Made by a program: the position numbers and the translations under genes. From Lineus longissimus (Eukaryota; Nemertea; Pilidiophora; Heteronemertea; Lineidae): a DNA stretch of 64,000 nt. The DNA is taken from contig NC_088312.1 in assembly GCF_910592395.1 (NCBI RefSeq), forward strand, positions 11,346,001 to 11,410,000, in the 5' to 3' direction. Below are positions 1-64,000 of this stretch, one piece after another (within the stretch, counting starts at the first letter, position 1; each line of letters opens with the position of its first letter). The notes under the pieces were generated by a model that saw only the letters and a list, made by a program, of their open reading frames with translations, was not told the origin of the DNA and searched no databases.

Positions 1-404
1 CAGATAACTGAATAATTCTGACCACGCCCTGGTTAATACATTGCCTTTACTATGAAGTTCCTGCTGCATGTCATCCAACTGAAGGCATCTATTTTCTTCT
101 TGGGATTCTGGCATGCCTCTATATATCATCACACAGTGACCTCACGATCTGAAAAATTTAAGTACAAGATAGAATGGAAGTTTGAACAAGGCATTCTGTA
201 TGTCGTATGCATGTGAATGTACCAGTGCTATCGGTATACACAACACATGCACTACCTATGCAGTAGAGCAGCATAGGCCTTTGCTACGATTTTGATATGT
301 ACTAGGCTAATAATATTTTCTCGGTGACAGTCTTAAACGCAAGCAGGTAGGTATGACTCTACGTAATAGGCCTCTCTACACCATGCACACTACAGTAGTA
401 CAGA

Positions 405-1146
405 TGTTCCGCGCTAATTACTGATCGGCTCTATCTTAAGATTGCGCTGCGCGTTTTATCGACCCTATGATTGCGCGGCCATCTCGACATCGCGCAAGGC
501 CGGTCCTGCGTGTTTTTAGGATCTGCGCTTTTTTTGGATCCGAGTTTATAGTCATTCCATGTCGATTCGGTGGTGGTTTTTTTACATTATTATTGACGGC
601 AATATTGAATTTTTGCTACACCACTACCTACCCATCTATGGGGCGCTTATAGTTGGAAATAATCTAAAATATAGCAATAGAATTTTGTTCCGAATCATGA
701 ATATTTGAATACTAGAATGACACAATGCACACTTTTTGGCATTGAATTAGGACACCTCTGAATTCAAGGACAGTATGAGTAGCCCATTTCTCAGTCCCAA
801 GGGAAGGGTGTCAATAAAGATGTTAAAACTGTAGTAGCAGGTCAATTGTTGTTCCAATATCCACAACATTTTTGACGAGACAGCCACCCATATCATGACC
901 GACGACCATGACCTATGCAAATTATATTAGAATCGTCATAATATATTCACTCATTAGAATACTCATAAGAATATTTGGATACACTCCAGGACCTACAGAG
1001 AGAAGTCCGCGCAGCACAATCTTACGACCAGCACAGCATAGGCCTAAACCGCCTTGCGCGATCTCGAGATGGCCGCGCAATCATAGGATCGGTAAAACGC
1101 GCAGCGCGATCTTAAGATAGCGCAGATTGGCAAATTGCGCGGAACA
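405..1146. mobile_element. Inverted-repeat (MITE-like) element with ~95-bp GC-rich termini
   Basis: The left terminus begins TGTTCCGCGC near 405 and the right terminus ends GCGCGGAACA near 1146. The two ends are inverted copies of each other for roughly 95 bases (shared landmarks CTATCTTAAGAT, GCGCTGCGCG, CCTATGATTGCGCGG, CATCTCGA). The interior is AT-rich and has no credible coding sequence. No transposase is visible, so this looks like a non-autonomous DNA element; its family is not recognised. Confidence 0.8.
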
Positions 1147-1215
1147 TAGACAGTGTCAGTGCATGAGTGTGACAGCGTCTTTATTTAAATACTCTTCTTG
1201 ACTTCACTTTAAAGG

Positions 1216-1308
1216 CTAGAGGCCCTTACACCAGGCGGAGGAAGCCATTGGATGCTGGCCATGTTTGGGCCAGCAGTGGCTTCCTCCGCCTGGTGTAAAA
1301 GGGTCTAG
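1216..1308. repeat. Long imperfect palindrome
   Basis: Arms run CTAGAGGCCCTTACACC... and ...GGTGTAAAAGGGTCTAG, enclosing GGCGGAGGAAGCC against GGCTTCCTCCGCC and GGCC/GGCC around a short loop near 1261. The arms pair over about 40 bases with few mismatches. Confidence 0.85.
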
Positions 1309-1790
1309 GGGCCTATCACTAATCAGTAGGCATCACTCAATGATCAGGGTCAGGGACAGGGAGGGGGGAGGGCTTTTGACTGGCACTTTTCGAAGAAATT
1401 AGGCATCGCATTTGCAATTCAGCTGTATGTTGAGAATCTTTATTTGATAACATTTTAATTCAACACATAACCCAGGGAGACAACTTGCTTACAATGGTTT
1501 ATTTGATGCCAAAACAGCAAAAACATCAAGAAAACCCTTCTGGCTTCTGCATTTTTCCATCTGAGGTTTGACAGGGATTTTCGGAGTTGACAAGTTAGTT
1601 GGTTGTGTCTTTCAAACTAGACTTTGATTATAATGACCCATCCCGAACTTCAATGAACGTGAGCGAGGGAAGGAGCACACGGCTGACTCTAGTATTCGAG
1701 AATGCATGCACCCTTAAGTGGTGGATGATTTTTCATCAGGTTGTTCAGGTTACTTCGCCTTATCATCTTGCATGATAATCAATTACACTG

Positions 1791-1882
1791 CACAGGAACC
1801 TGCACCCCAGAGACCCCAAAAACCCAGAGACAAGTAGACACCCCTCTGGGGTTTTGGGGTCTCTGGGGTGCAGGTCCCTGTG
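1791..1882. repeat. Long imperfect palindrome
   Basis: The left arm CACAGGAACCTGCACC and the right arm GGTGCAGGTCCCTGTG pair, continuing inward through CCCAGAGACCCC / GGGGTCTCTGGG to a loop of about 20 bases. The arms are about 35 bases. No gene overlaps it. Confidence 0.85.
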
Positions 1883-2307
1883 ATTACTATAAAGGGTCAT
1901 TCATAATGTTTAAGGCATGTTCTTATTGACCCAACCGTGACCCAATTAATTAACAGGGGCCTTGACACCTTTTCAGTTCCTACCGTGCCCTGAAGATGGC
2001 GATGGCGTAGTTCTTTCATGAAGTCCATGAGGCTCCGATAACCAGCTCAACGAGGGGGAGTTGGGCCACGAAGATCTGCGTGGTTCGGCGCTGAAAGTGT
2101 TAATCGAGGGGCCATAATAACTGTATGGTACCTGCGCTGCACGGATAAGTTACTTGGTTGGTACGCAGGTTAGCTAGGATGGAACCCAAATAGTACCTTG
2201 TAGAATTCGTACCAGAATTTTTAAAAAATAAATTGATGTAAAAATAACATCTTGGTGAAATTTCGTGACTTCCCAAATTAACATTCCATTGATTGGTGGT
2301 TGGTCAC

Positions 2308-2350
2308 ACCTTGGAGGAATTATACTTGACAAGTATAATTCCTCCAAGGT
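2308..2350. repeat. Perfect short palindrome (hairpin)
   Basis: The arm ACCTTGGAGGAATTATACTT is followed by a 3-base spacer and its exact reverse complement. The loop is too short for an ordinary transposon, so it resembles a foldback or cruciform-forming sequence. Confidence 0.9.
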
Positions 2351-2387
2351 CACACATTCTGAACCATCGGAGTTATTTGGTCCGTTG

Positions 2388-2625
2388 AGTGGATTCAAGG
2401 CTTGAGGGTCAAGATGTAACGGAGTCCGGGACAGCAGAGTGGATCCAAGGCTTGTGAGGGTTAAGATGTAACGGAGTCCGGGACAGCAGAGTGGATCCAA
2501 GGCTTGAGGGTCAAGATGTAACGGAGTCCGGGACAGCAGAGTGGATCCAAGGCTTGAGGGTCAAGATGTAACGGAGTCCAGTCCGGGACAGCAGAGTGGA
2601 TCAAAGGCTTGAGGGTAAAGATGTT
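2388..2625. repeat. 50-bp tandem repeat, about five copies
   Basis: The unit starts ACGGAGTCCGGGACAGCAGA and continues GTGGATCCAAGGCTTGAGGG then TCAAGATGTA. Copies are nearly identical; one has a small insertion (GTGAGGGTT) and the last has a duplicated CCAGT. It is a minisatellite with no coding potential. Confidence 0.9.
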
Positions 2626-2773
2626 GTTCACATTGTAGTCTACGCTCCTACAACCCTACTTAATCCTAAGTACAACCATATGAACCTGGATGTGTGTGCT
2701 CGATCGTGTTTCTTATCACCATGTTTCGTATCGCCAAGTTCTCTTAATAAAAAATGTACATCCACTAAGTTTT

Positions 2774-2810
2774 ACCATGGAGGTATAAATAAGATTTATA
2801 CCTCCATGGT
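2774..2810. repeat. Perfect short palindrome (hairpin)
   Basis: The arm ACCATGGAGGTATAAA, a 5-base loop, then its exact reverse complement. It is similar in style to the palindrome near 2308 but not in sequence. Confidence 0.9.
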
Positions 2811-3727
2811 TTTACTGTGATTTTCTTTTCTTGGGCACTGGTCCGAGGCCACGCTTGTGACGTTTAGGTGAATTGGTGGCCGCTAGATGGCAGGTGCAGT
2901 GCATCCCACTTCCCACTTCCCATTCGCGTCTCGTTTTGAAAACAATGAAAATTTTAAAATGTTGATACCAAATTTGTGATTTAAACCCTGATAAAAGTGC
3001 GTAAGAAAGCTATAAACCTGTTTTTCGATCGCTTTGGTATGCTAGGTTTCCTTTGATGTGATGAAAATTACCGAGCAAGCCATTGAAGATGAATGTGCAG
3101 CCGGTTAAACATCAGCTTCTCATCTCGACCCTAGGCCTACAAATGTACATGAAATGATGCATCCCAAATATGTATTTGTGACTGAAGTGAATGAAAAGTA
3201 TTTGTATTGCCAATTGTATTTTGAAACTCATCATTTAGTGCTTTTTAGCTGGTACCTGTATTGTGGTAAGAGGGTAGCTATCCCCTTTGAAAGTTGAAGA
3301 TTTGACCACGTCCACAGTACAGACCATGATAGATAGGCCTACAGGCTCGCACAGGCCCCTGAACTGAAGCCTAGTCAGCAGGATTATCAGGCTAAACAAT
3401 GGGATAAGCCATGAAAGGAGCTATGATCAGGGGCCTGTGCACAGACAGCCCCAGTGCGCATGCCGAAAGCCAACATTCGAAGAAAAAGCCAGTGAAGACA
3501 GAAATGAAATGAAGCCACAAAACTGTCAGGACTCTCACTTTTTTAGTGGGTGGGTCGTTCATCATTGGAGTTAGTTGGGCAGACTTCCAAGTGTGTATAA
3601 CATTGTATGGATCATTGGCCTACCAATCCCATGGTCCATGGATCCTTAAGGGCTGGGCATACAGTACATGTATCTTATCAGTGTCTCTGATGCCACATTT
3701 GTCATTCTCCACCAATTTTTCAGGGGG

Positions 3728-3748
3728 ATGTTGGCCACCTTTTGGTGA
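3728..3748 (+). promoter_or_regulatory. Upstream ORF overlapping the gene A start codon
   Basis: The exon opens after the acceptor TTTTTCAG at 3723. Its first ATG (3728) starts a six-codon ORF, ATG TTG GCC ACC TTT TGG, whose TGA (3746-3748) overlaps the main ATG at 3748 as TGATG. That is a classic layout for termination-reinitiation control. Gene B has a short ORF, also starting ATG TTG, in the same place. Confidence 0.6.
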
Positions 3749-4407
3749 TGATGAGAGACGAAACCATGCCGGAGTCGCAAGAGGAAGAAAGTAGTCCTGC
3801 CGCATCGGCAGCAAACACAAATAATATGCAGATGGAACTGCATTCTAAGGGAGCTGTGCTGACCAAAGCCTGGGCTGACCTGTTCAGTTTTTTAACGCAG
3901 TATCAGGCGGAACTGACTGTGAAAGAAAATGCTGTGGAAATGGCGGAACGGGAGATCAGTATTCGTAAAAAGCAGCTCGAAGACATGAAACCTGTTGTTG
4001 ATGTTGGAAATGATGAGGTTGTTAGATTGCAGGAGTTGATAACAAACAAAGAAAGACAATTACACAAAGTGCAGTCAGACTCCATGATCAATGAACAAAT
4101 GTTAAAGCGTGTACAATCAGATTTGACTTGCAATCAAGAACTAGTTGAAAAGTTACGAAGTGAACTTCTCGAAAAACAATCGAATATGGTGCGATACAGA
4201 AATGACTTGGATCGATATAAGTCTGATTTGAGTATAAAGGAGGAACAGATTCAAATTAAAGACAGTCTAATGAAAAAGATGCAAAATCAGCTGATGAAGG
4301 AAAACACTGAACTCCGTGATCAGTTGGAGTTGGAAAGAAGGGCACATGAATTGGAAAGGAAAACACATGAAATTACCAAAAGACATTTACGTGATAAGGA
4401 GAAAAAG
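3748..4407 (+). CDS. Gene A shared exon 1: N-terminal KG motif and coiled coil
   Basis: This encodes 220 residues in phase 0, starting MMRDETMPESQEEE. An acidic/serine start is followed by the family motif around residues 27-60 (MELHSKGAVL, then an aromatic/leucine stretch ending YQAEL). Residues about 70-215 form a long coiled coil rich in K/E/Q/L, with a 14-residue repeat (two heptads) whose units look like NEQMLKRVQSDLTC. No DNA-binding or enzymatic motif is present; I infer dimerisation. The start is taken at the first ATG in the open frame (3748, or 3751 next to it); homology with gene B begins there. The exon ends at the donor AAAAAG|GTAATA. It is about two-thirds identical by eye to gene B exon 1. 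Confidence 0.88.
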
Positions 4408-4750
4408 GTAATAATATGTCAAATGGAACCAATAGTTCTTACTCTCATGACCCACTTATTTTATTGCAACTTTTTCAGCCCCTATTTCCATACTCTCATT
4501 GCTTGATGTGTGAAGTGATGGATGTTCTCACTGGCTTGAGTATCTGGCAGGTTTTTATCAAAAGTTGTTTTTTCTCTCAGTACCAAGTGAGCTTCTGCTC
4601 TCACTGATGAGCAGAAGCTCACTTGGTACTCAGATTTGGAATGTACAGTGTTGATTTCTACTGATATAAACAAACACTCGACAAAATAGATAATGAAAAA
4701 GATGATATCTTTTCAAAAGAAATTTGAATACGAACTGCTGTATTTTTCAG
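4408..4750 (+). other. Gene A intron 1
   Basis: GT...AG intron between the two shared exons. It contains a perfect 22-bp palindrome (4579-4630) and nothing else recognisable. Confidence 0.8.
4579..4630. repeat. Perfect 22-bp palindrome inside gene A intron 1
   Basis: The arm starts AGTACCAAGTGAGCTTCTGC, has an 8-base loop, and is followed by its exact reverse complement ending GGTACT. In the pre-mRNA it would form a stable hairpin within a 343-base intron. Confidence 0.9.
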
Positions 4751-5305
4751 AAATCTTCCACTGTATCTCAAGTAGCTGTGAGTGACATACAAGAGCCTAG
4801 TCCACCTCTTGACCTCTCCGTCTTGGAACCAGACAACTTCGGAATCTCAAACATTGTTAGCTTGTCCCAATCACCAACACAAGAACCTCAACAGCGAGCC
4901 CAAGAATTGTCTCCAGATTCGTCGAGCGGTGTCGATTTCAAGGTGGAAGAAGAAGAAGGTGACCAGAGATTTCGGTGGCAGACGACTGATCGTTTGGACC
5001 GAAAATCTAAATACTCTGACTCTTCCTATGATGAACAATCACAAAAATTTACTGTTATGAGTCCAAAAAGAATAAAAGTTGAACCAGAAGCCGCCGAAGA
5101 GAGCGAAGTATTCTTTCCACTAACAGTGTCAGACCATGACACACTGAACACTTCACTAGCTGATGATCTGACAATCCCTGCTCAGATGCCAGGCACCCCT
5201 AGCTCAGGGACCAGTGACAGTAATCCGGGCCCTGTACCGATATCAGGCCCGATCCCGAGCACAAGCGCACTTGTAATGCCCCCTGGTGCAGAGGGCGCTG
5301 AAAAG
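4751..5305 (+). CDS. Gene A shared exon 2: acidic, Ser/Pro-rich linker with PLDLS motif
   Basis: This encodes 185 residues, phase 0 at both ends (acceptor TATTTTTCAG at 4750; donor GAAAAG|GTAGGA at 5305). Near its start is SPPLDLS (4802-4819), an exact PxDLS match to the CtBP corepressor-binding motif. It also carries FKVEEEE and RIKVEPE, matching the SUMO consensus (hydrophobic-K-x-E). The C-terminal part has MPGTPSSGTSDSN and PVPISGPIPS, both conserved in gene B exon 2. The exon is predicted disordered and probably carries repression/interaction signals, linking the coiled coil to the terminal DNA-binding exon. If the donor is not used, translation adds VGITVLSFSWC and stops at 5341. Confidence 0.87.
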
Positions 5306-7653
5306 GTAGGAATCACTGTTTTAAGCTTTTCTTGGTGTTGAGAGTTTGCTGTGCATGGGGGGGGGGGGGGGGTTACTTATGTTGAGGACCAGATCTTGAA
5401 ATATCTACATGTAGTCTCCATCCGAAAAATGAGATTTTATTGTTGGGATATTGGATCCTGAATTGAAAGTGGTTGTCTCCGCAGTGAGAAAAATACTGTT
5501 AAGTAGGGATTTTTTGGTCGACTTTTCTGCCTCTGTCGGTTTGTGACATCTTCCTCTCCAGGAATGAATATTAAAAAGATTTTGTTGTATTTGTACTCAA
5601 GTCGGATCTTGCCAGAATCTAAAAAGCAGCAAGCTCTCAGCACTGGCCTGAATATGGCATGTCACAATGAGGTCGATTGATCAATTTGGTCAATTGTCTA
5701 CATTAATTCCAAATAAAATACATGTTCGTAACGAAAAAGCTCTTTGGAGAGAAAAAGCTTACAACTTGTAGAGCCCTGTACACCTGTATTGCTCCCAGTC
5801 ATACATATCGGATATATATCACCGTTGCATTGGTTTATAATAGGGGCTGCCAAGTACCAGAGAAGTGAGGCCTTATTGTAACGGATCACAGACATGGCTG
5901 ATGACTGAACTGACTCCTTTCAAGAAAAGAAAGAGAGTGCATACAGATTTTGAAAATTGATTATTTGCATGCTAAGAAAGGCATCTTATTGTGACATGCC
6001 GTGGACAGATAAGATGATGTTTAAAAATCATGGTAGTAATATTAAAGCCAAGTAGCCAACTTGTCAATAAGTTACATTTGGCTTAATCAACTATACATAG
6101 TACATGTACATGTACATTGTGACATGATCTGCATCTCCTTATGTGGGAGCATCTTACATGTAAAACCGTACATGGCTGCAACGCTGTCTTTTATGCAATC
6201 AATGGAGATGATACATGCTATGCTGCGATACTATAAGCATGTTGATGCATTATCATACATAAAATTTTCACAAGGTACATGTCAATGTATAAAAATGTAA
6301 AGTGTGTGTGTGTGTGCATGGTTTGAAACACTAACCAATAGAGTGGTGTAGAATTGAGATACATTCCTTGAAGATGATCCCTGCATGCTGCCCCCCTTCT
6401 TATGTTGATGATGTGAATGGGATTGTGATTGATCAGAGAGGAAATACATACATGTATCTGAAGGACATTCTCCCGCCCCAGCTATTTATTTCAGATCTGA
6501 GATCGTCATGAAGTGGTGTTACACATACTTTCCGTCACATGTATGATTTGTACATGTACACTCTCCGTCCAATAGCCAATAAAATTCAGATAGTACAAAC
6601 ATGTGCTTCTATGTATAACAATACTGAACTCCTTCAAGAATGGTTTTAGGGATAAACTTACAGAGAACTGATAGATAAAACATACAAATGTAAGTCAAGA
6701 CAAATGAGGAGACGTCCATCTTGGTGGGAATATTGCAACATGGCCCTGTCATTAGAAACCGCTACAAATTGAACTTGGGGGGTGGGAGAGGGGTGAATTT
6801 TGTACGAGTTATACATTACCCCACTATTTCGTGCGCCTTTGTCGTTATCAATCAAAGCAATAGAAACAAAAAGTCATCGCTATGAATTTTCCATACGCAA
6901 TTTTCTGATTGGAACTGTTGGCAACGGTGTTCATTTCTAAACTTTCAAAGATGACATTTACATGTTCTTCCTGGCATTACTTGCACTCGGCTTTAATACA
7001 GAGGTTTTGATTGGTACAGGTAATGGGTGCCAACACGACGACAGCACACTTCACAGTTTGTGATTTTAGGGCAGATTTACCTCCATTTTGTCATTGAGAT
7101 TCTGGCAGTCTTCAGTTCTGTTTTCTGTGTTCGGAACTTCTTCTTAGTGACATGGCAATCCCCTTATTACAGTTTTCATTGTTGGTGCAACATGTCAAGG
7201 TCCTGCAGATGTATGAATCTACGATACAACGTAGTGTACATGTTCGTGTGGGGTTCTGTTGGTTATGGGTTGATGCTAGATTCCACCATTTTGGCTAGAA
7301 CTTGAAATCTAAAAGCAATTAAAACTCATTCAAAACGTAGAGAATGCTCATTTGAAGGGTGGGAGTCAGTTCTTTGTTTTCCAGCCAACAGCCTCCCAGG
7401 TTTTAAAAGGGCATTCACTTCATTTGGAAGGAGTTCTAATTAATTTTGGATTTCCGGTTCTCGCCAAAATGGTGGTACCTATTGCCTTGAACCCTTATAG
7501 GTTTGCTTTGCGGTGTATTTGTCATTCAGTTGTACAGCAGTCTCTTTGGAATAGGGAGAATATTTATAATAAGGCAAAATGATTCGGAGAGATCCTGATA
7601 AATCTTTTCTCTCATCTCACTCTCTGTCACCTGGTCTTGTTTTCTGATTTCAG
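5306..7653 (+). other. Gene A intron 2 (to first terminal exon)
   Basis: No coding exon was found. The intron includes a 16-base poly-G run (5357-5372), a short GT run near 6301, several TGTACATGTAC-type motifs near 6100, and a dispersed repeat copy at 7276-7490. Confidence 0.6.
7276..7490. mobile_element. Dispersed inverted-repeat element (copy 1)
   Basis: Starts near CCACCATTTTGGCTAGAA and ends CGCCAAAATGGTGG, so the termini are inverted. A second copy is at 31282-31487 with the same internal order (AGCAATTAAAACT, TTCTTTGTTTTCCAG, TCATTTGGAA). It has no coding capacity and looks like a non-autonomous DNA element. Confidence 0.7.
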
Positions 7654-8025
7654 TTTGTAACTAAGGCCAATAGAAGTAGGAAATCTGTTATTTGGCCCGA
7701 GTCGCGTCAGATACCTTCTATTGCAAACAAGACATGGAATTGCCTGATATGTAGCAGACGTTGCAGTAGCCAGCAAAGTTTCCTTTCTCACGCCCGTTCT
7801 CACACTAGACCATACAATTGTGGATTCTGTAGAAAAGGCTTTTCACTGAAGTCCAATCTTACAAGACATTTACGTATTCATACTGGGGAGAAACCTTACA
7901 CTTGTGATATTTGTGAGAAGGCTTTCTCGGATGCCTCTGGATTTAAACGTCACATGGCGACCAGACATCAAACTGATAAATGCTTGAAGAGTCAAACCTT
8001 GTGTTACCGGTATCATAAAGACTAG
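7654..8025 (+). CDS. Gene A terminal exon A1: three C2H2 fingers
   Basis: The acceptor TCTGATTTCAG ends at 7653 and the exon is open in phase 0 for 123 codons to TAG at 8023-8025. It has no ATG near its 5' end, so an ATG-based gene search would miss it. Fingers: WNCLICSRRCSSQQSFLSHARSH (here with C in place of the usual aromatic/F), YNCGFCRKGFSLKSNLTRHLRIH, and YTCDICEKAF...FKRHMATRH. Only the second and third are joined by TGEKPY. The tail is short and basic. It would be joined to shared exon 2 to give about 528 aa. Confidence 0.85.
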   Translation, partial: FVTKANRSRKSVIWPESRQIPSIANKTWNCLICSRRCSSQQSFLSHARSHTRPYNCGFCRKGFSLKSNLTRHLRIHTGEKPYTCDICEKAFSDASGFKRHMATRHQTDKCLKSQTLCYRYHKD

Positions 8026-8447
8026 AGGGTATAAATTAACATTTGGACATGCGAACTCATGAATGTGAACCTGCACATGTAGAATATGTACCATGCGTGG
8101 TCAGTGCATTCTGACTGAGGTAGAAACCTATGTCTTGTGTCTGTCTAAAATGTGAGGATATTCTCTCAGGCAATGCACTGGTAATGGTATTTTCAGGAGA
8201 AACTTGATTGTCAGTATGTATCGTAATTCACCAGTCGCCTGTATAGATATGTATTTATCCCAGATTTGTGTTGTAATCATCTTCCAAACTCCAGAATACA
8301 CTTGTTAAGGAACATGGATAACCTTCTTGACATTTTGTAACACCATTTCAACCCTCCCATGCACTGTGATGAAGGCATCCTTCAGTAAATTTTCAAAACC
8401 TTAGATTGACATCCAATTTTGACTTGGTCCTCTTCTTGCCTTTTCAG
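8026..8447 (+). other. A1 3' UTR / intron before A2
   Basis: Non-coding; nothing recognisable beyond an AT-rich stretch and the A2 acceptor TTGCCTTTTCAG. Confidence 0.5.
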
Positions 8448-9104
8448 AATAGGGGTTCTGAACTGGAAGATGGAGTGACTGGCGTCTGGTGGTGCGGGTT
8501 GTGTTCAAAATTCGTCGCCAACAAAATTTCTCTCGCGTCTCATGTTAAGGAATGCCAGAAGAAAAACAAACCTTTTCCTAAAACTGAGTCTGCGCTCATA
8601 ATAACTATGGGACCTGATGGTAAACAGAAGTCTGTTGTTGTCGAAACAAAACAAGTTGGGCCAGAATGTTCAAAATCTTATAAATGCGACAAATGTGGAA
8701 AAACGTTTGCTACTCATTATGGGATAACGTCTCATGCCAGAGTTCACGATACCAACCCTTTTAAGTGTGGTAGATGTGGAAGCCGCTTCATCAATGAGAG
8801 CTGTTTGAATATGCATCAGAAAATCCATCTTCCGTATCTGCATAAATGTCTGGAATGTGGGAAAGATTTCAGCAGTAAAGGCCGGTTGAACTATCATTCT
8901 CAAGTGTACCATCCAGGGAAGGTGGCAGCGTACCGTTGTACTCCTTGTGGGGAAAGCTTCGCCAGTCGACGCGAGTTGTCTATCCACACCCAGGTCAAAC
9001 AGTGTGGTGACAAGCGAGTCCAAACATCTCCAAATATGAGTACCGGTACATGTAGCTCAGCCAAGAAGTGTACCCAGTCTTTTAAGTATCCCGATAGGAA
9101 CTAG
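8448..9104 (+). CDS. Gene A terminal exon A2: five C2H2-type fingers
   Basis: Acceptor CTTTTCAG at 8447; open in phase 0, 218 residues. A first, atypical C2HC finger (WWCGLCSKFV...LASHVKEC) is followed by a 40-residue spacer, then YKCDKCGKTF, FKCGRCGSRF, HKCLECGKDF and YRCTPCGESF fingers. The last ends HTQVKQC, a C2HC version. Linkers are not TGEKP. The C-terminal tail is rich in T/S/K. It belongs with A3 in finger style (long linkers, C-x2-C then x-x-F) rather than with the TGEKP-type exons. Confidence 0.87.
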   Translation, partial: NRGSELEDGVTGVWWCGLCSKFVANKISLASHVKECQKKNKPFPKTESALIITMGPDGKQKSVVVETKQVGPECSKSYKCDKCGKTFATHYGITSHARVHDTNPFKCGRCGSRFINESCLNMHQKIHLPYLHKCLECGKDFSSKGRLNYHSQVYHPGKVAAYRCTPCGESFASRRELSIHTQVKQCGDKRVQTSPNMSTGTCSSAKKCTQSFKYPDRN

Positions 9105-9109
9105 TCTGA

Positions 9110-9640
9110 TACAGTGCTGGACCTCAAATGACAAACTATTTTCTGGAATACTTTTCGAGGAAGCGTTCTTTGTCAGCTCATAATAAAACACAGGAGGTCG
9201 AGGAGACTCGAGGTTTCAAGTGTGAAATGAAATCTGGAGAAAAACTTACCACACTTCTTAGAGATTGTCTTCACATTTGCAAGAAAACATGATACTTCTT
9301 CTAATAAGTGTGATTTGTGTGAGCTTAGTTTCAGTACCATTAATGGTTTGGACAGTCAAAAAGCACAGCATACAGCTTCAGAATCTTCAAGTTCTGCGAA
9401 AAAGTGTGAGATTTGTTGGCAGACAGTCGGTTTGAAAATTCATCATTCAAAGGTTCATTCAAAATCACGCAACTCGCATAAAATTGATAAATGCCAAAGA
9501 CAGAAGTTTGCTGCTGAAGGTGATTTATTATTCCATCAATGACCCATCATATTGTTAATCTCTATGGTGCCAACTATGTTTGAGCAATGAATTTAGTCTG
9601 TCTTGTCATCTCCAGACACACAGCAGGCGATGACCGCCAG
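9110..9640 (+). pseudogene. Decayed duplicate of terminal exon A3
   Basis: Bases just after the A2 stop align with the interior of A3: TTTCGAGGAAGCGTTCTTTG here versus TCTCGAGCAAGCGTGCTTTG in A3, then TTTCAAGTGTGAAATG versus TTTCAAGTGTCAAATC. Later pieces read KCDLCELSFSTINGL, KCEICWQTVGLKIH, EGDLLFH and, in another frame, CQLCLSNEFSLSCHLQTH; these correspond to A3 fingers 7, 9, 10 and 11. Frame changes and stops (for example TGA after DLLFHQ) break it. It is a partial, frameshifted copy lying between A2 and A3. Confidence 0.8.
9182..9187 (+). other. Candidate polyadenylation signal for isoform A2
   Basis: AATAAA lies 78 bases after the A2 stop. It sits inside the decayed A3 copy; the intact A3 has AAGAAA at the aligned position. 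Confidence 0.5.
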
Positions 9641-9786
9641 TTACATACAGTTCATCATGCCGATGTTACAGGACTCAGTCATGGCTCAAACTTTCCTTAC
9701 ATACAGAATTTCTCTTCTTGTGGATTTAAACCCTTTGTTCTAGCGACAAATTTTAACAGAGGAATACTTGTAATCTATAATAAGTA

Positions 9787-9968
9787 TACAGTAGAACCTC
9801 CCTTAGCGGACACCTTTCTAATAAGGACAACCTCTCTATTAAGGACGCTAGTTTTGGTCCCAAACTGGTTGTTACCATTCAATTTGACCTCTCCCATCAG
9901 GACACCTCTCTATCAAGGACAGCATTTGTCAATCCCAATGGTGTCCTTAATAGAGAGGTTCTACTGTA
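9787..9968. mobile_element. Short inverted-repeat element, family ACAGTAGAACC
   Basis: Termini are ACAGTAGAACC and GGTTCTACTGT, with internal inverted runs CTCTCTATTAAGGAC / GTCCTTAATAGAGAG. The same family recurs at 11996-12084 (part), 13555-13720, 19798-19962, 31740-31906 and 37362-37490 (part), with a degenerate copy near 31085-31245. It is a small non-autonomous element. Confidence 0.85.
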
Positions 9969-10117
9969 GTGAAATCTCTCAGCAGCAAAGTCGAGATGAA
10001 TTTATGCAAGGCATTTAGTGATGTTACACGACATTAGGACATCCCCCTTCTGATGATTATATTTGGAACTTAATGTCAAAAACTTGAATTTAAAGACCTC
10101 CTATTTTGCCTTTTCAG

Positions 10118-11242
10118 CCTGGAGTTTCTCAGGTGAAGGAGGCAGATTCTCACGACTGGTTCTGCAGTTTGTGTGGGAAATGTGGAAATGGCAAGGAGTC
10201 TTTCCGGCTGCATCTTAGGCTGTGTGCGCTAGAAAACAACAAGCAGATAACAGGTTCTGAAACAGACATTATGCAGTTTATGGTTCCGTTGGATTCTTGT
10301 AAATCACTAGTACAAAATGAATGCGTACCAGGCGTGTCTGATCGCGATCTGGTAACTACTATGTGTAATGAATTCGTGTCAGATAGTGACTTGGTAACCA
10401 CGTGTATGTGTGAATATTGCGGACTCGTGTTTGACAGTAAATCCGAATTAACAAACCATTGCATGGAACTCCATTCCGACACTAAGAGACACAGATGCGA
10501 ATTTTGCGGCTATACCTTCTCGAGCAAGCGTGCTTTGACAACGCATAAGAAAACACACGAGGAACCTCTGGGTTTCAAGTGTCAAATCTGCAGTAAAAGT
10601 TTCCGCACTTCTCGAGGATTATCCACGCATTTTGAACTAAAACACAAGATTTCAGGCTCTAATTATCAGTGTGAGGTCTGTCGCCTAAGTTTTCCAACTT
10701 TATGCAGTTGGAAGACTCATTCAAAAGCCCATCACCCGACGTCAGAATCGCCCATCACTTACAAGTGTGAGCTCTGTTGGCTAAGTTTTGCTAATTCTCA
10801 GGAATTGTCCTCGCACATGGAACAAAGACATGGTTATTTTATGTGTGAAGTGTGTCGGTTAAGCTTTTCTACTTCTCAGGGATTATCCTCACATTTGGAA
10901 CAAAAACATGGCAATTATAAGTGTGAACTCTGTCTGCAAAGTTTCGATACTTTGCGTAGTTTGAAGAATCATTTAAAATCACATGATCCAATATCGGAAT
11001 CTTATAAGTGTGAGGTGTGTGAACGTAATTTCAGTAGCACCGCTGGTTTGAAGGTTCATTCCAAATCACATGAAACGTGTAAAGTGCATAAATGTCGACA
11101 GTGTGGACAGGTATTTGATGACGAAGGCGATTTGCTTACTCATGCAATGACGCATCATAATGCTCCTTGTCGATGTCTACATTGTGGACTATGTTTTAGC
11201 AACGAATACAGTTTAGTTTTGCATCTACGGAAACACACATAG
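10118..11242 (+). CDS. Gene A terminal exon A3: eleven C2H2 fingers
   Basis: Acceptor TTGCCTTTTCAG at 10117; open in phase 0, 374 residues, and the longest terminal exon. The first finger is C2HC (WFCSLCGKCG...LHLRLC), followed by a 50-residue spacer and ten more fingers: CMCEYCGLVF, HRCEFCGYTF, FKCQICSKSF, YQCEVCRLSF, YKCELCWLSF, FMCEVCRLSF, YKCELCLQSF, YKCEVCERNF, HKCRQCGQVF and CRCLHCGLCF. Several fingers are near-duplicates (RLSF/WLSF types, ending LSSHxEQxH), indicating recent internal finger amplification. Linkers are irregular, not TGEKP. The stop comes right after the last histidine (HLRKHT). Confidence 0.9.
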   Translation, partial: PGVSQVKEADSHDWFCSLCGKCGNGKESFRLHLRLCALENNKQITGSETDIMQFMVPLDSCKSLVQNECVPGVSDRDLVTTMCNEFVSDSDLVTTCMCEYCGLVFDSKSELTNHCMELHSDTKRHRCEFCGYTFSSKRALTTHKKTHEEPLGFKCQICSKSFRTSRGLSTHFELKHKISGSNYQCEVCRLSFPTLCSWKTHSKAHHPTSESPITYKCELCWLSFANSQELSSHMEQRHGYFMCEVCRLSFSTSQGLSSHLEQKHGNYKCELCLQSFDTLRSLKNHLKSHDPISESYKCEVCERNFSSTAGLKVHSKSHETCKVHKCRQCGQVFDDEGDLLTHAMTHHNAPCRCLHCGLCFSNEYSLVLHLRKHT

Positions 11243-11995
11243 CACAAGTTCTCATGTAGCGCAAATGTTTGACTCGGAAAAATCGCTGCCTGACAGTTTT
11301 TCAGTAGTACATGCAGTTTGCATTTGTTTCTCTATGTACAGCATCAATGTAGAAATCGAGGAGAGATATTCCCTCGTGAAATGGATTTGTTTCCCGATGC
11401 CCGATGCAATCGAATGATCTCTTTAGATGAGTCCCCATAAAAGGCTCAAGCATTTCTGGTTTTACACTACAGTGTTGGTAGTGCATTGAAGCTTCAACAT
11501 GTGAAGCGTTCACTTTATTTGGATACAAGCTTTTGCACTTCAAATTCAAACAATGTTTTCTTTTGTTTAGTGAGTTTTAAAAGGAGCCCATATAGGGTTA
11601 AAATTGGTAGTCTTCATGTGAATAATACAGCTGATGACATACTCATGTTTGATTTGTGCTTTATTTACACAGAAAAGCATGCTGTGTAGTAGCTCAATCA
11701 AAAGCTTTTATACAACTTATCAAGGATGTACGCAGTCTATGTAGCGTACAGACACAACTTGCTAATATCAATGTTGGCATGTAAAATTACCCACACTAGA
11801 AATGTCATATAAGGTATCGCAATGAACTAATTTTCGAATGCGCGTATAAATGATATCAAATTATTTTTAATTCAAGTAGTTAAATATTTAAACTGATTTG
11901 TTTTCACCGAAACTCCCCCTCCTAAATGGAATATGTGATATGTAGAATTTACGACCCCCATGTTCATACACAGGAATCCACTTATTGGTCAATAA

Positions 11996-12084
11996 TGTCA
12001 TAACCTCCCTATTAAGGACACCTCTCTAATACGGACACCAATGCCCAGTCCCATGAGTGTCCGCAATAGAGAGGTTCTACTGTA
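11996..12084. mobile_element. Truncated ACAGTAGAACC-family element
   Basis: CTCCCTATTAAGGACACC near 12005 and the right end GAGGTTCTACTGT near 12083 match the family. The left terminus is degraded. Confidence 0.7.
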
Positions 12085-12117
12085 TATATTAAACATACGT
12101 ATTACTGTATTATGTAT

Positions 12118-12222
12118 TGTTTGTTCTGTGAAGACTTCTCCCCAGGCCAGTTAGCCCACAACTGCCATGTGAAGGCCACTGGATATCAAGCGGCTACAGC
12201 CACTGGGAGCACTTTAAAATGA
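12118..12222 (+). pseudogene. Possible remnant of a zinc-finger terminal exon
   Basis: One frame reads CLFCEDFSPGQLAHNCHVKA and stays open to TGA at 12220-12222. This has C-x2-C, then L-x-H-x3-H spacing like a finger missing a few residues. It lies directly after a truncated inverted-repeat element, which may have removed its 5' part. The match is short and could be chance. Confidence 0.3.
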
Positions 12223-12592
12223 CATGCTCAAGAAGGATTTTGCATGGGATTTCAATATCGCTTTGAATTCAGTTCATGTTCACCGAAAATAATCAGGGGG
12301 ACGGGGATACAACCATTTTTCGCCCCGTACATTTCACTTTACTCTGCAGTAGCATGCATACAATGGCACCAGAATTCAGGAATAGGAATCGCCAATCATT
12401 CGGTAGATATCAAACATATTGCACGTGGAATTTTTCTTTTCTCCCTGATAACGCTCTATTTAGGTATTTTGGTGTCTTCTTTCGAATGAAGGGATTTCAA
12501 CTTCGTTCAAAAATCTTTTCAGACGAATATGAAATAGGTGCGCAGTGGCATTCCCATTCCTGAAACTGACCAGTACTGTTTTACATTTTCAG

Positions 12593-12985
12593 CCCTACAC
12601 TGCACTCTCCCTGAACTTCCCAAACATGAAAGTGCGCGCATGGTCTTGTTCCGATTGCGGTCGGCTCTGTAATAGCAAGAAAAAGCTGGATATCCACCGC
12701 AGGATGCATACGGGAGAGAAACCTTACAAGTGCACCTTTTGTAAATGTTGGTTCTCACAGGAATGCAACATGAAAAAACACATTCAACGACAGCATGGCC
12801 CACAAGCTTTGGACAATTTGGCCAAAATAGAGCATTTCGGGTCGTCTGATTATGACTGGCCTCCCATGGCTGCATCGCAGGAGAGTGTTGAATGCGAACT
12901 CTGCCACGAAATATTTTTCGATGCTGAAGTGTTCCATCAGCACATGACAGTAGTTCACCAGAGAGTGCTGTTGACCACAACTTAA
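12593..12985 (+). CDS. Gene A terminal exon A4: three C2H2 fingers
   Basis: Acceptor TTTTACATTTTCAG at 12592; open in phase 0 for 130 residues. Fingers: WSCSDCGRLCNSKKKLDIHRRMH, TGEKP linker, YKCTFCKCWFSQECNMKKHIQRQH, then a 33-residue spacer and VECELCHEIFFDAEVFHQHMTVVH. The third finger is isolated and less canonical. The tail ends LLTTT. Confidence 0.87.
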   Translation, partial: PYTALSLNFPNMKVRAWSCSDCGRLCNSKKKLDIHRRMHTGEKPYKCTFCKCWFSQECNMKKHIQRQHGPQALDNLAKIEHFGSSDYDWPPMAASQESVECELCHEIFFDAEVFHQHMTVVHQRVLLTTT

Positions 12986-14797
12986 CAGAATTGAGGGCTC
13001 TGTCATCAGACACAGCCTCTTGATTTCTTGCCTACACTGACGATCGTCCTGTACCGCAACAGCGCAGTTCCCTTTCCCTGTGAAAGTGTTACTACCTGTT
13101 CTTCTAAAGGATCTTCTAAACACGTTCGCTGCTGAGCTACGAATATACTCGAAAGCTGGTTCCTGCTCCATTGCCGAGGTACGAGTATATTCGGAGCAGT
13201 CTATGCAATATTCCATGTATTGCAAATGACTGGCAAGGGTGAATACGCTTCCGTTCTGTAAAGTATCATGGGATATACATTTATTCTAGTGTGTTTATTA
13301 TGCACTAGGTGTGCTCTAGGCTCATGGCCTACACTCGTGGTGTGGCAGTGGAGCAAAACGCAAAACCTGGTTAATGGCGGTGCGCTCAAAAAAATGGGGC
13401 GGCAGTGAACGAGTTAAAATGCTTTGAAGCTGAAAGAGTCAAAAATACTCTCCCTTCACGCCCCTTTCCTCCCGAAGTGAAAGAAGTGCCTGTTCCGTCT
13501 GCTTCAAGTTGTTACCTTGGAAACCGAGAGGAAACAAATAGCCGACAAAGAAGATACACAGTAGAACCTCTCTATTAAGGACACCCTCTGGACTGACAAG
13601 TGCTGTCCTTGATAGAGAGGTGTCCTGACAAGAGAGATCAAAATGAATGGAAACAACCAATTTGGGACCAAAACTAGTGTCCTTAATAGAGAGGTGTCTG
13701 CTAAGAGAGGTTCCACTGTACGTCTTTTGAACCCTTCCTCCCCGAAGACAAAAATGGTTTTTCAGCTTCCTTGTATTTTGATAAGATCCCTTTAGTGATA
13801 TGACACCGGTGTCATTGAACCTATCCCTCTTGTCCTGAGGGTGTACATTTCCTATTCCTACCAGAAGATGTCTTCAAGAAGACATTTCTGAAGGGATGCA
13901 ACAACTACTGATTGAGTTCGTTGATTCAGTTTAATATGAAGTCAGTATTTACGTGATTGCACACGGACTACAATACTATTGTTGTAATGATTATGACAAC
14001 AAAGGACGAATCAATAAAATAATTTACATGTAATTTGCTTTCATCTTTCAAATCGTCTTTTACTTGATGAGTGAAGTGCACTACTAAAGATGAGTCACCC
14101 TCAGATATCCAAGCCATTCCCACCACTTTCCAAGTCCAATCGATCAGATTTTCCCTTGATTTCTCAGCCCCAATCTTGCCCGGTTCTCCTGCATTACCAG
14201 TAGTACTGTATACTACACTCATAGTTGCATTAGACAGGTACACTTGACAGTACCATTACATCTGAGTGTTTCCATGGTTACGTGTTGTTAATGGTCCTCA
14301 TTATTTATGTGGGTATGTGTATTCAAGACACTAGAGCAGTACTGTTGTGTAGGAGGTACGTGTACTTTCTTGATTCACTGGCAGTTCCCTATTAACCCCT
14401 TGAAGTACAAAAGATATCAAAAAGAATATAGATATCAGAAAGTTTTGCATGGATAGATTCCAGGAAGAAAAAAAAGGGATGCAAGTCAATAATGGCAAAA
14501 AAACAATATCAGTCTGAATATCCTGGACCACTACCTACTGTATTATAATTATCAAACTTTGGGAGCATATAGTCCGAGTGTGTAACATGATAAGGCATCC
14601 GAAAACCAGAGATAATTTTATTTCAGACTTGATAATCCGAGGGGTGGGGGATAAGGTTGGCTGCCCATTTCAGATGAAAGTGATGTAAAGCCTTGAACTT
14701 ATTTTGTAGATTCAATTACTGCATTGAGAAGTTAGAAGAAAAACCCCTACGTTATTTTGGTACTGGCAATTGAACCAACCAATTTTTGTTTTTGCAG
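12986..14797 (+). other. A4 3' UTR and intron before A5
   Basis: Non-coding. It contains the inverted-repeat element at 13555-13720 and a candidate AATAAA at 14013-14018; otherwise nothing recognisable. Confidence 0.5.
13555..13720. mobile_element. ACAGTAGAACC-family inverted-repeat element
   Basis: Begins ACAGTAGAACCTCTCTATT and ends AGGTTCCACTGT; inverted internal runs AGGACACC / GGTGTCC. It is a complete copy of the family described at 9787. Confidence 0.85.
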
Positions 14798-15340
14798 TTG
14801 ACAAAGGGGATGAAATATAGAACTGATACGATACCCAAGGATATTGAGGGCCCGCCATTCAAGTGTCATATCTGTGATCATGAGAGCACCGCCAAGCACG
14901 GCTTGATAGCCCACATGAGGAGGCACACGGGAGAAAAGCCATTCACGTGTCACATCTGCCACAAGGCATTCTCACAAAGTTCAACGCTCTATACGCATTT
15001 CAATATCCACACTGGCGATCGACCTTTTAAATGTTCCATTTGCGAGAAATCGTTCTCGCAGAGCTCGGCACAGAAGCGTCACATTCGTACACACGCTGGC
15101 GAGCGCCCGTTCAAGTGTTGTTTATGCATGAAGTTATTCAGCAGACGTTCAACAATGGGGGTTCATTTCCTCCACGCGCATGGCATCGAAATGAGCGAGG
15201 AACACGTACGGTTGAGCTCACTTGACCAGGTTGAACTGGTCTGTCCCAGACCCACCGGGGCCAGTGAACAATCTAGTGCTAGAGATCCGGGCAGTCAACG
15301 CACTGAAACTTGTGACAATCCATTCAGCTATCTTCATTAG
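14798..15340 (+). CDS. Gene A terminal exon A5: four C2H2 fingers with TGEKP-type linkers
   Basis: Acceptor TTTGTTTTTGCAG at 14797; open in phase 0, 180 residues. Fingers: FKCHICDHESTAKHGLIAHMRRH, FTCHICHKAFSQSSTLYTHFNIH, FKCSICEKSFSQSSAQKRHIRTH and FKCCLCMKLFSRRSTMGVHFLHAH. Linkers are TGEKP, TGDRP and AGERP, so the fingers are spaced for classical contiguous DNA binding. A 50-residue Ser/Thr/Glu-rich tail follows. This is the most canonical DNA-binding exon of gene A. Confidence 0.9.
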   Translation: MTKGMKYRTDTIPKDIEGPPFKCHICDHESTAKHGLIAHMRRHTGEKPFTCHICHKAFSQSSTLYTHFNIHTGDRPFKCSICEKSFSQSSAQKRHIRTHAGERPFKCCLCMKLFSRRSTMGVHFLHAHGIEMSEEHVRLSSLDQVELVCPRPTGASEQSSARDPGSQRTETCDNPFSYLH

Positions 15341-16316
15341 ACATGATGAGACATTCTGCCACTTGCTTTGAACAATGAAGGTCTTGATTTTGTATGGTGT
15401 CCTGTGGACAACCTACTGTGACATCTTCCATCGGAAACCATTAATGCCCACATGTCTCGGTGTCTTCTCGTTTGCTATCATTGGGGGAAAAAGTAATCAT
15501 TTGTGAGTTATCGTTGAACATAGGTGGCAGCAGCTCCTAGTCCAGTCAAGCACTGACAACTCAAACTGCACAGGTCATTCTTCACACCCATGGACTTGGG
15601 CAGTTTTAGCTCTCAGTTCCTGGTTGTGTCTTCAACTTGCCAAGTCACATTTTCTCATATAATACAAGGACTTCTGTACATTCGATCTCTCTTCTGAACT
15701 GTGAGTTCTTGGAATAAGAACCAGTGCTCATTACAGTTGCTCTACATGTGGCTGTACCGACTGCATCCTGACTCTCATGCGTTAGCGTCACCACTAACGA
15801 GCGCTGGATGAGTGATTTAGCGATCTCAAAACATCGCGGGTCAAGATGTACTAGCTGTTGCAATATAATTTATTATATTCTACATTGTATTTGTCCTCAA
15901 AATATAGATAAAGGTTTCAGTCATATTGATGTTATGGTGTGATTCATGGACCTGGTAGTGTTAGTGATTTTCACTTCCATTCACTTGCAGTATATAAAAA
16001 AAAAAATCAATTGATTTATTGATGAATAAAAATGTATTCCTTCAAAGACCAGTACCATGTGACATGGCATGTAGTCCTTTAAAGACCAGTACCATATGTG
16101 ACATGTCATGGCGTCAACTTGTTTTAACTTTTTTTCAGGGACAGCTTGGAATTCAGTGAAAAACGAAACAGGATAGATTATGCATGCGGACGCAACTAAC
16201 ACTTGTCTTGATAAACCATTTGAAAGAGTTGAGAAAGAATTTCGATCGATAATCTCCCAATACTAACCTAAACATGCCAATCAACACAGCTTACATCCTG
16301 ACTTCCTATTTTCCAG
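15341..16316 (+). other. A5 3' UTR and intron before A6
   Basis: Non-coding. 15763-15850 shares sequence with 23411-23560 (CTGACTCTCATGCGTT, GCGTCACCACTA, GGGTCAAGATG), which lies upstream of the decayed exon at 23605; this hints at a duplicated module. Two local direct repeats (AAAGACCAGTACCAT) occur at 16045 and 16081. AATAAA is at 16025-16030. Confidence 0.5.
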
Positions 16317-16685
16317 CTGATCTACAGCGCGCTAGAGACCCAGGACGATGATGAAAACTCGGATCCACCTGTGCATTTTGCGGCGGCAGAAAACACGTGC
16401 AGGATTTGCGGAAAGTGGTTCAAGTTCCCAAATAGTTTACTTGTACATTTGCGAGAGCATGACCATGACCAGACTAAACGTCCACTCGACCTTGCAAAAC
16501 GTCCGTATAAATGTCCAGTTTGTAATAAAGGATTTACGCAGAAGTCCCCTATTAAAGCTCACATGCGGATACATACCGGAGAGAAACCGTACCAGTGTTT
16601 GAAATGCGGCAAAAGGTTCCGCCAGAGTAGTACCCTGTTACGCCACCAGAGGGACTCCTGTTTGTACCGAGCTGATAAGGATTAG
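16317..16685 (+). CDS. Gene A terminal exon A6: three C2H2-type fingers
   Basis: Acceptor TTCCTATTTTCCAG at 16316; open in phase 0, 122 residues. It opens with an acidic stretch (ETQDDDENSD). Fingers: TCRICGKWFKFPNSLLVHLREH, a 14-residue spacer, YKCPVCNKGFTQKSPIKAHMRIH, TGEKP, then YQCLKCGKRFRQSSTLLRHQRDSC, whose last ligand is C (C2HC). AATAAA follows the stop at once (16692-16697), supporting use as a last exon. Confidence 0.9.
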   Translation: MIYSALETQDDDENSDPPVHFAAAENTCRICGKWFKFPNSLLVHLREHDHDQTKRPLDLAKRPYKCPVCNKGFTQKSPIKAHMRIHTGEKPYQCLKCGKRFRQSSTLLRHQRDSCLYRADKD

Positions 16686-18606
16686 CCAGTTAATAAAACG
16701 CCTCACAGAGAAACTGTTTGTTTCTGATGAGATTAGTGTGCACTATATGAAAGCTAAAAATTCCAGTTTGCAAGACACGCAACAATCTTGATAACGATTG
16801 AGAGAAGTGTCTACAGAGAACTCAGTAGGGTCCTGATATGTCATCAAGGAAAGTCATTCATATTTTTTTATGTGTTGATATTCAGATAAGGATTGCCTCT
16901 GATTTTGGATATTTTTTCCAAATTTGTACGGTGCAAAATGATTATTGGTAGCTAGTATTTTTTTCTGAATTCTAAAAACCAAAGTGAGATTATAATGGAG
17001 TGTTTTTGTTTGTTTTAGCAAAGTGAAAAATTTGATTTGTAACTTAAAAGAACTGATGAGGACAACGGCCACTTGGCTATGTGTAATCTGTGAAACTGCT
17101 GAGTGCAAATTTAATTTCACCAAAGTATATGAAATAGGCTTGAAGTAGAGTCATTGTTGGATGATTGTAGATTAATTGTTTGTGAAAATGTCTTTTCAAT
17201 CTAGAACATTGAAGATTAACTGTACAGACATATAGCTGTAGAATATAGATGTAGAAATATTTTAAACACCATTAAATGTGCAATTTTGTAAAGTAACGAT
17301 GGCTCTGATTAGCTTAGTATGCAATTTATGATGTTCTTGTGATCCCATTACGCCATATTGAACACAGCCTTTGAAGCCAAAATGATGAGGTTGTAAAACC
17401 GTCAGTACAATGTCACTATTCCTTATAACTTGGAATAGAAAGTGAGTACAATGTCACTATTCCTTATAACTTGGAATAGCAAGTGACATGTCGAAAACTA
17501 TACATGCGACAGCAATGCATCACCTAAAACATCTTGTCATCATTTGTCTTTCCAAAACCATGTGTTGGCCATGGCAGCACTGGTTCAAGGTTCAGCCACT
17601 ACCACTTCCATGCCGATCTTCCGTCGTTACGCGTATATCCATCCTTCACCGCCGATAAACTCCCCCCTGATCGGCCGTCAGAAGGGCTGTTACTTTATCG
17701 GTAGTGTCCCTGCATTCCCTTCCTTTCCCAGGCGTCCATGTCGCAACAACACTAACATTACACTCACTCGTGGTTGTCACACGAGACACGCACTGAAAGA
17801 TATCAGAATGGAAGACCAGGTGTTCAATGAGTAAGAGTTCCAGGGATGCTGACCTGACCCAAATGCACACTGCATGTTGTATAGAAGAAGGGTAACCTGA
17901 TTCTGAGGTTGGCACTATCAATTCAGGCCATCATTCAATTACTTTGTGTCGAGCAATTTCATTGGCTACCTGTTTATTTGTATGTGTCTGACGGACTTCC
18001 CACCCTATTGTGTCAGCGGTGAAAGGAGGAGACTTTAGGATTGGCATTCACTGCCGGTAAGTCGGCATGGGATTAATGCCAAATGTGCGCTCCATGGTTC
18101 CTACAGAAAGGTTTCTGGATTTGGCAGGGAAGTGAATCAAGACGGTACAGTTGTACAGTATATAAGCATTGTATGAATACGGACTTACATTTCGTTTGAT
18201 TTCAACGCTGGTTGTCTCTCTACGACACTGGAACCCGATTGTTGCTGAAGTAGTGTTTTTGCCATAGCTCTTTTTTGGGGGGCTGGTGGTCTTGGTTTCC
18301 TTGAACCCTTGAAATTCATTTTGTGTATACTTTGCTGTTTATTGGATGGGTCTGAAGCCAGTTTTGAATGGCTACACTGTATATCAGTCTAGAGTCTTTG
18401 AAATCCCTATTATGGCCATGTGAAGATTCTGTATCCATGGTCCCTATAAATTGGTGACGACCCCCAGAGACTAATGTCTAGTTTTGAAGAATGTTCTTTG
18501 ACTATACATGTTAATTATTTGGTTCCATTATATTTCAGGGCAGCTTCCGAGAGAGCAACATTTTCATAAGAAGAGTTTATCTATGTTGCCTCACTTATAT
18601 TTCCAG
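16686..18606 (+). other. A6 3' UTR and intron before A7
   Basis: Non-coding. It holds a tandem pair of about 40-base copies at 17411-17487 (GTACAATGTCACTATTCC repeated) and the dispersed repeat at 17636-18115. Confidence 0.55.
17636..18115. repeat. Dispersed ~480-bp repeat (copy 1)
   Basis: CTGATCGGCCGTCAGAAGGG, AGTAACAG in inverse, ACACGAGACACGCACTGAAAG, CAGGTGTTCAATGAGTAA and AAGTCGGCATGG all recur in reverse orientation at 32895-33365. Open frames inside it are not gene-like. It is probably a transposable element of unknown class. Confidence 0.75.
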
Positions 18607-18912
18607 TTGGTGTCTGCCGGCATTGAGGAATGTGATGGGTCCTTGATCACTTGTCCGGTCTGTCACCTCAACTTCAACAACATGGCCCTCTTCCGCATAC
18701 ACCGAGCCCGACACTTCACCGAGATATCAAAGAAAAATAAATGCGGCCAGTGTGGGATGGAGTTTTCCCGCCGATGGTCATTGTCGAGACATATGATGAC
18801 GCATACTAATGAAAGACCTTATAGATGTGACATTTGCGGGAAACGATACATTCAGTTAGGCAATTTGAAATCTCATGAAAAATCAGTGCATGGACAGACA
18901 TGGGTAGGGTAG
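18607..18912 (+). CDS. Gene A terminal exon A7: three C2H2 fingers
   Basis: The acceptor TATATTTCCAG at 18606 gives phase 0 and 101 residues. An earlier AG at 18538 would put the frame into a stop, so the later site is chosen. Fingers: ITCPVCHLNFNNMALFRIHRARH, NKCGQCGMEFSRRWSLSRHMMTH and YRCDICGKRYIQLGNLKSHEKSVH; the last two are joined by TNERP. AATAAA at 18950-18955, about 38 bases after the stop, supports a last exon. A decayed duplicate lies about 800 bases downstream. Confidence 0.9.
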   Translation: MVSAGIEECDGSLITCPVCHLNFNNMALFRIHRARHFTEISKKNKCGQCGMEFSRRWSLSRHMMTHTNERPYRCDICGKRYIQLGNLKSHEKSVHGQTWVG

Positions 18913-18977
18913 AGATCGTTTTCAGTACATTCAGTCAACTGTTGTGGTGAATAAAATGTGTTTTAAGACGCAATCAT

Positions 18978-19578
18978 GGGTGAGGTCAAAGGTCTAAGAT
19001 AACACAAGTGTCAGGGTTAGTGTTTGTGTTAACTGGAGCCAGAAAAAATATGGTTGAAGTAAACACTGGGTAAACACTGAGTTCACTATAAGTTAACACT
19101 CGGTCAACACTGAGTTAACTCCAGCCGTCTCTAGCATTTCAAAATGTGTTATAATCTGCGGTTGCGTCCTCCAAGTCTTGTTCGATCAGACAGAGACTTG
19201 CTTGTAAAGTGGTTCTTCTGAAGATGGGTGGTCCTTTGGAAATTTTCATGGCGAAAACCAGCCACAGCTTGAATCATTGGTCTGAAAACATTACTGCCTA
19301 GTTAACTCTGAAACTTGACCTCAAAAGTGTTAACTCAGAGTTAACCTCTAAGGGTTAGTGTTAGCCTAATGCAATTCGTAATACAAATTTGTCTGAATAA
19401 CTCCCGATGCTCTGGTTAACTCAGAGTTAACTCTGGGTTAACACTAACTCCAGTTCCGAGAAGTGTTAACTTCGGGTTAACTCGGGGTAACTCAACACTT
19501 TGTCAAGGGGACAAATGGGGTTAGTGTTTAATAGTGTTAGTGTAAACTCTGAGTTTACTTATTCTTTTTACCTCACCC
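18978..19578. mobile_element. Foldback element dense in GTTAAC motifs
   Basis: Ends are inverted: GGGTGAGGTCAAA at the left, TTTTTACCTCACCC at the right. The interior is an unusual array of GTTAAC / AGAGTTAACTCT-like palindromes and GTTAGTGTT / AACACTAAC runs in both orientations. There is no coding capacity. Confidence 0.75.
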
Positions 19579-19714
19579 GTTGTAGAATATAATTATTTGG
19601 ATAATAATATGTAAAAATTTTCAAGGAGCCCTCATGTACGTCACTGATGCATGCGGCAGAACACTTTACTATTAAAGTACACTGTTACTTAATGAATTCT
19701 TATGTAAAGAGTAT

Positions 19715-20035
19715 CAAATATGGTATGTAGTCTTCCACCGATGGTCTTTGTCCTGACGCATGATGATCAATACTAATGGAAAAACATATACAAATGTACA
19801 ATAAAACCATTCACTTTAGTGTCACCCTGAGGGCTGACAAGTGCTGTCCTTGATAGAGAGGTGTCCTGATTAGAGAGGTCAAATTGAATGGAAACAACCA
19901 ATTTGGGACCAAAGTTAGTGTCCTTAATAGAGAGGGTGTCCTTAATAGAGAGGTTCTACTGTAAATGTGGTGTTTGTGGAAAATGGTACAATCAGTTTGT
20001 CAATATGAAATCTCCTGAAAATCAGTGCAGGGCAT
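19715..20035 (+). pseudogene. Decayed duplicate of terminal exon A7, split by an inserted element
   Basis: CACCGATGGTCTTTGTCCTG, ATGATGATCAATACTAATG and ATATACAAATGT match A7 (CGCCGATGGTCATTGTCGAG, ATGATGACGCATACTAATG). After the inserted element the match resumes with AAATGTGGTGTTTGTGGAAA and CAATATGAAATCTCCTGAAA against the A7 finger 3. The frame is broken by indels and by the insertion at 19798-19962. Confidence 0.85.
19798..19962. mobile_element. ACAGTAGAACC-family element inserted in the A7 pseudo-exon
   Basis: Left end ACAATAAAACC (mutated), right end GGTTCTACTGT. The flanking AAATGT is present on both sides (19792-19797 and 19963-19968), consistent with a 6-base target duplication inside the finger codons for Y-K-C. 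Confidence 0.8.
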
Positions 20036-20917
20036 TGCCTTTGAGTTTGACCGACTTCTAGCATTGCCGCACGTCACTGGAGTTGGTAGCCTCGCACTCG
20101 TTCCCTTGAAAATCATACCAGTAATGGTTACAATGAGATGTATTGAATAGTTGGCACCAATAGCCATCAGAATGTGTTGTTACAGAGTTCAGTGTTGTGA
20201 TTAGGAAGATGCTATACATGCTTCCCGAAATTGGTGGCTTGCATTGGAACTAACTTTTCCCCCTTGTCCGTCATCAAAGGCATTCAAGTGTGTTGGTCAA
20301 CCATGACTATCTCCTTTGTCCCTCCACCATAAGGCCTAGTTTCCCCTTATGACATCACTATTTCGGACACCAGCGCCCCATTTCTGGAAAGGTGTATACC
20401 GGGGCTAAGTCACATTTTGACAGAATTAAGTTAGTAACTTTTTCTAACACTAGATGGCCCTCCGCACATTTTCTGCACAAGTTTCAGCATGTAGTGAAGT
20501 GTATAAAATAAACTATTGGCACTAGAATGTACTATTTTAAGGGCCGTGGAAATAAATAAATTCAGTGTTTTTGCCATTTTTCTCAAAATGGACAAAATGT
20601 GACTTGACCCCCCTTATGGCATTTGGTTCCTCACTTGTGAGTGTTACAATTAGGATTAAAATTGTAGACTCTATGTGAAAAAAATAATATATTCATCTGT
20701 ATATCTATTGTAAGTTGTGAACAATGAACTGTCAATAAATTTGTCCGTGGTGTATTTTTGGTGATAATGGTATACTCTAGATCCATTATTCTGTGATCAT
20801 CAGATGGATACTGTTAGGTCTATCTTGTTTTCCTGCTTGCTTTTCTTTCATACCGAAGTGAGGTACTGGTTATCTCACCAAACACAGAGACTGTGGAACT
20901 AAAATGGAGCCAGAACC

Positions 20918-21158
20918 TTAAAGGCCTACACGGTTCGTTAAAAATTTTGAATTTGTAATTGAATTTCATAATGTCCAATTGCGGAAATGCGTACTAACTA
21001 TAAATTTCACCATTGCCGTTGTGTAGACTGATATACAAATACTATGAATACTAAGTTTCAACAAATTTGTATTCACAATAACTGCACTATGACATTGTGT
21101 ATTAGTGGATTTCTATTTAATTTGACCACAAGTAATTACGAATGGCATGCCCCTTTAA
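20918..21158. mobile_element. TTAA-flanked MITE, family AAAGGGGTACGCCGTTCGT
   Basis: Left TTAAAGGCCTACACGGTTCG, right ACGAATGGCATGCCCCTTTAA, with the shared interior (GAATTTGTAATTGAATT, GTGTAGACTGATATACAAAT, GTGTATTAGTGGATTTCTA). TTAA ends suggest piggyBac-type mobilisation. Other copies: 21373-21602 (reverse), 28126-28354, 33746-33990, 36332-36572, 54917-55150. Confidence 0.85.
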
Positions 21159-21372
21159 GTACTTTACCAGCTTGGGAGAGAAGACACAGCTCCATGCATC
21201 CAAAGGAATGTTTCATGAGACAACCAATGCCTCCATTTTGATATCAACATAGCAAACATTATTGAAGGGTTATGTAATTTTTCCCCTTAACATAAATTTT
21301 AGACAATGATTACCATATATGCCAACCCAAGTGGTTATAGACTTGTGACATCAAAACTATGTGCACTGAAGC

Positions 21373-21602
21373 TTAAAGGCGTACGCTGTTTGTAATTACT
21401 TGTGGTCCAGTTAAATAGAAATCCACTCATTCACAATGCCGTAGTGCAGTTATTATGAAAACGAATTCGTTGAAACTTGGTATTCATAGTAGGTCTACAC
21501 AATGGCAATGGTGAAATTTACATTTAGTGTGTGTTTACGCAGTTGACGATTTTCAAATTCAATTACAATTTCATTTTTTTGACGAACAGCGTTGGCCTTT
21601 AA
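21373..21602. mobile_element. TTAA-flanked MITE (same family, opposite orientation)
   Basis: The interior is the reverse complement of the copy at 20918 (TAGAAATCCACT, ATTGTGAA/GTAGTGCAGTTATTATGA). TTAA at both ends. Confidence 0.85.
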
Positions 21603-22284
21603 ACGAGGCCTAATCCAACATTGAAAACAATGTAACCAAGGTGTTGTGAAATGGATCCCTTGTATAAAGTTCAACTTTGCTAAACATATATGTCACTACC
21701 TCAATTAATGTAACTTGTGCAATGGTAGAAGGATCTGAAAATGAGCGTAAAGATAAAACCATTCATTTGTTATGCACTTGTAACAAAGATATATGGAAAT
21801 GTGAAAACTTCTGCTTGCTTTGACAATGAGTTTAAACTGCGTTATTTCCTGCCACTAGCTGTTTAAGATCGGAGATGTAAAACCTGGAACGGTTTACTGA
21901 ATTGTAGATAAAATACAAATGAAGAATGTGAATTTATCATGATGTAACAATAAAAGATTATTGTTGAATTTTTATGTTCTTCAATTTTTTCTCTACATAA
22001 AGCGTCTAAGCAAATTTCGGTTCCTCTGTACATCACCAGACGGCACTGTCTCTCTTTGCATTTGAGTCTGTTATGAGAAACTTCAAGGCTCTTGGGAGTG
22101 TCTTAATCTTTGGCACCAATTTAGGTTGTTGCTTTGGCCTGGGGACAGAGTCTTTTCTTGCCCTGGGAGGAGTCCACCACCAGCTACTGTCAACCCGTCC
22201 TGTGGAAATCTGCCCCTGGATGGACTAAAGCAAACATTTCCCTGGTTTCCTCAGGAAATGCTCTGTACACTTGCAGATGAGGTC

Positions 22285-22490
22285 TTAAAGGGGGACTATA
22301 GGCAGGAGCAGAGGGGCTAATTTGGCCATCTTCAGTTGACTAGTATACACAGTAAGGGCCCTTGGTCATGTCAGATTCAGCACTAAATATATTCCTTGTA
22401 CAAGCATGAATGAGATGTGAGAGACCCCTATTGGCAACTTTGTGTAACTTTATCTTGCCTGCCAAGCTGCTGCCTATATTGTCCCTTGAA
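22285..22490. mobile_element. TTAA-flanked MITE, family AGGGGGACTATAGGCAG
   Basis: Starts TTAAAGGGGGACTATAGGCA, ends GCTGCCTATATTGTCCCTTGAA. Other copies are at 23855-24076, 32125-32346 (reverse), 37776-37993 (reverse), 41237-41420 (diverged) and 49244-49464. TTAA target sites point to piggyBac-type transposition. Confidence 0.85.
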
Positions 22491-23604
22491 ACTTGGTAGC
22501 ATCAGGTACTAGAAACCTCTCTTATGTCCCATATAAAGGACAGACGTGCCTAGCCCTTTGAAAGTGCCTGGAGGTATCCACTTTGCAAGCATCTGATATT
22601 GAAACCAGAAGTGGAGTTTTGAGCATTGAAGCCAAAGGCTTGACTACACACACCACAGGTAGTGCCAATGCCACACTAAGGAATTCACTTCAAACCACTT
22701 GCTCCCTCAAACCGCCTTTACAGACCCCCACGGGATCGCAGGAACTTAATGACCACCCTGAGAGAACTGAAATCCTGAACTCCGGGTTCCGAGGCGTCTG
22801 GTATTCCTGTATTCCGAGTCCTTCTATGGTTTCCTTGCAATAATGGCTCTCCCATGGCATGCCTGAATTAGGTAATATTTAACGGACGCATATATTCAGA
22901 TCTAGTGATACTTGGCCTGCTACGGGCCGATTTCAAACACCACATCTCTGCTTGGCCGGCGTGACGAAGCAAAAAATCGCAAACAAACATGAACATCAAA
23001 AGCTTTTCACCTATTGCGCCTATCGGACGGAACCTTTAATGAGAAATTTCAACTATCATGTTCCCCAAGATCCCTTGATCTGAATGCACAAGTTGAATTA
23101 GAACTTTAACCCGTCTTTGAAGGAAGGGCGTGCTGTTTCGAGGGACTCGGAATTCAGGAATACCAGACGACTTGGAACCTGGACTTGGCACTTGATGCCC
23201 GTAGTTCAGTATTTTGATTCTCCGGTGTGATGAGACTGGGGAATAGCTTGGAAAATGATCAGTCACACCCGCTTGCCCATCATTGTTGCTTTATCTGGAT
23301 TCAAACAAGCAGTCGATGCGGGTACCCAAATCCTGAAGTATTGGAACAAGCCAACAGAGCACAGGATAGGGGATGTACAAAACCAGGGACTGGTCACACT
23401 TGCCAAAACCCATCCTGACTCTCATGCGTTTGCGTCACCACTATCAAGCTCCACAAACTACTTCCCTGGGCCAAAAAAATGGCTTCCGAGGCGGAAAATG
23501 TCAAGGATTGGGGTGAACAATTTAGCAATCTCGGAACATAGTGGGTCAAGATGGCCAAAATTGAGCCCAATTATTAATTTCCGTTTTGCCAATTGTCCTT
23601 TCAG

Positions 23605-23858
23605 ATCAACAGAACTCTTTGTAAGCATTGTGGAGTGAGTCCCCCACGTAGTTCAACAGCCTACCAGACACATCATCATCAACCAAACCTGCCTAGTTTG
23701 TCGTAAACACTTCACAGATGGAAGCAATCTAAAAGTCCATGGACGTCTGCATCACGGGCGTAATGAGGCTTCAGTGCAACCAATGCAGGAAACGTTTCAA
23801 TCAGAAAGTCAATCTGCAGCGCCACAAAAGCGACCCGTCACAACCAATTGGGTGTTAA
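23605..23858 (+). pseudogene. Frameshifted zinc-finger terminal exon
   Basis: After an acceptor TCCTTTCAG (23604), phase 0 reads INRTLCKHCG...YQTHHH and then stops. In a second frame a good finger follows, TCLVCRKHFTDGSNLKVHGRLHH, and in a third frame another, LQCNQCRKRFNQKVNLQRHK. Three fingers in three frames mean two frame changes, so this exon cannot be used as is (or the assembly has errors here). It would be the most distal gene A terminal exon. Its end abuts a TTAA-flanked MITE. Confidence 0.75.
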
Positions 23859-24076
23859 AGGGGGACTATAGGCAGGAGCAGAGGGGCTAATTTGGCCATC
23901 TTCGGGTGACTTATATCCACTGTAAGGGCCCTGGGTCATATGAGATTCTGCACTGAATATATTCCTTGTACAAGCGTGAATCATTTTGACGTACTGTGAG
24001 ATGTGAGAGACCCCTATCGGCGACTTTGTGTAACTTTATCTTGCTGGCCTAGCTGCTGCCTATATTATCCCTTTAA
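23855..24076. mobile_element. TTAA-flanked MITE, family AGGGGGACTATAGGCAG
   Basis: Starts TTAAAGGGGGACTATAGGCA, ends TATATTATCCCTTTAA; same interior as the copy at 22285 (CATTTTGACGTACTGTGAGA, GAGAGACCCCTATCGGC). Confidence 0.9.
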
Positions 24077-25855
24077 GTTCCCAGGTGTATAGTATTGAGT
24101 AATCAATGGCAATAAAAACATAAAGATGCAGTTCATAACATTGGATGTGTGATGTTACTTTGAATATTATGACAGCTCCTGGCCAGATTTACAGTATTTC
24201 AGGTAGGACTCAACCTTTCTTTATCAGTGTTATTTATTTTGAATAAATCGAATCAACCCAATCTATTTCAAACAAATTTTATTGCAACTGACAGCTGTAT
24301 TATACATAGATGTTCCAAAACCAATGAAGGAAAATGAAGAGATTAAAATCATAGCTACATTTATCAAATATATGATACTGAAGGTTTCAGTCCATCCACA
24401 AATGATGTATACCCAATAGGGATTGATTTAGTTTTAACTTCATAGTTCAAAATGTAATACTGGGCACATTTCATGGTTATGCAGTAAGTTTATTTCAGGA
24501 AGTTTCGGGATAAGTTTTATGTAAACGTAGCAAACAGGAATATTGAACATAATGATAAACAAACCAAGTAGCAAGTAGAAAAAAACCTTCCATAAAACAA
24601 ACTAAGTAAATAAAGGAATCGAAACTTAACAGTTTACAATTAAATCTACTGGTGAATCCCTTAGGGTATCCTAATCTACAATAAATCTCGGAGTTGGGTG
24701 CAGAGCACTGATCGTGAGGAACGCATTTCTGCTTACTCCTTTGGTCGATTTTGCCACTGTGACTTACTGTCATTGCTATCTTGCGGCTGCACCACCGAAA
24801 CCAGGAATATTTGGGGATCTTCCCGAGTTTTTTAAGTGTTTTTTGCTCAGATATTGGTGACTCTGTGACAACTCCATTTGACATGGTAAACCACCCCGTG
24901 TTCATTTCCGAGTCAGCCGTGGATCGAGCATCTATATCTGTCTTCGGTCATTTGGATATGTGTTCGGTGAGAAGTCTCGGGGAATGTGACAATCAGCAGA
25001 CCTTGGGCTAACTTGATGTCTCGGGTAGTGACAGTGGGTGTTCAAAGTAATACTCAATTGACAACGCCCGTAACAGTACAACCCGTCTGTAGGACGGGTA
25101 CCATCTAGTTTAGTGAAAGGTGGTGTTACATGTACATGTATGATCCAGAATCATGACAATATGTGACCCGTCGCAGCGAAAGCAAGCGCATGTAGCTCTG
25201 AGCTTTGCAGGTTGAGACGGACTGTTTGCTCATTTCACTATTGTCAGTCTTCTGTGAAATATGAGCACATCAATTTCTTCCATTATCTCCTGGTGTTATT
25301 TAGGCTCATCTTCTGAGCGACATGTGCCTGGTTTTGCTGTGACGGGTCACATATGACTAAAACTAAAAGCAATATACAGATCTTTCAGTACCACTCGAGT
25401 AATAATGCATACCGTCACCCAATTATGTGACCAAGTTGGTTGTACATTGACAACATGATGATATCTTGTAAGGTAGCAATTTTATCAAAATAACATAAAT
25501 CTATTCATGAAATTGAATCTAAATGATTCAGTAAGCAGATACATGAAAGTAAAAAACCGCAGGTTTTAATAGAGTAACCATCTTCCAGTTCATACTTTTA
25601 TGACAAAAATAGTTTATCGCTAAATCAAACACAACCATGACACTGACAGGGGGCTAGCTTTTCTCTCATTTTACCTGAAATCTTTTATCACTTAAAACTT
25701 CCAGAATTTACACAGCATTTATTAACACTACATGTACATATGTATTTACACTTTGACATGCAGCATAAGTGTTGAAATCCATGACACATGTAAGGTGTGA
25801 CAGTCCTCCCATTCACTCAGAAGAATGGGATGTTACAGAAGTCTTCTGGTCCTCT
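24077..25855. other. Intergenic stretch between gene A and PAH, including the PAH 3' UTR
   Basis: No gene-like exon. Open frames on both strands near 24.5-25.0 kb have no recognisable domain. It contains the inverted-repeat element at 25159-25354. TTTATT at 25718-25723 reads AATAAA on the minus strand, 133 bases past the PAH stop, and is its likely polyadenylation signal. Confidence 0.6.
25159..25354. mobile_element. Short inverted-repeat element, ends ATATGTGACCCGTC
   Basis: Left end ATATGTGACCCGTCGCAGCG, right end TTTGCTGTGACGGGTCACATAT; about 22-base termini with two mismatches. No coding capacity. Confidence 0.85.
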
Positions 25856-25899
25856 TCACTCAAGTTTTTCCAGGGCATTCTCCAATATGCCCATTTCAC
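25856..25899 (-). CDS. PAH: PAH exon 12 (last coding)
   Basis: Residues 448-461 ([14 protein letters not shown] then TGA), the end of the tetramerisation helix. Acceptor TCTTTTCAG. The 44-nt coding length equals the human last coding segment. Confidence 0.95.
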
Positions 25900-28800
25900 C
25901 TGAAAAGATTGAATTGACTGTGTTGGGAAAGATCGAATCCGAGCCGTTTGAATAATAGGTTACTACTGACCAGAAGCACAACATCACTGGGATAAAACAA
26001 CTTCTGATCTTAGCCTGCGCTTCATACTTGGACATTCGATGCAAATTGTCAAGTAAGCAATCATTAATACCTTTGATGCAAGTGACAAGGTCTGCAACCC
26101 TTTGCTTGCAATCCAGCATTTCTACACTTTCAGTGTAAGGGCTGTATCTCAGGGCAAACGGCTTTGGGATGGAGTTGGCATAGGTCCTGGAATAAAATAC
26201 TTGTTTTAATTAAATGAGGACTGAATGGCGGAAAGTGCTGCTGCAGTGACAATGATAATATTAGTGAGTAACAGTGCCAGGTTTGTCAGTAGAGCATCAG
26301 CAGCATAGTGGTTAGAGCACCGGGCTCATAATCAGGAGGTCGTGGGTTCGATTCTCGAAAGGGTCACCGCTGTTTCGTCGTGGTGTCCTTGAGCAAGGCA
26401 CTTTACCCTACTTGCTTCTCTCCACCCAGGAGTAAATGGGTACCTAGCTGGCAGAGACAGCAAACTATGAATATTAGTTCTGAGTGCTGTATAGCTGCAG
26501 CTCGGACCTGTGATACTCCCAGAGAGTAGAGCTTGAAACATGAATGTACAGGCCAATAACTAGAACCTAAGACCTAAGATCCCCCGAAGTACAAAACTAA
26601 GACCCAGGTACAAAACTAAGATCCCCGAGGTACAAAACTAAGACCCGGGGAGGCCAATTCCAAACTAAAATTTTGAAGAAAAATATCAGAGTCTTAGTTT
26701 TGTACATCAGGGGATCTTAGTTTTGTACGTACAAAACTAAGATCCCCCGAGGTACAAAACTAAGACCCAATTCCAAACTAAAATTTTGAAGAAAAATATC
26801 AGAGTCTTAGTTTTGTACATCAGGGGATCTTAGTTTTGTACGTACAAAACTAAGATCCCCCGAGGTACAAAACTAAGACCCAATTCCAAACTAAAATTTT
26901 GAAGAAAAATATCAGAGTCTTAGTTTTGTACATCAGGGGATCTTAGTTTTGTACGTACAAAACTAAGATCCCTGATGTACAAAACTAAAACTAAGATCCC
27001 CTGATGTACAAAACTAAGACTCTGATATTTTTCTTCAAAATTTTAGTTTGGAATTGGGTCTTAGTTTTGTACCTCGGGGATCTTAGTTTTGTACGTACAA
27101 AACTAAGATCCCCTGATGTACAAAACTAAGACTCTGATATTTTTCTTCAAAATTTTAGTTTGGAATTGGCCTCCCCGGGTCCCAGTTTTGTACCTCGGGG
27201 GATCTTAGTTTTGTACCTGGGTCTTAGTTTTGTACTTCGGGGGATCTTAGGTCTTAGGTCTTATGTCTTAGGTCTTGGTTTTGTATACACCCATAATACT
27301 GTGAAGCGCTTTGAGCGACTGAAACCAGTTGGATTTAACGCTATATAAGTCTCATGATTATTATTTCATTATAACTAGAGACTATTGGAGTTTGATCATA
27401 AACATAAACATTTATATCAACAGATACAGTTTCCCTTTGTCATGAAGACATCTTTTGCCATACACACAATATCATGCTTGATGTAGACAAATCTCAAATC
27501 GATGAATTTAGGCAAAATCTGCACTGCCAGGTTATTTAACACTGCTGTCCTCATCGTGAAGGATGCCTGCTTAGAAAGGCTGCAAGTCCTCTCTCCTTCA
27601 GAAACTGGTACACGATTTCGTCAGTGTGGCTGACTTTCATTAGGGCAACATCATGATGAAGTCAATCCCTTTTCACACACGTCATGCCACGTCACAAATT
27701 TCTGTGGAGAAGACGAGTCTTGAAGTCTTACGAATCAGGTGTGCGCAAGCTTGTTAGTCGGGAATCATTCTATTTGTTTCAATTCCTGCTGGCTACATAC
27801 CTCAGCTTCTCCTTTGCGTGCTCAAAGCTTTCGGCAACATAGTAAACCGGCTGGAACTCCGTAATGGGGTACTTCTGTACTGCTGTCTCAGAGGGCTCGA
27901 ATGCACGTATCTCTGGCTTGTCGGACAGGCAATACTGAAATAATGACACTTGATAGATAGCGACAGGGGATCAACTATAAGAAGGACCAACTGTATCATG
28001 ATATTATTTGACTTGTAATCTTCGAATGAATGGAAAACCTGCAGTCCCAAAAAAGTACAGCCTATGTGTAGCAATGAATATGAAACTAAGGAACTCGTTA
28101 GATTTTAACTTTGAAGACTTGTCCCTTAAAGGGGTACGCCGTTCGTTAAAAATTTCGAATTTGTAATTGATTTGATAGCGAGATACGTACTAAATATAAA
28201 TTTCAGCATTGCCGTTGTGTAGACTGATATAAAAATACTATGAATACCAAGTTTAAACAAATTTGTATTCACAATAACTGCACTACGGCATTGTGTATTA
28301 GTGCATTTCTATTTAACTGGACCACAAGCAATTACGAACGGTGTACCCCTTTAAACATAACTAATCAATAGCTTCTATTAAAATCATCAAGCATAGATTT
28401 AATCCATACTTGATATTATCTATCAAACTAATAATGTCTGAAAGGATCTTTACCTGGAGTTCTCCAAATGAGGAGAGTAATCCTGCTCCATATGCCTTCA
28501 GTTCCCCATTCTGTCTGCACATACCAAACTCCACCGTAAACCAGTAGCACTGAAAGATGGAGGTTTTGTTTTCAGCCCTGCTCAATAACTGTCATAATTT
28601 CCTTTAATCCAAACCAGATTCCTTACAGGCTCCGTCCTGGAGTCTAGCATCAAGACACTTCGCTTGTAGCCTTGTGTAAGTCAATTTGTTTATGGTCTCA
28701 TGCTAGGAATGAGATATAGAGCCCAGTTTCTTTGCTACTTATGGCCAAGTGAGGGCAAGCAGAGTCTGAGAAGCCTGAGTAGGCCGTGTTGGTCTCCTCC

Positions 28801-31800
28801 TTTTCAAGGCCAAAGAGGAACCCAATTGGAGTCCAACCATAGTCGCATGCAACCTGAACAGATGGCCACTACATCAAGATTACACCTTGTGGTAAAACTT
28901 ACGGTGGCTAGCTTTTCAATATACTCATCTGGGGCACCCAAGCTGGCCAGACCAATCTCCTGGGAGAAACGAGCAAATACTGGGTCGGCAAAGAGGGGGA
29001 CATGGCCAAGCAACTCGTGGCAGACGTCACTGTTAAAGGATAAAAGTTGTAATACCAATAAAACCAATCTCGATGGCCTAGTGGTTAAGGCGTCCGCCTC
29101 GGGAACGGAAGGGCGAAGGTTCGAGGGCCGCTGGTAACCTCTTTCTGATGTGGCCGGTTGGTTAGCCACCAGCTAGTTAAATATAGGGAACAACACTGCC
29201 TTCTCGGCAGGCGCCTGGCATTAGAGATCGGAGTTTGGAAGTAAAAAGTGTCTCATATACCGAAAGCTGGCTGGCCCTTTCATTAGAGGTGAAACTATAG
29301 TTAACAAACTTTTTTTAAACAAAATCTTTGCAAAGTGATATACCCAGCCATAGCGGGGGCTCGAGAGTAAGGTTTTTGGAATACAAGCCAGGTACCGGTT
29401 CTTTGGTATCAGTCCTGTTGTGTGGTTTCAACTTCTATCTGAAATGTCACGGCACTTCCAGTGATGAATTGTGAAAGAATTATGTATTTGCCCTGAATTG
29501 TAATGGTTTCAACTTGGCAGCAGGTGGAATAAAAAATCATTTTATGGTTAATAGGCTTTTGTTTTGTACTAGTTCTAGTTCTACAATGTATCATAAATCA
29601 ACTCATTCGCTTTAAATGCCAGGTTTTTATATATACACAGTACTCACGGTTCTGGTGTGTACATAGGCTTTGAGCTGTGTCGAATGTACTGGGTAGAATG
29701 GAAAACTCGGAATGCCAGGCCTGCAAGGAAATCTCTCGAGGAGAGAAGGCCTGCAACTGGTCGCAGTCTGAAGCCGGTACAATCTGAAATTGTGGACAGA
29801 ATGATGCTTAGTGCCGGAGAAATCACATCCAATGACCAGTTTCCCCGAGAGTTGTAGGGACCTCCCCTCCATTGAAAAGCAATACTTTGAATCTGACCTT
29901 GAATTCTTGACAAATGTCTGAATCTTACAACCACGTACATCTGGTTCCGGTACCCAAATGATTCCCTTGCCTCCAAGACAATCTCTTATGCGTATGGATA
30001 TAAATAACTGAAACTCTTGGAAAATTGTTCCAATACCTTTGAGAAATTCCGACACATTCTGAAGTTGTGGGATGCTGTCTTCCCTGTACCCGCAGTTCTC
30101 CATCAAGAGCGGGAACACGTGGTTAAACTCACGACAGGCATGAGTGGGGTACAGCTTGGTCAGCTCCTTGAAAATGGTGCCCCTGGAAGAAAAGGTTGCG
30201 GATGTGACTTGAATTGAAATCAACAGCTCCATCATGTCGACTGGAGGCTATAGACAAGAACGCCATGTAGAAGAGAGATGGCTCAGTATCTTACTGAGCA
30301 CTATGACTGGCAGTGTAGTCTGAAGGATAGTATTGACCTTTTTTTTAAACTGCAGTTAACTCTTTCACTACCAGCCCTATTTTAAAGTTATTCCCCCATC
30401 TTGCCTGGATTTTTGCCATTTTTACCACTTTTTTGTAGCAGGAGCTCGGGGCCCTCTTTGGCGCCCTCGGCCACGTGCAGCTTGATTCCCACCTGCAGCA
30501 GGCTGCGCCCCCTGCCCACCATCACCGGAGTCATTGTCACCACTATTTATATCATTACCCCCAACTGCCTGGTCATTATCACCATCAGAATCAGGCTGAT
30601 CACGCAAATTGGTCTTATCTTCACCAATTCACCTGACTCGAAATACCCACTTCCTGGGGACGAGATTGAGCTAAATGCTTCCGAGAACACTTGGGAAGAC
30701 ATGGCGGGAGGTTTAAATCAACGTAGAATCAATAGTTTGGTTTACTTTTGATGGGTAGATGGAAACACTGAGATAACGTTTTGAAACGTTATTGGCAATT
30801 TAACGACCTATTTTCAATAACGTTTTAAAACGTTATTGGCAGTGAAAGAATTAAGCTAAATCTGAAATGGAGATAGAATTGGAGAAATATTTTAATTTCC
30901 TTGACGACTCACCATGTCTTTATTTCATCTTCAGTGTACTCAACCCTTGGGATGACCTGTCCACTGCAAAGAGGGGAGATGATAAACCAAGAAATGATGG
31001 GTGCTGTCTGCATACTGTTTCATTATTCAAGAGTATACCAAAATATCCTTGTTGCTTTTAAGATAAATCAAAATTTATCACACCATAGAGAAGAACCTCC
31101 TCTATCAAAATGACTTTCGGGACTGACATCCTGTTCCTTTATGGAAAGGTGTCCTGCTCAGTCAAAGTGAATAGAAATGGTCAGAGATATTTCAGACGAC
31201 CATCGGTGTCCTTACAAAAGAGGGTGTCCTGTTATTAACAGAGGTGCGCTAGTGAATGATAGTAGTTAAGGGTTGACCATAAGGTACCACCATTTTGGCT
31301 AGAAATTGAAATCCTAGAGCAATTAAAACTCTTTCAAAAGGTAGTGAATGTTAATTTCAAGGGATGGAGTCTGTTCTTTGTTTTCCAGAGAACGGCCTCC
31401 AGGGTTTTAAATGAGCATTCAATTCATTTGGAAAGAGTTTTAATTGCTTTTAGGATTTGGAGGTCTAGCCAAAATGGCGGTACCTATGGTCAACCTTTTA
31501 AAAGCACTCTATAATTGGTAGGAACTCCTTTTGGTACACTAGATGAAAGCATGATATAACTCACTGCTTATAATGGAAGGCTATGTCGGCAAACTCCTTG
31601 CGCCTGGCGCGGTAGACTTGATCTTTGAAGCCTGGATGATCACACTCCAGCTCAGATCCATAGCTCAAGATCTGGTTAGCAAAGCGGTCAAGCTCTGCAA
31701 TCTTTCGAGGAAACCACGGTACTGCAAAGGAATGTGTATACAGTGGAACCTCCCTTAGCGGACACCTCTTCATTAAGGACAACCTCTCTATTAGGGACAC

Positions 31801-34800
31801 TCGATTTAGTCCCAAATAGGTTGTTTCCATTTGACCTCTCTAATCAGGACACCTCTCTATTAAAGACGGCACTTGTCAGTCCCGAAGTTGTCCTCAATAG
31901 AGAGGTCTATGTATAGATAACTAGAGGTGTGGCAGCCAAGACAGCACACTTTGAGTACATTATTTATTTAAGTGGTTGCCCAGATCCGCAGTGAGGGAAG
32001 CTCATTAATTGATCCTCACTGACACCTTCAAAATTCTTTAACATTTTTTTCTTCAACTATTCTTTTGCATATTTTTTTCATTATCAAAACATTCATAAAA
32101 TGTATTGAGCCATCATGGTGATAATTAAAGGGACAATATAGGCAGCAGCTAGGCAGGCAAGATCAAGTTACATGAAGTTGCCAATAGGGGTCTCTCACAT
32201 CTCACAGTATGTCGAAATGATTCACGCTTGTACGAGGAATATATTTAGTGCTGAATCTGACATGACCTAGGGCCCTTATTGTGTATATTAGTCACATGAA
32301 GATGGCCAAATTAGCCACTCTACTCCTGCCTATAGTCCCCCTTTAAAAACCCAGATGTGATGGCCGAATATGAAATTCCCCAGCACAATATGCCACCAGC
32401 AATCATGTTGAATGAGTTGACGAAATACTGGTATATGCAAATTCTTAGCATAGCTGTACGTGTGGGCACTCAGACAATCGGTCGGTGAGGACAGGGGCAT
32501 ATGTGCAATGGAAAAGAAGTGAGGTTGCATGCTTCTCTTGTCAATTACAACCCATAACAAATTACGATCCATTTCAATTGAATTACAAATTACCAACAGA
32601 GTAGGTTTAAAAGTTAGGAGTACTAACACTGAGAACCCAGAAGACAGAAAAAAGAGTACAGGGCAGCTGGGGATCAATTATGAACAAGTATTTGTGGAAT
32701 AAAAGTTCAAAGTAACTACGGGTTTTCTACTTTAACCAATTCTGCCCTCGTGGAAATGTCCCATACTTCTGTATCCGAGGTAGGAGTATAGCAAAAGACT
32801 GAGTGAATACACTAACCAGCTATAACAGTCATAAAACAAGTCTCCTGATGAAATAACTGTAACCGCTGTACATACTTAATTAAAAAAGCTTGATTCACAC
32901 CATGCCGACTTATTAGTGGTGAATATCAGTCCTAAAGTCTCCTCTTTTCACCGCCGATAACTTCTGCAGGTAATCTGTCGGACGCACCATCATAAACGGG
33001 TGGCCAATCAAATTGCTCGAAACAAAGTGATTCAATGACGGCCTGAATTGATAGTGATAACCTCAGGATCAGGTTACTCTTCTTCTATACAACATGCACT
33101 GTGCATTTGGATCAGGTCAGCATCCCTGGAACCGTTACTCATTGAACACCTGGTCTTCAAGTTCAATTATGATTGCTTTCAGTGCGTATCTCGTGCGACA
33201 ACCACAAGTGAGTGTAATGTTACTGTTGTCATGACATGGACGCGCGGGAAAGGAAGGGGATGCATGGAGACTACCGATAAAGTAACAGCCCTTCTGACGG
33301 CCGATCAGGGGGGAGTTATCGGCGGTGAAAAATGGATATGCGCACAACGACGGTGGATCGGCATGGATTCACAGAAGAACTTCACCTTTGATTTTAAGAC
33401 CATCTGAACAGAAACCACATGCACACCAAATAATAATTTCTGTAGACAGATAGACAAGGAATTGGATATTAAGGTAGATGAACACAACGCGTTATGAGAT
33501 TACATTCGACAAACCTGCTTTGGATTCTGTGAGTCCTGGAACAGCAGAATACAGGGCATTGAAATCATAATTTGTCTGTGATCCCCTCAATCCTTGTATT
33601 ATCACGTTCTAATATATGTTATTTTTCAATATTTCCACAAATGAAAGTTGGCATTAATTCATGAACCACAACCGCTTTAGTTAGGAAAGGTGATGATACG
33701 CATTTTTGTGTAGGCCCCCAAGTGGCTCCCTTGTTCTCTAGGCTCTTTCAAAAAGGTCTACGCCGTTCGTTAAAAAATTTGAATTTGTAATTGAATTTGA
33801 AAATTTGCAATTGCGTAAATACATACTAGATATAAATTTCTGCATTGCCTTTCTGCAGACAGATAGACAAATACTATAAATACAAAGTTTCAACAAATTC
33901 ATATCCATAATAACTGAACTACGGCATTGTGTATTAGTGGATTTCTATTTAACTGGACCACAAGTCATTACGAATGGTGTACCCCTTTAACAAAAGTTAT
34001 ACGATTGAGATAGCTGGTTCATCCCAGGCTTCATTCGTCCTAGTATGATGATACCAATCGAATAAGGTCTGGGTGACAGATGTCCTTGGCAACAATGGAT
34101 TGCTTGGGTGCCTGGTTGGCATATGACCCGGTCTCACCTGAGGTGTGATGTTTGCTGGAGAATGAGTCAATCCTTTTCTTTGGCAATGTTTATATCATGG
34201 TGTGATATGATCATTGTCACAATTCATCAAGGATACATGGCCTGATGATGTAAAAAATGATATACACAGGGTGTCCCAAAAGAAAGTACAACCAGATCTG
34301 ACCAAAAAAATGAATTTATCCACAAGGGGATAAAAAGATTTCAATTCTGCTACCTCTGGCCACTTATTGCCTGATCATGTCTATAAAGTATCAAATCAAT
34401 GCTTTCGTTTTATAATCACCTGAACCAGACGATGAATTCCTTATCAACACCTGGAAGGTCACATTATAAATCACTATAACTACCAGAATATAATGTATGT
34501 TCAGGTGAAATAGTATGATAGGACCATTGATATCTGCTCTGTGGACAGTCAATGGTCATGAAATGCATAAAAAGCTAATCAGAAAATCAATAAATTAATC
34601 AATAACCTCCATAAAATAAAAGCAGGACCACTCTGGGACTCACACTGTACTTCTGCGAATGCGTGATGCAACCTATCATAATATGTCTGGAACAACAGTT
34701 TTGCATTAGGAGTAATCACCACAACAGGAATAGTTTTTGCATAATCCATGGACTCTCCATGAACTTTACTTTCTGCATTCTGCTACGGCGCACTGGAACA

Positions 34801-35996
34801 AAAAGGAACTCCACATTAGTGACGGCTCGGCAGTAATTCCTGGTAGGGGCCTTCTGAAAACTGTCAAATATTCACTAGCATTTTATTTGACCAATTCCAC
34901 GCATAACTGAAATTTACAGAAGTTAATAGACGCGAATAAATATGTTTTGATTTGAAATGAAATGGCCAGGGCCATTGTGCTCACCTCATGTGGAGGAAAG
35001 ATGGATAAAGAGCATGGTCTTGTGTCATGTAGTGTTAGGTTTGATGTAGGTCCAAGCAATTACAATTTCCCCAAAATGGCCAATTTACAGTACATTCGAC
35101 CTCTGTGATCTTGAAAAGTAGGTCAAATCAAAGAAGACCCGGGTGACACATTGAATGGTTGTTAGAATTAGATGTACCTATGATATAAAATTGGTGCCAA
35201 TCGGGCAAGTCATTACTAGGAATAATGGCATTTTGAAGAATTTAGGATTTGGCCCTCTCCCTGGAGGCCAAACGGCAAATCAGATTGCACCAAACTTCGG
35301 TACCTGAGATCACCTGACCAAGGGGTACATGTGTACTTAATTTGTGATCAATAGTCATTGCAGTTAAGAAACGTGCCATAGTTACGGCCTGACGGCGAAT
35401 TTAGGCCATTTGACCTCTGTGACCTTGACAAGAAGGTCAAATTAAATAACCTGTGTGACATATACTGTATGGTGGTTAGATGTACCCATGATATCAAATT
35501 GGTGGCAATCGGGCAAGAAGTTAAGGAATAATCACATTTTTAAGGTTTTTGGATTTTGCCCCCTGGTGGTCAAGTGGTGAATCATATTGGACCAAACTTC
35601 GGTCCCTGAGATCACCTGACTAAGGGGTAAATGTGTACCAAATTTGGTATCAATAGTCATTGCAGTTTAGAAACGTGCCATCGTTACATCCTAACGGCCA
35701 ATTTACACCATTTGACCTCTGTGACCTTGAAAAGGAGGTCAAATCAAAAACCCGGAGGATATATGATGCACCTTTGCTAGAACTACCTACCATATTTTTT
35801 TCAAAATTTCCCGACTACTATTAAGGGAGATATTGCATATTTTCACTTTTAACGTTTGGCCCCCTGGTGGCCAAACCATGAAATGAATCGGACCGAAACT
35901 TGGTCTCCCAGGTGTCATTACATAAGGGTACATGTGTACCAAGTTTCAACTCAATAGCTCTAACAGTTACGAAACGTGCCCTGCTAACGGACGACG

Positions 35997-36058
<62 letters not shown>

Positions 36059-39000
36059 ACGACGGACGCCACGGTATGGGATAAGCTCACCTCTGCTAAG
36101 AGGTGAGCTAAAAAGGGAAAGAGAAATTTTATAAATAGCCAAAATAAAAATGATACTGTTTTCAAAAGTTTGGCATATTTAAAAAATAACGAGGCACAAA
36201 AATCTTGCAGTTTACAGTACCGTAACTCTTACTCTTTCTGACACTGCTCACAACAACTTTTTTAAAAAGAATGCCAATTTATGTTATTTACTGGTTCTAA
36301 AAGTAGATTCAAATTTCAGGCAATTGAGAGCTTAAAGGCCTACACCGTTCGTAACAAATTTTGAATTTGTAATTGAATTTGAAAATTTACAATTGCTTAA
36401 ATACACACTGAATATAACTTTCGATATTGCCGTTTTGCAGACAGATATACAAACAGTACCAATACTAAGTTTCAGCAAATTCTTATTCATAATAACTGCA
36501 CTACGGCATTGTGTATTAGTGCATTTCTATTTAACTGGACCACAAGTAATCAGGAACGGTGTACCCCTTTAAAATAGATGACAATGACATTGGCATCACA
36601 CCATCTGTGCGAGTGATGTATGACAATTATTACAATCGGCTGATGTGGAAGAATCGATAATGTGTCGGATGTATAAATACTGTTATCGGCAATGAAACAC
36701 ATCTGCTAACACCACCATTTTTACTGCGACATTAAGTCATTAAATCATATGGCGCAGAAGAGTATTTTTTTCTTTAGAAATTTCCAGAATGAAAGGGAGA
36801 TGCATCTGAAAAATCAGCAATTTCCACTTCTCACACACCCAAAGCTTTTCAACACATTCACTTTTTCCTATAAATTTCGAGAACAGGACCTCAAGAAATT
36901 GGACAAGTCTTCAACTATTGGGATAATTTTTCCGTGACCCACACTTGGCAATAGATATCATCAGCACTCCTACCACGATAAGAGTAATCAACATAACATC
37001 AAAACTACGGCTATACACAAAACCCACAATATGAAGCTGAACTTGCCATGAGCAGCCAGGTTTCGCTCCTCCAGGCAGGCCACGGCAGGGCGAAATTACG
37101 TTGACAATGTGACAGATCGGTGCCTAAGCTCTGATACTACAATAGCACTATTCATACTTGGAAGAGGACTATTTTTCAGGTTTGAAATTCACCGAAGGCA
37201 ATGGAGGCAAAGCAGTGGTGCCCTATTCATTTGCCTTGATGCCCTTTCTCCCTTCACGATGCAACCTCTTCTTCAATAATTTCCATTTGAGGTGTGCTCT
37301 ATTTCACAAAACTAGCAAATGTGTCCTTTTTTCAGCAAACGTACCTGTGCCTTTTTGGAAATACAGTAGCACCTCTCTATTAAGGACACCCTCGGGACTG
37401 ACAAGTGCTGTCCTTAATTGAGAGGTGTCCTGATTAGAGAGGTCAAGTTGAATGGAAACAACCAATTTGGGACCAAAACTTATGTCCTTAATTGCTTATT
37501 TCACATGGGTCAGCAGAAAATGACAATTTGGTTGAATTTACTCGTTCCGAGTGCAAATTACCTTCATTTGAACCAGCATCAGAGGAGGTATGCCTCGCCA
37601 TGACTTGTAGGAAGCTGCTGACGCCCTGAAGTTCCTTGATCGCTTCTTGTAAACCATTGCTATTCTTGTCACACACAACAAAGAAGTCGAAATGTTGCTT
37701 GCTGTTTTTGGCTGGGCGAGATTCAATGTGCTGCAGGTTGACTTTGTGTCGCTGAATGAAGAAAAAGGATCTTTCTTAAAGGGACAATATAGCAGCTAGG
37801 CAGGCAAGATCAAGTTACATGAAGTTGCCAATAGGGGTCTCTCACATCTCACAGTACGTCGAAATGATTCACGCTTGTGCGAGGAATATATTTAATGCTG
37901 AATCTGACATGACCTAGGTCCCTTACTGTGTATATTAGTCACCTGATGATGGCCAAATTAGCCCCTCTGCTCCTGCCTATAGTCCCCCTTTAAGGTAGAT
38001 TACTGGTGGGAAGAGAAAGACCTTGTACCACCCCTGGAGAGGCAATCTTGGTAGAAAAGATTTCACTGAATGATTATTTCAATATACCAGGCTGTCACTG
38101 GTGTCAGGCCATGAACCTCAATCCATCAAAGAAAAGTAGGTGAGAGGACTAATTTGCCAGCAGTAATCAAGTCTAAATTACTGGCTGTTGTAGGCATAGG
38201 TGTAGCAGGGATATCCAGAAGGGAGGGGTTGTTTTTGCAAAACACAGGGGAAAGTCACAGTCAGGTTTCAGGGCATATTTGCTTGCTTTTTCCCAAAAGG
38301 GAGATCAACTTCTTGGCAATGCCTATGATTGGGCTTACCTTAAAAATCTTCAGAGCATGAGCCAGTGCCCCACACTCCTCCTTCATTGAGAAGAGGATGC
38401 TGGTGATGTCGTCGTCTGCCACATTGAAGGAATTGTTCTTCAAATAACTTGAATGGGTAGCATCAACCTACAAGAAGAATGTAAATTATAATATTTCCCA
38501 ACTCACAAGATCGGATACCTGCAGTTGCATCTTCCATAAAGTGGGCCCAAAATTATCTGGCACAGCCATGAAAATTATAAGGGACACTTATTGCATTTAT
38601 CTCAAAGAGGATTGAATATGAATAACTTAAAACTGACTGCAACCACAAATACTATGTCAGCACAATTAACCAGTTGACTATTTTACATGCCATATCAATA
38701 TGTTGCTCAACTGGCTAATAATAGAGTCAACACTGTACTGTATTTTTATAGAGAGAGAGGGAATAATTGTGCGAGTCTGAAACTCTGATTGGTAATATTA
38801 TCATCCTAAAACGGAAGAACAGGTACCATTCATTTCCAAAGGCCATTAGAAATATCTTAAACCAGACTCTATCAACAAGACAATTTGCAATATCATTTTT
38901 ACTTAGTCCCGACATTGGACTTGTAACCCACAAGACCTCCAGGGTTTTTCATTGAATTCAAACATGTTGTCTCCATAACTCGAGGGCTATTTTATATGAT

Positions 39001-40118
39001 TGGTATAAAAGCTAACTGCTAGTGCTAATCTTTACAAAACTTAGTTCATTGTTATTTCATATGAAGTATTTTTCACAAATACAATGTACTTTAATAATAT
39101 CCTTGTCTGGAAAACAGGTATTATTGTACATGATTACAGCTAAAGGGTCAGGTCTGGATTACTAAACACCTCATGTTAGAGAAATAGAAATCTGTGGTTT
39201 TCTTCTAATCCAGGGGTTCATTCATTTGGAAGGGGTCTCATTCTTTTTTATTCAAAATCATCATCTCTCCAAGTCAACCCAGCCATATGTATTGGTTGTG
39301 AAGGTGTAAGCTATCAATAACATGATATTGATATAATGATAATGAAAGACTGCCAGGCCAACTGTGACAATCGCCATGGCAACTATGAAAGACAACAAAG
39401 ACCCAAGAGAAATATTTAAAGGAGCACCTAGGCAATATTATCCCTCTTCAAATTTTTAAGCCTAGGCCTCATTAAGTGGGAGGGGCACTGCAAGGGGGTA
39501 GACTCCCTGGGCAGCCCATCGCGTCATCCTATTTTGGTCTAGATCTCCTTATGGTGAGGAAAGAGGCCGCCGGTCCACTATGTCCGGAACGGAGGGGGAT
39601 GCCCATGATGTGCAGCTGAAGTTGAACCTCAAGTTTCTCAGATAAATGACAAAATATATCGCCGCGAAAAAAAACATCATTCATGTTAATTGTATTTACT
39701 TGGTGACTCGGGGAATACACAATGCCACAGTGCAGTTATTATGCATGCAAAATTTGCTGAAACATATTTTCTAAACTGATTGTTGAAATGTATATTCACT
39801 AATTCAGTTATGAAATTTCAATCTGCTTCAGCTGGAGACAGTTCTCCAAAGTTTGTCACCAGTTCCAACCCCTTTCAGCCTTCCTGCAGATTACAATCAT
39901 GAGAGGGTTAACATACGAACATATGCTCCATACACTACACACGCACAGTGGGGGAGTCAGTGCCTTTCAAAAACTGCTCTAAAAGCGATCAAGAAGCAGG
40001 ACATACATGGAATATGATGTAGTAAATGAAATGGGATAAATCTGGTGCAAATACATACCTCAACAAAGTGAGCCGGCTTTTGGATGCGCAGTTTTTTGGC
40101 AGGACCTGGACCATCCAT
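25856..40118 (-). CDS. PAH: Phenylalanine 4-hydroxylase (PAH), 12 coding exons, 461 aa
   Basis: Tetrahydrobiopterin- and iron-dependent conversion of phenylalanine to tyrosine in the cytosol. Exons, 5' to 3': 40118-40059, 38467-38339, 37751-37562, 31721-31565, 30963-30913, 30182-30037, 29783-29648, 29029-28903, 28549-28454, 27934-27801, 26186-26071, 25899-25856; total 1,386 nt with all phases joining cleanly. The N-terminal ACT regulatory domain has GAL (53-55) and IESRP (72-76), the phenylalanine-binding motifs that favour PAH over tyrosine or tryptophan hydroxylase. The catalytic domain has the iron ligands His294 and His299 (CHELLGH) and Glu339 (FTVEFG), plus [19 protein letters not shown]. 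The C-terminal tetramerisation helix ends [11 protein letters not shown]. Length is close to human PAH (452 aa). The start is the first ATG of the most 5' exon; an upstream non-coding exon is possible. Confidence 0.96.
26071..26186 (-). CDS. PAH: PAH exon 11
   Basis: Residues 409-448 ([18 protein letters not shown]...[14 protein letters not shown]). 116 nt, as in human exon 12; acceptor TTTATTCCAG, donor AAAG|GTATTA. Confidence 0.95.
26285..27362 (+). mobile_element. tRNA-Met-derived SINE interrupted by a large inverted-repeat array
   Basis: The head 26285-26560 has a tRNA-like A box (TAGTGGTTAGAGCA), anticodon-loop-like CTCATAA (CAT at 26327-26329) and B box GGGTTCGATTC, followed by a typical SINE body (GAGCAAGGCACTTTACCC, GTAAATGGGTACCTAGCTGG). 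The tail 27295-27362 (TGTGAAGCGCTTTGAGCG, ACGCTATATAAG, then TTATTATTT) is separated from the head by the array at 26562-27262. It lies in PAH intron 11 on the opposite strand. It is not a functional tRNA. Confidence 0.8.
26562..27262. repeat. Large inverted-repeat array of GTACAAAACTAAGA units
   Basis: The left arm has three copies of a 113-bp unit (CAATTCCAAACTAAAATTTT at about 26655, 26768, 26881); the right arm has two inverted copies (TTTTAGTTTGGAATTG near 27040 and 27152). The outer ends mirror each other too (CCCGGGGAGGCCAATTCC against GGAATTGGCCTCCCCGGG, and CCCCCGAAGTACAAAAC against GTTTTGTACTTCGGGGG). Centre near 26960-27000. Any transcript through it would fold into a long double strand. 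Confidence 0.9.
27801..27934 (-). CDS. PAH: PAH exon 10
   Basis: Residues 365-409 ([17 protein letters not shown]...[13 protein letters not shown], then EHAKEKLR). 134 nt, as in human exon 11. Donor GCTGAG|GTATGT. Confidence 0.95.
28126..28354. mobile_element. TTAA-flanked MITE in PAH intron 9
   Basis: TTAAAGGGGTACGCCGTTCG at the left, CGAACGGTGTACCCCTTTAA at the right: the best-preserved termini of this family in the window. Confidence 0.9.
28454..28549 (-). CDS. PAH: PAH exon 9 (third iron ligand)
   Basis: Residues 333-364 ([20 protein letters not shown], then [12 protein letters not shown]). Contains Glu339, the third iron ligand. 96 nt, same as human exon 10. Confidence 0.96.
28903..29029 (-). 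CDS. PAH: PAH exon 8 (His-x4-His iron site)
   Basis: Residues 290-332 ([20 protein letters not shown], then [22 protein letters not shown]). Contains His294 and His299. 127 nt equals human exons 8 plus 9 fused (70+57). Confidence 0.96.
29070..29250 (+). mobile_element. tRNA-derived SINE fragment in PAH intron 7
   Basis: A-box-like GGCCTAGTGGTTAAGG and B-box-like GGTTCGAGGGC with tRNA spacing (anticodon-loop-like CTCGGGA between), followed by non-tRNA body. Not a functional tRNA: the acceptor stem does not close. Confidence 0.6.
29648..29783 (-). CDS. PAH: PAH exon 7
   Basis: Residues 245-290 ([20 protein letters not shown], then [26 protein letters not shown]), the pterin-binding core. 136 nt, same as human exon 7. 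Confidence 0.96.
30037..30182 (-). CDS. PAH: PAH exon 6
   Basis: Residues 196-245 ([20 protein letters not shown], then [28 protein letters not shown]). With the 51-nt exon upstream it makes 197 nt, the length of human exon 6, so an intron splits that exon here. Confidence 0.95.
30356..30854. mobile_element. TTAA-flanked element in PAH intron 5, possible piggyBac derivative
   Basis: TTAACTCTTTCACTACCAG at the left and TTGGCAGTGAAAGAATTAA at the right. Two AACGTTTTGAAACGTT-like palindromes lie at the right end. On the minus strand, 30422-30607 reads an Asp/Gly/Asn-rich then Arg/Gly-rich stretch ([16 protein letters not shown] ... [17 protein letters not shown]) like the disordered N-terminus of a piggyBac-type transposase, but no catalytic domain remains. 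Confidence 0.6.
30913..30963 (-). CDS. PAH: PAH exon 5 (51-nt microexon)
   Basis: Residues 179-196 ([18 protein letters not shown] with split ends). Acceptor CTCTTTGCAG, donor ACATG|GTGAGT. Found by filling the gap between exons 4 and 6; both phases fit exactly. Confidence 0.93.
31282..31487. mobile_element. Dispersed inverted-repeat element (copy 2)
   Basis: GGTACCACCATTTTGGCTAG at the left, CTAGCCAAAATGGCGGTACC at the right. Second copy of the element at 7276; termini are better preserved here. Confidence 0.85.
31565..31721 (-). CDS. PAH: PAH exon 4
   Basis: Residues 127-179 ([20 protein letters not shown], then [32 protein letters not shown]). 157 nt equals human exons 4 plus 5 fused (89+68). 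Donor AAGCA|GTGAGT. Confidence 0.95.
31740..31906. mobile_element. ACAGTAGAACC-family element
   Basis: Starts ACAGTGGAACCTCCCTTAGC; inverted interior CTCTCTATTAGGGACAC / GTTGTCCTCAATAGAGAGG. The right terminus is slightly degraded. It sits just upstream of the PAH exon 4 acceptor. Confidence 0.8.
32125..32346. mobile_element. TTAA-flanked MITE, family AGGGGGACTATAGGCAG (reverse)
   Basis: TTAAAGGGACAATATAGGCA at the left, GCCTATAGTCCCCCTTTAA at the right. Confidence 0.9.
32895..33365. repeat. Dispersed ~480-bp repeat (copy 2, inverted relative to 17636)
   Basis: Shares, in reverse complement, the long blocks CCGATCAGGGGGGAGTTATC, AACACCTGGTCTTC and CCATGCCGAC with the copy at 17636-18115. 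Confidence 0.75.
33746..33990. mobile_element. TTAA-family MITE (GTACGCCGTTCGT), left end degraded
   Basis: AAAAAGGTCTACGCCGTTCG at the left, GAATGGTGTACCCCTTTAA at the right, with the family interior between. Confidence 0.85.
34977..36110. mobile_element. ~1.1-kb element with ~300-bp internal repeats, GAC microsatellite and terminal hairpin
   Basis: Three diverged ~300-bp units (landmarks CCATTTGACCTCTGTGA, CAATCGGGCAAG, CCCCCTGGTGG, CCAAACTTCGGTCCCTGAG, AGAAACGTGCCAT) start near 35250, 35550 and 35850. The right end holds a (GAC)n tract and the hairpin AGCTCACCTC-TGCTAA-GAGGTGAGCT (36084-36109). GCTCACCTC at the left (34979) matches. No transposase frame; the long Arg-rich open frames are the microsatellite. 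Confidence 0.8.
35998..36066. repeat. (GAC)n microsatellite
   Basis: An uninterrupted GACGAC run of about 55 bases flanked by GGACGACGGACG. It accounts for poly-arginine open frames on both strands. Confidence 0.95.
36332..36572. mobile_element. TTAA-flanked MITE (GTACGCCGTTCGT family)
   Basis: TTAAAGGCCTACACCGTTCG at the left, GGAACGGTGTACCCCTTTAA at the right. Confidence 0.9.
37362..37490. mobile_element. ACAGTAGAACC-family element, right end missing
   Basis: ACAGTAGCACCTCTCTATTA at the left; the interior GGACTGACAAGTGCTGTCC and TTGGGACCAAAACT match the family; it stops before the right terminus. Confidence 0.75.
37562..37751 (-). CDS. PAH: PAH exon 3 (ACT domain, second half)
   Basis: Residues 64-127 ([20 protein letters not shown], then [10 protein letters not shown]...). 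IESRP at 72-76 is the PAH phenylalanine-site motif. 190 nt, two codons longer than human exon 3, same phase. Confidence 0.94.
37776..37993. mobile_element. TTAA-flanked MITE, family AGGGGGACTATAGGCAG (reverse)
   Basis: TTAAAGGGACAATATAGCAG at the left, CCTATAGTCCCCCTTTAA at the right. It lies only about 25 bases beyond the PAH exon 3 acceptor, in intron 2. Confidence 0.9.
38339..38467 (-). CDS. PAH: PAH exon 2 (ACT domain, first half)
   Basis: Residues 21-63 ([20 protein letters not shown], then [23 protein letters not shown]). 129 nt versus 108 in human; the extra residues are N-terminal to the ACT fold. Confidence 0.94.
38468..40058 (-). other. PAH intron 1
   Basis: No coding exon. A short remnant near 39718-39765 (ACAATGCCACAGTGCAGTTA) matches the interior of the GTACGCCGTTCGT MITE family. 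Nothing else is recognisable. Confidence 0.6.
40059..40118 (-). CDS. PAH: PAH exon 1 (start codon)
   Basis: [20 protein letters not shown], 20 residues, the same 60-nt coding length as human exon 1. Donor GTTGAG|GTATGT. A possible acceptor CGTGTTCCAG lies about 13 bases upstream of the ATG, so the 5' UTR may continue in an earlier exon. Confidence 0.85.
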
Positions 40119-43100
40119 ACTGAAGTCGTAATCTGGAACACGTGTTATCTGTCAGCACAACAAAGCCTGTGATTGGTTGATTGAACCAAGCCCCAAAGAC
40201 GTAGGGAGACTTTTAGTTCAATAATTTTAGGATAGATGGCAGACAGGCATACTACCCCTGTCTGGGTGTGACTTTTATTTTATAGAGACCGAATGTCACT
40301 CGAAGGAGGACAATCAATTGTCTCACACGGATGAATGGTCCCTATTGAGATTGTCCCACATGAATAAGTGAATAGTCCCTGGCAGTAGGAGGTGACTCTG
40401 ACTGAACAGAAAATATGTCTCTGGAATTGGCTGTTCCCTTGGAAGACAGGGCCCATATGCAATTTCAACACATCAATGTCCTGGCATGTTTTTCAAGGAT
40501 GAAGTGTACCCTCTTGTCAAGTCCTATGTGTGAATTGTTGACCCCAGGAAGGTGGCGTCCCATTCAGACAGATGAAATACTCTGGGAAGCAATTATTGTC
40601 CTGCAGTGAAGATTTCCCCCCAGATTTCTTACACGGATGAAATGTCCCTAGAACCAATTATGAAGAATGAATTGTTTCCCAGGAAAGACAGTGTCCTGAC
40701 AGATGAATTGATCTAGGAAGAAACTGTCCCACAGTGATGATTTTTCCTGGGATGCCTTATGAAATATGAATTGCTCTAGTAAGCAATTACAGTGAACTAT
40801 TTCCTGGGATGTCCCACAATTACATCACTGCTTTCCTGGATGAAATGTCCCTGGAACCAATTCCATGTATGAATGAATTACTGATCTAGGAAAGACGGTG
40901 TCCGAGGCAGATGAATTTCTCTAGGAAGCAAACCGGCCCTATTCACGGATTTATCCTGGGATATCCTACATGAATGACGTGTCCCGTAGCACTAATAATT
41001 CTAACAACCATCAGATAGTTGTATAAACTTTAAGAAATAAAATTGCACAATTATCACAGATAGGTCTTTTAATTATATCATAACGGGGTAAATGAATAAC
41101 ATGATCATAGCTAGGCGAGATAATGAATATGTTAGTATAGAACTGTACAGAGAAGTACAAAAATATAATTCAGCTCCTTTTTGTACAGGCAATAAAATGG
41201 AAGAAAATTAAACAGATCTATGTCTAAATAGAGGCATTAATGGGAGACTATAGGCAGGAGCCAGATTAAGGTTCATGAAGTTGCTGATGGATGGTTAGGA
41301 TTATGATCCCACAGTGAACATTTGTAAGAGAAATGTTTATCACCAGGTCAAACTAGACCCAGTTTTCAGAGACCACCAAATGACCAATTGGAAATCAAGC
41401 CCCTGCCTACAGTCCCCCTTTTACAACGAAAATTCATAACATGGGGAAATTAACAACTTGTGATACCATGATCAAAATGGTTCAGTATTTTACGAAGACA
41501 CTTGACATGATTAAAATTTCAGACTCGTCCTTTCCCAGGAGACAAAACAAATGCTGTTAGTGTTAGCACAAATAAACAATAACAACTCTTTACGTATAAA
41601 CAATAACATTGTCAGGTGTATCTAGTTAGCAATTTATCTGAATTTTCAGACACTTCATTCCATAATCCAAAAACTTCAGCTGTTGTATCATAATCACATG
41701 TGAAGGGTGTCCCATAAAACATTATCCTTGTGTTAACACCATGACTTTCATGCTAGTCCTATAAACATAATCAAAATCATACTGGCTGCCCTTAACCGAG
41801 ACACCCCATTTGGAAATACATAGTATGCAGAACATGCTCGAATTATCATCACTCAAGATCCCTGGCATGCCAAGCAATAAATCCATGTGGGTTTCTTTTG
41901 GAAAATTAAGCACAATTCAGCCAGATCAAACACGAACTCTGCACAATCACACCAACACTGGCATGATGTGGTAAAATCTGAGAAATTAAGTAATTAAAAT
42001 GAAACTTGTGTACCTTACAACTTTAGCTATTTCTTTTCAGATTATTTCTGGGATGGATTTGCATAATTGAATACAGACAAAGAAGCCTAAAAAGATTGAA
42101 AATAAGCTGGTTTACAAGTCCTACAGAAACACCTAACTGAGGCAAGACCACCATTGATTTTTTAAGCCTTTTAGCAGTTAAATTGTCAATGTTTGACCGC
42201 GACGCATCAAATACTGCGTGGGGTTGTGAATCTGAAATTTTGATATGATATTCCCGACAGTCGGGCAAGTAAATGGTGAAAAGTAAACTGGTAGTTGACC
42301 ACCAAATTGGACAGACATTGATATATCCAATCTTTTCAGCCAAATGGCAGAAAAATCTCAAAACACCAATTGCCAAATTAGCAAAATTCAAAACTAAATT
42401 TTTCATCAAATAATTTCTTTATATCTGTAGACTTGCCACACAAATAGTTTTTCAATAGCTCTCCAAATATGTACTTGAGAGTTAAAAACAAACTCGTGTC
42501 TAATTGATAGGTCTGTACCCTCCAACCTATGAATATTCATTGGTGGTATTGTCTCAACTTAAATATGTTACCTAGTGGTGACATACATACCATATTACAC
42601 TTGAACAGATCAACAACGAATCAGTATTACGGTAGTTGCATGCAATGCTCGGAGTCACATGATCTGCAATCTGATTAAGCGCCATTATTGCGATCTTTCT
42701 ACTTATTTACCAAAAGTTATTCAAATAGTTGTTCTCAGGGGGTAAGACAGTCAATTCCTAGTATGCCGTCAATCGGCATGAGGCCTTCCATGGCTAGCTA
42801 TAGCAAAACCATAATTTTAGTGTTCATTTAATTTGTTAAGGCATGCCTTTTTTATTCCTTGGTGCTCGGACATCTCCAGTGACAATTCAGGAGAGGAGGG
42901 CAGAATAAATTTGAAAAAAAATTATTTTTAGGCTTTTTTATGATTCTCGAATAAAATGTAGATATTAGTGATGACAGAGGAAGAAATAAAAATAAAAATT
43001 TAGTAGAAAAAAAAAAAAATTCTTGTTTTTAACTTTTAACGCCCTATTTCAAAGGATACACAAAACAGAGCATATTATCCAAAATAGAAGGCCCATCCAA

Positions 43101-43557
43101 GAAAACAATCTTAAACCAGGGCAGCCGCCATGTCTGCCATGGTTAATGATGGATGTGCACAAAGTAAAATACACCAGAACAGGCAACAGCCGACTCAGGC
43201 AAAAAAAAAAGTTTGGAGTTTGGATCCAATCCATGAGGCAGCGGGCGAAATAAAAAATTTAAAAAAAAGATAATGTTTTTGTCATTTGGACGTCGGCCGA
43301 TCCAACGTTGGCGGATGCCAGCACCAAGATATCAAAAAGGCTGGCCTAAGCAGGAAAATAAAAGAGGCACAGGAAATAACACTAGAGTTTAGAGCACAAC
43401 AAGCAGGCAGCCTTCGAGAAAAAATGGCTATTGAAATACATTATAAATGCTATCAACTTGATGCCATTTAAGCTATCAACAAGAAATACACATCTTGCTA
43501 TTTAACATATAGAATTGGCACATTAAACTTTTTGGCACAGACTTTTAGAAGCACACT
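40119..43557. other. Intergenic: PAH 5' flank to gene C 3' end
   Basis: No gene-like exon. 40280-40990 is rich in diverged copies of GATGAAATGTCCCTGGAACC-like text; one pair is offset about 203 bases (40637 and 40840). A diverged TTAA MITE is at 41237-41420. Near 41707, GGGTGTCCCATAAAACATT resembles a mariner-type terminus, with an inverted GACACCCC near 41810. 42.9-43.3 kb has A-rich runs. Confidence 0.5.
41237..41420. mobile_element. Diverged TTAA MITE, family AGGGGGACTATAGGCAG
   Basis: TTAATGGGAGACTATAGGCA at the left and GCCTACAGTCCCCCTTTT at the right; the interior is partly deleted. Confidence 0.7.
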
Positions 43558-44538
43558 TTACTTTTCCTCTACCACCTCCGAGGAGGTCTTGCTTTCCTCA
43601 TCACTAGAAACATGCTCTATCTTCCCAACTGGGTTAATCTTATGAAGCAGGCGATGCTTCTTAAGAGTCTGTAAATGGGCGTACGTACTCCCACAAATAT
43701 GACAAGAGAATGGCTTTTCTCCAGTATGGATACGCATGTGAGTTTTCCAGTTTGTATGGACAGCGAATCCGCGCCCACAGAGTGCACACTGATATGGCTT
43801 TGCGCCCGTGTGTATCCTCAAATGTGTGGTTAATGCATAGTGTCGACTAAAGCTAGAGCCACATGTTTCACATACGAATGGTTTCTCACCAGTATGAATA
43901 CGCATGTGATTTTTACAGTTCTGGTTATGAGTGAAGCGCTTACCACAGTGCTGACACTCGTAAGGTTTCTCTCCCGTGTGGAGCCTTTTGTGTATTTTCA
44001 ACGTCGACGTTTGACTGAAGAGTTTCCCACAGATTTCACATTTGTACTTTCCAGGCTTTTTCACAGCCAGGAGTGAACACAGCGGCTTCTGCGCCCAAAA
44101 CGGTTTATTGGCGTTTTCTTGCACGTTTTGAAGCTTCGAGAGCTCTGTTAGCTGTTCTGTCAAGAGAGGAATAAATTCTGACTTGATTTTCACAGGTGAA
44201 AGATCCTTAGTTAGATCCTCTGATGAACTCGCTTCGGAGTTTTCCCGTAGCATTTTCTCCTTTACTGTAATCAGACACGTTTCAGGTACAGTTGCTGGGA
44301 TCGAAGTGGCAGGGGGTGCAACTTGGGGGCTTGTCACTGCAGGTAGTGGTGAACCCAGAGTTGCTTGTGGTAGTTGCTGGTTTGGTTGCGGTAGTTGCTG
44401 GTTTGGTTGCGGTAGTTGCTGGTTTGGTTGCGGCGTTGGTGGCTGAGGTGATGGTGAAGACAGCTGGGTTGCAATCGCAACTGATGAGGCCTGCTGGATT
44501 GCGACTGAGAGTACCGGCAGTTTTGGTTGGAGAGATGG
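43558..44538 (-). CDS. Gene C terminal exon: Q/P-rich region and five C2H2 fingers
   Basis: Acceptor TGCATGTTTCAG; 326 residues, phase 0. It opens with three tandem copies of PNQQLPQ near residues 40-62, then KIKSEF (SUMO consensus). Fingers: YKCEICGKLFSQTSTLKIHKRLH, YECQHCGKRFTHNQNCKNHMRIH, FVCETCGSSFSRHYALTTHLRIH, YQCALCGRGFAVHTNWKTHMRIH and FSCHICGSTYAHLQTLKKHRLLH, with TGEKP/TGAKP linkers. Five canonical, evenly linked fingers predict direct DNA binding. The acidic tail ends SSEVVEEK. Confidence 0.93.
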   Translation of the reverse strand, partial: PSLQPKLPVLSVAIQQASSVAIATQLSSPSPQPPTPQPNQQLPQPNQQLPQPNQQLPQATLGSPLPAVTSPQVAPPATSIPATVPETCLITVKEKMLRENSEASSSEDLTKDLSPVKIKSEFIPLLTEQLTELSKLQNVQENANKPFWAQKPLCSLLAVKKPGKYKCEICGKLFSQTSTLKIHKRLHTGEKPYECQHCGKRFTHNQNCKNHMRIHTGEKPFVCETCGSSFSRHYALTTHLRIHTGAKPYQCALCGRGFAVHTNWKTHMRIHTGEKPFSCHICGSTYAHLQTLKKHRLLHKINPVGKIEHVSSDEESKTSSEVVEEK

Positions 44539-46600
44539 CTGAAACATGCAAGAGAATCAGTTGATAGAATGCAATCAGCAATGATACACTTTTTCGCAAA
44601 GATTCATAATCTCATCAATTTAATCTGTGATAAAGCACGATACTCAAAATGAATTTTCTTGCCAATGAGTGTGTTCATGGGTCTCAAACTCAATGTCCCA
44701 GAATCGTGCTAAGACACAAGACCCTTCAATTCAATAGTGAAAGTTGACAACCAAAATAATGTGTTATTTACCACGCTAGCTAGGCAAGGAATATCTCTAT
44801 TCTGATCCTCCGCTGTGCATGTGATAATTGAACAAGAGTCAATTGGCAAGCCATGATTGTTGAAGTCTTGATGAACACTACTTGTCAAAGGGCCTGTGTT
44901 ATCGAACGGTAACAACGGGCTGAACAGTGCTGCTAAATCTATCGCAGCTTCAGCTTGTGAAACCGATATAGAATGTCTTGAAGTGGGAAGCCTGGCGAGG
45001 TCGGTTTCCATCCTAGCCAGGGTTGAAGCGCTGTTAGAGAGGGTGTGGAGGTTCTGATGTTCAGGAGGGTACTTTCTATTCCCGGGGAAATAAATGTCAG
45101 TCTGGGCATGGAGTGACGACAGCTCCACGTCGCGACTGTGTGAGTCCTGCGAATAGAACTGGCGTCTTGTTGTTTGGTTGGGGGTCGTCACGGAATCTAA
45201 ACTTCCGGCAGAATGCAATGGCTGAAAAGAAAAACGAAATTTCCACTTTCACTTAAACCTCCATTATTCAAGATCCAGTGACTCCAAATGACTCCAGTGA
45301 ATCCAGTGACTCCAGAATCTGACACCACTCTTTCTATAAATGTGGTGCAAGTCAATCTGATATAATTTGTTGTTGAAACATTGGCCAATAAGGGACACAG
45401 CGATAATACAAAGCCATACAGATGCCTGTATGACTATAGACTCTTTCACCAGTCTCCTCCATTCACTCATTACAGAGGCATTTCACTCGTCATGAACTAG
45501 ATTTGGGGGCGTCTGCTTCCGGTGTCCGGTCACGTGTTTTTCACAAAGATGGGTAACCTCAAGCCAAGTGAAAAACCAGGAATACCAGAGCGCTCAGTAT
45601 GGACAGCGCATCCACTGTATGCACTGAACATGTATGGCTTGTCTCGGGTAAATCAACTACACCTCAATTCAGATGACTGTACCTTACGAAAATAGGCATT
45701 TATTCTCTTATCATTATATCTTGCCGAATTTACATGTAAAATAGCTAGTGTTGAGTTGTAAACTTGATTGCTCTGAGAAAATATATCAATGAAGTTCAAG
45801 ATCAGATGACGATCAAACAGGGTTCAAGGATGTAGAGGTAAATGCTCTTTTGGCCTGCACCACCTTCTGAGATAAGGAGTACTGGCAATTATATCAATCC
45901 GAACCAAACACAGTCTACTTGCATTAGAAATACATACCATATTAGAGTCAGCACTTGTGCATGGGTATTCTGTTTGTTTACCAAATGGCATTGTACTTGT
46001 AGTTGGAGCTCGGAACTGCAGGTCAAGATTCCTTTCTTTGTCAAGAAGTTCCCTCATGGTGTTCATCTCTGATGCTAAATCTAAAGACTCTTTTATCATC
46101 TGCTCCTGCAATTTATCAACCAGTGTATTCTTTCCAGACAGCTCCGCATTCAACTTTAGCACTTCTGCCTGAAGTTGCAGAATTATACCGTCTTTTTCAA
46201 GCAATTCCCTCTGCAGTTTTTGCAGAAGTTCTTCCTTCCCAGTCAGATTCGTCCGAACTTCTCCCAAGAGACTTTGGGTACGGATCATTTCGGCCTGGCA
46301 CTTTGTTAACATTTCATCCTTCCTTAGAACCTGTTCCTTTAACTCCTGAATTGAGTCCACAGGTATTTGGAAAGATGCACTGCAAGCTGATGAAAACTTC
46401 TGTTCTTGTGAAATGAGTTCTCCCTTGTATTTCTCAAGAAGTCCAGACAATTCTGTCCATGTTTTCGAGAGCAGATTTCCTTTGATGTCGATTTCTACTT
46501 TCATTAAAGTCAATATGCTGCCTCCAACACCACCCCCTTGGTCTGCCAGGTGCAGCTCATCTTGATGATCTTGTTGCATCATGTTGAGATTCAGTTCCAT
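43558..46600 (-). CDS. Gene C: coiled-coil zinc-finger protein, three coding exons, 697 aa
   Basis: Exons 46600-45938, 45221-44772 and 44538-43558, all phase 0. Residues 1-221: the family KG motif (KVEIDIKGNLLSKTW, later ...LLEKYKGEL) and a 14-residue-repeat coiled coil. Residues 222-371: Ser/Thr/Asn-rich linker. Residues 372-697: Q/P repeats, a SUMO-like KIKSE, and five C2H2 fingers. I infer a sequence-specific nuclear regulator that dimerises through its coiled coil. Only one terminal finger exon is seen, unlike A and B. It is divergent from gene D, about 1.9 kb away. The first coding exon follows an acceptor (TTTTTCAG at 46621), so the promoter is further right. Confidence 0.88.
44772..45221 (-). 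CDS. Gene C middle exon (linker)
   Basis: 150 residues, phase 0 at both ends: acceptor TTCTTTTCAG, donor AGCGTG|GTAAAT. Ser/Thr/Asn/His-rich with no recognised domain; mostly predicted disordered, with a hydrophobic patch AAIDLAALFSPLLPFD that could be an interaction or activation segment. It corresponds in position to exon 2 of A, B and D but is not alignable to them by eye. Confidence 0.8.
45938..46600 (-). CDS. Gene C exon 1: KG motif and coiled coil
   Basis: 221 residues from MELNLNMMQQDH. KG motif around residues 34-62. A 14-residue repeat follows, with units such as RKDEMLTKCQAEMI, GKEELLQKLQRELL and EKDGIILQLQAEVL. Donor AATATG|GTATGT at 45938. The start is the first ATG after the acceptor at 46621; an upstream in-frame extension exists only in intron sequence. 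Confidence 0.87.
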
Positions 46601-46620
46601 AAAAATGTGCAGCTTATAAC

Positions 46621-48545
46621 CTGAAAAACATACAATTATTGTTGCAATCACTAGTACATGTAAATTGTATAACAAATGAACTCCTCCTTTGCACTACACA
46701 GATTGAAAACAACTCAAGTCCAATCGCATCTATTGCTCTCAAGACACAAATGACCTGCCACAAGACTGGTTATATATTTGAACTTGAAGACGTTTTGGGC
46801 TTGGCTTCTAAATCTATACTCTATTATAGACTGGTCAGATTGGCCCCTCATCAATGCTTATCATTATTGCATGCCCAAACTATGCTGATCAATCAGAGCA
46901 CACTTGTGTGTTGGCATTGGCTTTTTCGTGGGTGGGTTGTGGCCGGAATCTGCCGATAGCAACAATATATGACACTGGAAATCATACATTAACATTGTCA
47001 TCATAGGGCCTGCCCTATGGCTATGGGCTATTTGAGAACAATCAAGTCCAAGAGCCCAAGCCTTTCACTGAGATTAACTATGGTCAAAGACCCATGGCTC
47101 TGGCCGGGCAAGTTAGTGTAGCTGTCATGTCTGTAGTCTGTTGTAGAATCTGAATGAATGAAGACAGCTGCCTGAATCATTTCACGATTTTGATTTATTT
47201 TATAAAAATCAACATGATTATACTATAGGTGACCAAGAAAGTCAATCCTAAAGAAATAATTCTTCAGAAGCATCTGTTCATTGCCCACCTTACCGTCAGG
47301 TTGACAGCAAACTCAGTCTACGATCTGATGCGATATATTTCAAAATAAAAACCAAAACATACTTTTCATGAAAAAGTGTCTGCCATTATTGTTTTCCTGG
47401 GACCACTGCGCAGAAAGCTTTGAGCAGGTGCGAGACCGACAGTAATTTAGGAACTGAAATAAAAGTTGTGGAAAAATAATTATTTTTGAGTAAATTTGGT
47501 TCAGTACTTTTATGTTACATTAGTTATCCAATTCATGTGCTTCTAAGCAATCAACTTACATGAAGTTGGACATTCTGCCCGTTTTCAATGCAGCACATTT
47601 CCCAATTTTCTATTTGGTCTCTACTTTGCCAAAAGCTGCAAATATGGCGGCCTTGTTGGTTTGACGTCCGACTTTCCACTTACTTCAGGCTAGATTTGAC
47701 CATATAAAGAAACTCTCTTGCATTGAGCGCTTGCAACAGGGTATGTTAAAGTTTTGTCCCGCTGAATAACTAAATATGTGTGTAATATGTCGTTCCCGAT
47801 GGCATAAATAACTTCTAACACTTTCCCAAAAATCAAACAACAATGAATGATCATGATGATGACGTCATCACATGATGATGACGGCATTGCCATCATATGG
47901 GTGATGCTGTCATTATATACATACATCGATGATTCGGAGCAACTTGACAATTCACTGCCAGTCCCTCAATTTGAAAAGGGTCCTAAGCCTTGTTTTGTCC
48001 TTATAGAAAAAAGTGGCAGTGTCGACGAGTGACGAGTGAGATGAGAATTCTTCAGTTGGGACAAATGATTCTCAGGCCAGGGAGGCAGGGTGTAAAATGT
48101 TGTTGATGTTGTTTCATGCAGACGTGTGTGCCAGGTTCCGTTGGGGGGGGGGGGGCAAATTCCATGATGTCAGACACTTGAGACGGGTGTACATTGTACT
48201 CAGGCACAGATCAGTAGGAAATGAATTGCACTGATGAGACAATTGTCCTTGTCGACATTAACCCCTTTAGTGTTTACATTCAGCCCCGGGCTTTTCATTC
48301 AATGGATGAATTGGTCATGTAGAGTAGGTAACCGTATTGCTGAAATTCAAAAATACTTGTACACATCCTGCCGATCTTATTTCATCACATAATAGGTATC
48401 TTTGTCTCGTTTCAGTTTTCTTTGTGGACGGGTTAATTGGTCAACCCCCAAACTCTGCCAATAGAAGAATTAAAGCTGTAGAGTGAAGCACGCGTCACCA
48501 GATTTTGTAGTAACTGTAATATAACCATCCACAAAAACCAACGTG
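46621..48545. other. Divergent intergenic region between genes C and D
   Basis: About 1.9 kb between the first coding exons of two paralogues pointing away from each other. Both open near a splice acceptor (C at 46621 on minus; D after TCGTTTCAG at 48415), so non-coding first exons and promoters of both genes probably lie here. A 13-base poly-G run is at 48143-48155. No TATA box can be assigned with confidence. Confidence 0.5.
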
Positions 48546-49226
48546 ATGGCTCTTCTTTTGGCTGCAGCACAAGCTGTTGCCATGGAGGCAGAAGACTCAG
48601 AGGCTGACAATCTGACAATTCAGGAAGATGATGAAAATGAGGATGGTGTCACGTACCATATGAAGGAGGAAGAGAAACTTTGTGATGAACTGACTGAGAT
48701 GAAAATGGAAATTGATGACAAAGGGACAATGCTGTCTGAAACATTTAGTGACCTCTCTGGCTTACTTGCAAAATATCATGCTAGACTATCAGCTCGAGAG
48801 GATCTTTTACATATCCGTGAATGTGAGAAAGGTTGGTCGGAAAAAGTTGACAAGAATGAAACAGAAAACTTAAAAACTGAGCTACTAGAGAAAGAAAGAC
48901 TGTTGTTAAAGTATGAAAACGATTTGACGAGAACAAAATCGATATTGTTCAAGACCCAAAATGAACTTGAAAAGAAAATTTCTCATGTTACTCAGAAGGA
49001 AGGTGAGCTGACTTCTTTACAGAATGACTTGCGTGCGTTGCATTCTGAGTTGGTACGCACTCAAGGACAATTATCTCTCAAAGATACCCTTCATGAGAAG
49101 CTGCAATCACAGATGCTGGAGGAAACCACCAAATACAAGAAAGAGATCTCTCGGTTGCAGACGGCTTTGTGTCTGAAGAAGACGGGAATGAGCTTGAGCG
49201 TACAGTCCAGTGAACAGCTTTCACAG
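48546..49226 (+). CDS. Gene D exon 1: acidic start, KG motif and coiled coil
   Basis: 227 residues. Starts MALLLAAAQAVAMEAEDSEA (an internal Met, in MEAED, is an alternative start), then a strongly acidic stretch. Family motif KMEIDDKGTMLSETF ... LLAKYHARL at about residues 58-86, then a coiled coil in 14-residue units (for example NETENLKTELLEKE). Donor TCACAG|GTTAGT. Confidence 0.86.
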
Positions 49227-51225
49227 GTTAGTATAGAAACTTGTTAAAGGGGGACTATATGCAAGAGCAGAGAGGCTAATTAAGCCATCTTCAAGCTACT
49301 AATATACACAGTAAGAGCCCTTGGTCATGTCAGACTCGGCACTAAATATATTCCTCGTACAAGTGTGAATCAATTGATGTACTGTGAGATATGAGAGACC
49401 CCTATTGGTGACTTTGTGTAACTTTCTCTTGCCTGCCTAGCTGCTGCCTATATTGTCTCTTTAATACTGTGTGTACAGGTTTGAGCCAGTTGAGTTGTAT
49501 CCACATGTAATTTGTAGATGATTGTTTGAAAGATTACTTCCTGACAGTGGTTGCTCAATAAATTGCTGTAGATGATTGTTTGAAAGATTACTTCAAGACA
49601 GTGGTTGCACAATATACTGCTCTCCCTGCCACCCTGCCAAAAGCAGTTTGATGTTATTGTTCCAAGACAATCCAAGTCTGGGGTACTATAATTACATGTG
49701 GCTGACACCTTGGGAGGAGAGACACATGGTAGTGAGTGGTTGACTCTACACATAATATATTACTATTTTAATAAAATTCTTTCAGAACGCATTTGACAAT
49801 GTCATCGAAGCATCACACACAGTCCCCGACACCAACCAAAGTTTAACTGAAGATGACCAGGAAGATCAAACTATCAGGATAAAGCAAGAACCTCTTGACC
49901 CAGATGATCAAATCATCGTTGAGAATAATCAAACAAAACAGGTCACAGTCCTCAATAGTGCTCCTGTAATTACGAATGTTCCTGTTATGACAAATGCTCC
50001 AGTGACCACAAGTATCCAGAAAGTAGTGCCAGTGTCGGTCAGAAACACGAATACCAACCCCTCGTCGATGGTGACGGTGTATGTACAGAGCACTCCCAGT
50101 GTTCCAAGTGTCCAGCCCCCGCTCAGAAGGTCCACCAGGGACAGGGTAAGCTAGTTGCTAGCATCTGCAGAGTCCTTGGGCAATTGCCAAAAATCAGAAC
50201 CTCCTGTAATTTTTCATTAGGACCTGGCATTTCAGACGTTTTAAGTGGATTTAAGGTTTTTCTCTTGGCACACGCATGCCTGCTTCTCAAACTTTATGCT
50301 AATAACCGTGAAATCTTAAGTGTTTGTATACTTCAAAGCATGCCTCACAAAGCCAATCACAACACTTTAGTCTGGGGGAGGCACCTTCAAGACTTGTCAT
50401 TCCTACCTTTGATGCGAAAGTTGGCCTAAGTTCTCAAAAGTTTTTACAAGTACAAGCATGGTAAACCGTGGTCTTTCAGCATTGACCACACATCCACACA
50501 TGCACAATTCAAGGAGAACTTTCAGTTTCAAGACACCTCAACCCTATCTATTTTTTTAAAAGTTACCATGTCATGGCCATTAATCTTCTTTCTTTCTGCT
50601 GCAGCAAGTTATATCAACCCCAACAGTGTCGTCAACAGAACCGGACCCTAACCAGAAGTTTCTTTGCGGTCGCTGTGGAAAACGCTTCATCGAATGGCTA
50701 CAACTCCAAAAACATCTGGAAACTCATTCGGGATCACGACCATACAAATGTAAATTTTGTGATAAAGCATTCCGACAGAAATATGTCTTAGATACCCACA
50801 TTCGGACACATACTGGAGAGAGGCCTTATAAATGTGACCAGTGTTTACAGTCATTTGGACAGAAGGCAACTCTCCTTAACCATATGAGAACTCACACAGG
50901 AGAGAAACCATATTTATGTGAATATTGTGACAAATCGTTTGCCCAGTTGTCAAGTTTGTCTGCACATGCGCGTACACATACTGAAAAGGAAAGCCAACTG
51001 TTCACCTGTGAGCACTGTGGAAGCATTTTGGCCGATAGAACTGGTTACCTTAGACACTTGAGAACAATTCATAAGATAAATGTCATCGAAGAACTAAAAC
51101 CTGTTAACATGGGTGATGTGATTAAACCTGTGCATCTGTTAGCATTGGCCAGTCAGGGCTCGCCATTACATGTTCCCACATCGCCAACTCAAGAGCTTTC
51201 AAATGATGGTGAAGAAACTGAATGA
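48546..51225 (+). CDS. Gene D: coiled-coil zinc-finger protein, three coding exons, 553 aa
   Basis: Exons 48546-49226, 49786-50145 and 50605-51225, all phase 0. Residues 1-227: acidic N-terminus, KG motif and coiled coil. Residues 228-347: linker with the SUMO-like RIKQEPLD and a Val/Thr/Asn-rich low-complexity part. Residues 348-553: five C2H2 fingers. Same plan as A, B and C with one terminal exon. I infer a DNA-binding regulator. AATAAA at 51873-51878 gives a 3' UTR of about 650 bases. Confidence 0.88.
49227..49785 (+). other. Gene D intron 1
   Basis: Contains a TTAA-flanked MITE (49244-49464) only 17 bases after the donor, and a tandem pair GTAGATGATTGTTTGAAAGA at about 49515 and 49567. 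Confidence 0.8.
49244..49464. mobile_element. TTAA-flanked MITE, family AGGGGGACTATAGGCAG
   Basis: TTAAAGGGGGACTATATGCA at the left, GCTGCCTATATTGTCTCTTTAA at the right. Confidence 0.9.
49786..50145 (+). CDS. Gene D middle exon (linker)
   Basis: 120 residues, phase 0: acceptor AATTCTTTCAG, donor GACAGG|GTAAGC. It begins NAFDNVIEASHTVPDTN, then an acidic DDQEDQ, RIKQEPLD (SUMO consensus), and an N/T/V/P-rich tail. The reading frame is open through the exon; internal ATGs occur only late, so a Met-based search would truncate it. No folded domain. Confidence 0.85.
50605..51225 (+). CDS. Gene D terminal exon: five C2H2 fingers
   Basis: Acceptor TTTCTGCTGCAG at 50604; phase 0, 206 residues. Fingers: FLCGRCGKRFIEWLQLQKHLETH, YKCKFCDKAFRQKYVLDTHIRTH, YKCDQCLQSFGQKATLLNHMRTH, YLCEYCDKSFAQLSSLSAHARTH and FTCEHCGSILADRTGYLRHLRTIH; the first four are linked by SGSRP/TGERP/TGEKP. 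The 50-residue tail is Pro/Ser/Glu-rich. Stop TGA at 51223. Confidence 0.93.
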   Translation, partial: QVISTPTVSSTEPDPNQKFLCGRCGKRFIEWLQLQKHLETHSGSRPYKCKFCDKAFRQKYVLDTHIRTHTGERPYKCDQCLQSFGQKATLLNHMRTHTGEKPYLCEYCDKSFAQLSSLSAHARTHTEKESQLFTCEHCGSILADRTGYLRHLRTIHKINVIEELKPVNMGDVIKPVHLLALASQGSPLHVPTSPTQELSNDGEETE

Positions 51226-52010
51226 TAGTGATAGTGAAGTCCGATAACACCATTTTCTTGAGAGGGGCATATGAAAGCAAGTTTTAGGGACATAAAGTGG
51301 CCATGTTTATATTTGAAAAATGCACCCATAGTGGACTCATGAAAGAGAAATCTGAAGATTATGTTGTTTTAATGAGAAGCACAAGAGGACAGCCAAAATC
51401 ATTTGCAGTCTTCATGCCTCTGAGAGAGGAGTTAAGTTACTGCTGTTCATCACTTGTGTATTGTCTATTCATGTAAGGGGGGAGATTAAGTCGGCGGAAA
51501 GTGAAGATCAACTGTCCGCTATGTACATGTAGGAAGTAAAAATGATATTGCCTTGTTTTGGTGATATGGGGATTTATTATAATTGTTTTTTTAAGGATCA
51601 CACTGTTATAATGAATAATTTCTTGAGGATTGTTCTTTTCTGTGGCTCTGTAAAATTTTGTGTTATATATTCCCTTTACAGGATGCGGTTTACTGATGGA
51701 AAAAGTTGAAATGGTGCCTGTATTCTATTATTGCTGACCAATTTAATGATGTGTCTAGAAACAAAATGATTGGTGGGGTTAAAATGACAATGGGGAAAAC
51801 TTAAATCATGACTGTAATTTTCTAGACCTTGTAAATCAATGTCATATACAATGTCATAGGTGTATGAATATAAATAAACCTATTTGTTGTTATTAAATAT
51901 TGTTTTTCATGTAAATTTTTAGTAAGAAATGGGCTTTGTCAGGAGAGATATGAGATCTATAGTGTATTCCATGGCAGGCATGAGAAAGACAGATAGTGGA
52001 TGCACTCAAC

Positions 52011-52323
52011 AATAAGATCCCAAGCCCGACAATACCCAATTTGTACCACTGCCTCGATGGGTCGAGTCTAAAAATCCGAACACAATAGTAGGCCTTTCGC
52101 AGCAATAAAAGGGGTGGGATATCTATTCAAGAGTTAACAACGTAATTGTCATGACTCTACAGCGGAAATTTTTTAATAAATTAAAGACCATTTCGAAGAA
52201 ACCAAGATAAGATATCCCACACCTTTTAGGGCTGTGAAAGGCCTACTATTATGGCCAGTTGTTTAGGCTCGACCCATCGAGGCGGGAGTAGAAGTCGGTT
52301 ATTGTCGGGCTTGGGATCTTATT
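52011..52323. mobile_element. Foldback element with ~120-bp inverted arms
   Basis: AATAAGATCCCAAGCCCGAC at the left, GTCGGGCTTGGGATCTTATT at the right. Inward, CGATGGGTCGAG / CTCGACCCATCG, TAGTAGGCCTTTC / GAAAGGCCTACTA and GGGATATCT / AGATATCCC keep pairing. Confidence 0.9.
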
Positions 52324-52803
52324 AGCGAGTGGATCCGGTATATCGGTTGGGAGTTCCTGTATGGGGTGCAACACAGGATTACATCCAAAACAATACAAAG
52401 TTCAGGCAAGCCCTCCGTTACGCCCAGTACAACACCGACAATATAAACTCTGTTAATATTGAAGAAATGCAGAGGCGAGTTTACCTTTAAATGATGCGGC
52501 AGCATTCTCAACTCCGACATCCCCCGCGGTTCTCCACTCGAATGTATCCTGGAAGAAAGGCACCCCCATTTTAATTTTATATCCCCATTTCTAAACCGCT
52601 CATGCATGTCCTTTGTCAACAATAGATCACTAAAAATAAGTGCATTATCATCATCTCGCCATCAAGATTGATTCTGGTGAGTTTCTTGCGATAATTCTGA
52701 TCACAATTGGGCGAAAATTGTACTCGTGGCCTACACTATTCTCATACCACATGCACACATGGACTGATGGTCCGTGCATGCGTGATGCATAGTATAAGTA
52801 AAT

Positions 52804-53586
52804 GGTGACTGATAAAGCTTGGAACCAGTGAAACTTTGAAACCAGTGATAAACCTTGGAATCAGTCCTAAAAATGCATAAAAACATAAAATAATGCCATT
52901 TGAACCTAAGGTGATACAGAGAAGATTGATTACATCATGCAGTACCGGCTGGCACTTATCCGTAGAAACGTAGATGAAGGTTTATTACCGAAGGTTTTAG
53001 CCGGGTTTGGAGATGAAAAATATGAATAAATTCCTTTGCTGTGAGCGATTTCGTACATATTTATGTACACATCGAGGGATGTAGAGATATTTTCGTGATG
53101 TAACCAGTTCTAAGCGGACACATTCTTTAGTGATTCCCGTGTGCATGTTTGTCATATCTACTGAGCTTTATCGGAGCATAATATATTTACAAATGATTCT
53201 TCGAATAAAAACGTTTTATTTTAGTATTTGGAATACAAAACAATCACAAAAGCTTACTTTTGCTTTCATCGAAGAGCAATAATTGGATATTTGCAAATGG
53301 CAGCCCGTCATGAATATAAGTTTATTTTTTAACGACAACAACACATTTCCAATGCATTCAATGATGACGTCATCCTCCACAAAAAGGTTTATTCGGGAAC
53401 TACTGGCAAATTGCTATCAATAAAGTCAGCTGGAACGAGATTGGCAGTTGGGAGGGTATAAATCGTGGAAGGAACGCGCCCGATTTCACACGGTACTTGC
53501 ACAGTGATTCCACGGTTTAGTACTGACTATTCCAAGTTTTATCACTGGTTACATGGTTTCACTGATTCCAAGCTTTATCAACTACC
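52804..53586. mobile_element. ~780-bp element with ~65-bp terminal inverted repeats
   Basis: Left ACTGATAAAGCTTGGAACCA then GTGAAAC...CCAGTGATAAACCTTGGAAT; right CACTGATTCCAAGCTTTATC preceded by TTCCAAGTTTTATCACTGG. The interior has no transposase. It lies about 400 bases upstream of gene B's first coding exon. Confidence 0.85.
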
Positions 53587-53983
53587 ATAGTAAATGATGT
53601 CGGTATATACAGTGGGCTATGTTTTGTAGGCTATATCAATAAAACGAAGAAGCAAGGCTGAATCAAGATTGGCGATTTATAAAAACAAGCTCGCGAAGCT
53701 TGAGTATCATCTCAAAAACACAGCATGTGTACCGAGGACGAGGTCCAATGTGTCATTCTCCTTGAGTCATTCTATCCGTAATTCCGTTGGCTTTGCCTAT
53801 CCATCCATGAGTCCGACAGAGATGAGTATCTCCATCTACGACATCGACGACTATGTTTATTACGTCATAGACATGTCATAAGTCGATGAAAAGTGGCACG
53901 TTCTGTTCCTCCCCTCCCATAGCCAACAAGATCAATTTTTTTTTCTATCAAACTATTTAACTCTATTACAGATTGAATTTTTG

Positions 53984-53995
53984 ATGTTGTGCTGA
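53984..53995 (+). promoter_or_regulatory. Short upstream ORF before the gene B start
   Basis: The exon opens after TCTATTACAG (53971). ATG TTG TGC TGA ends two bases before the main ATG at 53998. Same position and same first two codons as the gene A upstream ORF. Confidence 0.55.
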
Positions 53996-53997
53996 TA

Positions 53998-54636
53998 ATG
54001 AAGGACAGTACAATGTCGATGCCAGAGCCTCAAGAAGAAGAGAGCAGCCCCTCCCAAAATATGCAGATGGAGCTGCACAGCAAAGGAGCTGTTCTGACCA
54101 AAGCCTGGTCTGACTTGTTTAGCTTTATTTCAAAGTATCAAGCAGAGCTGACAGTGAAGGAAAATGCTGTTGAAATTGCTGAACGGGAGATTGATGTGCG
54201 TAAAAGACAGTTAGATGAAATGAAGCCGATGGTGGATGCAGGGAATGAAGAGGTAGAAAAATTACAAGAAGAGATTCGAACCAAGGAAAGACTGCTGAGC
54301 AAATCACAATCAGAACTTTGTGTGAAAGAACAGATGTTACGAAGTGTGCAATCAGACCTGACCTGCAACATGGAACTTTTAGAAAAAGCCAGATGTGATC
54401 TTTTAGATAGACAATCAGAACTTGTGCGCAACAGGGGAGACTTAGAACGCTTAAAATCAGAATTGACTATAAAACAGGAACAAATTCAAATAAAGGACAA
54501 TTTATTGAGAAAGTTACAAAATCAGTTGATGAAAGAAAATGCTGAACTGAAGGAACAGTTGGAGCTGAATGAAAGAACCCTCGAAATGGAACGAAGATCC
54601 CATGAAATGACCAAGAGAACACTTAGAGAAAAATCC
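53998..54636 (+). CDS. Gene B shared exon 1: KG motif and coiled coil
   Basis: 213 residues from MKDSTMSMPEPQEEESS. The family motif MELHSKGAVL is identical to gene A, followed by a 14-residue-repeat coiled coil (for example KEQMLRSVQSDLTC). Donor AAATCC|GTAAGT at 54636. The A/B identity is highest in residues about 20-60, suggesting strong constraint there. Confidence 0.88.
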
Positions 54637-55451
54637 GTAAGTATAAGGGGGGAAATATTGAGTATTAGTAGACTATTTTTCTCTGTTGGCGAGTGTTGGA
54701 GTGCAACACTTGATGGGGTCAATTTGACATTATGTCCCGTAACTGCATTTCAGGATAGTGATGCCGGTGTGAATAAACTGAATCATGCAATGTGCTATGG
54801 TATATGAGGGAGCGTTCTCCACAAGGCCATTCGGCATGGGGTCCCACCCTACCTTGGAAGAGCCACCCTACCTCGCTCAGGATTTTTGAAAAGGGTTTCT
54901 ATAGGGCCACCCTGACTTAAAGGCCTACTCCGTTCAATAAAAATTTGAATTTGTAATTGAATTTAAAAATGTCCAATTGCGAAAAATACATTCAACATGG
55001 CAGTTGTGTAGACTGATATGCAAATACTATGAATACCTATACCAGGTTTTAAACAAATTTGCATTCACAATAAATGCACTACGTCATTGTGTATTAGTGG
55101 ATTTCTATTTAACTGGAACACAAGTAATTACGAACGGCATACCCCTTTAAGTTGCTGGTCACCTTACCTTGTGTTGCACACTGGCAAAACTTCTTGAATA
55201 AAAAGCCATTCAAGGTTTCAACCCTACCTTGTGGAAATGCTGTGGAGAGCACTGATGAGGTCATGAAATCTTTACATCATGATGCAGGAAACAATTTTGT
55301 TTTTGTTTTTTACATCGGGTGTCATGACTGAATTTGTGTGTGAAGTCCAAGTGATTCCAAGTTGGACATTGACGACATAGTCTCGAAGAAGACATCATTT
55401 ATACACTTTTATCGACTTTTTCCCTTTCTCAGTGTCTTTGTTACTTTTCAG
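54637..55451 (+). other. Gene B intron 1
   Basis: Contains a TTAA-flanked MITE at 54917-55150. It is flanked by GCCACCCTACCTTGGAAG-type short repeats (CACCCTACCT near 54847 and 54865). No coding exon. Confidence 0.75.
54917..55150. mobile_element. TTAA-flanked MITE (GTACGCCGTTCGT family)
   Basis: TTAAAGGCCTACTCCGTTCA at the left, CGAACGGCATACCCCTTTAA at the right, with the family interior. Confidence 0.9.
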
Positions 55452-56147
55452 AAACCATCTGCAAGTGCTGTGCAGTCTGTGATAGAGATTCCAGATTCCC
55501 CGCCAACTTTAGATCTTTCCGTTGAACAAGAAGATTACGGCCTCTCAAACATAATCTCTGCAGCCGAGGCTCAACGCAAACGCCCTTATACAATGGATCA
55601 GGACTTGCCAACCAAACGTTTTCATTCCTCCACCCAGGACAGTGCCTTGTCTCGCCTTTCAGCTATGACTTCAGAGAGTTTCACTGACTTTTCAAGAAGT
55701 TCTCAACCAATGACATCCGGGACAACCTCAACTAAACTACAGTGGTCTATGCCATCTCCCACTGCCACTTCACCTCGGCAAGTTTCACAGTCAAGAACAC
55801 CTACTCAAATGCCTTCTAGTCCTTCCTTCCAAGAACCATCCGCACAAAGTGACAGTTTCAATGTTGCTGCCACATCTGCCAGTGATACTTTCTTTCCATT
55901 AAGTGTTTCACAAAGTGAGGAGGACTCGAAAGCAGGTATTGACGGATCTGCTGGTGCTATGTACTACTCGGATGCTGAAATGCAGGGTTCGGGACAATAT
56001 ATGCCTGGAACACCTGGAAGTTCTGGGACAAGTGACAGTAATCAAGGGGGCCCTGTGCCAGTATCGGGGCCGATTCCAACTGGAGGAATTTCACCTGGTG
56101 GTGGCATGTCACCAGGGGGATCAACACAAGAAGGAGCTGATGGAAAG
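55452..56147 (+). CDS. Gene B shared exon 2: Ser/Pro-rich linker with LDLS motif
   Basis: 232 residues, phase 0 (acceptor TACTTTTCAG at 55451; donor GGAAAG|GTAGGG at 56147). Near the start, SPPTLDLSVEQ parallels gene A's SPPLDLSV; here the CtBP-like core is TLDLS. The middle is Ser/Thr-rich. The C-terminal MPGTPGSSGTSDSN and PVPVSGPIP blocks match gene A, followed by a Gly-rich end. Read-through of the donor adds VGIS and stops at 56160. Confidence 0.87.
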
Positions 56148-57058
56148 GTAGGGATCAGTTAAGAATTTCTATCTTAAATTAGGTAGGTATTGGAAGTCTT
56201 GGTTGAAATGATATTCAGTGATTTTGATGTCGAGAGCTATTACTGGCAGTTCATTGAGGAGAAAAAAAACTGAAAAAAATGTTTTGCTTCTGCAAGTAAA
56301 AAAGTTTTGTTGGAAATGTACTGGAAGTCAAATTGAGAATAATCCAGACAATGGTTTTGTTTGTTGATATTTTGTCTTCCTAGAAAGTTGTGCAGAACGG
56401 AATATCTTTATTGAGTGAAAATTGAGCACTTGACAACTTTTTGACTGGAGTTGGTGATGGAATTCATACTCAGCTTCACAGACTTTTAAACCTAGAATTT
56501 TCAGAGCCTCACAGACTCCTCTTCAGGCGTTATGTTTAGCTGATTGTTACAGAGACCAAGCCTTCCAATACAAAGGGTGGGATACAGCATGTCGAACAGG
56601 TATATATAATCTGAGAAGTGCAGTTTTAAAGTAAGCAATAATCTGACCGATATGTTTCGACGTAAGAGTCAGAAGATGTGTTTTTGTTGGGTCTTGCTCT
56701 CATAGGCAAAAGCTGTGAGACGATGATAACATCTCTATGTAAATTAAAAACCGCACACAAAAAACTCACTTTCATCATGTACATATGGATGAAGTCGAAA
56801 TAGTAAAAGCATTGAGATCTTTGGAAGAAGAAATGCAAGGTCTCGATATTTCTCTCTGAATTCACCACTCCAAAGAAAATGCTCTAAATTTCACAGACTC
56901 GCATGCTGTATTTTACCCTTGTTTTTTCACTGATATCAGGAATGTCACTTTCAATATCCATTGGGCCTCATAGATTTGAAGTGTCAGGTGTCGAGTCATT
57001 TCAGTAATGTGTTTAGCAAGTGATTGACCACCCCAAAACCTGGCTATGAAGATTGAAG

Positions 57059-57519
57059 TTAACCCTATAACACCTAGAGCCACTGCCAGCGCAAGTGCTT
57101 ATTCCCCTAGGCCCCGACGTGATTTTACCTGGAAATCACATTTTTTGCGATGGGTCCAGTTTTTTTACAAAATGACATAGGTGAACTTCCAAATAATGTA
57201 TTATAAGTCCCGTTTATTTAAAAGAAGATGAAATTCCCTATTAGATAGGGTACGTCCAAATCGGAATCAAACAAACGATCCATTTCAGCAATTCAACTGT
57301 TCAACCTGAATTTACTGGCTTGAAGAGAAACAAAAACTTAATCGTCAAATATCTCAAAAACTTCCACAGCAACCACCATTGTTCATCCGGGCATTTGAAA
57401 GCTTAAGTTTCATAGATTAATAATAGGTGGCGCTCTGAAGGAGATCGATAGCTAAGCGCGCGAAATTTGAATATGGGTGTGCGGGCGTCATCGGGCGCCT
57501 CCAGGTGTTATAGGGTTAA
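57059..57519. mobile_element. TTAA-flanked element with 21-bp TIRs
   Basis: TTAACCCTATAACACCTAGA at the left and TCCAGGTGTTATAGGGTTAA at the right. TTAA at both ends again suggests piggyBac-type mobility. No coding sequence. Confidence 0.9.
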
Positions 57520-58250
57520 GATGGAACGTAAAGAGTTTTGTACCTGTTCTAAAGTGGTTGTTTCAATTCATTCTTTGAAGAAATAGTTGACTGAAATGAT
57601 TTTGAAAATGTGCTGTGCCAAGAATGGCATGTCTAATCTCCAGACCTAGTATGGCTACTGGGGTGGAGGAATTAACAGTGTTCTCTGCTGCCTATTTTGG
57701 TCCGGTGAGCCACCAGACCAAACTTAAATTTTTACATTTAATACCACCAGACCATTCAAACATACCACCAGACCATTTTCTCTGAAGCTGTAATGGTTTT
57801 TCTATTCAAAAATGTTAGATCACCAGACCAAAAATTTTTCTTACCACCAGACCATCAGTTGGAGAAAACTTCAACCAAGTCTCAGCTTACCTGACCAAAG
57901 ACAAATTGAGTGGAGTACACTGATTCCATGTATCGCAATAAGAATTTTTGTCCAGTGGTTATTGTTAGTTGACAGGATGTGAGGTCAGTGATATTCAGAA
58001 GCTGATTTATTTCCATACCTTTTGTGACAGAGTTATTCAATGCTAAAGGCTTTGCGAACGAGTTGTTTCTGTTGCTGCTATCTGTTATGTAGACATGACA
58101 ACAATATGACGAAGGATGGCGAGTTTTCAACTGGTGGGCAGACACTGTCTGAACACAGTCGGCATGTTCTCTTGGCTACATCCCAGCAACAAAAAGCACT
58201 TGTTTGCTGAGTGTCTAAAAACCAAGCTATTTCCGTATTTACCAGTGATG

Positions 58251-58641
58251 CACACACGAGGGACTTCTCACCAACTTAGTTGGAATTTTAATTCATAACA
58301 GGAATCCAGACCAGGTAACTGATATTTTGCCCGATTGGTTGGAGTTGCTGGCTGCACTACCGACTTGTTCTATTTCTCGACGACATCTTTTGTTTATATA
58401 AGGATTTTTTTGTTTATGTAAGGAGTGTGGGGTAGAAATTTCCCCGTGTGATTCAGTCAACAACATAGTTGGGCCATATTTTGACTCTTTATCTTTATAG
58501 ACTAAATATAGTGCAGGACCTAAATATTGCTGGGATTATGTCTTTCGTGTGAGTGGGTGAACGACTCTCAACTTCCAGTCACCTGTGCACCTGTTCTTAA
58601 TTTTAAAACCAACTAAGTTGGTGAGAAATCCCTCGTGTGTA
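58251..58641. mobile_element. TIR element, 33-bp ends CACACGAGGGA
   Basis: CACACACGAGGGACTTCTCA at the left and TGAGAAATCCCTCGTGTGTA at the right, both continuing into CCAACTTAGTTGG / CCAACTAAGTTGG. GATGCA flanks both sides, a possible target duplication. Confidence 0.85.
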
Positions 58642-60819
58642 GATGCATTTCATCAGGCGTGCATGTACAATGTATGTCACATTGTGTATGGAAATAAAGA
58701 TTTTTAGATTTTTAGTTATGCCTGACAAACAGATTCCACTCTACTGAACAGAATATTTGACAAAAAATTACTGGCTGACACAAAGACACAATCGCTTGTC
58801 ATATGCCATGGTTTTGTTTTGGTTAGTACATGTACCCATACAGATGATTTTGAAGGAGATATATAAAAAAACGATTTTGTGGAGTCTGTTTGACAGTAAA
58901 TTGGATAATCTGAGCACCTCTGAAGTAGGCCTAGATATTTTCGCCATGACTTGACAGAGAATGGTTTGGCTAGTTACCTATGAAGATCTAAGCTGTGCTT
59001 ATCATTATCATGAGCTATGCACAGAAGGATTCCTTTCATCTATTTCAATTGATCCCATTTAGGCCTTTTGAGCAGGTAAGTATTGATGGAGGTGTTCTGG
59101 ATTGTCCTTGTTTTTACTTTCACTTGAGTATTTGGAATATTTGATGCTTGGGCTGTCTTTGCAAAAGTTGTTGGCTTAGCTGTCCTGATGATGAATTTGT
59201 AAACCTCCAGATTGATTGGTGGGGAAATATTTCTTTGGGAATTTCAAAGACAAAAACTTGGCTTACTTACACACAGCGCCATTAGCTATCCACAGCTTTG
59301 AAAATGAAGGTTCTTCTGAACGGTTAGTATTTTGACAGTACAGATAATTCAGTGACCAGCAAAGCCAGCGTGATAGATGGATATCTGCTGACGTCATGGC
59401 TAATTTGTAAACATCGTGCGCGCGCACTCTCGTATCTCTTCAACATGGTTTTCATGAAGAAAAGTTGCGACAAACCATCGTTGAGGCTTCTCTCAATAAC
59501 ATAATGATGCTTAACCGATGATGTACAAAATATCATGCAAGTCACGAGACAGGGGAGAAAAACTCCTCTTATCCAAGTGAAACCAACAACGAGCGTGGAC
59601 GTTGATATGTCTCGCCATCCCCTCTGTTGAGATATGAGTATGCGCGCGCAGCCAATGGTAATGACGTCATTTTGTAACCGAAGATATCCATCTATATTTT
59701 AAGGACAGCCTTATATTTGACTGAGAGTACTGTAAAATCACTTGGCCCTTTCTGCACAGTTGTATCCTCTTTGTTTGAGCATTTCCTTTCAGGTGAGGCA
59801 GCGTCCATGGAGGAAATCGACAGCAACTGCTTCTTTGTGTTTCAGCCAAGGCAACGAATCTTTGCTGCCTTTCTCTCTTCATGCTGGAGGCCTTTCTGTT
59901 AGCAGGCTCAGTGGGGGGATAACTGTAACCTGGCAACCAATAGGGTGAATAAAGAAAGTATTATTGTATGGCCCCTTCAGGTTAATGTTTTTCCCTATAG
60001 TCCCTAATAGATACCGCCTCCAGTATGTATTTTGTATTCAGAGTTGTGGCTGTGTAGAAAGGCATTAGAAATTATAGCCAATCTTTAAGCCCACACATAA
60101 AGTTACGAAAAAAATCATTGTCTTTTGGAGTGATTTTACAGTACACATGCAAGCGATTTATATATTGATCGAATCTATGAGAGCTGGCATTCAGTTCATG
60201 TGCTAAAATATTAGGCACTGAACATCTGCTTCCTTACATGTATATTGAGTACAGTATCCTACAATGTAATATTTCCCCAAAACTTTGTACATTGTATCAG
60301 CATTATTCTATCCAGCAGAAGTTGATTTCCAGCAGACAGAATTTTAGTATACTGAATGCTCTTTCTATTCGAATATTCCCTAAGGTTTGATTATATTTGA
60401 AGTCTTTTTATACCTTTCTCGGATCATTACATAGCAATAGCAATTGTTCATAAAAATTATATAGCTGCTCGATGGAATTATAGAGAGAGTAAAACACTCG
60501 TTTCATTCTCATTTACTGCATGAACTCATACCGATCTTCAAGCAGACCACTACGCTGCAATGGATTTTTATTATATTGCTTTTGGACATTGGATGAATCC
60601 GGATTGAAATCCCATGATCCCTTCAGATTCAAGAGTGGTTGTGTAATGATGCAGATTTATGGATTCTTGGCTCTTGCCTCAATGCCGAGTTGAATCTTGA
60701 AAGCTGGACACATATTTCAGGATCAATCCTGACGTCGGGAAGAAGCACCCTTTTGATGTCAACGCAGTAAGAGGATGAGCTTCTTCAGCGCCATAAGCAA
60801 TCTTCTTCACTCTTTACAG

Positions 60820-61362
60820 GAGCTGCACGTCGACGGCTGCATTGGAAAAAGGACGGTTATGAAACGTAAGACGCAGACCTATCAAGAGAAATATGATATC
60901 ATAAACTTTGCTAAAGAGCATCCCGGGATGAAGCAGGTTGCTATTGCTGCCCATTTCAACTTAAAGACTAGCACGCTGAATGATATTCTTCGGAAGAAGG
61001 ACCGCATTGTCACGCACATAGAAAATCCTGACAAAGTTGGCCGTCCGGGTGGAACTGTAAAAAGCGTTAGGATGATTACTTATGCCGATGTAGATATTAC
61101 TCTCATAAACTGGTTTCGTGTGGATGTGTTGCCTGCTGGCAAAACGATAGATTCAGAGACACTTCGACGGAAAGCGGAATATTTTGCTAGGAAGTTTAAC
61201 CATAAGGAGCCACGGATTTCATCAAGTTGGATAGATCGATTCATGAAAAGATGGGGGATAGGAAAGGAACTGAAATCAGATGCTGCTGGACAGTTGGACA
61301 CACTGGTGAGAAGCCACGTCTGTAAAGAATGTAATGTTCTCAATCATAATCAGAAATCTTAA
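60820..61362 (+). CDS. Gene B terminal exon: CENP-B/Tigger-type helix-turn-helix DNA-binding region
   Basis: Acceptor CACTCTTTACAG at 60819; phase 0, 180 residues ending in TAA. Residues about 15-65 form a Psq-type HTH (KRKTQTYQEKYDIINFAKEH, then ...VAIAAHFNLKTSTLNDILRKKDRI). Residues about 95-150 form a CENP-B/Tc5-type HTH (LINWFRVDVLPAGKTIDSET, then LRRKAEYFARKFN and SSSWIDRFMKRWGI). This tandem arrangement is the DNA-binding half of pogo/Tigger transposases and CENP-B; the DDE catalytic part is absent. The tail ends VCKECNVLNHNQKS. AATAAA at 61541-61546 supports a last exon. I infer a captured transposase DNA-binding domain serving as an alternative to zinc fingers. Confidence 0.87.
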   Translation, partial: ELHVDGCIGKRTVMKRKTQTYQEKYDIINFAKEHPGMKQVAIAAHFNLKTSTLNDILRKKDRIVTHIENPDKVGRPGGTVKSVRMITYADVDITLINWFRVDVLPAGKTIDSETLRRKAEYFARKFNHKEPRISSSWIDRFMKRWGIGKELKSDAAGQLDTLVRSHVCKECNVLNHNQKS

Positions 61363-61596
61363 TCTCGCAACATTTAAATCATGGCACACCTTCGAGGACA
61401 TCATCTCGATAATAATTGATAAGGATAGCAACAACCCGAGACGAGTTCAGATCATCAATTTCTCAATTTTACTATTTTCAATTATAAAATGTACATACAT
61501 GCATGTATGAAAGCTTTTCTGTTTGCTCATTGTACATAGGAATAAATGGAACCTGAAAACAGACAAATTGACATGGTTTTCTTCTTCCCTTTGCAG

Positions 61597-61944
61597 AATG
61601 ATGGTACCCCAGTGAACCTCTCTAGATTGTCTACGCTGAATACTGGAATGTTGAATGTCCAGCTTAAAAAAGCATTTCGACGCTTCGAGTGTACAATCGG
61701 TACCTGCAACGCCTTATTTATCACTCAAACTGATCTGATTCGACACATTCGCACTCACACTGGAGAAAGACCATATGCCTGTAATCTCTGCGATAAAAGA
61801 TTTAAGCAGCCACAGCATCTCAAATCGCATCAGAATACTCACACAGGAGCGAAACCATTTGTGTGTACTACATGTGGCAACTCATTTACTCGACGGCACA
61901 CGTTGAAAAATCATATGTTATTGTTGCACCAACACGACACCTGA
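61597..61944 (+). CDS. Gene B terminal exon: three C2H2-type fingers
   Basis: Acceptor CTTCCCTTTGCAG at 61596; phase 0, 115 residues. The first finger has wide cysteine spacing (FECTIGTCNALFITQTDLIR, then HIRTH), followed by TGERP, YACNLCDKRFKQPQHLKSHQNTH, TGAKP, and FVCTTCGNSFTRRHTLKNHMLLLH. Stop right after HQHDT. AATAAA at 61541, just before this exon, belongs to the preceding HTH exon. Confidence 0.9.
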   Translation, partial: NDGTPVNLSRLSTLNTGMLNVQLKKAFRRFECTIGTCNALFITQTDLIRHIRTHTGERPYACNLCDKRFKQPQHLKSHQNTHTGAKPFVCTTCGNSFTRRHTLKNHMLLLHQHDT

Positions 61945-61984
61945 TTACCAAGTAGATAATTGTACTTTGTACTGTTTGTAACAA

Positions 61985-62150
61985 GATGTTTGGCCTGAAG
62001 TCTGATCACACATTGTCAGATCTGTATCCATACTGGAGAGAAACCATTCTCGTGTTACGTGTGTGGGAAAAAATGTTGAACTACTGGAAACTTGAGGTCG
62101 CATTGGATAACACACTTGAAGAGACAGCATCTGAACTAGGTTTCCAGATG
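61985..62150 (+). pseudogene. Decayed zinc-finger terminal exon
   Basis: One frame reads IHTGEKPFSCYVCGKKC, then TGA where a finger would have S/T, then in the same frame TTGNLRSHWITHLKRQHLN and stop. The pieces match the last finger type of this locus (CGKRFSQRGNMRSHQITHMK). Upstream, the H-x3-H of a preceding finger is shifted in frame. An internal stop and a frameshift make it non-functional. Confidence 0.75.
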
Positions 62151-62394
62151 GAACCTTATCTGGGTCTTAGAATGTTTATACTCTTCCAACTATGATACTG
62201 ACAAGAGTGGTCCACTGATCTGTAATCAGCGTTGATATTTTGTTTGCGATTTTCAGCATCAGAAATTTAAATTACAGCACACATGTGGTCGGACAACTTT
62301 AAATGAATTTCTCTACAGACTTACAAAAAACTTATAGTTTATTGGGGGGAAAATATGGAAAATTCTCATTTCTGTTCTGTTTGTGTAATTCCAG

Positions 62395-62775
62395 TTCGAT
62401 TTATGCCAGAGTCCTTCACAGAAAAATCCTCTGACATCTTTAGTTTGTGGAGCAGTTTCTACATCTCTTGAAAGTTCGGAGGATCGTTGGAAAAACCAGC
62501 CTGGATTTCCAGCTAAGTGTACGACATGGAAGAGCTTGGAAAAGGGGTTCAGCGTGGAAAGTACCCTCATTCATCCCGTACGAGGTCATCACAGCGAGCG
62601 TCGTCACAACTGTTCAATTTGTAATAAAGCATTTGTCAGTAAGAGTGACTTAGATCGACATTTTCTTACTCACACTGGTGATAAACCATATGGTTGTGAT
62701 ATCTGTGGAAAGAGATTTAACCGGAAAGGAAACATGCGGACGCATCAGATTACTCATATGAATGTAAAACTGTAG
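62395..62775 (+). CDS. Gene B terminal exon: two C2H2 fingers
   Basis: Acceptor GTGTAATTCCAG at 62394; phase 0, 126 residues. The first 70 residues are finger-free (with CxxC-like FDLCQS and a Cys/Ser-rich part). Then HNCSICNKAFVSKSDLDRHFLTH, TGDKP, and YGCDICGKRFNRKGNMRTHQITH. Ends MNVKL. Its last finger is closely related to that of the next terminal exon, showing recent duplication. Confidence 0.87.
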   Translation, partial: FDLCQSPSQKNPLTSLVCGAVSTSLESSEDRWKNQPGFPAKCTTWKSLEKGFSVESTLIHPVRGHHSERRHNCSICNKAFVSKSDLDRHFLTHTGDKPYGCDICGKRFNRKGNMRTHQITHMNVKL

Positions 62776-63394
62776 CAAGCACAGACTTGTTTGTGAATTG
62801 TTTTCAGAGTACATGTGGATGTCATAATGCTTGAAAAATGTTGATTCCAAGTTGCTTTGATTTTGGGGCTGATCAGATGACTCTTGTTGAACTTCGATAT
62901 TAGGACTGATCCAACAATCTGTATGTCACTTTGATTTCGGGACATAGGTGACCCATGTGGTACTTTCAGTTCAAGACTGGTCCAGTCACTGTGTGACAAA
63001 ACTCACTGAGTGAGTTCTGAGTGAGTTTGTCAAACTTTAATTTTTTGGGCTGTTTTGACTTGCGTTATTTTGAAGTATGACTGGTGTGACCCCTTGATTC
63101 TGACTTCGATATTTGTTTATGGACTCATGATTTTGGGATTGATTTGATGTCTCACCCAGAGTGTCTGGTCGGGTGACCAATGTTAATTGATTCTCAAATC
63201 TGTTGTACAACTGCAGAATGTGATCACTGCCACTGAAGATATAAATCTTCCTCATTTCTGTTCTGCTTGCCAGCTTCAGTTCAGGTACGGTCTTGCTTTG
63301 CTTGCCAAGGTATTTTCTCTAAGCCAATCTCAATATTGGTGAAGTTTTTAGTGAAGTGCTTGCCACTGATGGGAATTATTCTTATATCTTCCAG
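62776..63394 (+). other. 3' UTR / intron between gene B terminal exons
   Basis: Non-coding. No element or finger remnant recognised. It ends in the acceptor TATATCTTCCAG. Confidence 0.5.
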
Positions 63395-63736
63395 ATGGGA
63401 ATGCATAGATGTCCTATCTGTGGAGCTAACGCAAAGTCGCGTGAAAATCTCAGTGCCCATTTGCAAAGTCACCAAAGAGGGCTTCCACATCTATGTTCAT
63501 TTTGCAATAAAGGATTTAGCACACCACATAGATTGGAGCGCCATCTGCGTATTCATACCGGAGAGAAACCATATGGCTGTGATTGTTGTGGTTGGCGTTT
63601 TACTCAGCTGCAGACTCTAAAACGTCATTCGCGTGTTCATACAGGAGAGAAACCATATGCGTGTGATATTTGTGGGAAAAGGTTTTCTCAGAGGGGAAAT
63701 ATGAGGAGCCATCAGATCACGCATATGAAGCGTTGA
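63395..63736 (+). CDS. Gene B terminal exon: four C2H2 fingers
   Basis: Acceptor at 63394; phase 0, 113 residues, starting MGMHRCPIC. Fingers: HRCPICGANAKSRENLSAHLQSH, HLCSFCNKGFSTPHRLERHLRIH, YGCDCCGWRFTQLQTLKRHSRVH and YACDICGKRFSQRGNMRSHQITH; the last two are joined by TGEKP. Stop follows MKR. Canonical linkers in the last three fingers predict DNA binding. Confidence 0.9.
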   Translation: MGMHRCPICGANAKSRENLSAHLQSHQRGLPHLCSFCNKGFSTPHRLERHLRIHTGEKPYGCDCCGWRFTQLQTLKRHSRVHTGEKPYACDICGKRFSQRGNMRSHQITHMKR

Positions 63737-63927
63737 GGAAGACTGCATTTGGTTTCCTTGACAATTGGGGCATGTTGAATATTGTATGTTTTGTAAAGAA
63801 CTTATTAAGCGTCCTTCATATTGGTGTTTGTGTCCTCAAATCACTGTCATAGCTGGTCCCTTTTAAAATTTGAAAAAAATGCAAGAAATGAGAAAACTGA
63901 CCAAAATATCTTTGTTGTATCTTGCAG

Positions 63928-64000
63928 ATTTTTAATGAAACTTGTGTGACGAGGAACTCACTTCAAAGTCGAATGTGTGGTGAAAACGTTGCTTCTCATC
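63928..64000 (+). CDS. Probable start of a further gene B terminal exon (cut by window)
   Basis: An acceptor TTGTATCTTGCAG at 63927 is followed by an open phase-0 frame to the end of the window (IFNETCVTRNSLQSRMCGEN...). Spacing and frame fit the pattern of the terminal exons before it. No finger is complete in the visible 73 bases. Confidence 0.45.
   Translation, partial: MFNETCVTRNSLQSRMCGENVASH

Follow-up and report, generated by a model that had tools for sequence, protein, structure and literature searches.

Does the run of zinc-finger exons behind a coiled-coil gene of Lineus longissimus supply that gene with interchangeable ends? The gene in question, gene A, lies in the 64,000-nt stretch of DNA analysed here (the window). 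We consider it very likely that gene A is one transcription unit with a choice of tails, that its products combine a coiled coil, a linker with an xLDLS motif and fingers, and that it belongs to a multi-gene family. The alternative-last-exon architecture is well supported, and it rests on the following exons.

3724..4407, + strand: gene A exon 1, with ATG at 3748; coiled-coil part, residues 1-220; 3748-4407 matches RefSeq X4-X8 exactly
4751..5305, + strand: gene A exon 2 (residues 221-405), a disordered linker that contains PLDLS and ends at the shared donor 5305
7654..8025, + strand: last exon F1, fingers; RefSeq isoform X5 (P0004)
8448..9104, + strand: last exon F2, five finger matches; open phase-0 exon behind an acceptor
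10118..11242, + strand: last exon F3, ten finger matches; open phase-0 exon behind an acceptor
12593..12985, + strand: last exon F4, fingers; RefSeq isoform X4 (P0005)
14798..15340, + strand: last exon F5, fingers; open phase-0 exon behind an acceptor
16317..16685, + strand: last exon F6, fingers; RefSeq isoform X6 (P0003)
18607..18912, + strand: last exon F7, three fingers; RefSeq isoform X7 (P0002)
23605..23706, + strand: last exon F8, 33 aa, in frame without an intact finger; RefSeq isoform X8 (P0001)

A preliminary description had proposed seven last exons, F1-F7. All seven sites stand, each preceded by a pyrimidine-rich stretch and CAG and open in phase 0 to its own stop. The count was one short, as the annotation adds an eighth at 23605-23706; a finger match at 23690-23755 lies there in a different frame and is a frame-shifted finger remnant. 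The donor at 5305 is common to the gene A tails and in phase 0, as had been claimed (AAAG|gtaggaat), and the 5' end at 3724 is an acceptor-like site only. Scanning the window in six frames gave 46 C2H2 pattern matches (two pairs overlapping), whereas ten single-base shuffles gave 0-1 each. Every match in the spans of genes A and B (see below) is on the + strand, and those on the - strand are solely in gene C. Small-transposon-like repeats lie between the finger exons.

Annotated isoforms, which are computed models, tie these exons to the front. RefSeq models X4-X8 match the window letter for letter, share an identical front of 405 residues (3748-4407 plus 4751-5305) and diverge at the 5305 donor, each into a different last exon, so that five of the eight (F1, F4, F6, F7 and F8) are represented. 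Isoforms with F2 (8448), F3 (10118) or F5 (14798) were not among the protein-search matches listed, and neither were gene A isoforms X1-X3; two of the protein searches scored only the candidates with most words in common. Across nine genes compared, isoform number goes up as protein length goes down, and gene A X1-X3 are therefore expected to exceed 535 aa. The front joined to F3, F2 or F5 would give 779, 623 or 585 aa, respectively, and by this length fit the isoforms ending in these exons may be the missing X1-X3.

Structure prediction places helices at residues 17-79 and 88-220 of gene A exon 1, an unstructured linker in exon 2 and three fingers in the last exon. Exon borders track domains, with the predicted helix ending at residue 220, where exon 1 ends. 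The heptad score of exon 1 exceeds those of 300/300 shuffles, and our analyses predict that this exon forms a coiled coil. A Pfam scan of the front ORFs of four genes in the window (A-D) matched no BTB domain up to E 1, in line with the earlier proposal of a coiled-coil front in place of BTB; KRAB, SCAN and ZAD domains likewise had no Pfam match in the front ORFs of genes A-D.

These other genes, and the start of one more, occupy the rest of the window.

1..129, - strand: exon 1 start of a further family member, divergent to gene A; identical to P0053 residues 1-43
43558..46600, - strand: gene C, three exons as in the plan of gene A, but only one finger exon, 44538-43558
48546..51225, + strand: gene D, built like gene C, its one finger exon at 50605-51225; our own model
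53998..54636, + strand: gene B exon 1, the coiled-coil part; matched exactly by P0013, P0014 and P0016
55452..56147, + strand: gene B exon 2, linker; BLAST and RefSeq model match
60820..61362, + strand: gene B alternative exon, CENP-B_N plus Tc5-type HTH; Pfam, structure 1hlv and RefSeq P0016
61597..61944, + strand: gene B finger exon, of which P0016 places the first part behind the HTH exon
62395..62775, + strand: gene B finger exon, open in phase 0 behind an acceptor
63395..63736, + strand: gene B finger exon, by finger matches; start set by eye from a CAG acceptor

From 53998 onward, gene B follows the same plan as gene A, and their fronts are 47% identical (BLAST). Isoforms with the exons at 62395 and 63395 were not among the protein-search matches listed. 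The exon at 60820 matches PF03221 (E 1.1e-9) and PF04218 (E 4.8e-5), both past the cut-off (CENP-B_N, HTH_Tnp_Tc5), and the CENP-B structure 1hlv (E 2.3e-11). Genes C and D are distant relatives of gene A; the fronts of all four genes are homologous across the coiled coil and have a three-part phase-0 exon plan. Our gene C model is as long as RefSeq LOC135487872 X2 (P0066; 697 aa) and equal to it in sequence by eye, and no gene D protein was among the protein-search matches listed.

The preliminary description treated gene A alone. Its plan holds, but the gene is not isolated: there are at least 26 front paralogues, gene A included, and nearly all of them map to a single chromosome. The family set comprises 71 protein clusters representing 195 sequences. 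The highest isoform numbers of 25 genes sum to 152, at least two different tails occur in 19 of 25 gene groups, and two genes have transposase-type DNA-binding tails. JGI metagenome sequences contain orthologues, which interleave with the L. longissimus paralogues. Phyla beyond Nemertea were absent from the protein-search matches listed, and no relative was found in the viral contigs scanned. Against solved structures, the family profile matched zinc-finger proteins through its finger part (best 60 of 294 rows). A family of this plan had been put forward as undescribed, which agrees with the open-access literature, where none appeared among the matches listed. We suggest that the family would have expanded through gene duplication together with gain and loss of finger exons.

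Gene A-type proteins are most likely dimeric transcription factors that switch DNA target via the last exon, and probably repressors. The coiled coil would bring about dimerisation, the disordered linker with its conserved xLDLS would probably contact the corepressor CtBP, and the short zinc-finger module would fix the DNA target. Swapping the last exon would then alter the target and leave partner and effector unchanged. The xLDLS motif in the exon 2 linker is CtBP-like, reads PLDLS in gene A and was present in 18 of 24 gene representatives (six lacked it; genes C and D were excluded from this count) and in 8/8 JGI exon-2 ORFs. In genes C and D, none was seen in the alignment of fronts. An appreciable possibility, if short of an even one, is that this architecture is right and that the proteins activate, insulate or silence mobile elements and are not CtBP-type repressors. 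The commonest form of the motif across fronts, TLDLS rather than PLDLS, the two genes with transposase-type tails and the small-transposon-like repeats among finger exons all point that way. The counter-argument is indirect: the motif-bearing block ranks among the two best-conserved parts of an otherwise variable linker.

In the mechanism that we propose, exon 2 of gene A would join one of some eight terminal exons, each of which supplies a stop and a 3' end of its own, and we infer that the exon is selected by cis-splicing and alternative polyadenylation. Fly loci of this plan use trans-splicing, according to the excerpted text of PMC11426971, and the fronts here are related and share one chromosome. 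Fronts and finger exons might then be joined in trans as in lola and mod(mdg4), perhaps also across paralogues. We find this unlikely, as every finger match in the gene A and B spans sits downstream of its own front, on the same strand, and the five gene A isoforms draw exons from the gene A span only.

The finger exons could instead be small independent zinc-finger genes, or pseudogenes, located behind a coiled-coil gene, which would suit the three of eight exons without a listed isoform and the scarcity of poly(A) hexamers. Nearby AATAAA had been noted for several exons, yet AATAAA/ATTAAA occurs within 300 nt of the stop in F2, F6 and F7 only and not in the other five of eight; for F1, neither hexamer occurs before the F2 acceptor. 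A Met precedes the first finger in F4 and F5, and in-frame ATGs lie immediately upstream of the F7 acceptor. We regard separate genes as very improbable, since six of the eight exons have no Met from acceptor to first finger, 8/8 are open in phase 0 from the acceptor and the annotated models join five of them to the front. Serial splicing into a single long multi-finger protein is scarcely credible for gene A, where every exon is stop-terminated and the five annotated isoforms hold one last exon apiece, although it may occur in gene B, where model P0016 splices out of the HTH exon at 61305 and joins it to part of the array exon at 61597.

Of 70 tails from multi-tail genes, 20 had their best match in another tail of their own gene (mean 3.0, maximum 10 in 2000 label shuffles). 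Some of these 20 are not independent: P0016 includes a piece of exon 61597, and P0075 probably has sequence in common with P0076. For five genes with one listed protein, the tail was taken as the last 130 residues. The four recognition positions differed in 1834/2204 comparisons and other finger positions in 4407/6061 (224 tail pairs, non-independent). Same-gene tail pairs (n=16) differed by 0.63 at recognition positions versus 0.58 elsewhere in the fingers. We do not claim positive selection on contact residues, given the non-independent pairs and this small same-gene contrast.

More tentatively, the family may form a combinatorial system in which at least 26 fronts cross-pair via their coiled coils, each with a menu of finger or captured transposase-type tails. 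If so, a cell could draw on many different dimeric DNA readers through its choice of fronts and tails, and the system would be a spiralian, multi-gene equivalent of lola that arose independently.

Last-exon choice as a way to exchange the DNA-binding end of a transcription factor is best known in arthropod BTB genes. Here, the same trick appears in another phylum with an unrelated front, multiplied over at least two dozen loci. Its repeated origin, and what it is used for (cell identity or mobile-element control), thereby become testable. A CENP-B-type domain as an alternative exon illustrates a route by which an existing regulator can acquire new DNA-binding tails. A survey of cephalopod C2H2 proteins kept only the longest protein per gene, by its excerpted text (PMC12513265); surveys of this kind have a blind spot, as every locus of the present type would enter them as one factor.

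Comparison with known systems bears out a lola/mod(mdg4)-like plan outside insects, in the nemertean L. longissimus, where annotated models link invariant 5' exons to a choice of DNA-binding 3' exons. In the excerpted text of PMC11426971, Drosophila lola has a BTB front, and 17 of its 20 isoforms differ in their C-terminal C2H2 fingers; for mod(mdg4) the number of isoforms is at least 30, and FLYWCH domains occur in most of them. The L. longissimus family resembles lola in its constant, presumably oligomerising front, its alternative C-terminal C2H2 exons and its many DNA-binding isoforms per locus. It differs in having an unrelated coiled coil instead of BTB and at least 26 paralogous loci, in the phylum Nemertea. 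With mod(mdg4) it shares an invariant front combined with many different 3' parts, but its tails are C2H2 or CENP-B-like rather than FLYWCH and BTB is absent. Whereas mod(mdg4) uses exons from both strands, the exons of genes A and B are all on one strand. KRAB-, SCAN- and ZAD-zinc-finger clusters likewise consist of lineage-specific C2H2 regulators built on a common effector front; they typically have one finger array per gene, whereas an L. longissimus gene offers many through exon choice. Clustered protocadherins and UGT1A also join variable to constant exons inside one cluster, but their variable part is 5', and that of the L. longissimus family is 3'.

Gene A joins one front (predicted coiled-coil exon 1 and linker exon 2) to a choice of last exons, and this architecture is real in both sequence and annotation. 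Exons 3748-4407 and 4751-5305 meet in phase 0, and the closing donor is AAAG/gtaggaat. The window comes from the bootlace worm Lineus longissimus (Nemertea): a protein search returned five proteins of this species that are 100% identical to the front across 405 residues. They are placed on a 23,943,388-base contig, a length that agrees with the 23.94 Mb given for chromosome 5 in the tnLinLong1.1 table of PMC8593623. Their last exons match the window letter for letter:

Start 12593, forward strand: last exon of RefSeq isoform X4 (535 residues)
Start 7654, forward strand: last exon of isoform X5
Start 16317, forward strand: last exon of isoform X6
Start 18607, forward strand: last exon of isoform X7
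Start 23605, forward strand: last exon of isoform X8

The preliminary description counted seven finger exons (F1-F7, starting at 7654, 8448, 10118, 12593, 14798, 16317 and 18607). All seven were confirmed as open phase-0 exons, each with a pyrimidine-rich stretch and CAG upstream and its own stop, but the eighth, used in X8, was overlooked. Because exon 23605 encodes 33 residues and its finger match (23690-23755) sits in another frame, it appears to be a finger exon in decay that the annotation still has in use. Two direct-repeat pairs, 90-91% identical, flank it (22281-22490 and 23851-24076), a possible sign of segment duplication.

Isoforms X1-X3 of gene A were not among the matches listed in the protein searches. 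In nine genes checked, isoform number rises as protein length falls, and the proteins predicted with F3, F2 and F5 (779, 623 and 585 residues) are each longer than X4. We infer that these are X1-X3. In six of the eight last exons the stretch from the acceptor to the first finger is free of methionine, and F7 has in-frame ATGs directly upstream of its acceptor. Three of the eight (F2, F6 and F7) have a poly(A) hexamer, AATAAA or ATTAAA, no more than 300 nt from the stop.

Finger pattern matches across the window number 46 (two pairs overlap), against 0-1 per shuffle in ten single-base shuffles. By eye, a degraded finger-like reading frame between F2 and F3 (9231-9542) resembles the end of F3 and is likely a dead exon copy; decayed sequence downstream of F7 (19730-20000) resembles that exon. 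Elsewhere, the minus strand at 35821-36228 carries an arginine codon run derived from a simple repeat.

AlphaFold2, run on a 25-sequence alignment (mean pLDDT 68, pTM 0.31), predicted high-confidence helices at 17-79 and 88-220, then a disordered region ending near 415, followed by three fingers. The predicted helix stops where exon 1 does, and the last exon contains the fingers. Heptad periodicity beats 300 of 300 shuffles. Among 24 gene representatives, which leave out the distant window relatives C and D, the linker carries a VIEIPD-like block in 19, xLDLS in 18 (PLDLS in gene A) and an FFPL-like block in 22. LDLS and FFPL are absent from C and D in their alignment. VIEIPD may resemble a SUMO-interacting motif.

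Three protein searches gave 71 Lineus clusters, which together represent 195 sequences (cluster member counts summed, rather than members inspected singly). Common 60-residue stretches reduced these to 25 groups. One group merges gene B, the paralogue of gene A in the window, with a second, 95% identical gene (P0064, LOC135487868), so the front family comprises at least 26 genes; gene D would be a further member. RefSeq isoform names are found on 25, and P0053 is listed without one. Every cluster is assigned to the 23.9 Mb contig except P0033 (19.2 Mb contig); spacing along the former was seen inside the window only. Of the 25 groups, 19 contain at least two different tails (last-exon parts). 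Adding up the top isoform number of each of 25 genes gives 152, a total of RefSeq model numbers in which some isoforms may differ elsewhere than in the tail.

The remaining matches were 17 JGI metagenome ORFs from one or more organisms, which we guess to be nemerteans. With a four-sequence profile and a threshold of E 0.01, no annotated protein from any other phylum came up among the 7994 candidates scored, those with the most words in common. The JGI ORFs span exon 1 or exon 2; P0054, for example, shares 64% identity with exon 2 of gene A, and the compared exon 2 ORFs run on into an intron at the Lineus position. Since VGI is in frame at the intron start in all ten cases (donors 5305 and 56147; JGI ORFs P0054, P0058-P0060 and P0085-P0088), this donor may be conserved past the usual consensus. 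In the exon 1 tree, 27 Lineus rows interleave with 9 JGI rows (9 changes of label, of which starred branches force at least 8), so many lineages of the family were already apart when the species diverged. Three Lineus pairs look younger: B with P0064, P0024 with P0038, and P0041 with P0051.

Genes C and D also have a three-part phase-0 structure (coil, linker, fingers), each with a single finger exon; their fronts are 23% and 26% identical to that of gene B, respectively. The simplest story, on an unrooted tree, would be a three-exon ancestor in which copies of the last exon built up into a menu, with whole loci duplicated as well. The best tail match lies inside the same gene for 20 of 70 tails from multi-tail genes, against a mean of 3.0 in label shuffles (for five genes with one protein in view, the tail was the last 130 residues); some of the 20 are not independent exons, as P0016, a gene B isoform, includes part of exon 61597, and P0075 and P0076 probably share sequence. 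Some tails pair best across paralogues (P0017 with P0041). Exon and locus duplication therefore probably both contributed.

One alternative exon of gene B (60820-61362) codes for transposase-type domains, CENP-B_N and HTH_Tnp_Tc5; it also matches 1hlv, a structure of the DNA-binding part of CENP-B (E 2.3e-11). The RefSeq isoform P0016 includes this exon, spliced at 61305 onto the first part of finger exon 61597; array exons can therefore at times be used serially. In the close paralogue P0064 the HTH tail is a different one, with 22% identity across 170 residues. A short repeat with ends like AGTAGAACCTCTCTATTAAGGACA gave 8 matches with at most 3 mismatches, against none expected, and longer copies were also found. 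It lies between gene A finger exons and at two sites beyond the gene:

9824-9965: AGTAGAACCTCTCTATTAAGGACA-ended repeat
12003-12084: the same repeat
13560-13700: the same repeat
19816-19960: the same repeat
31776-31799: the same repeat
37365-37388: the same repeat

This element resembles a small DNA transposon (MITE), and is possibly a target of the CENP-B/Tc5-type exon.

The preliminary description knew of no described family with this plan. In searches of open-access papers, no account of it appeared among the matches listed, and a description elsewhere is possible. The Lineus genes work in a way like that of Drosophila lola, with its alternative C-terminal finger exons. They are not members of the lola family: lola has a BTB front, the fronts of genes A, B, C and D gave no BTB match up to E 1, and Lineus belongs to a different phylum.
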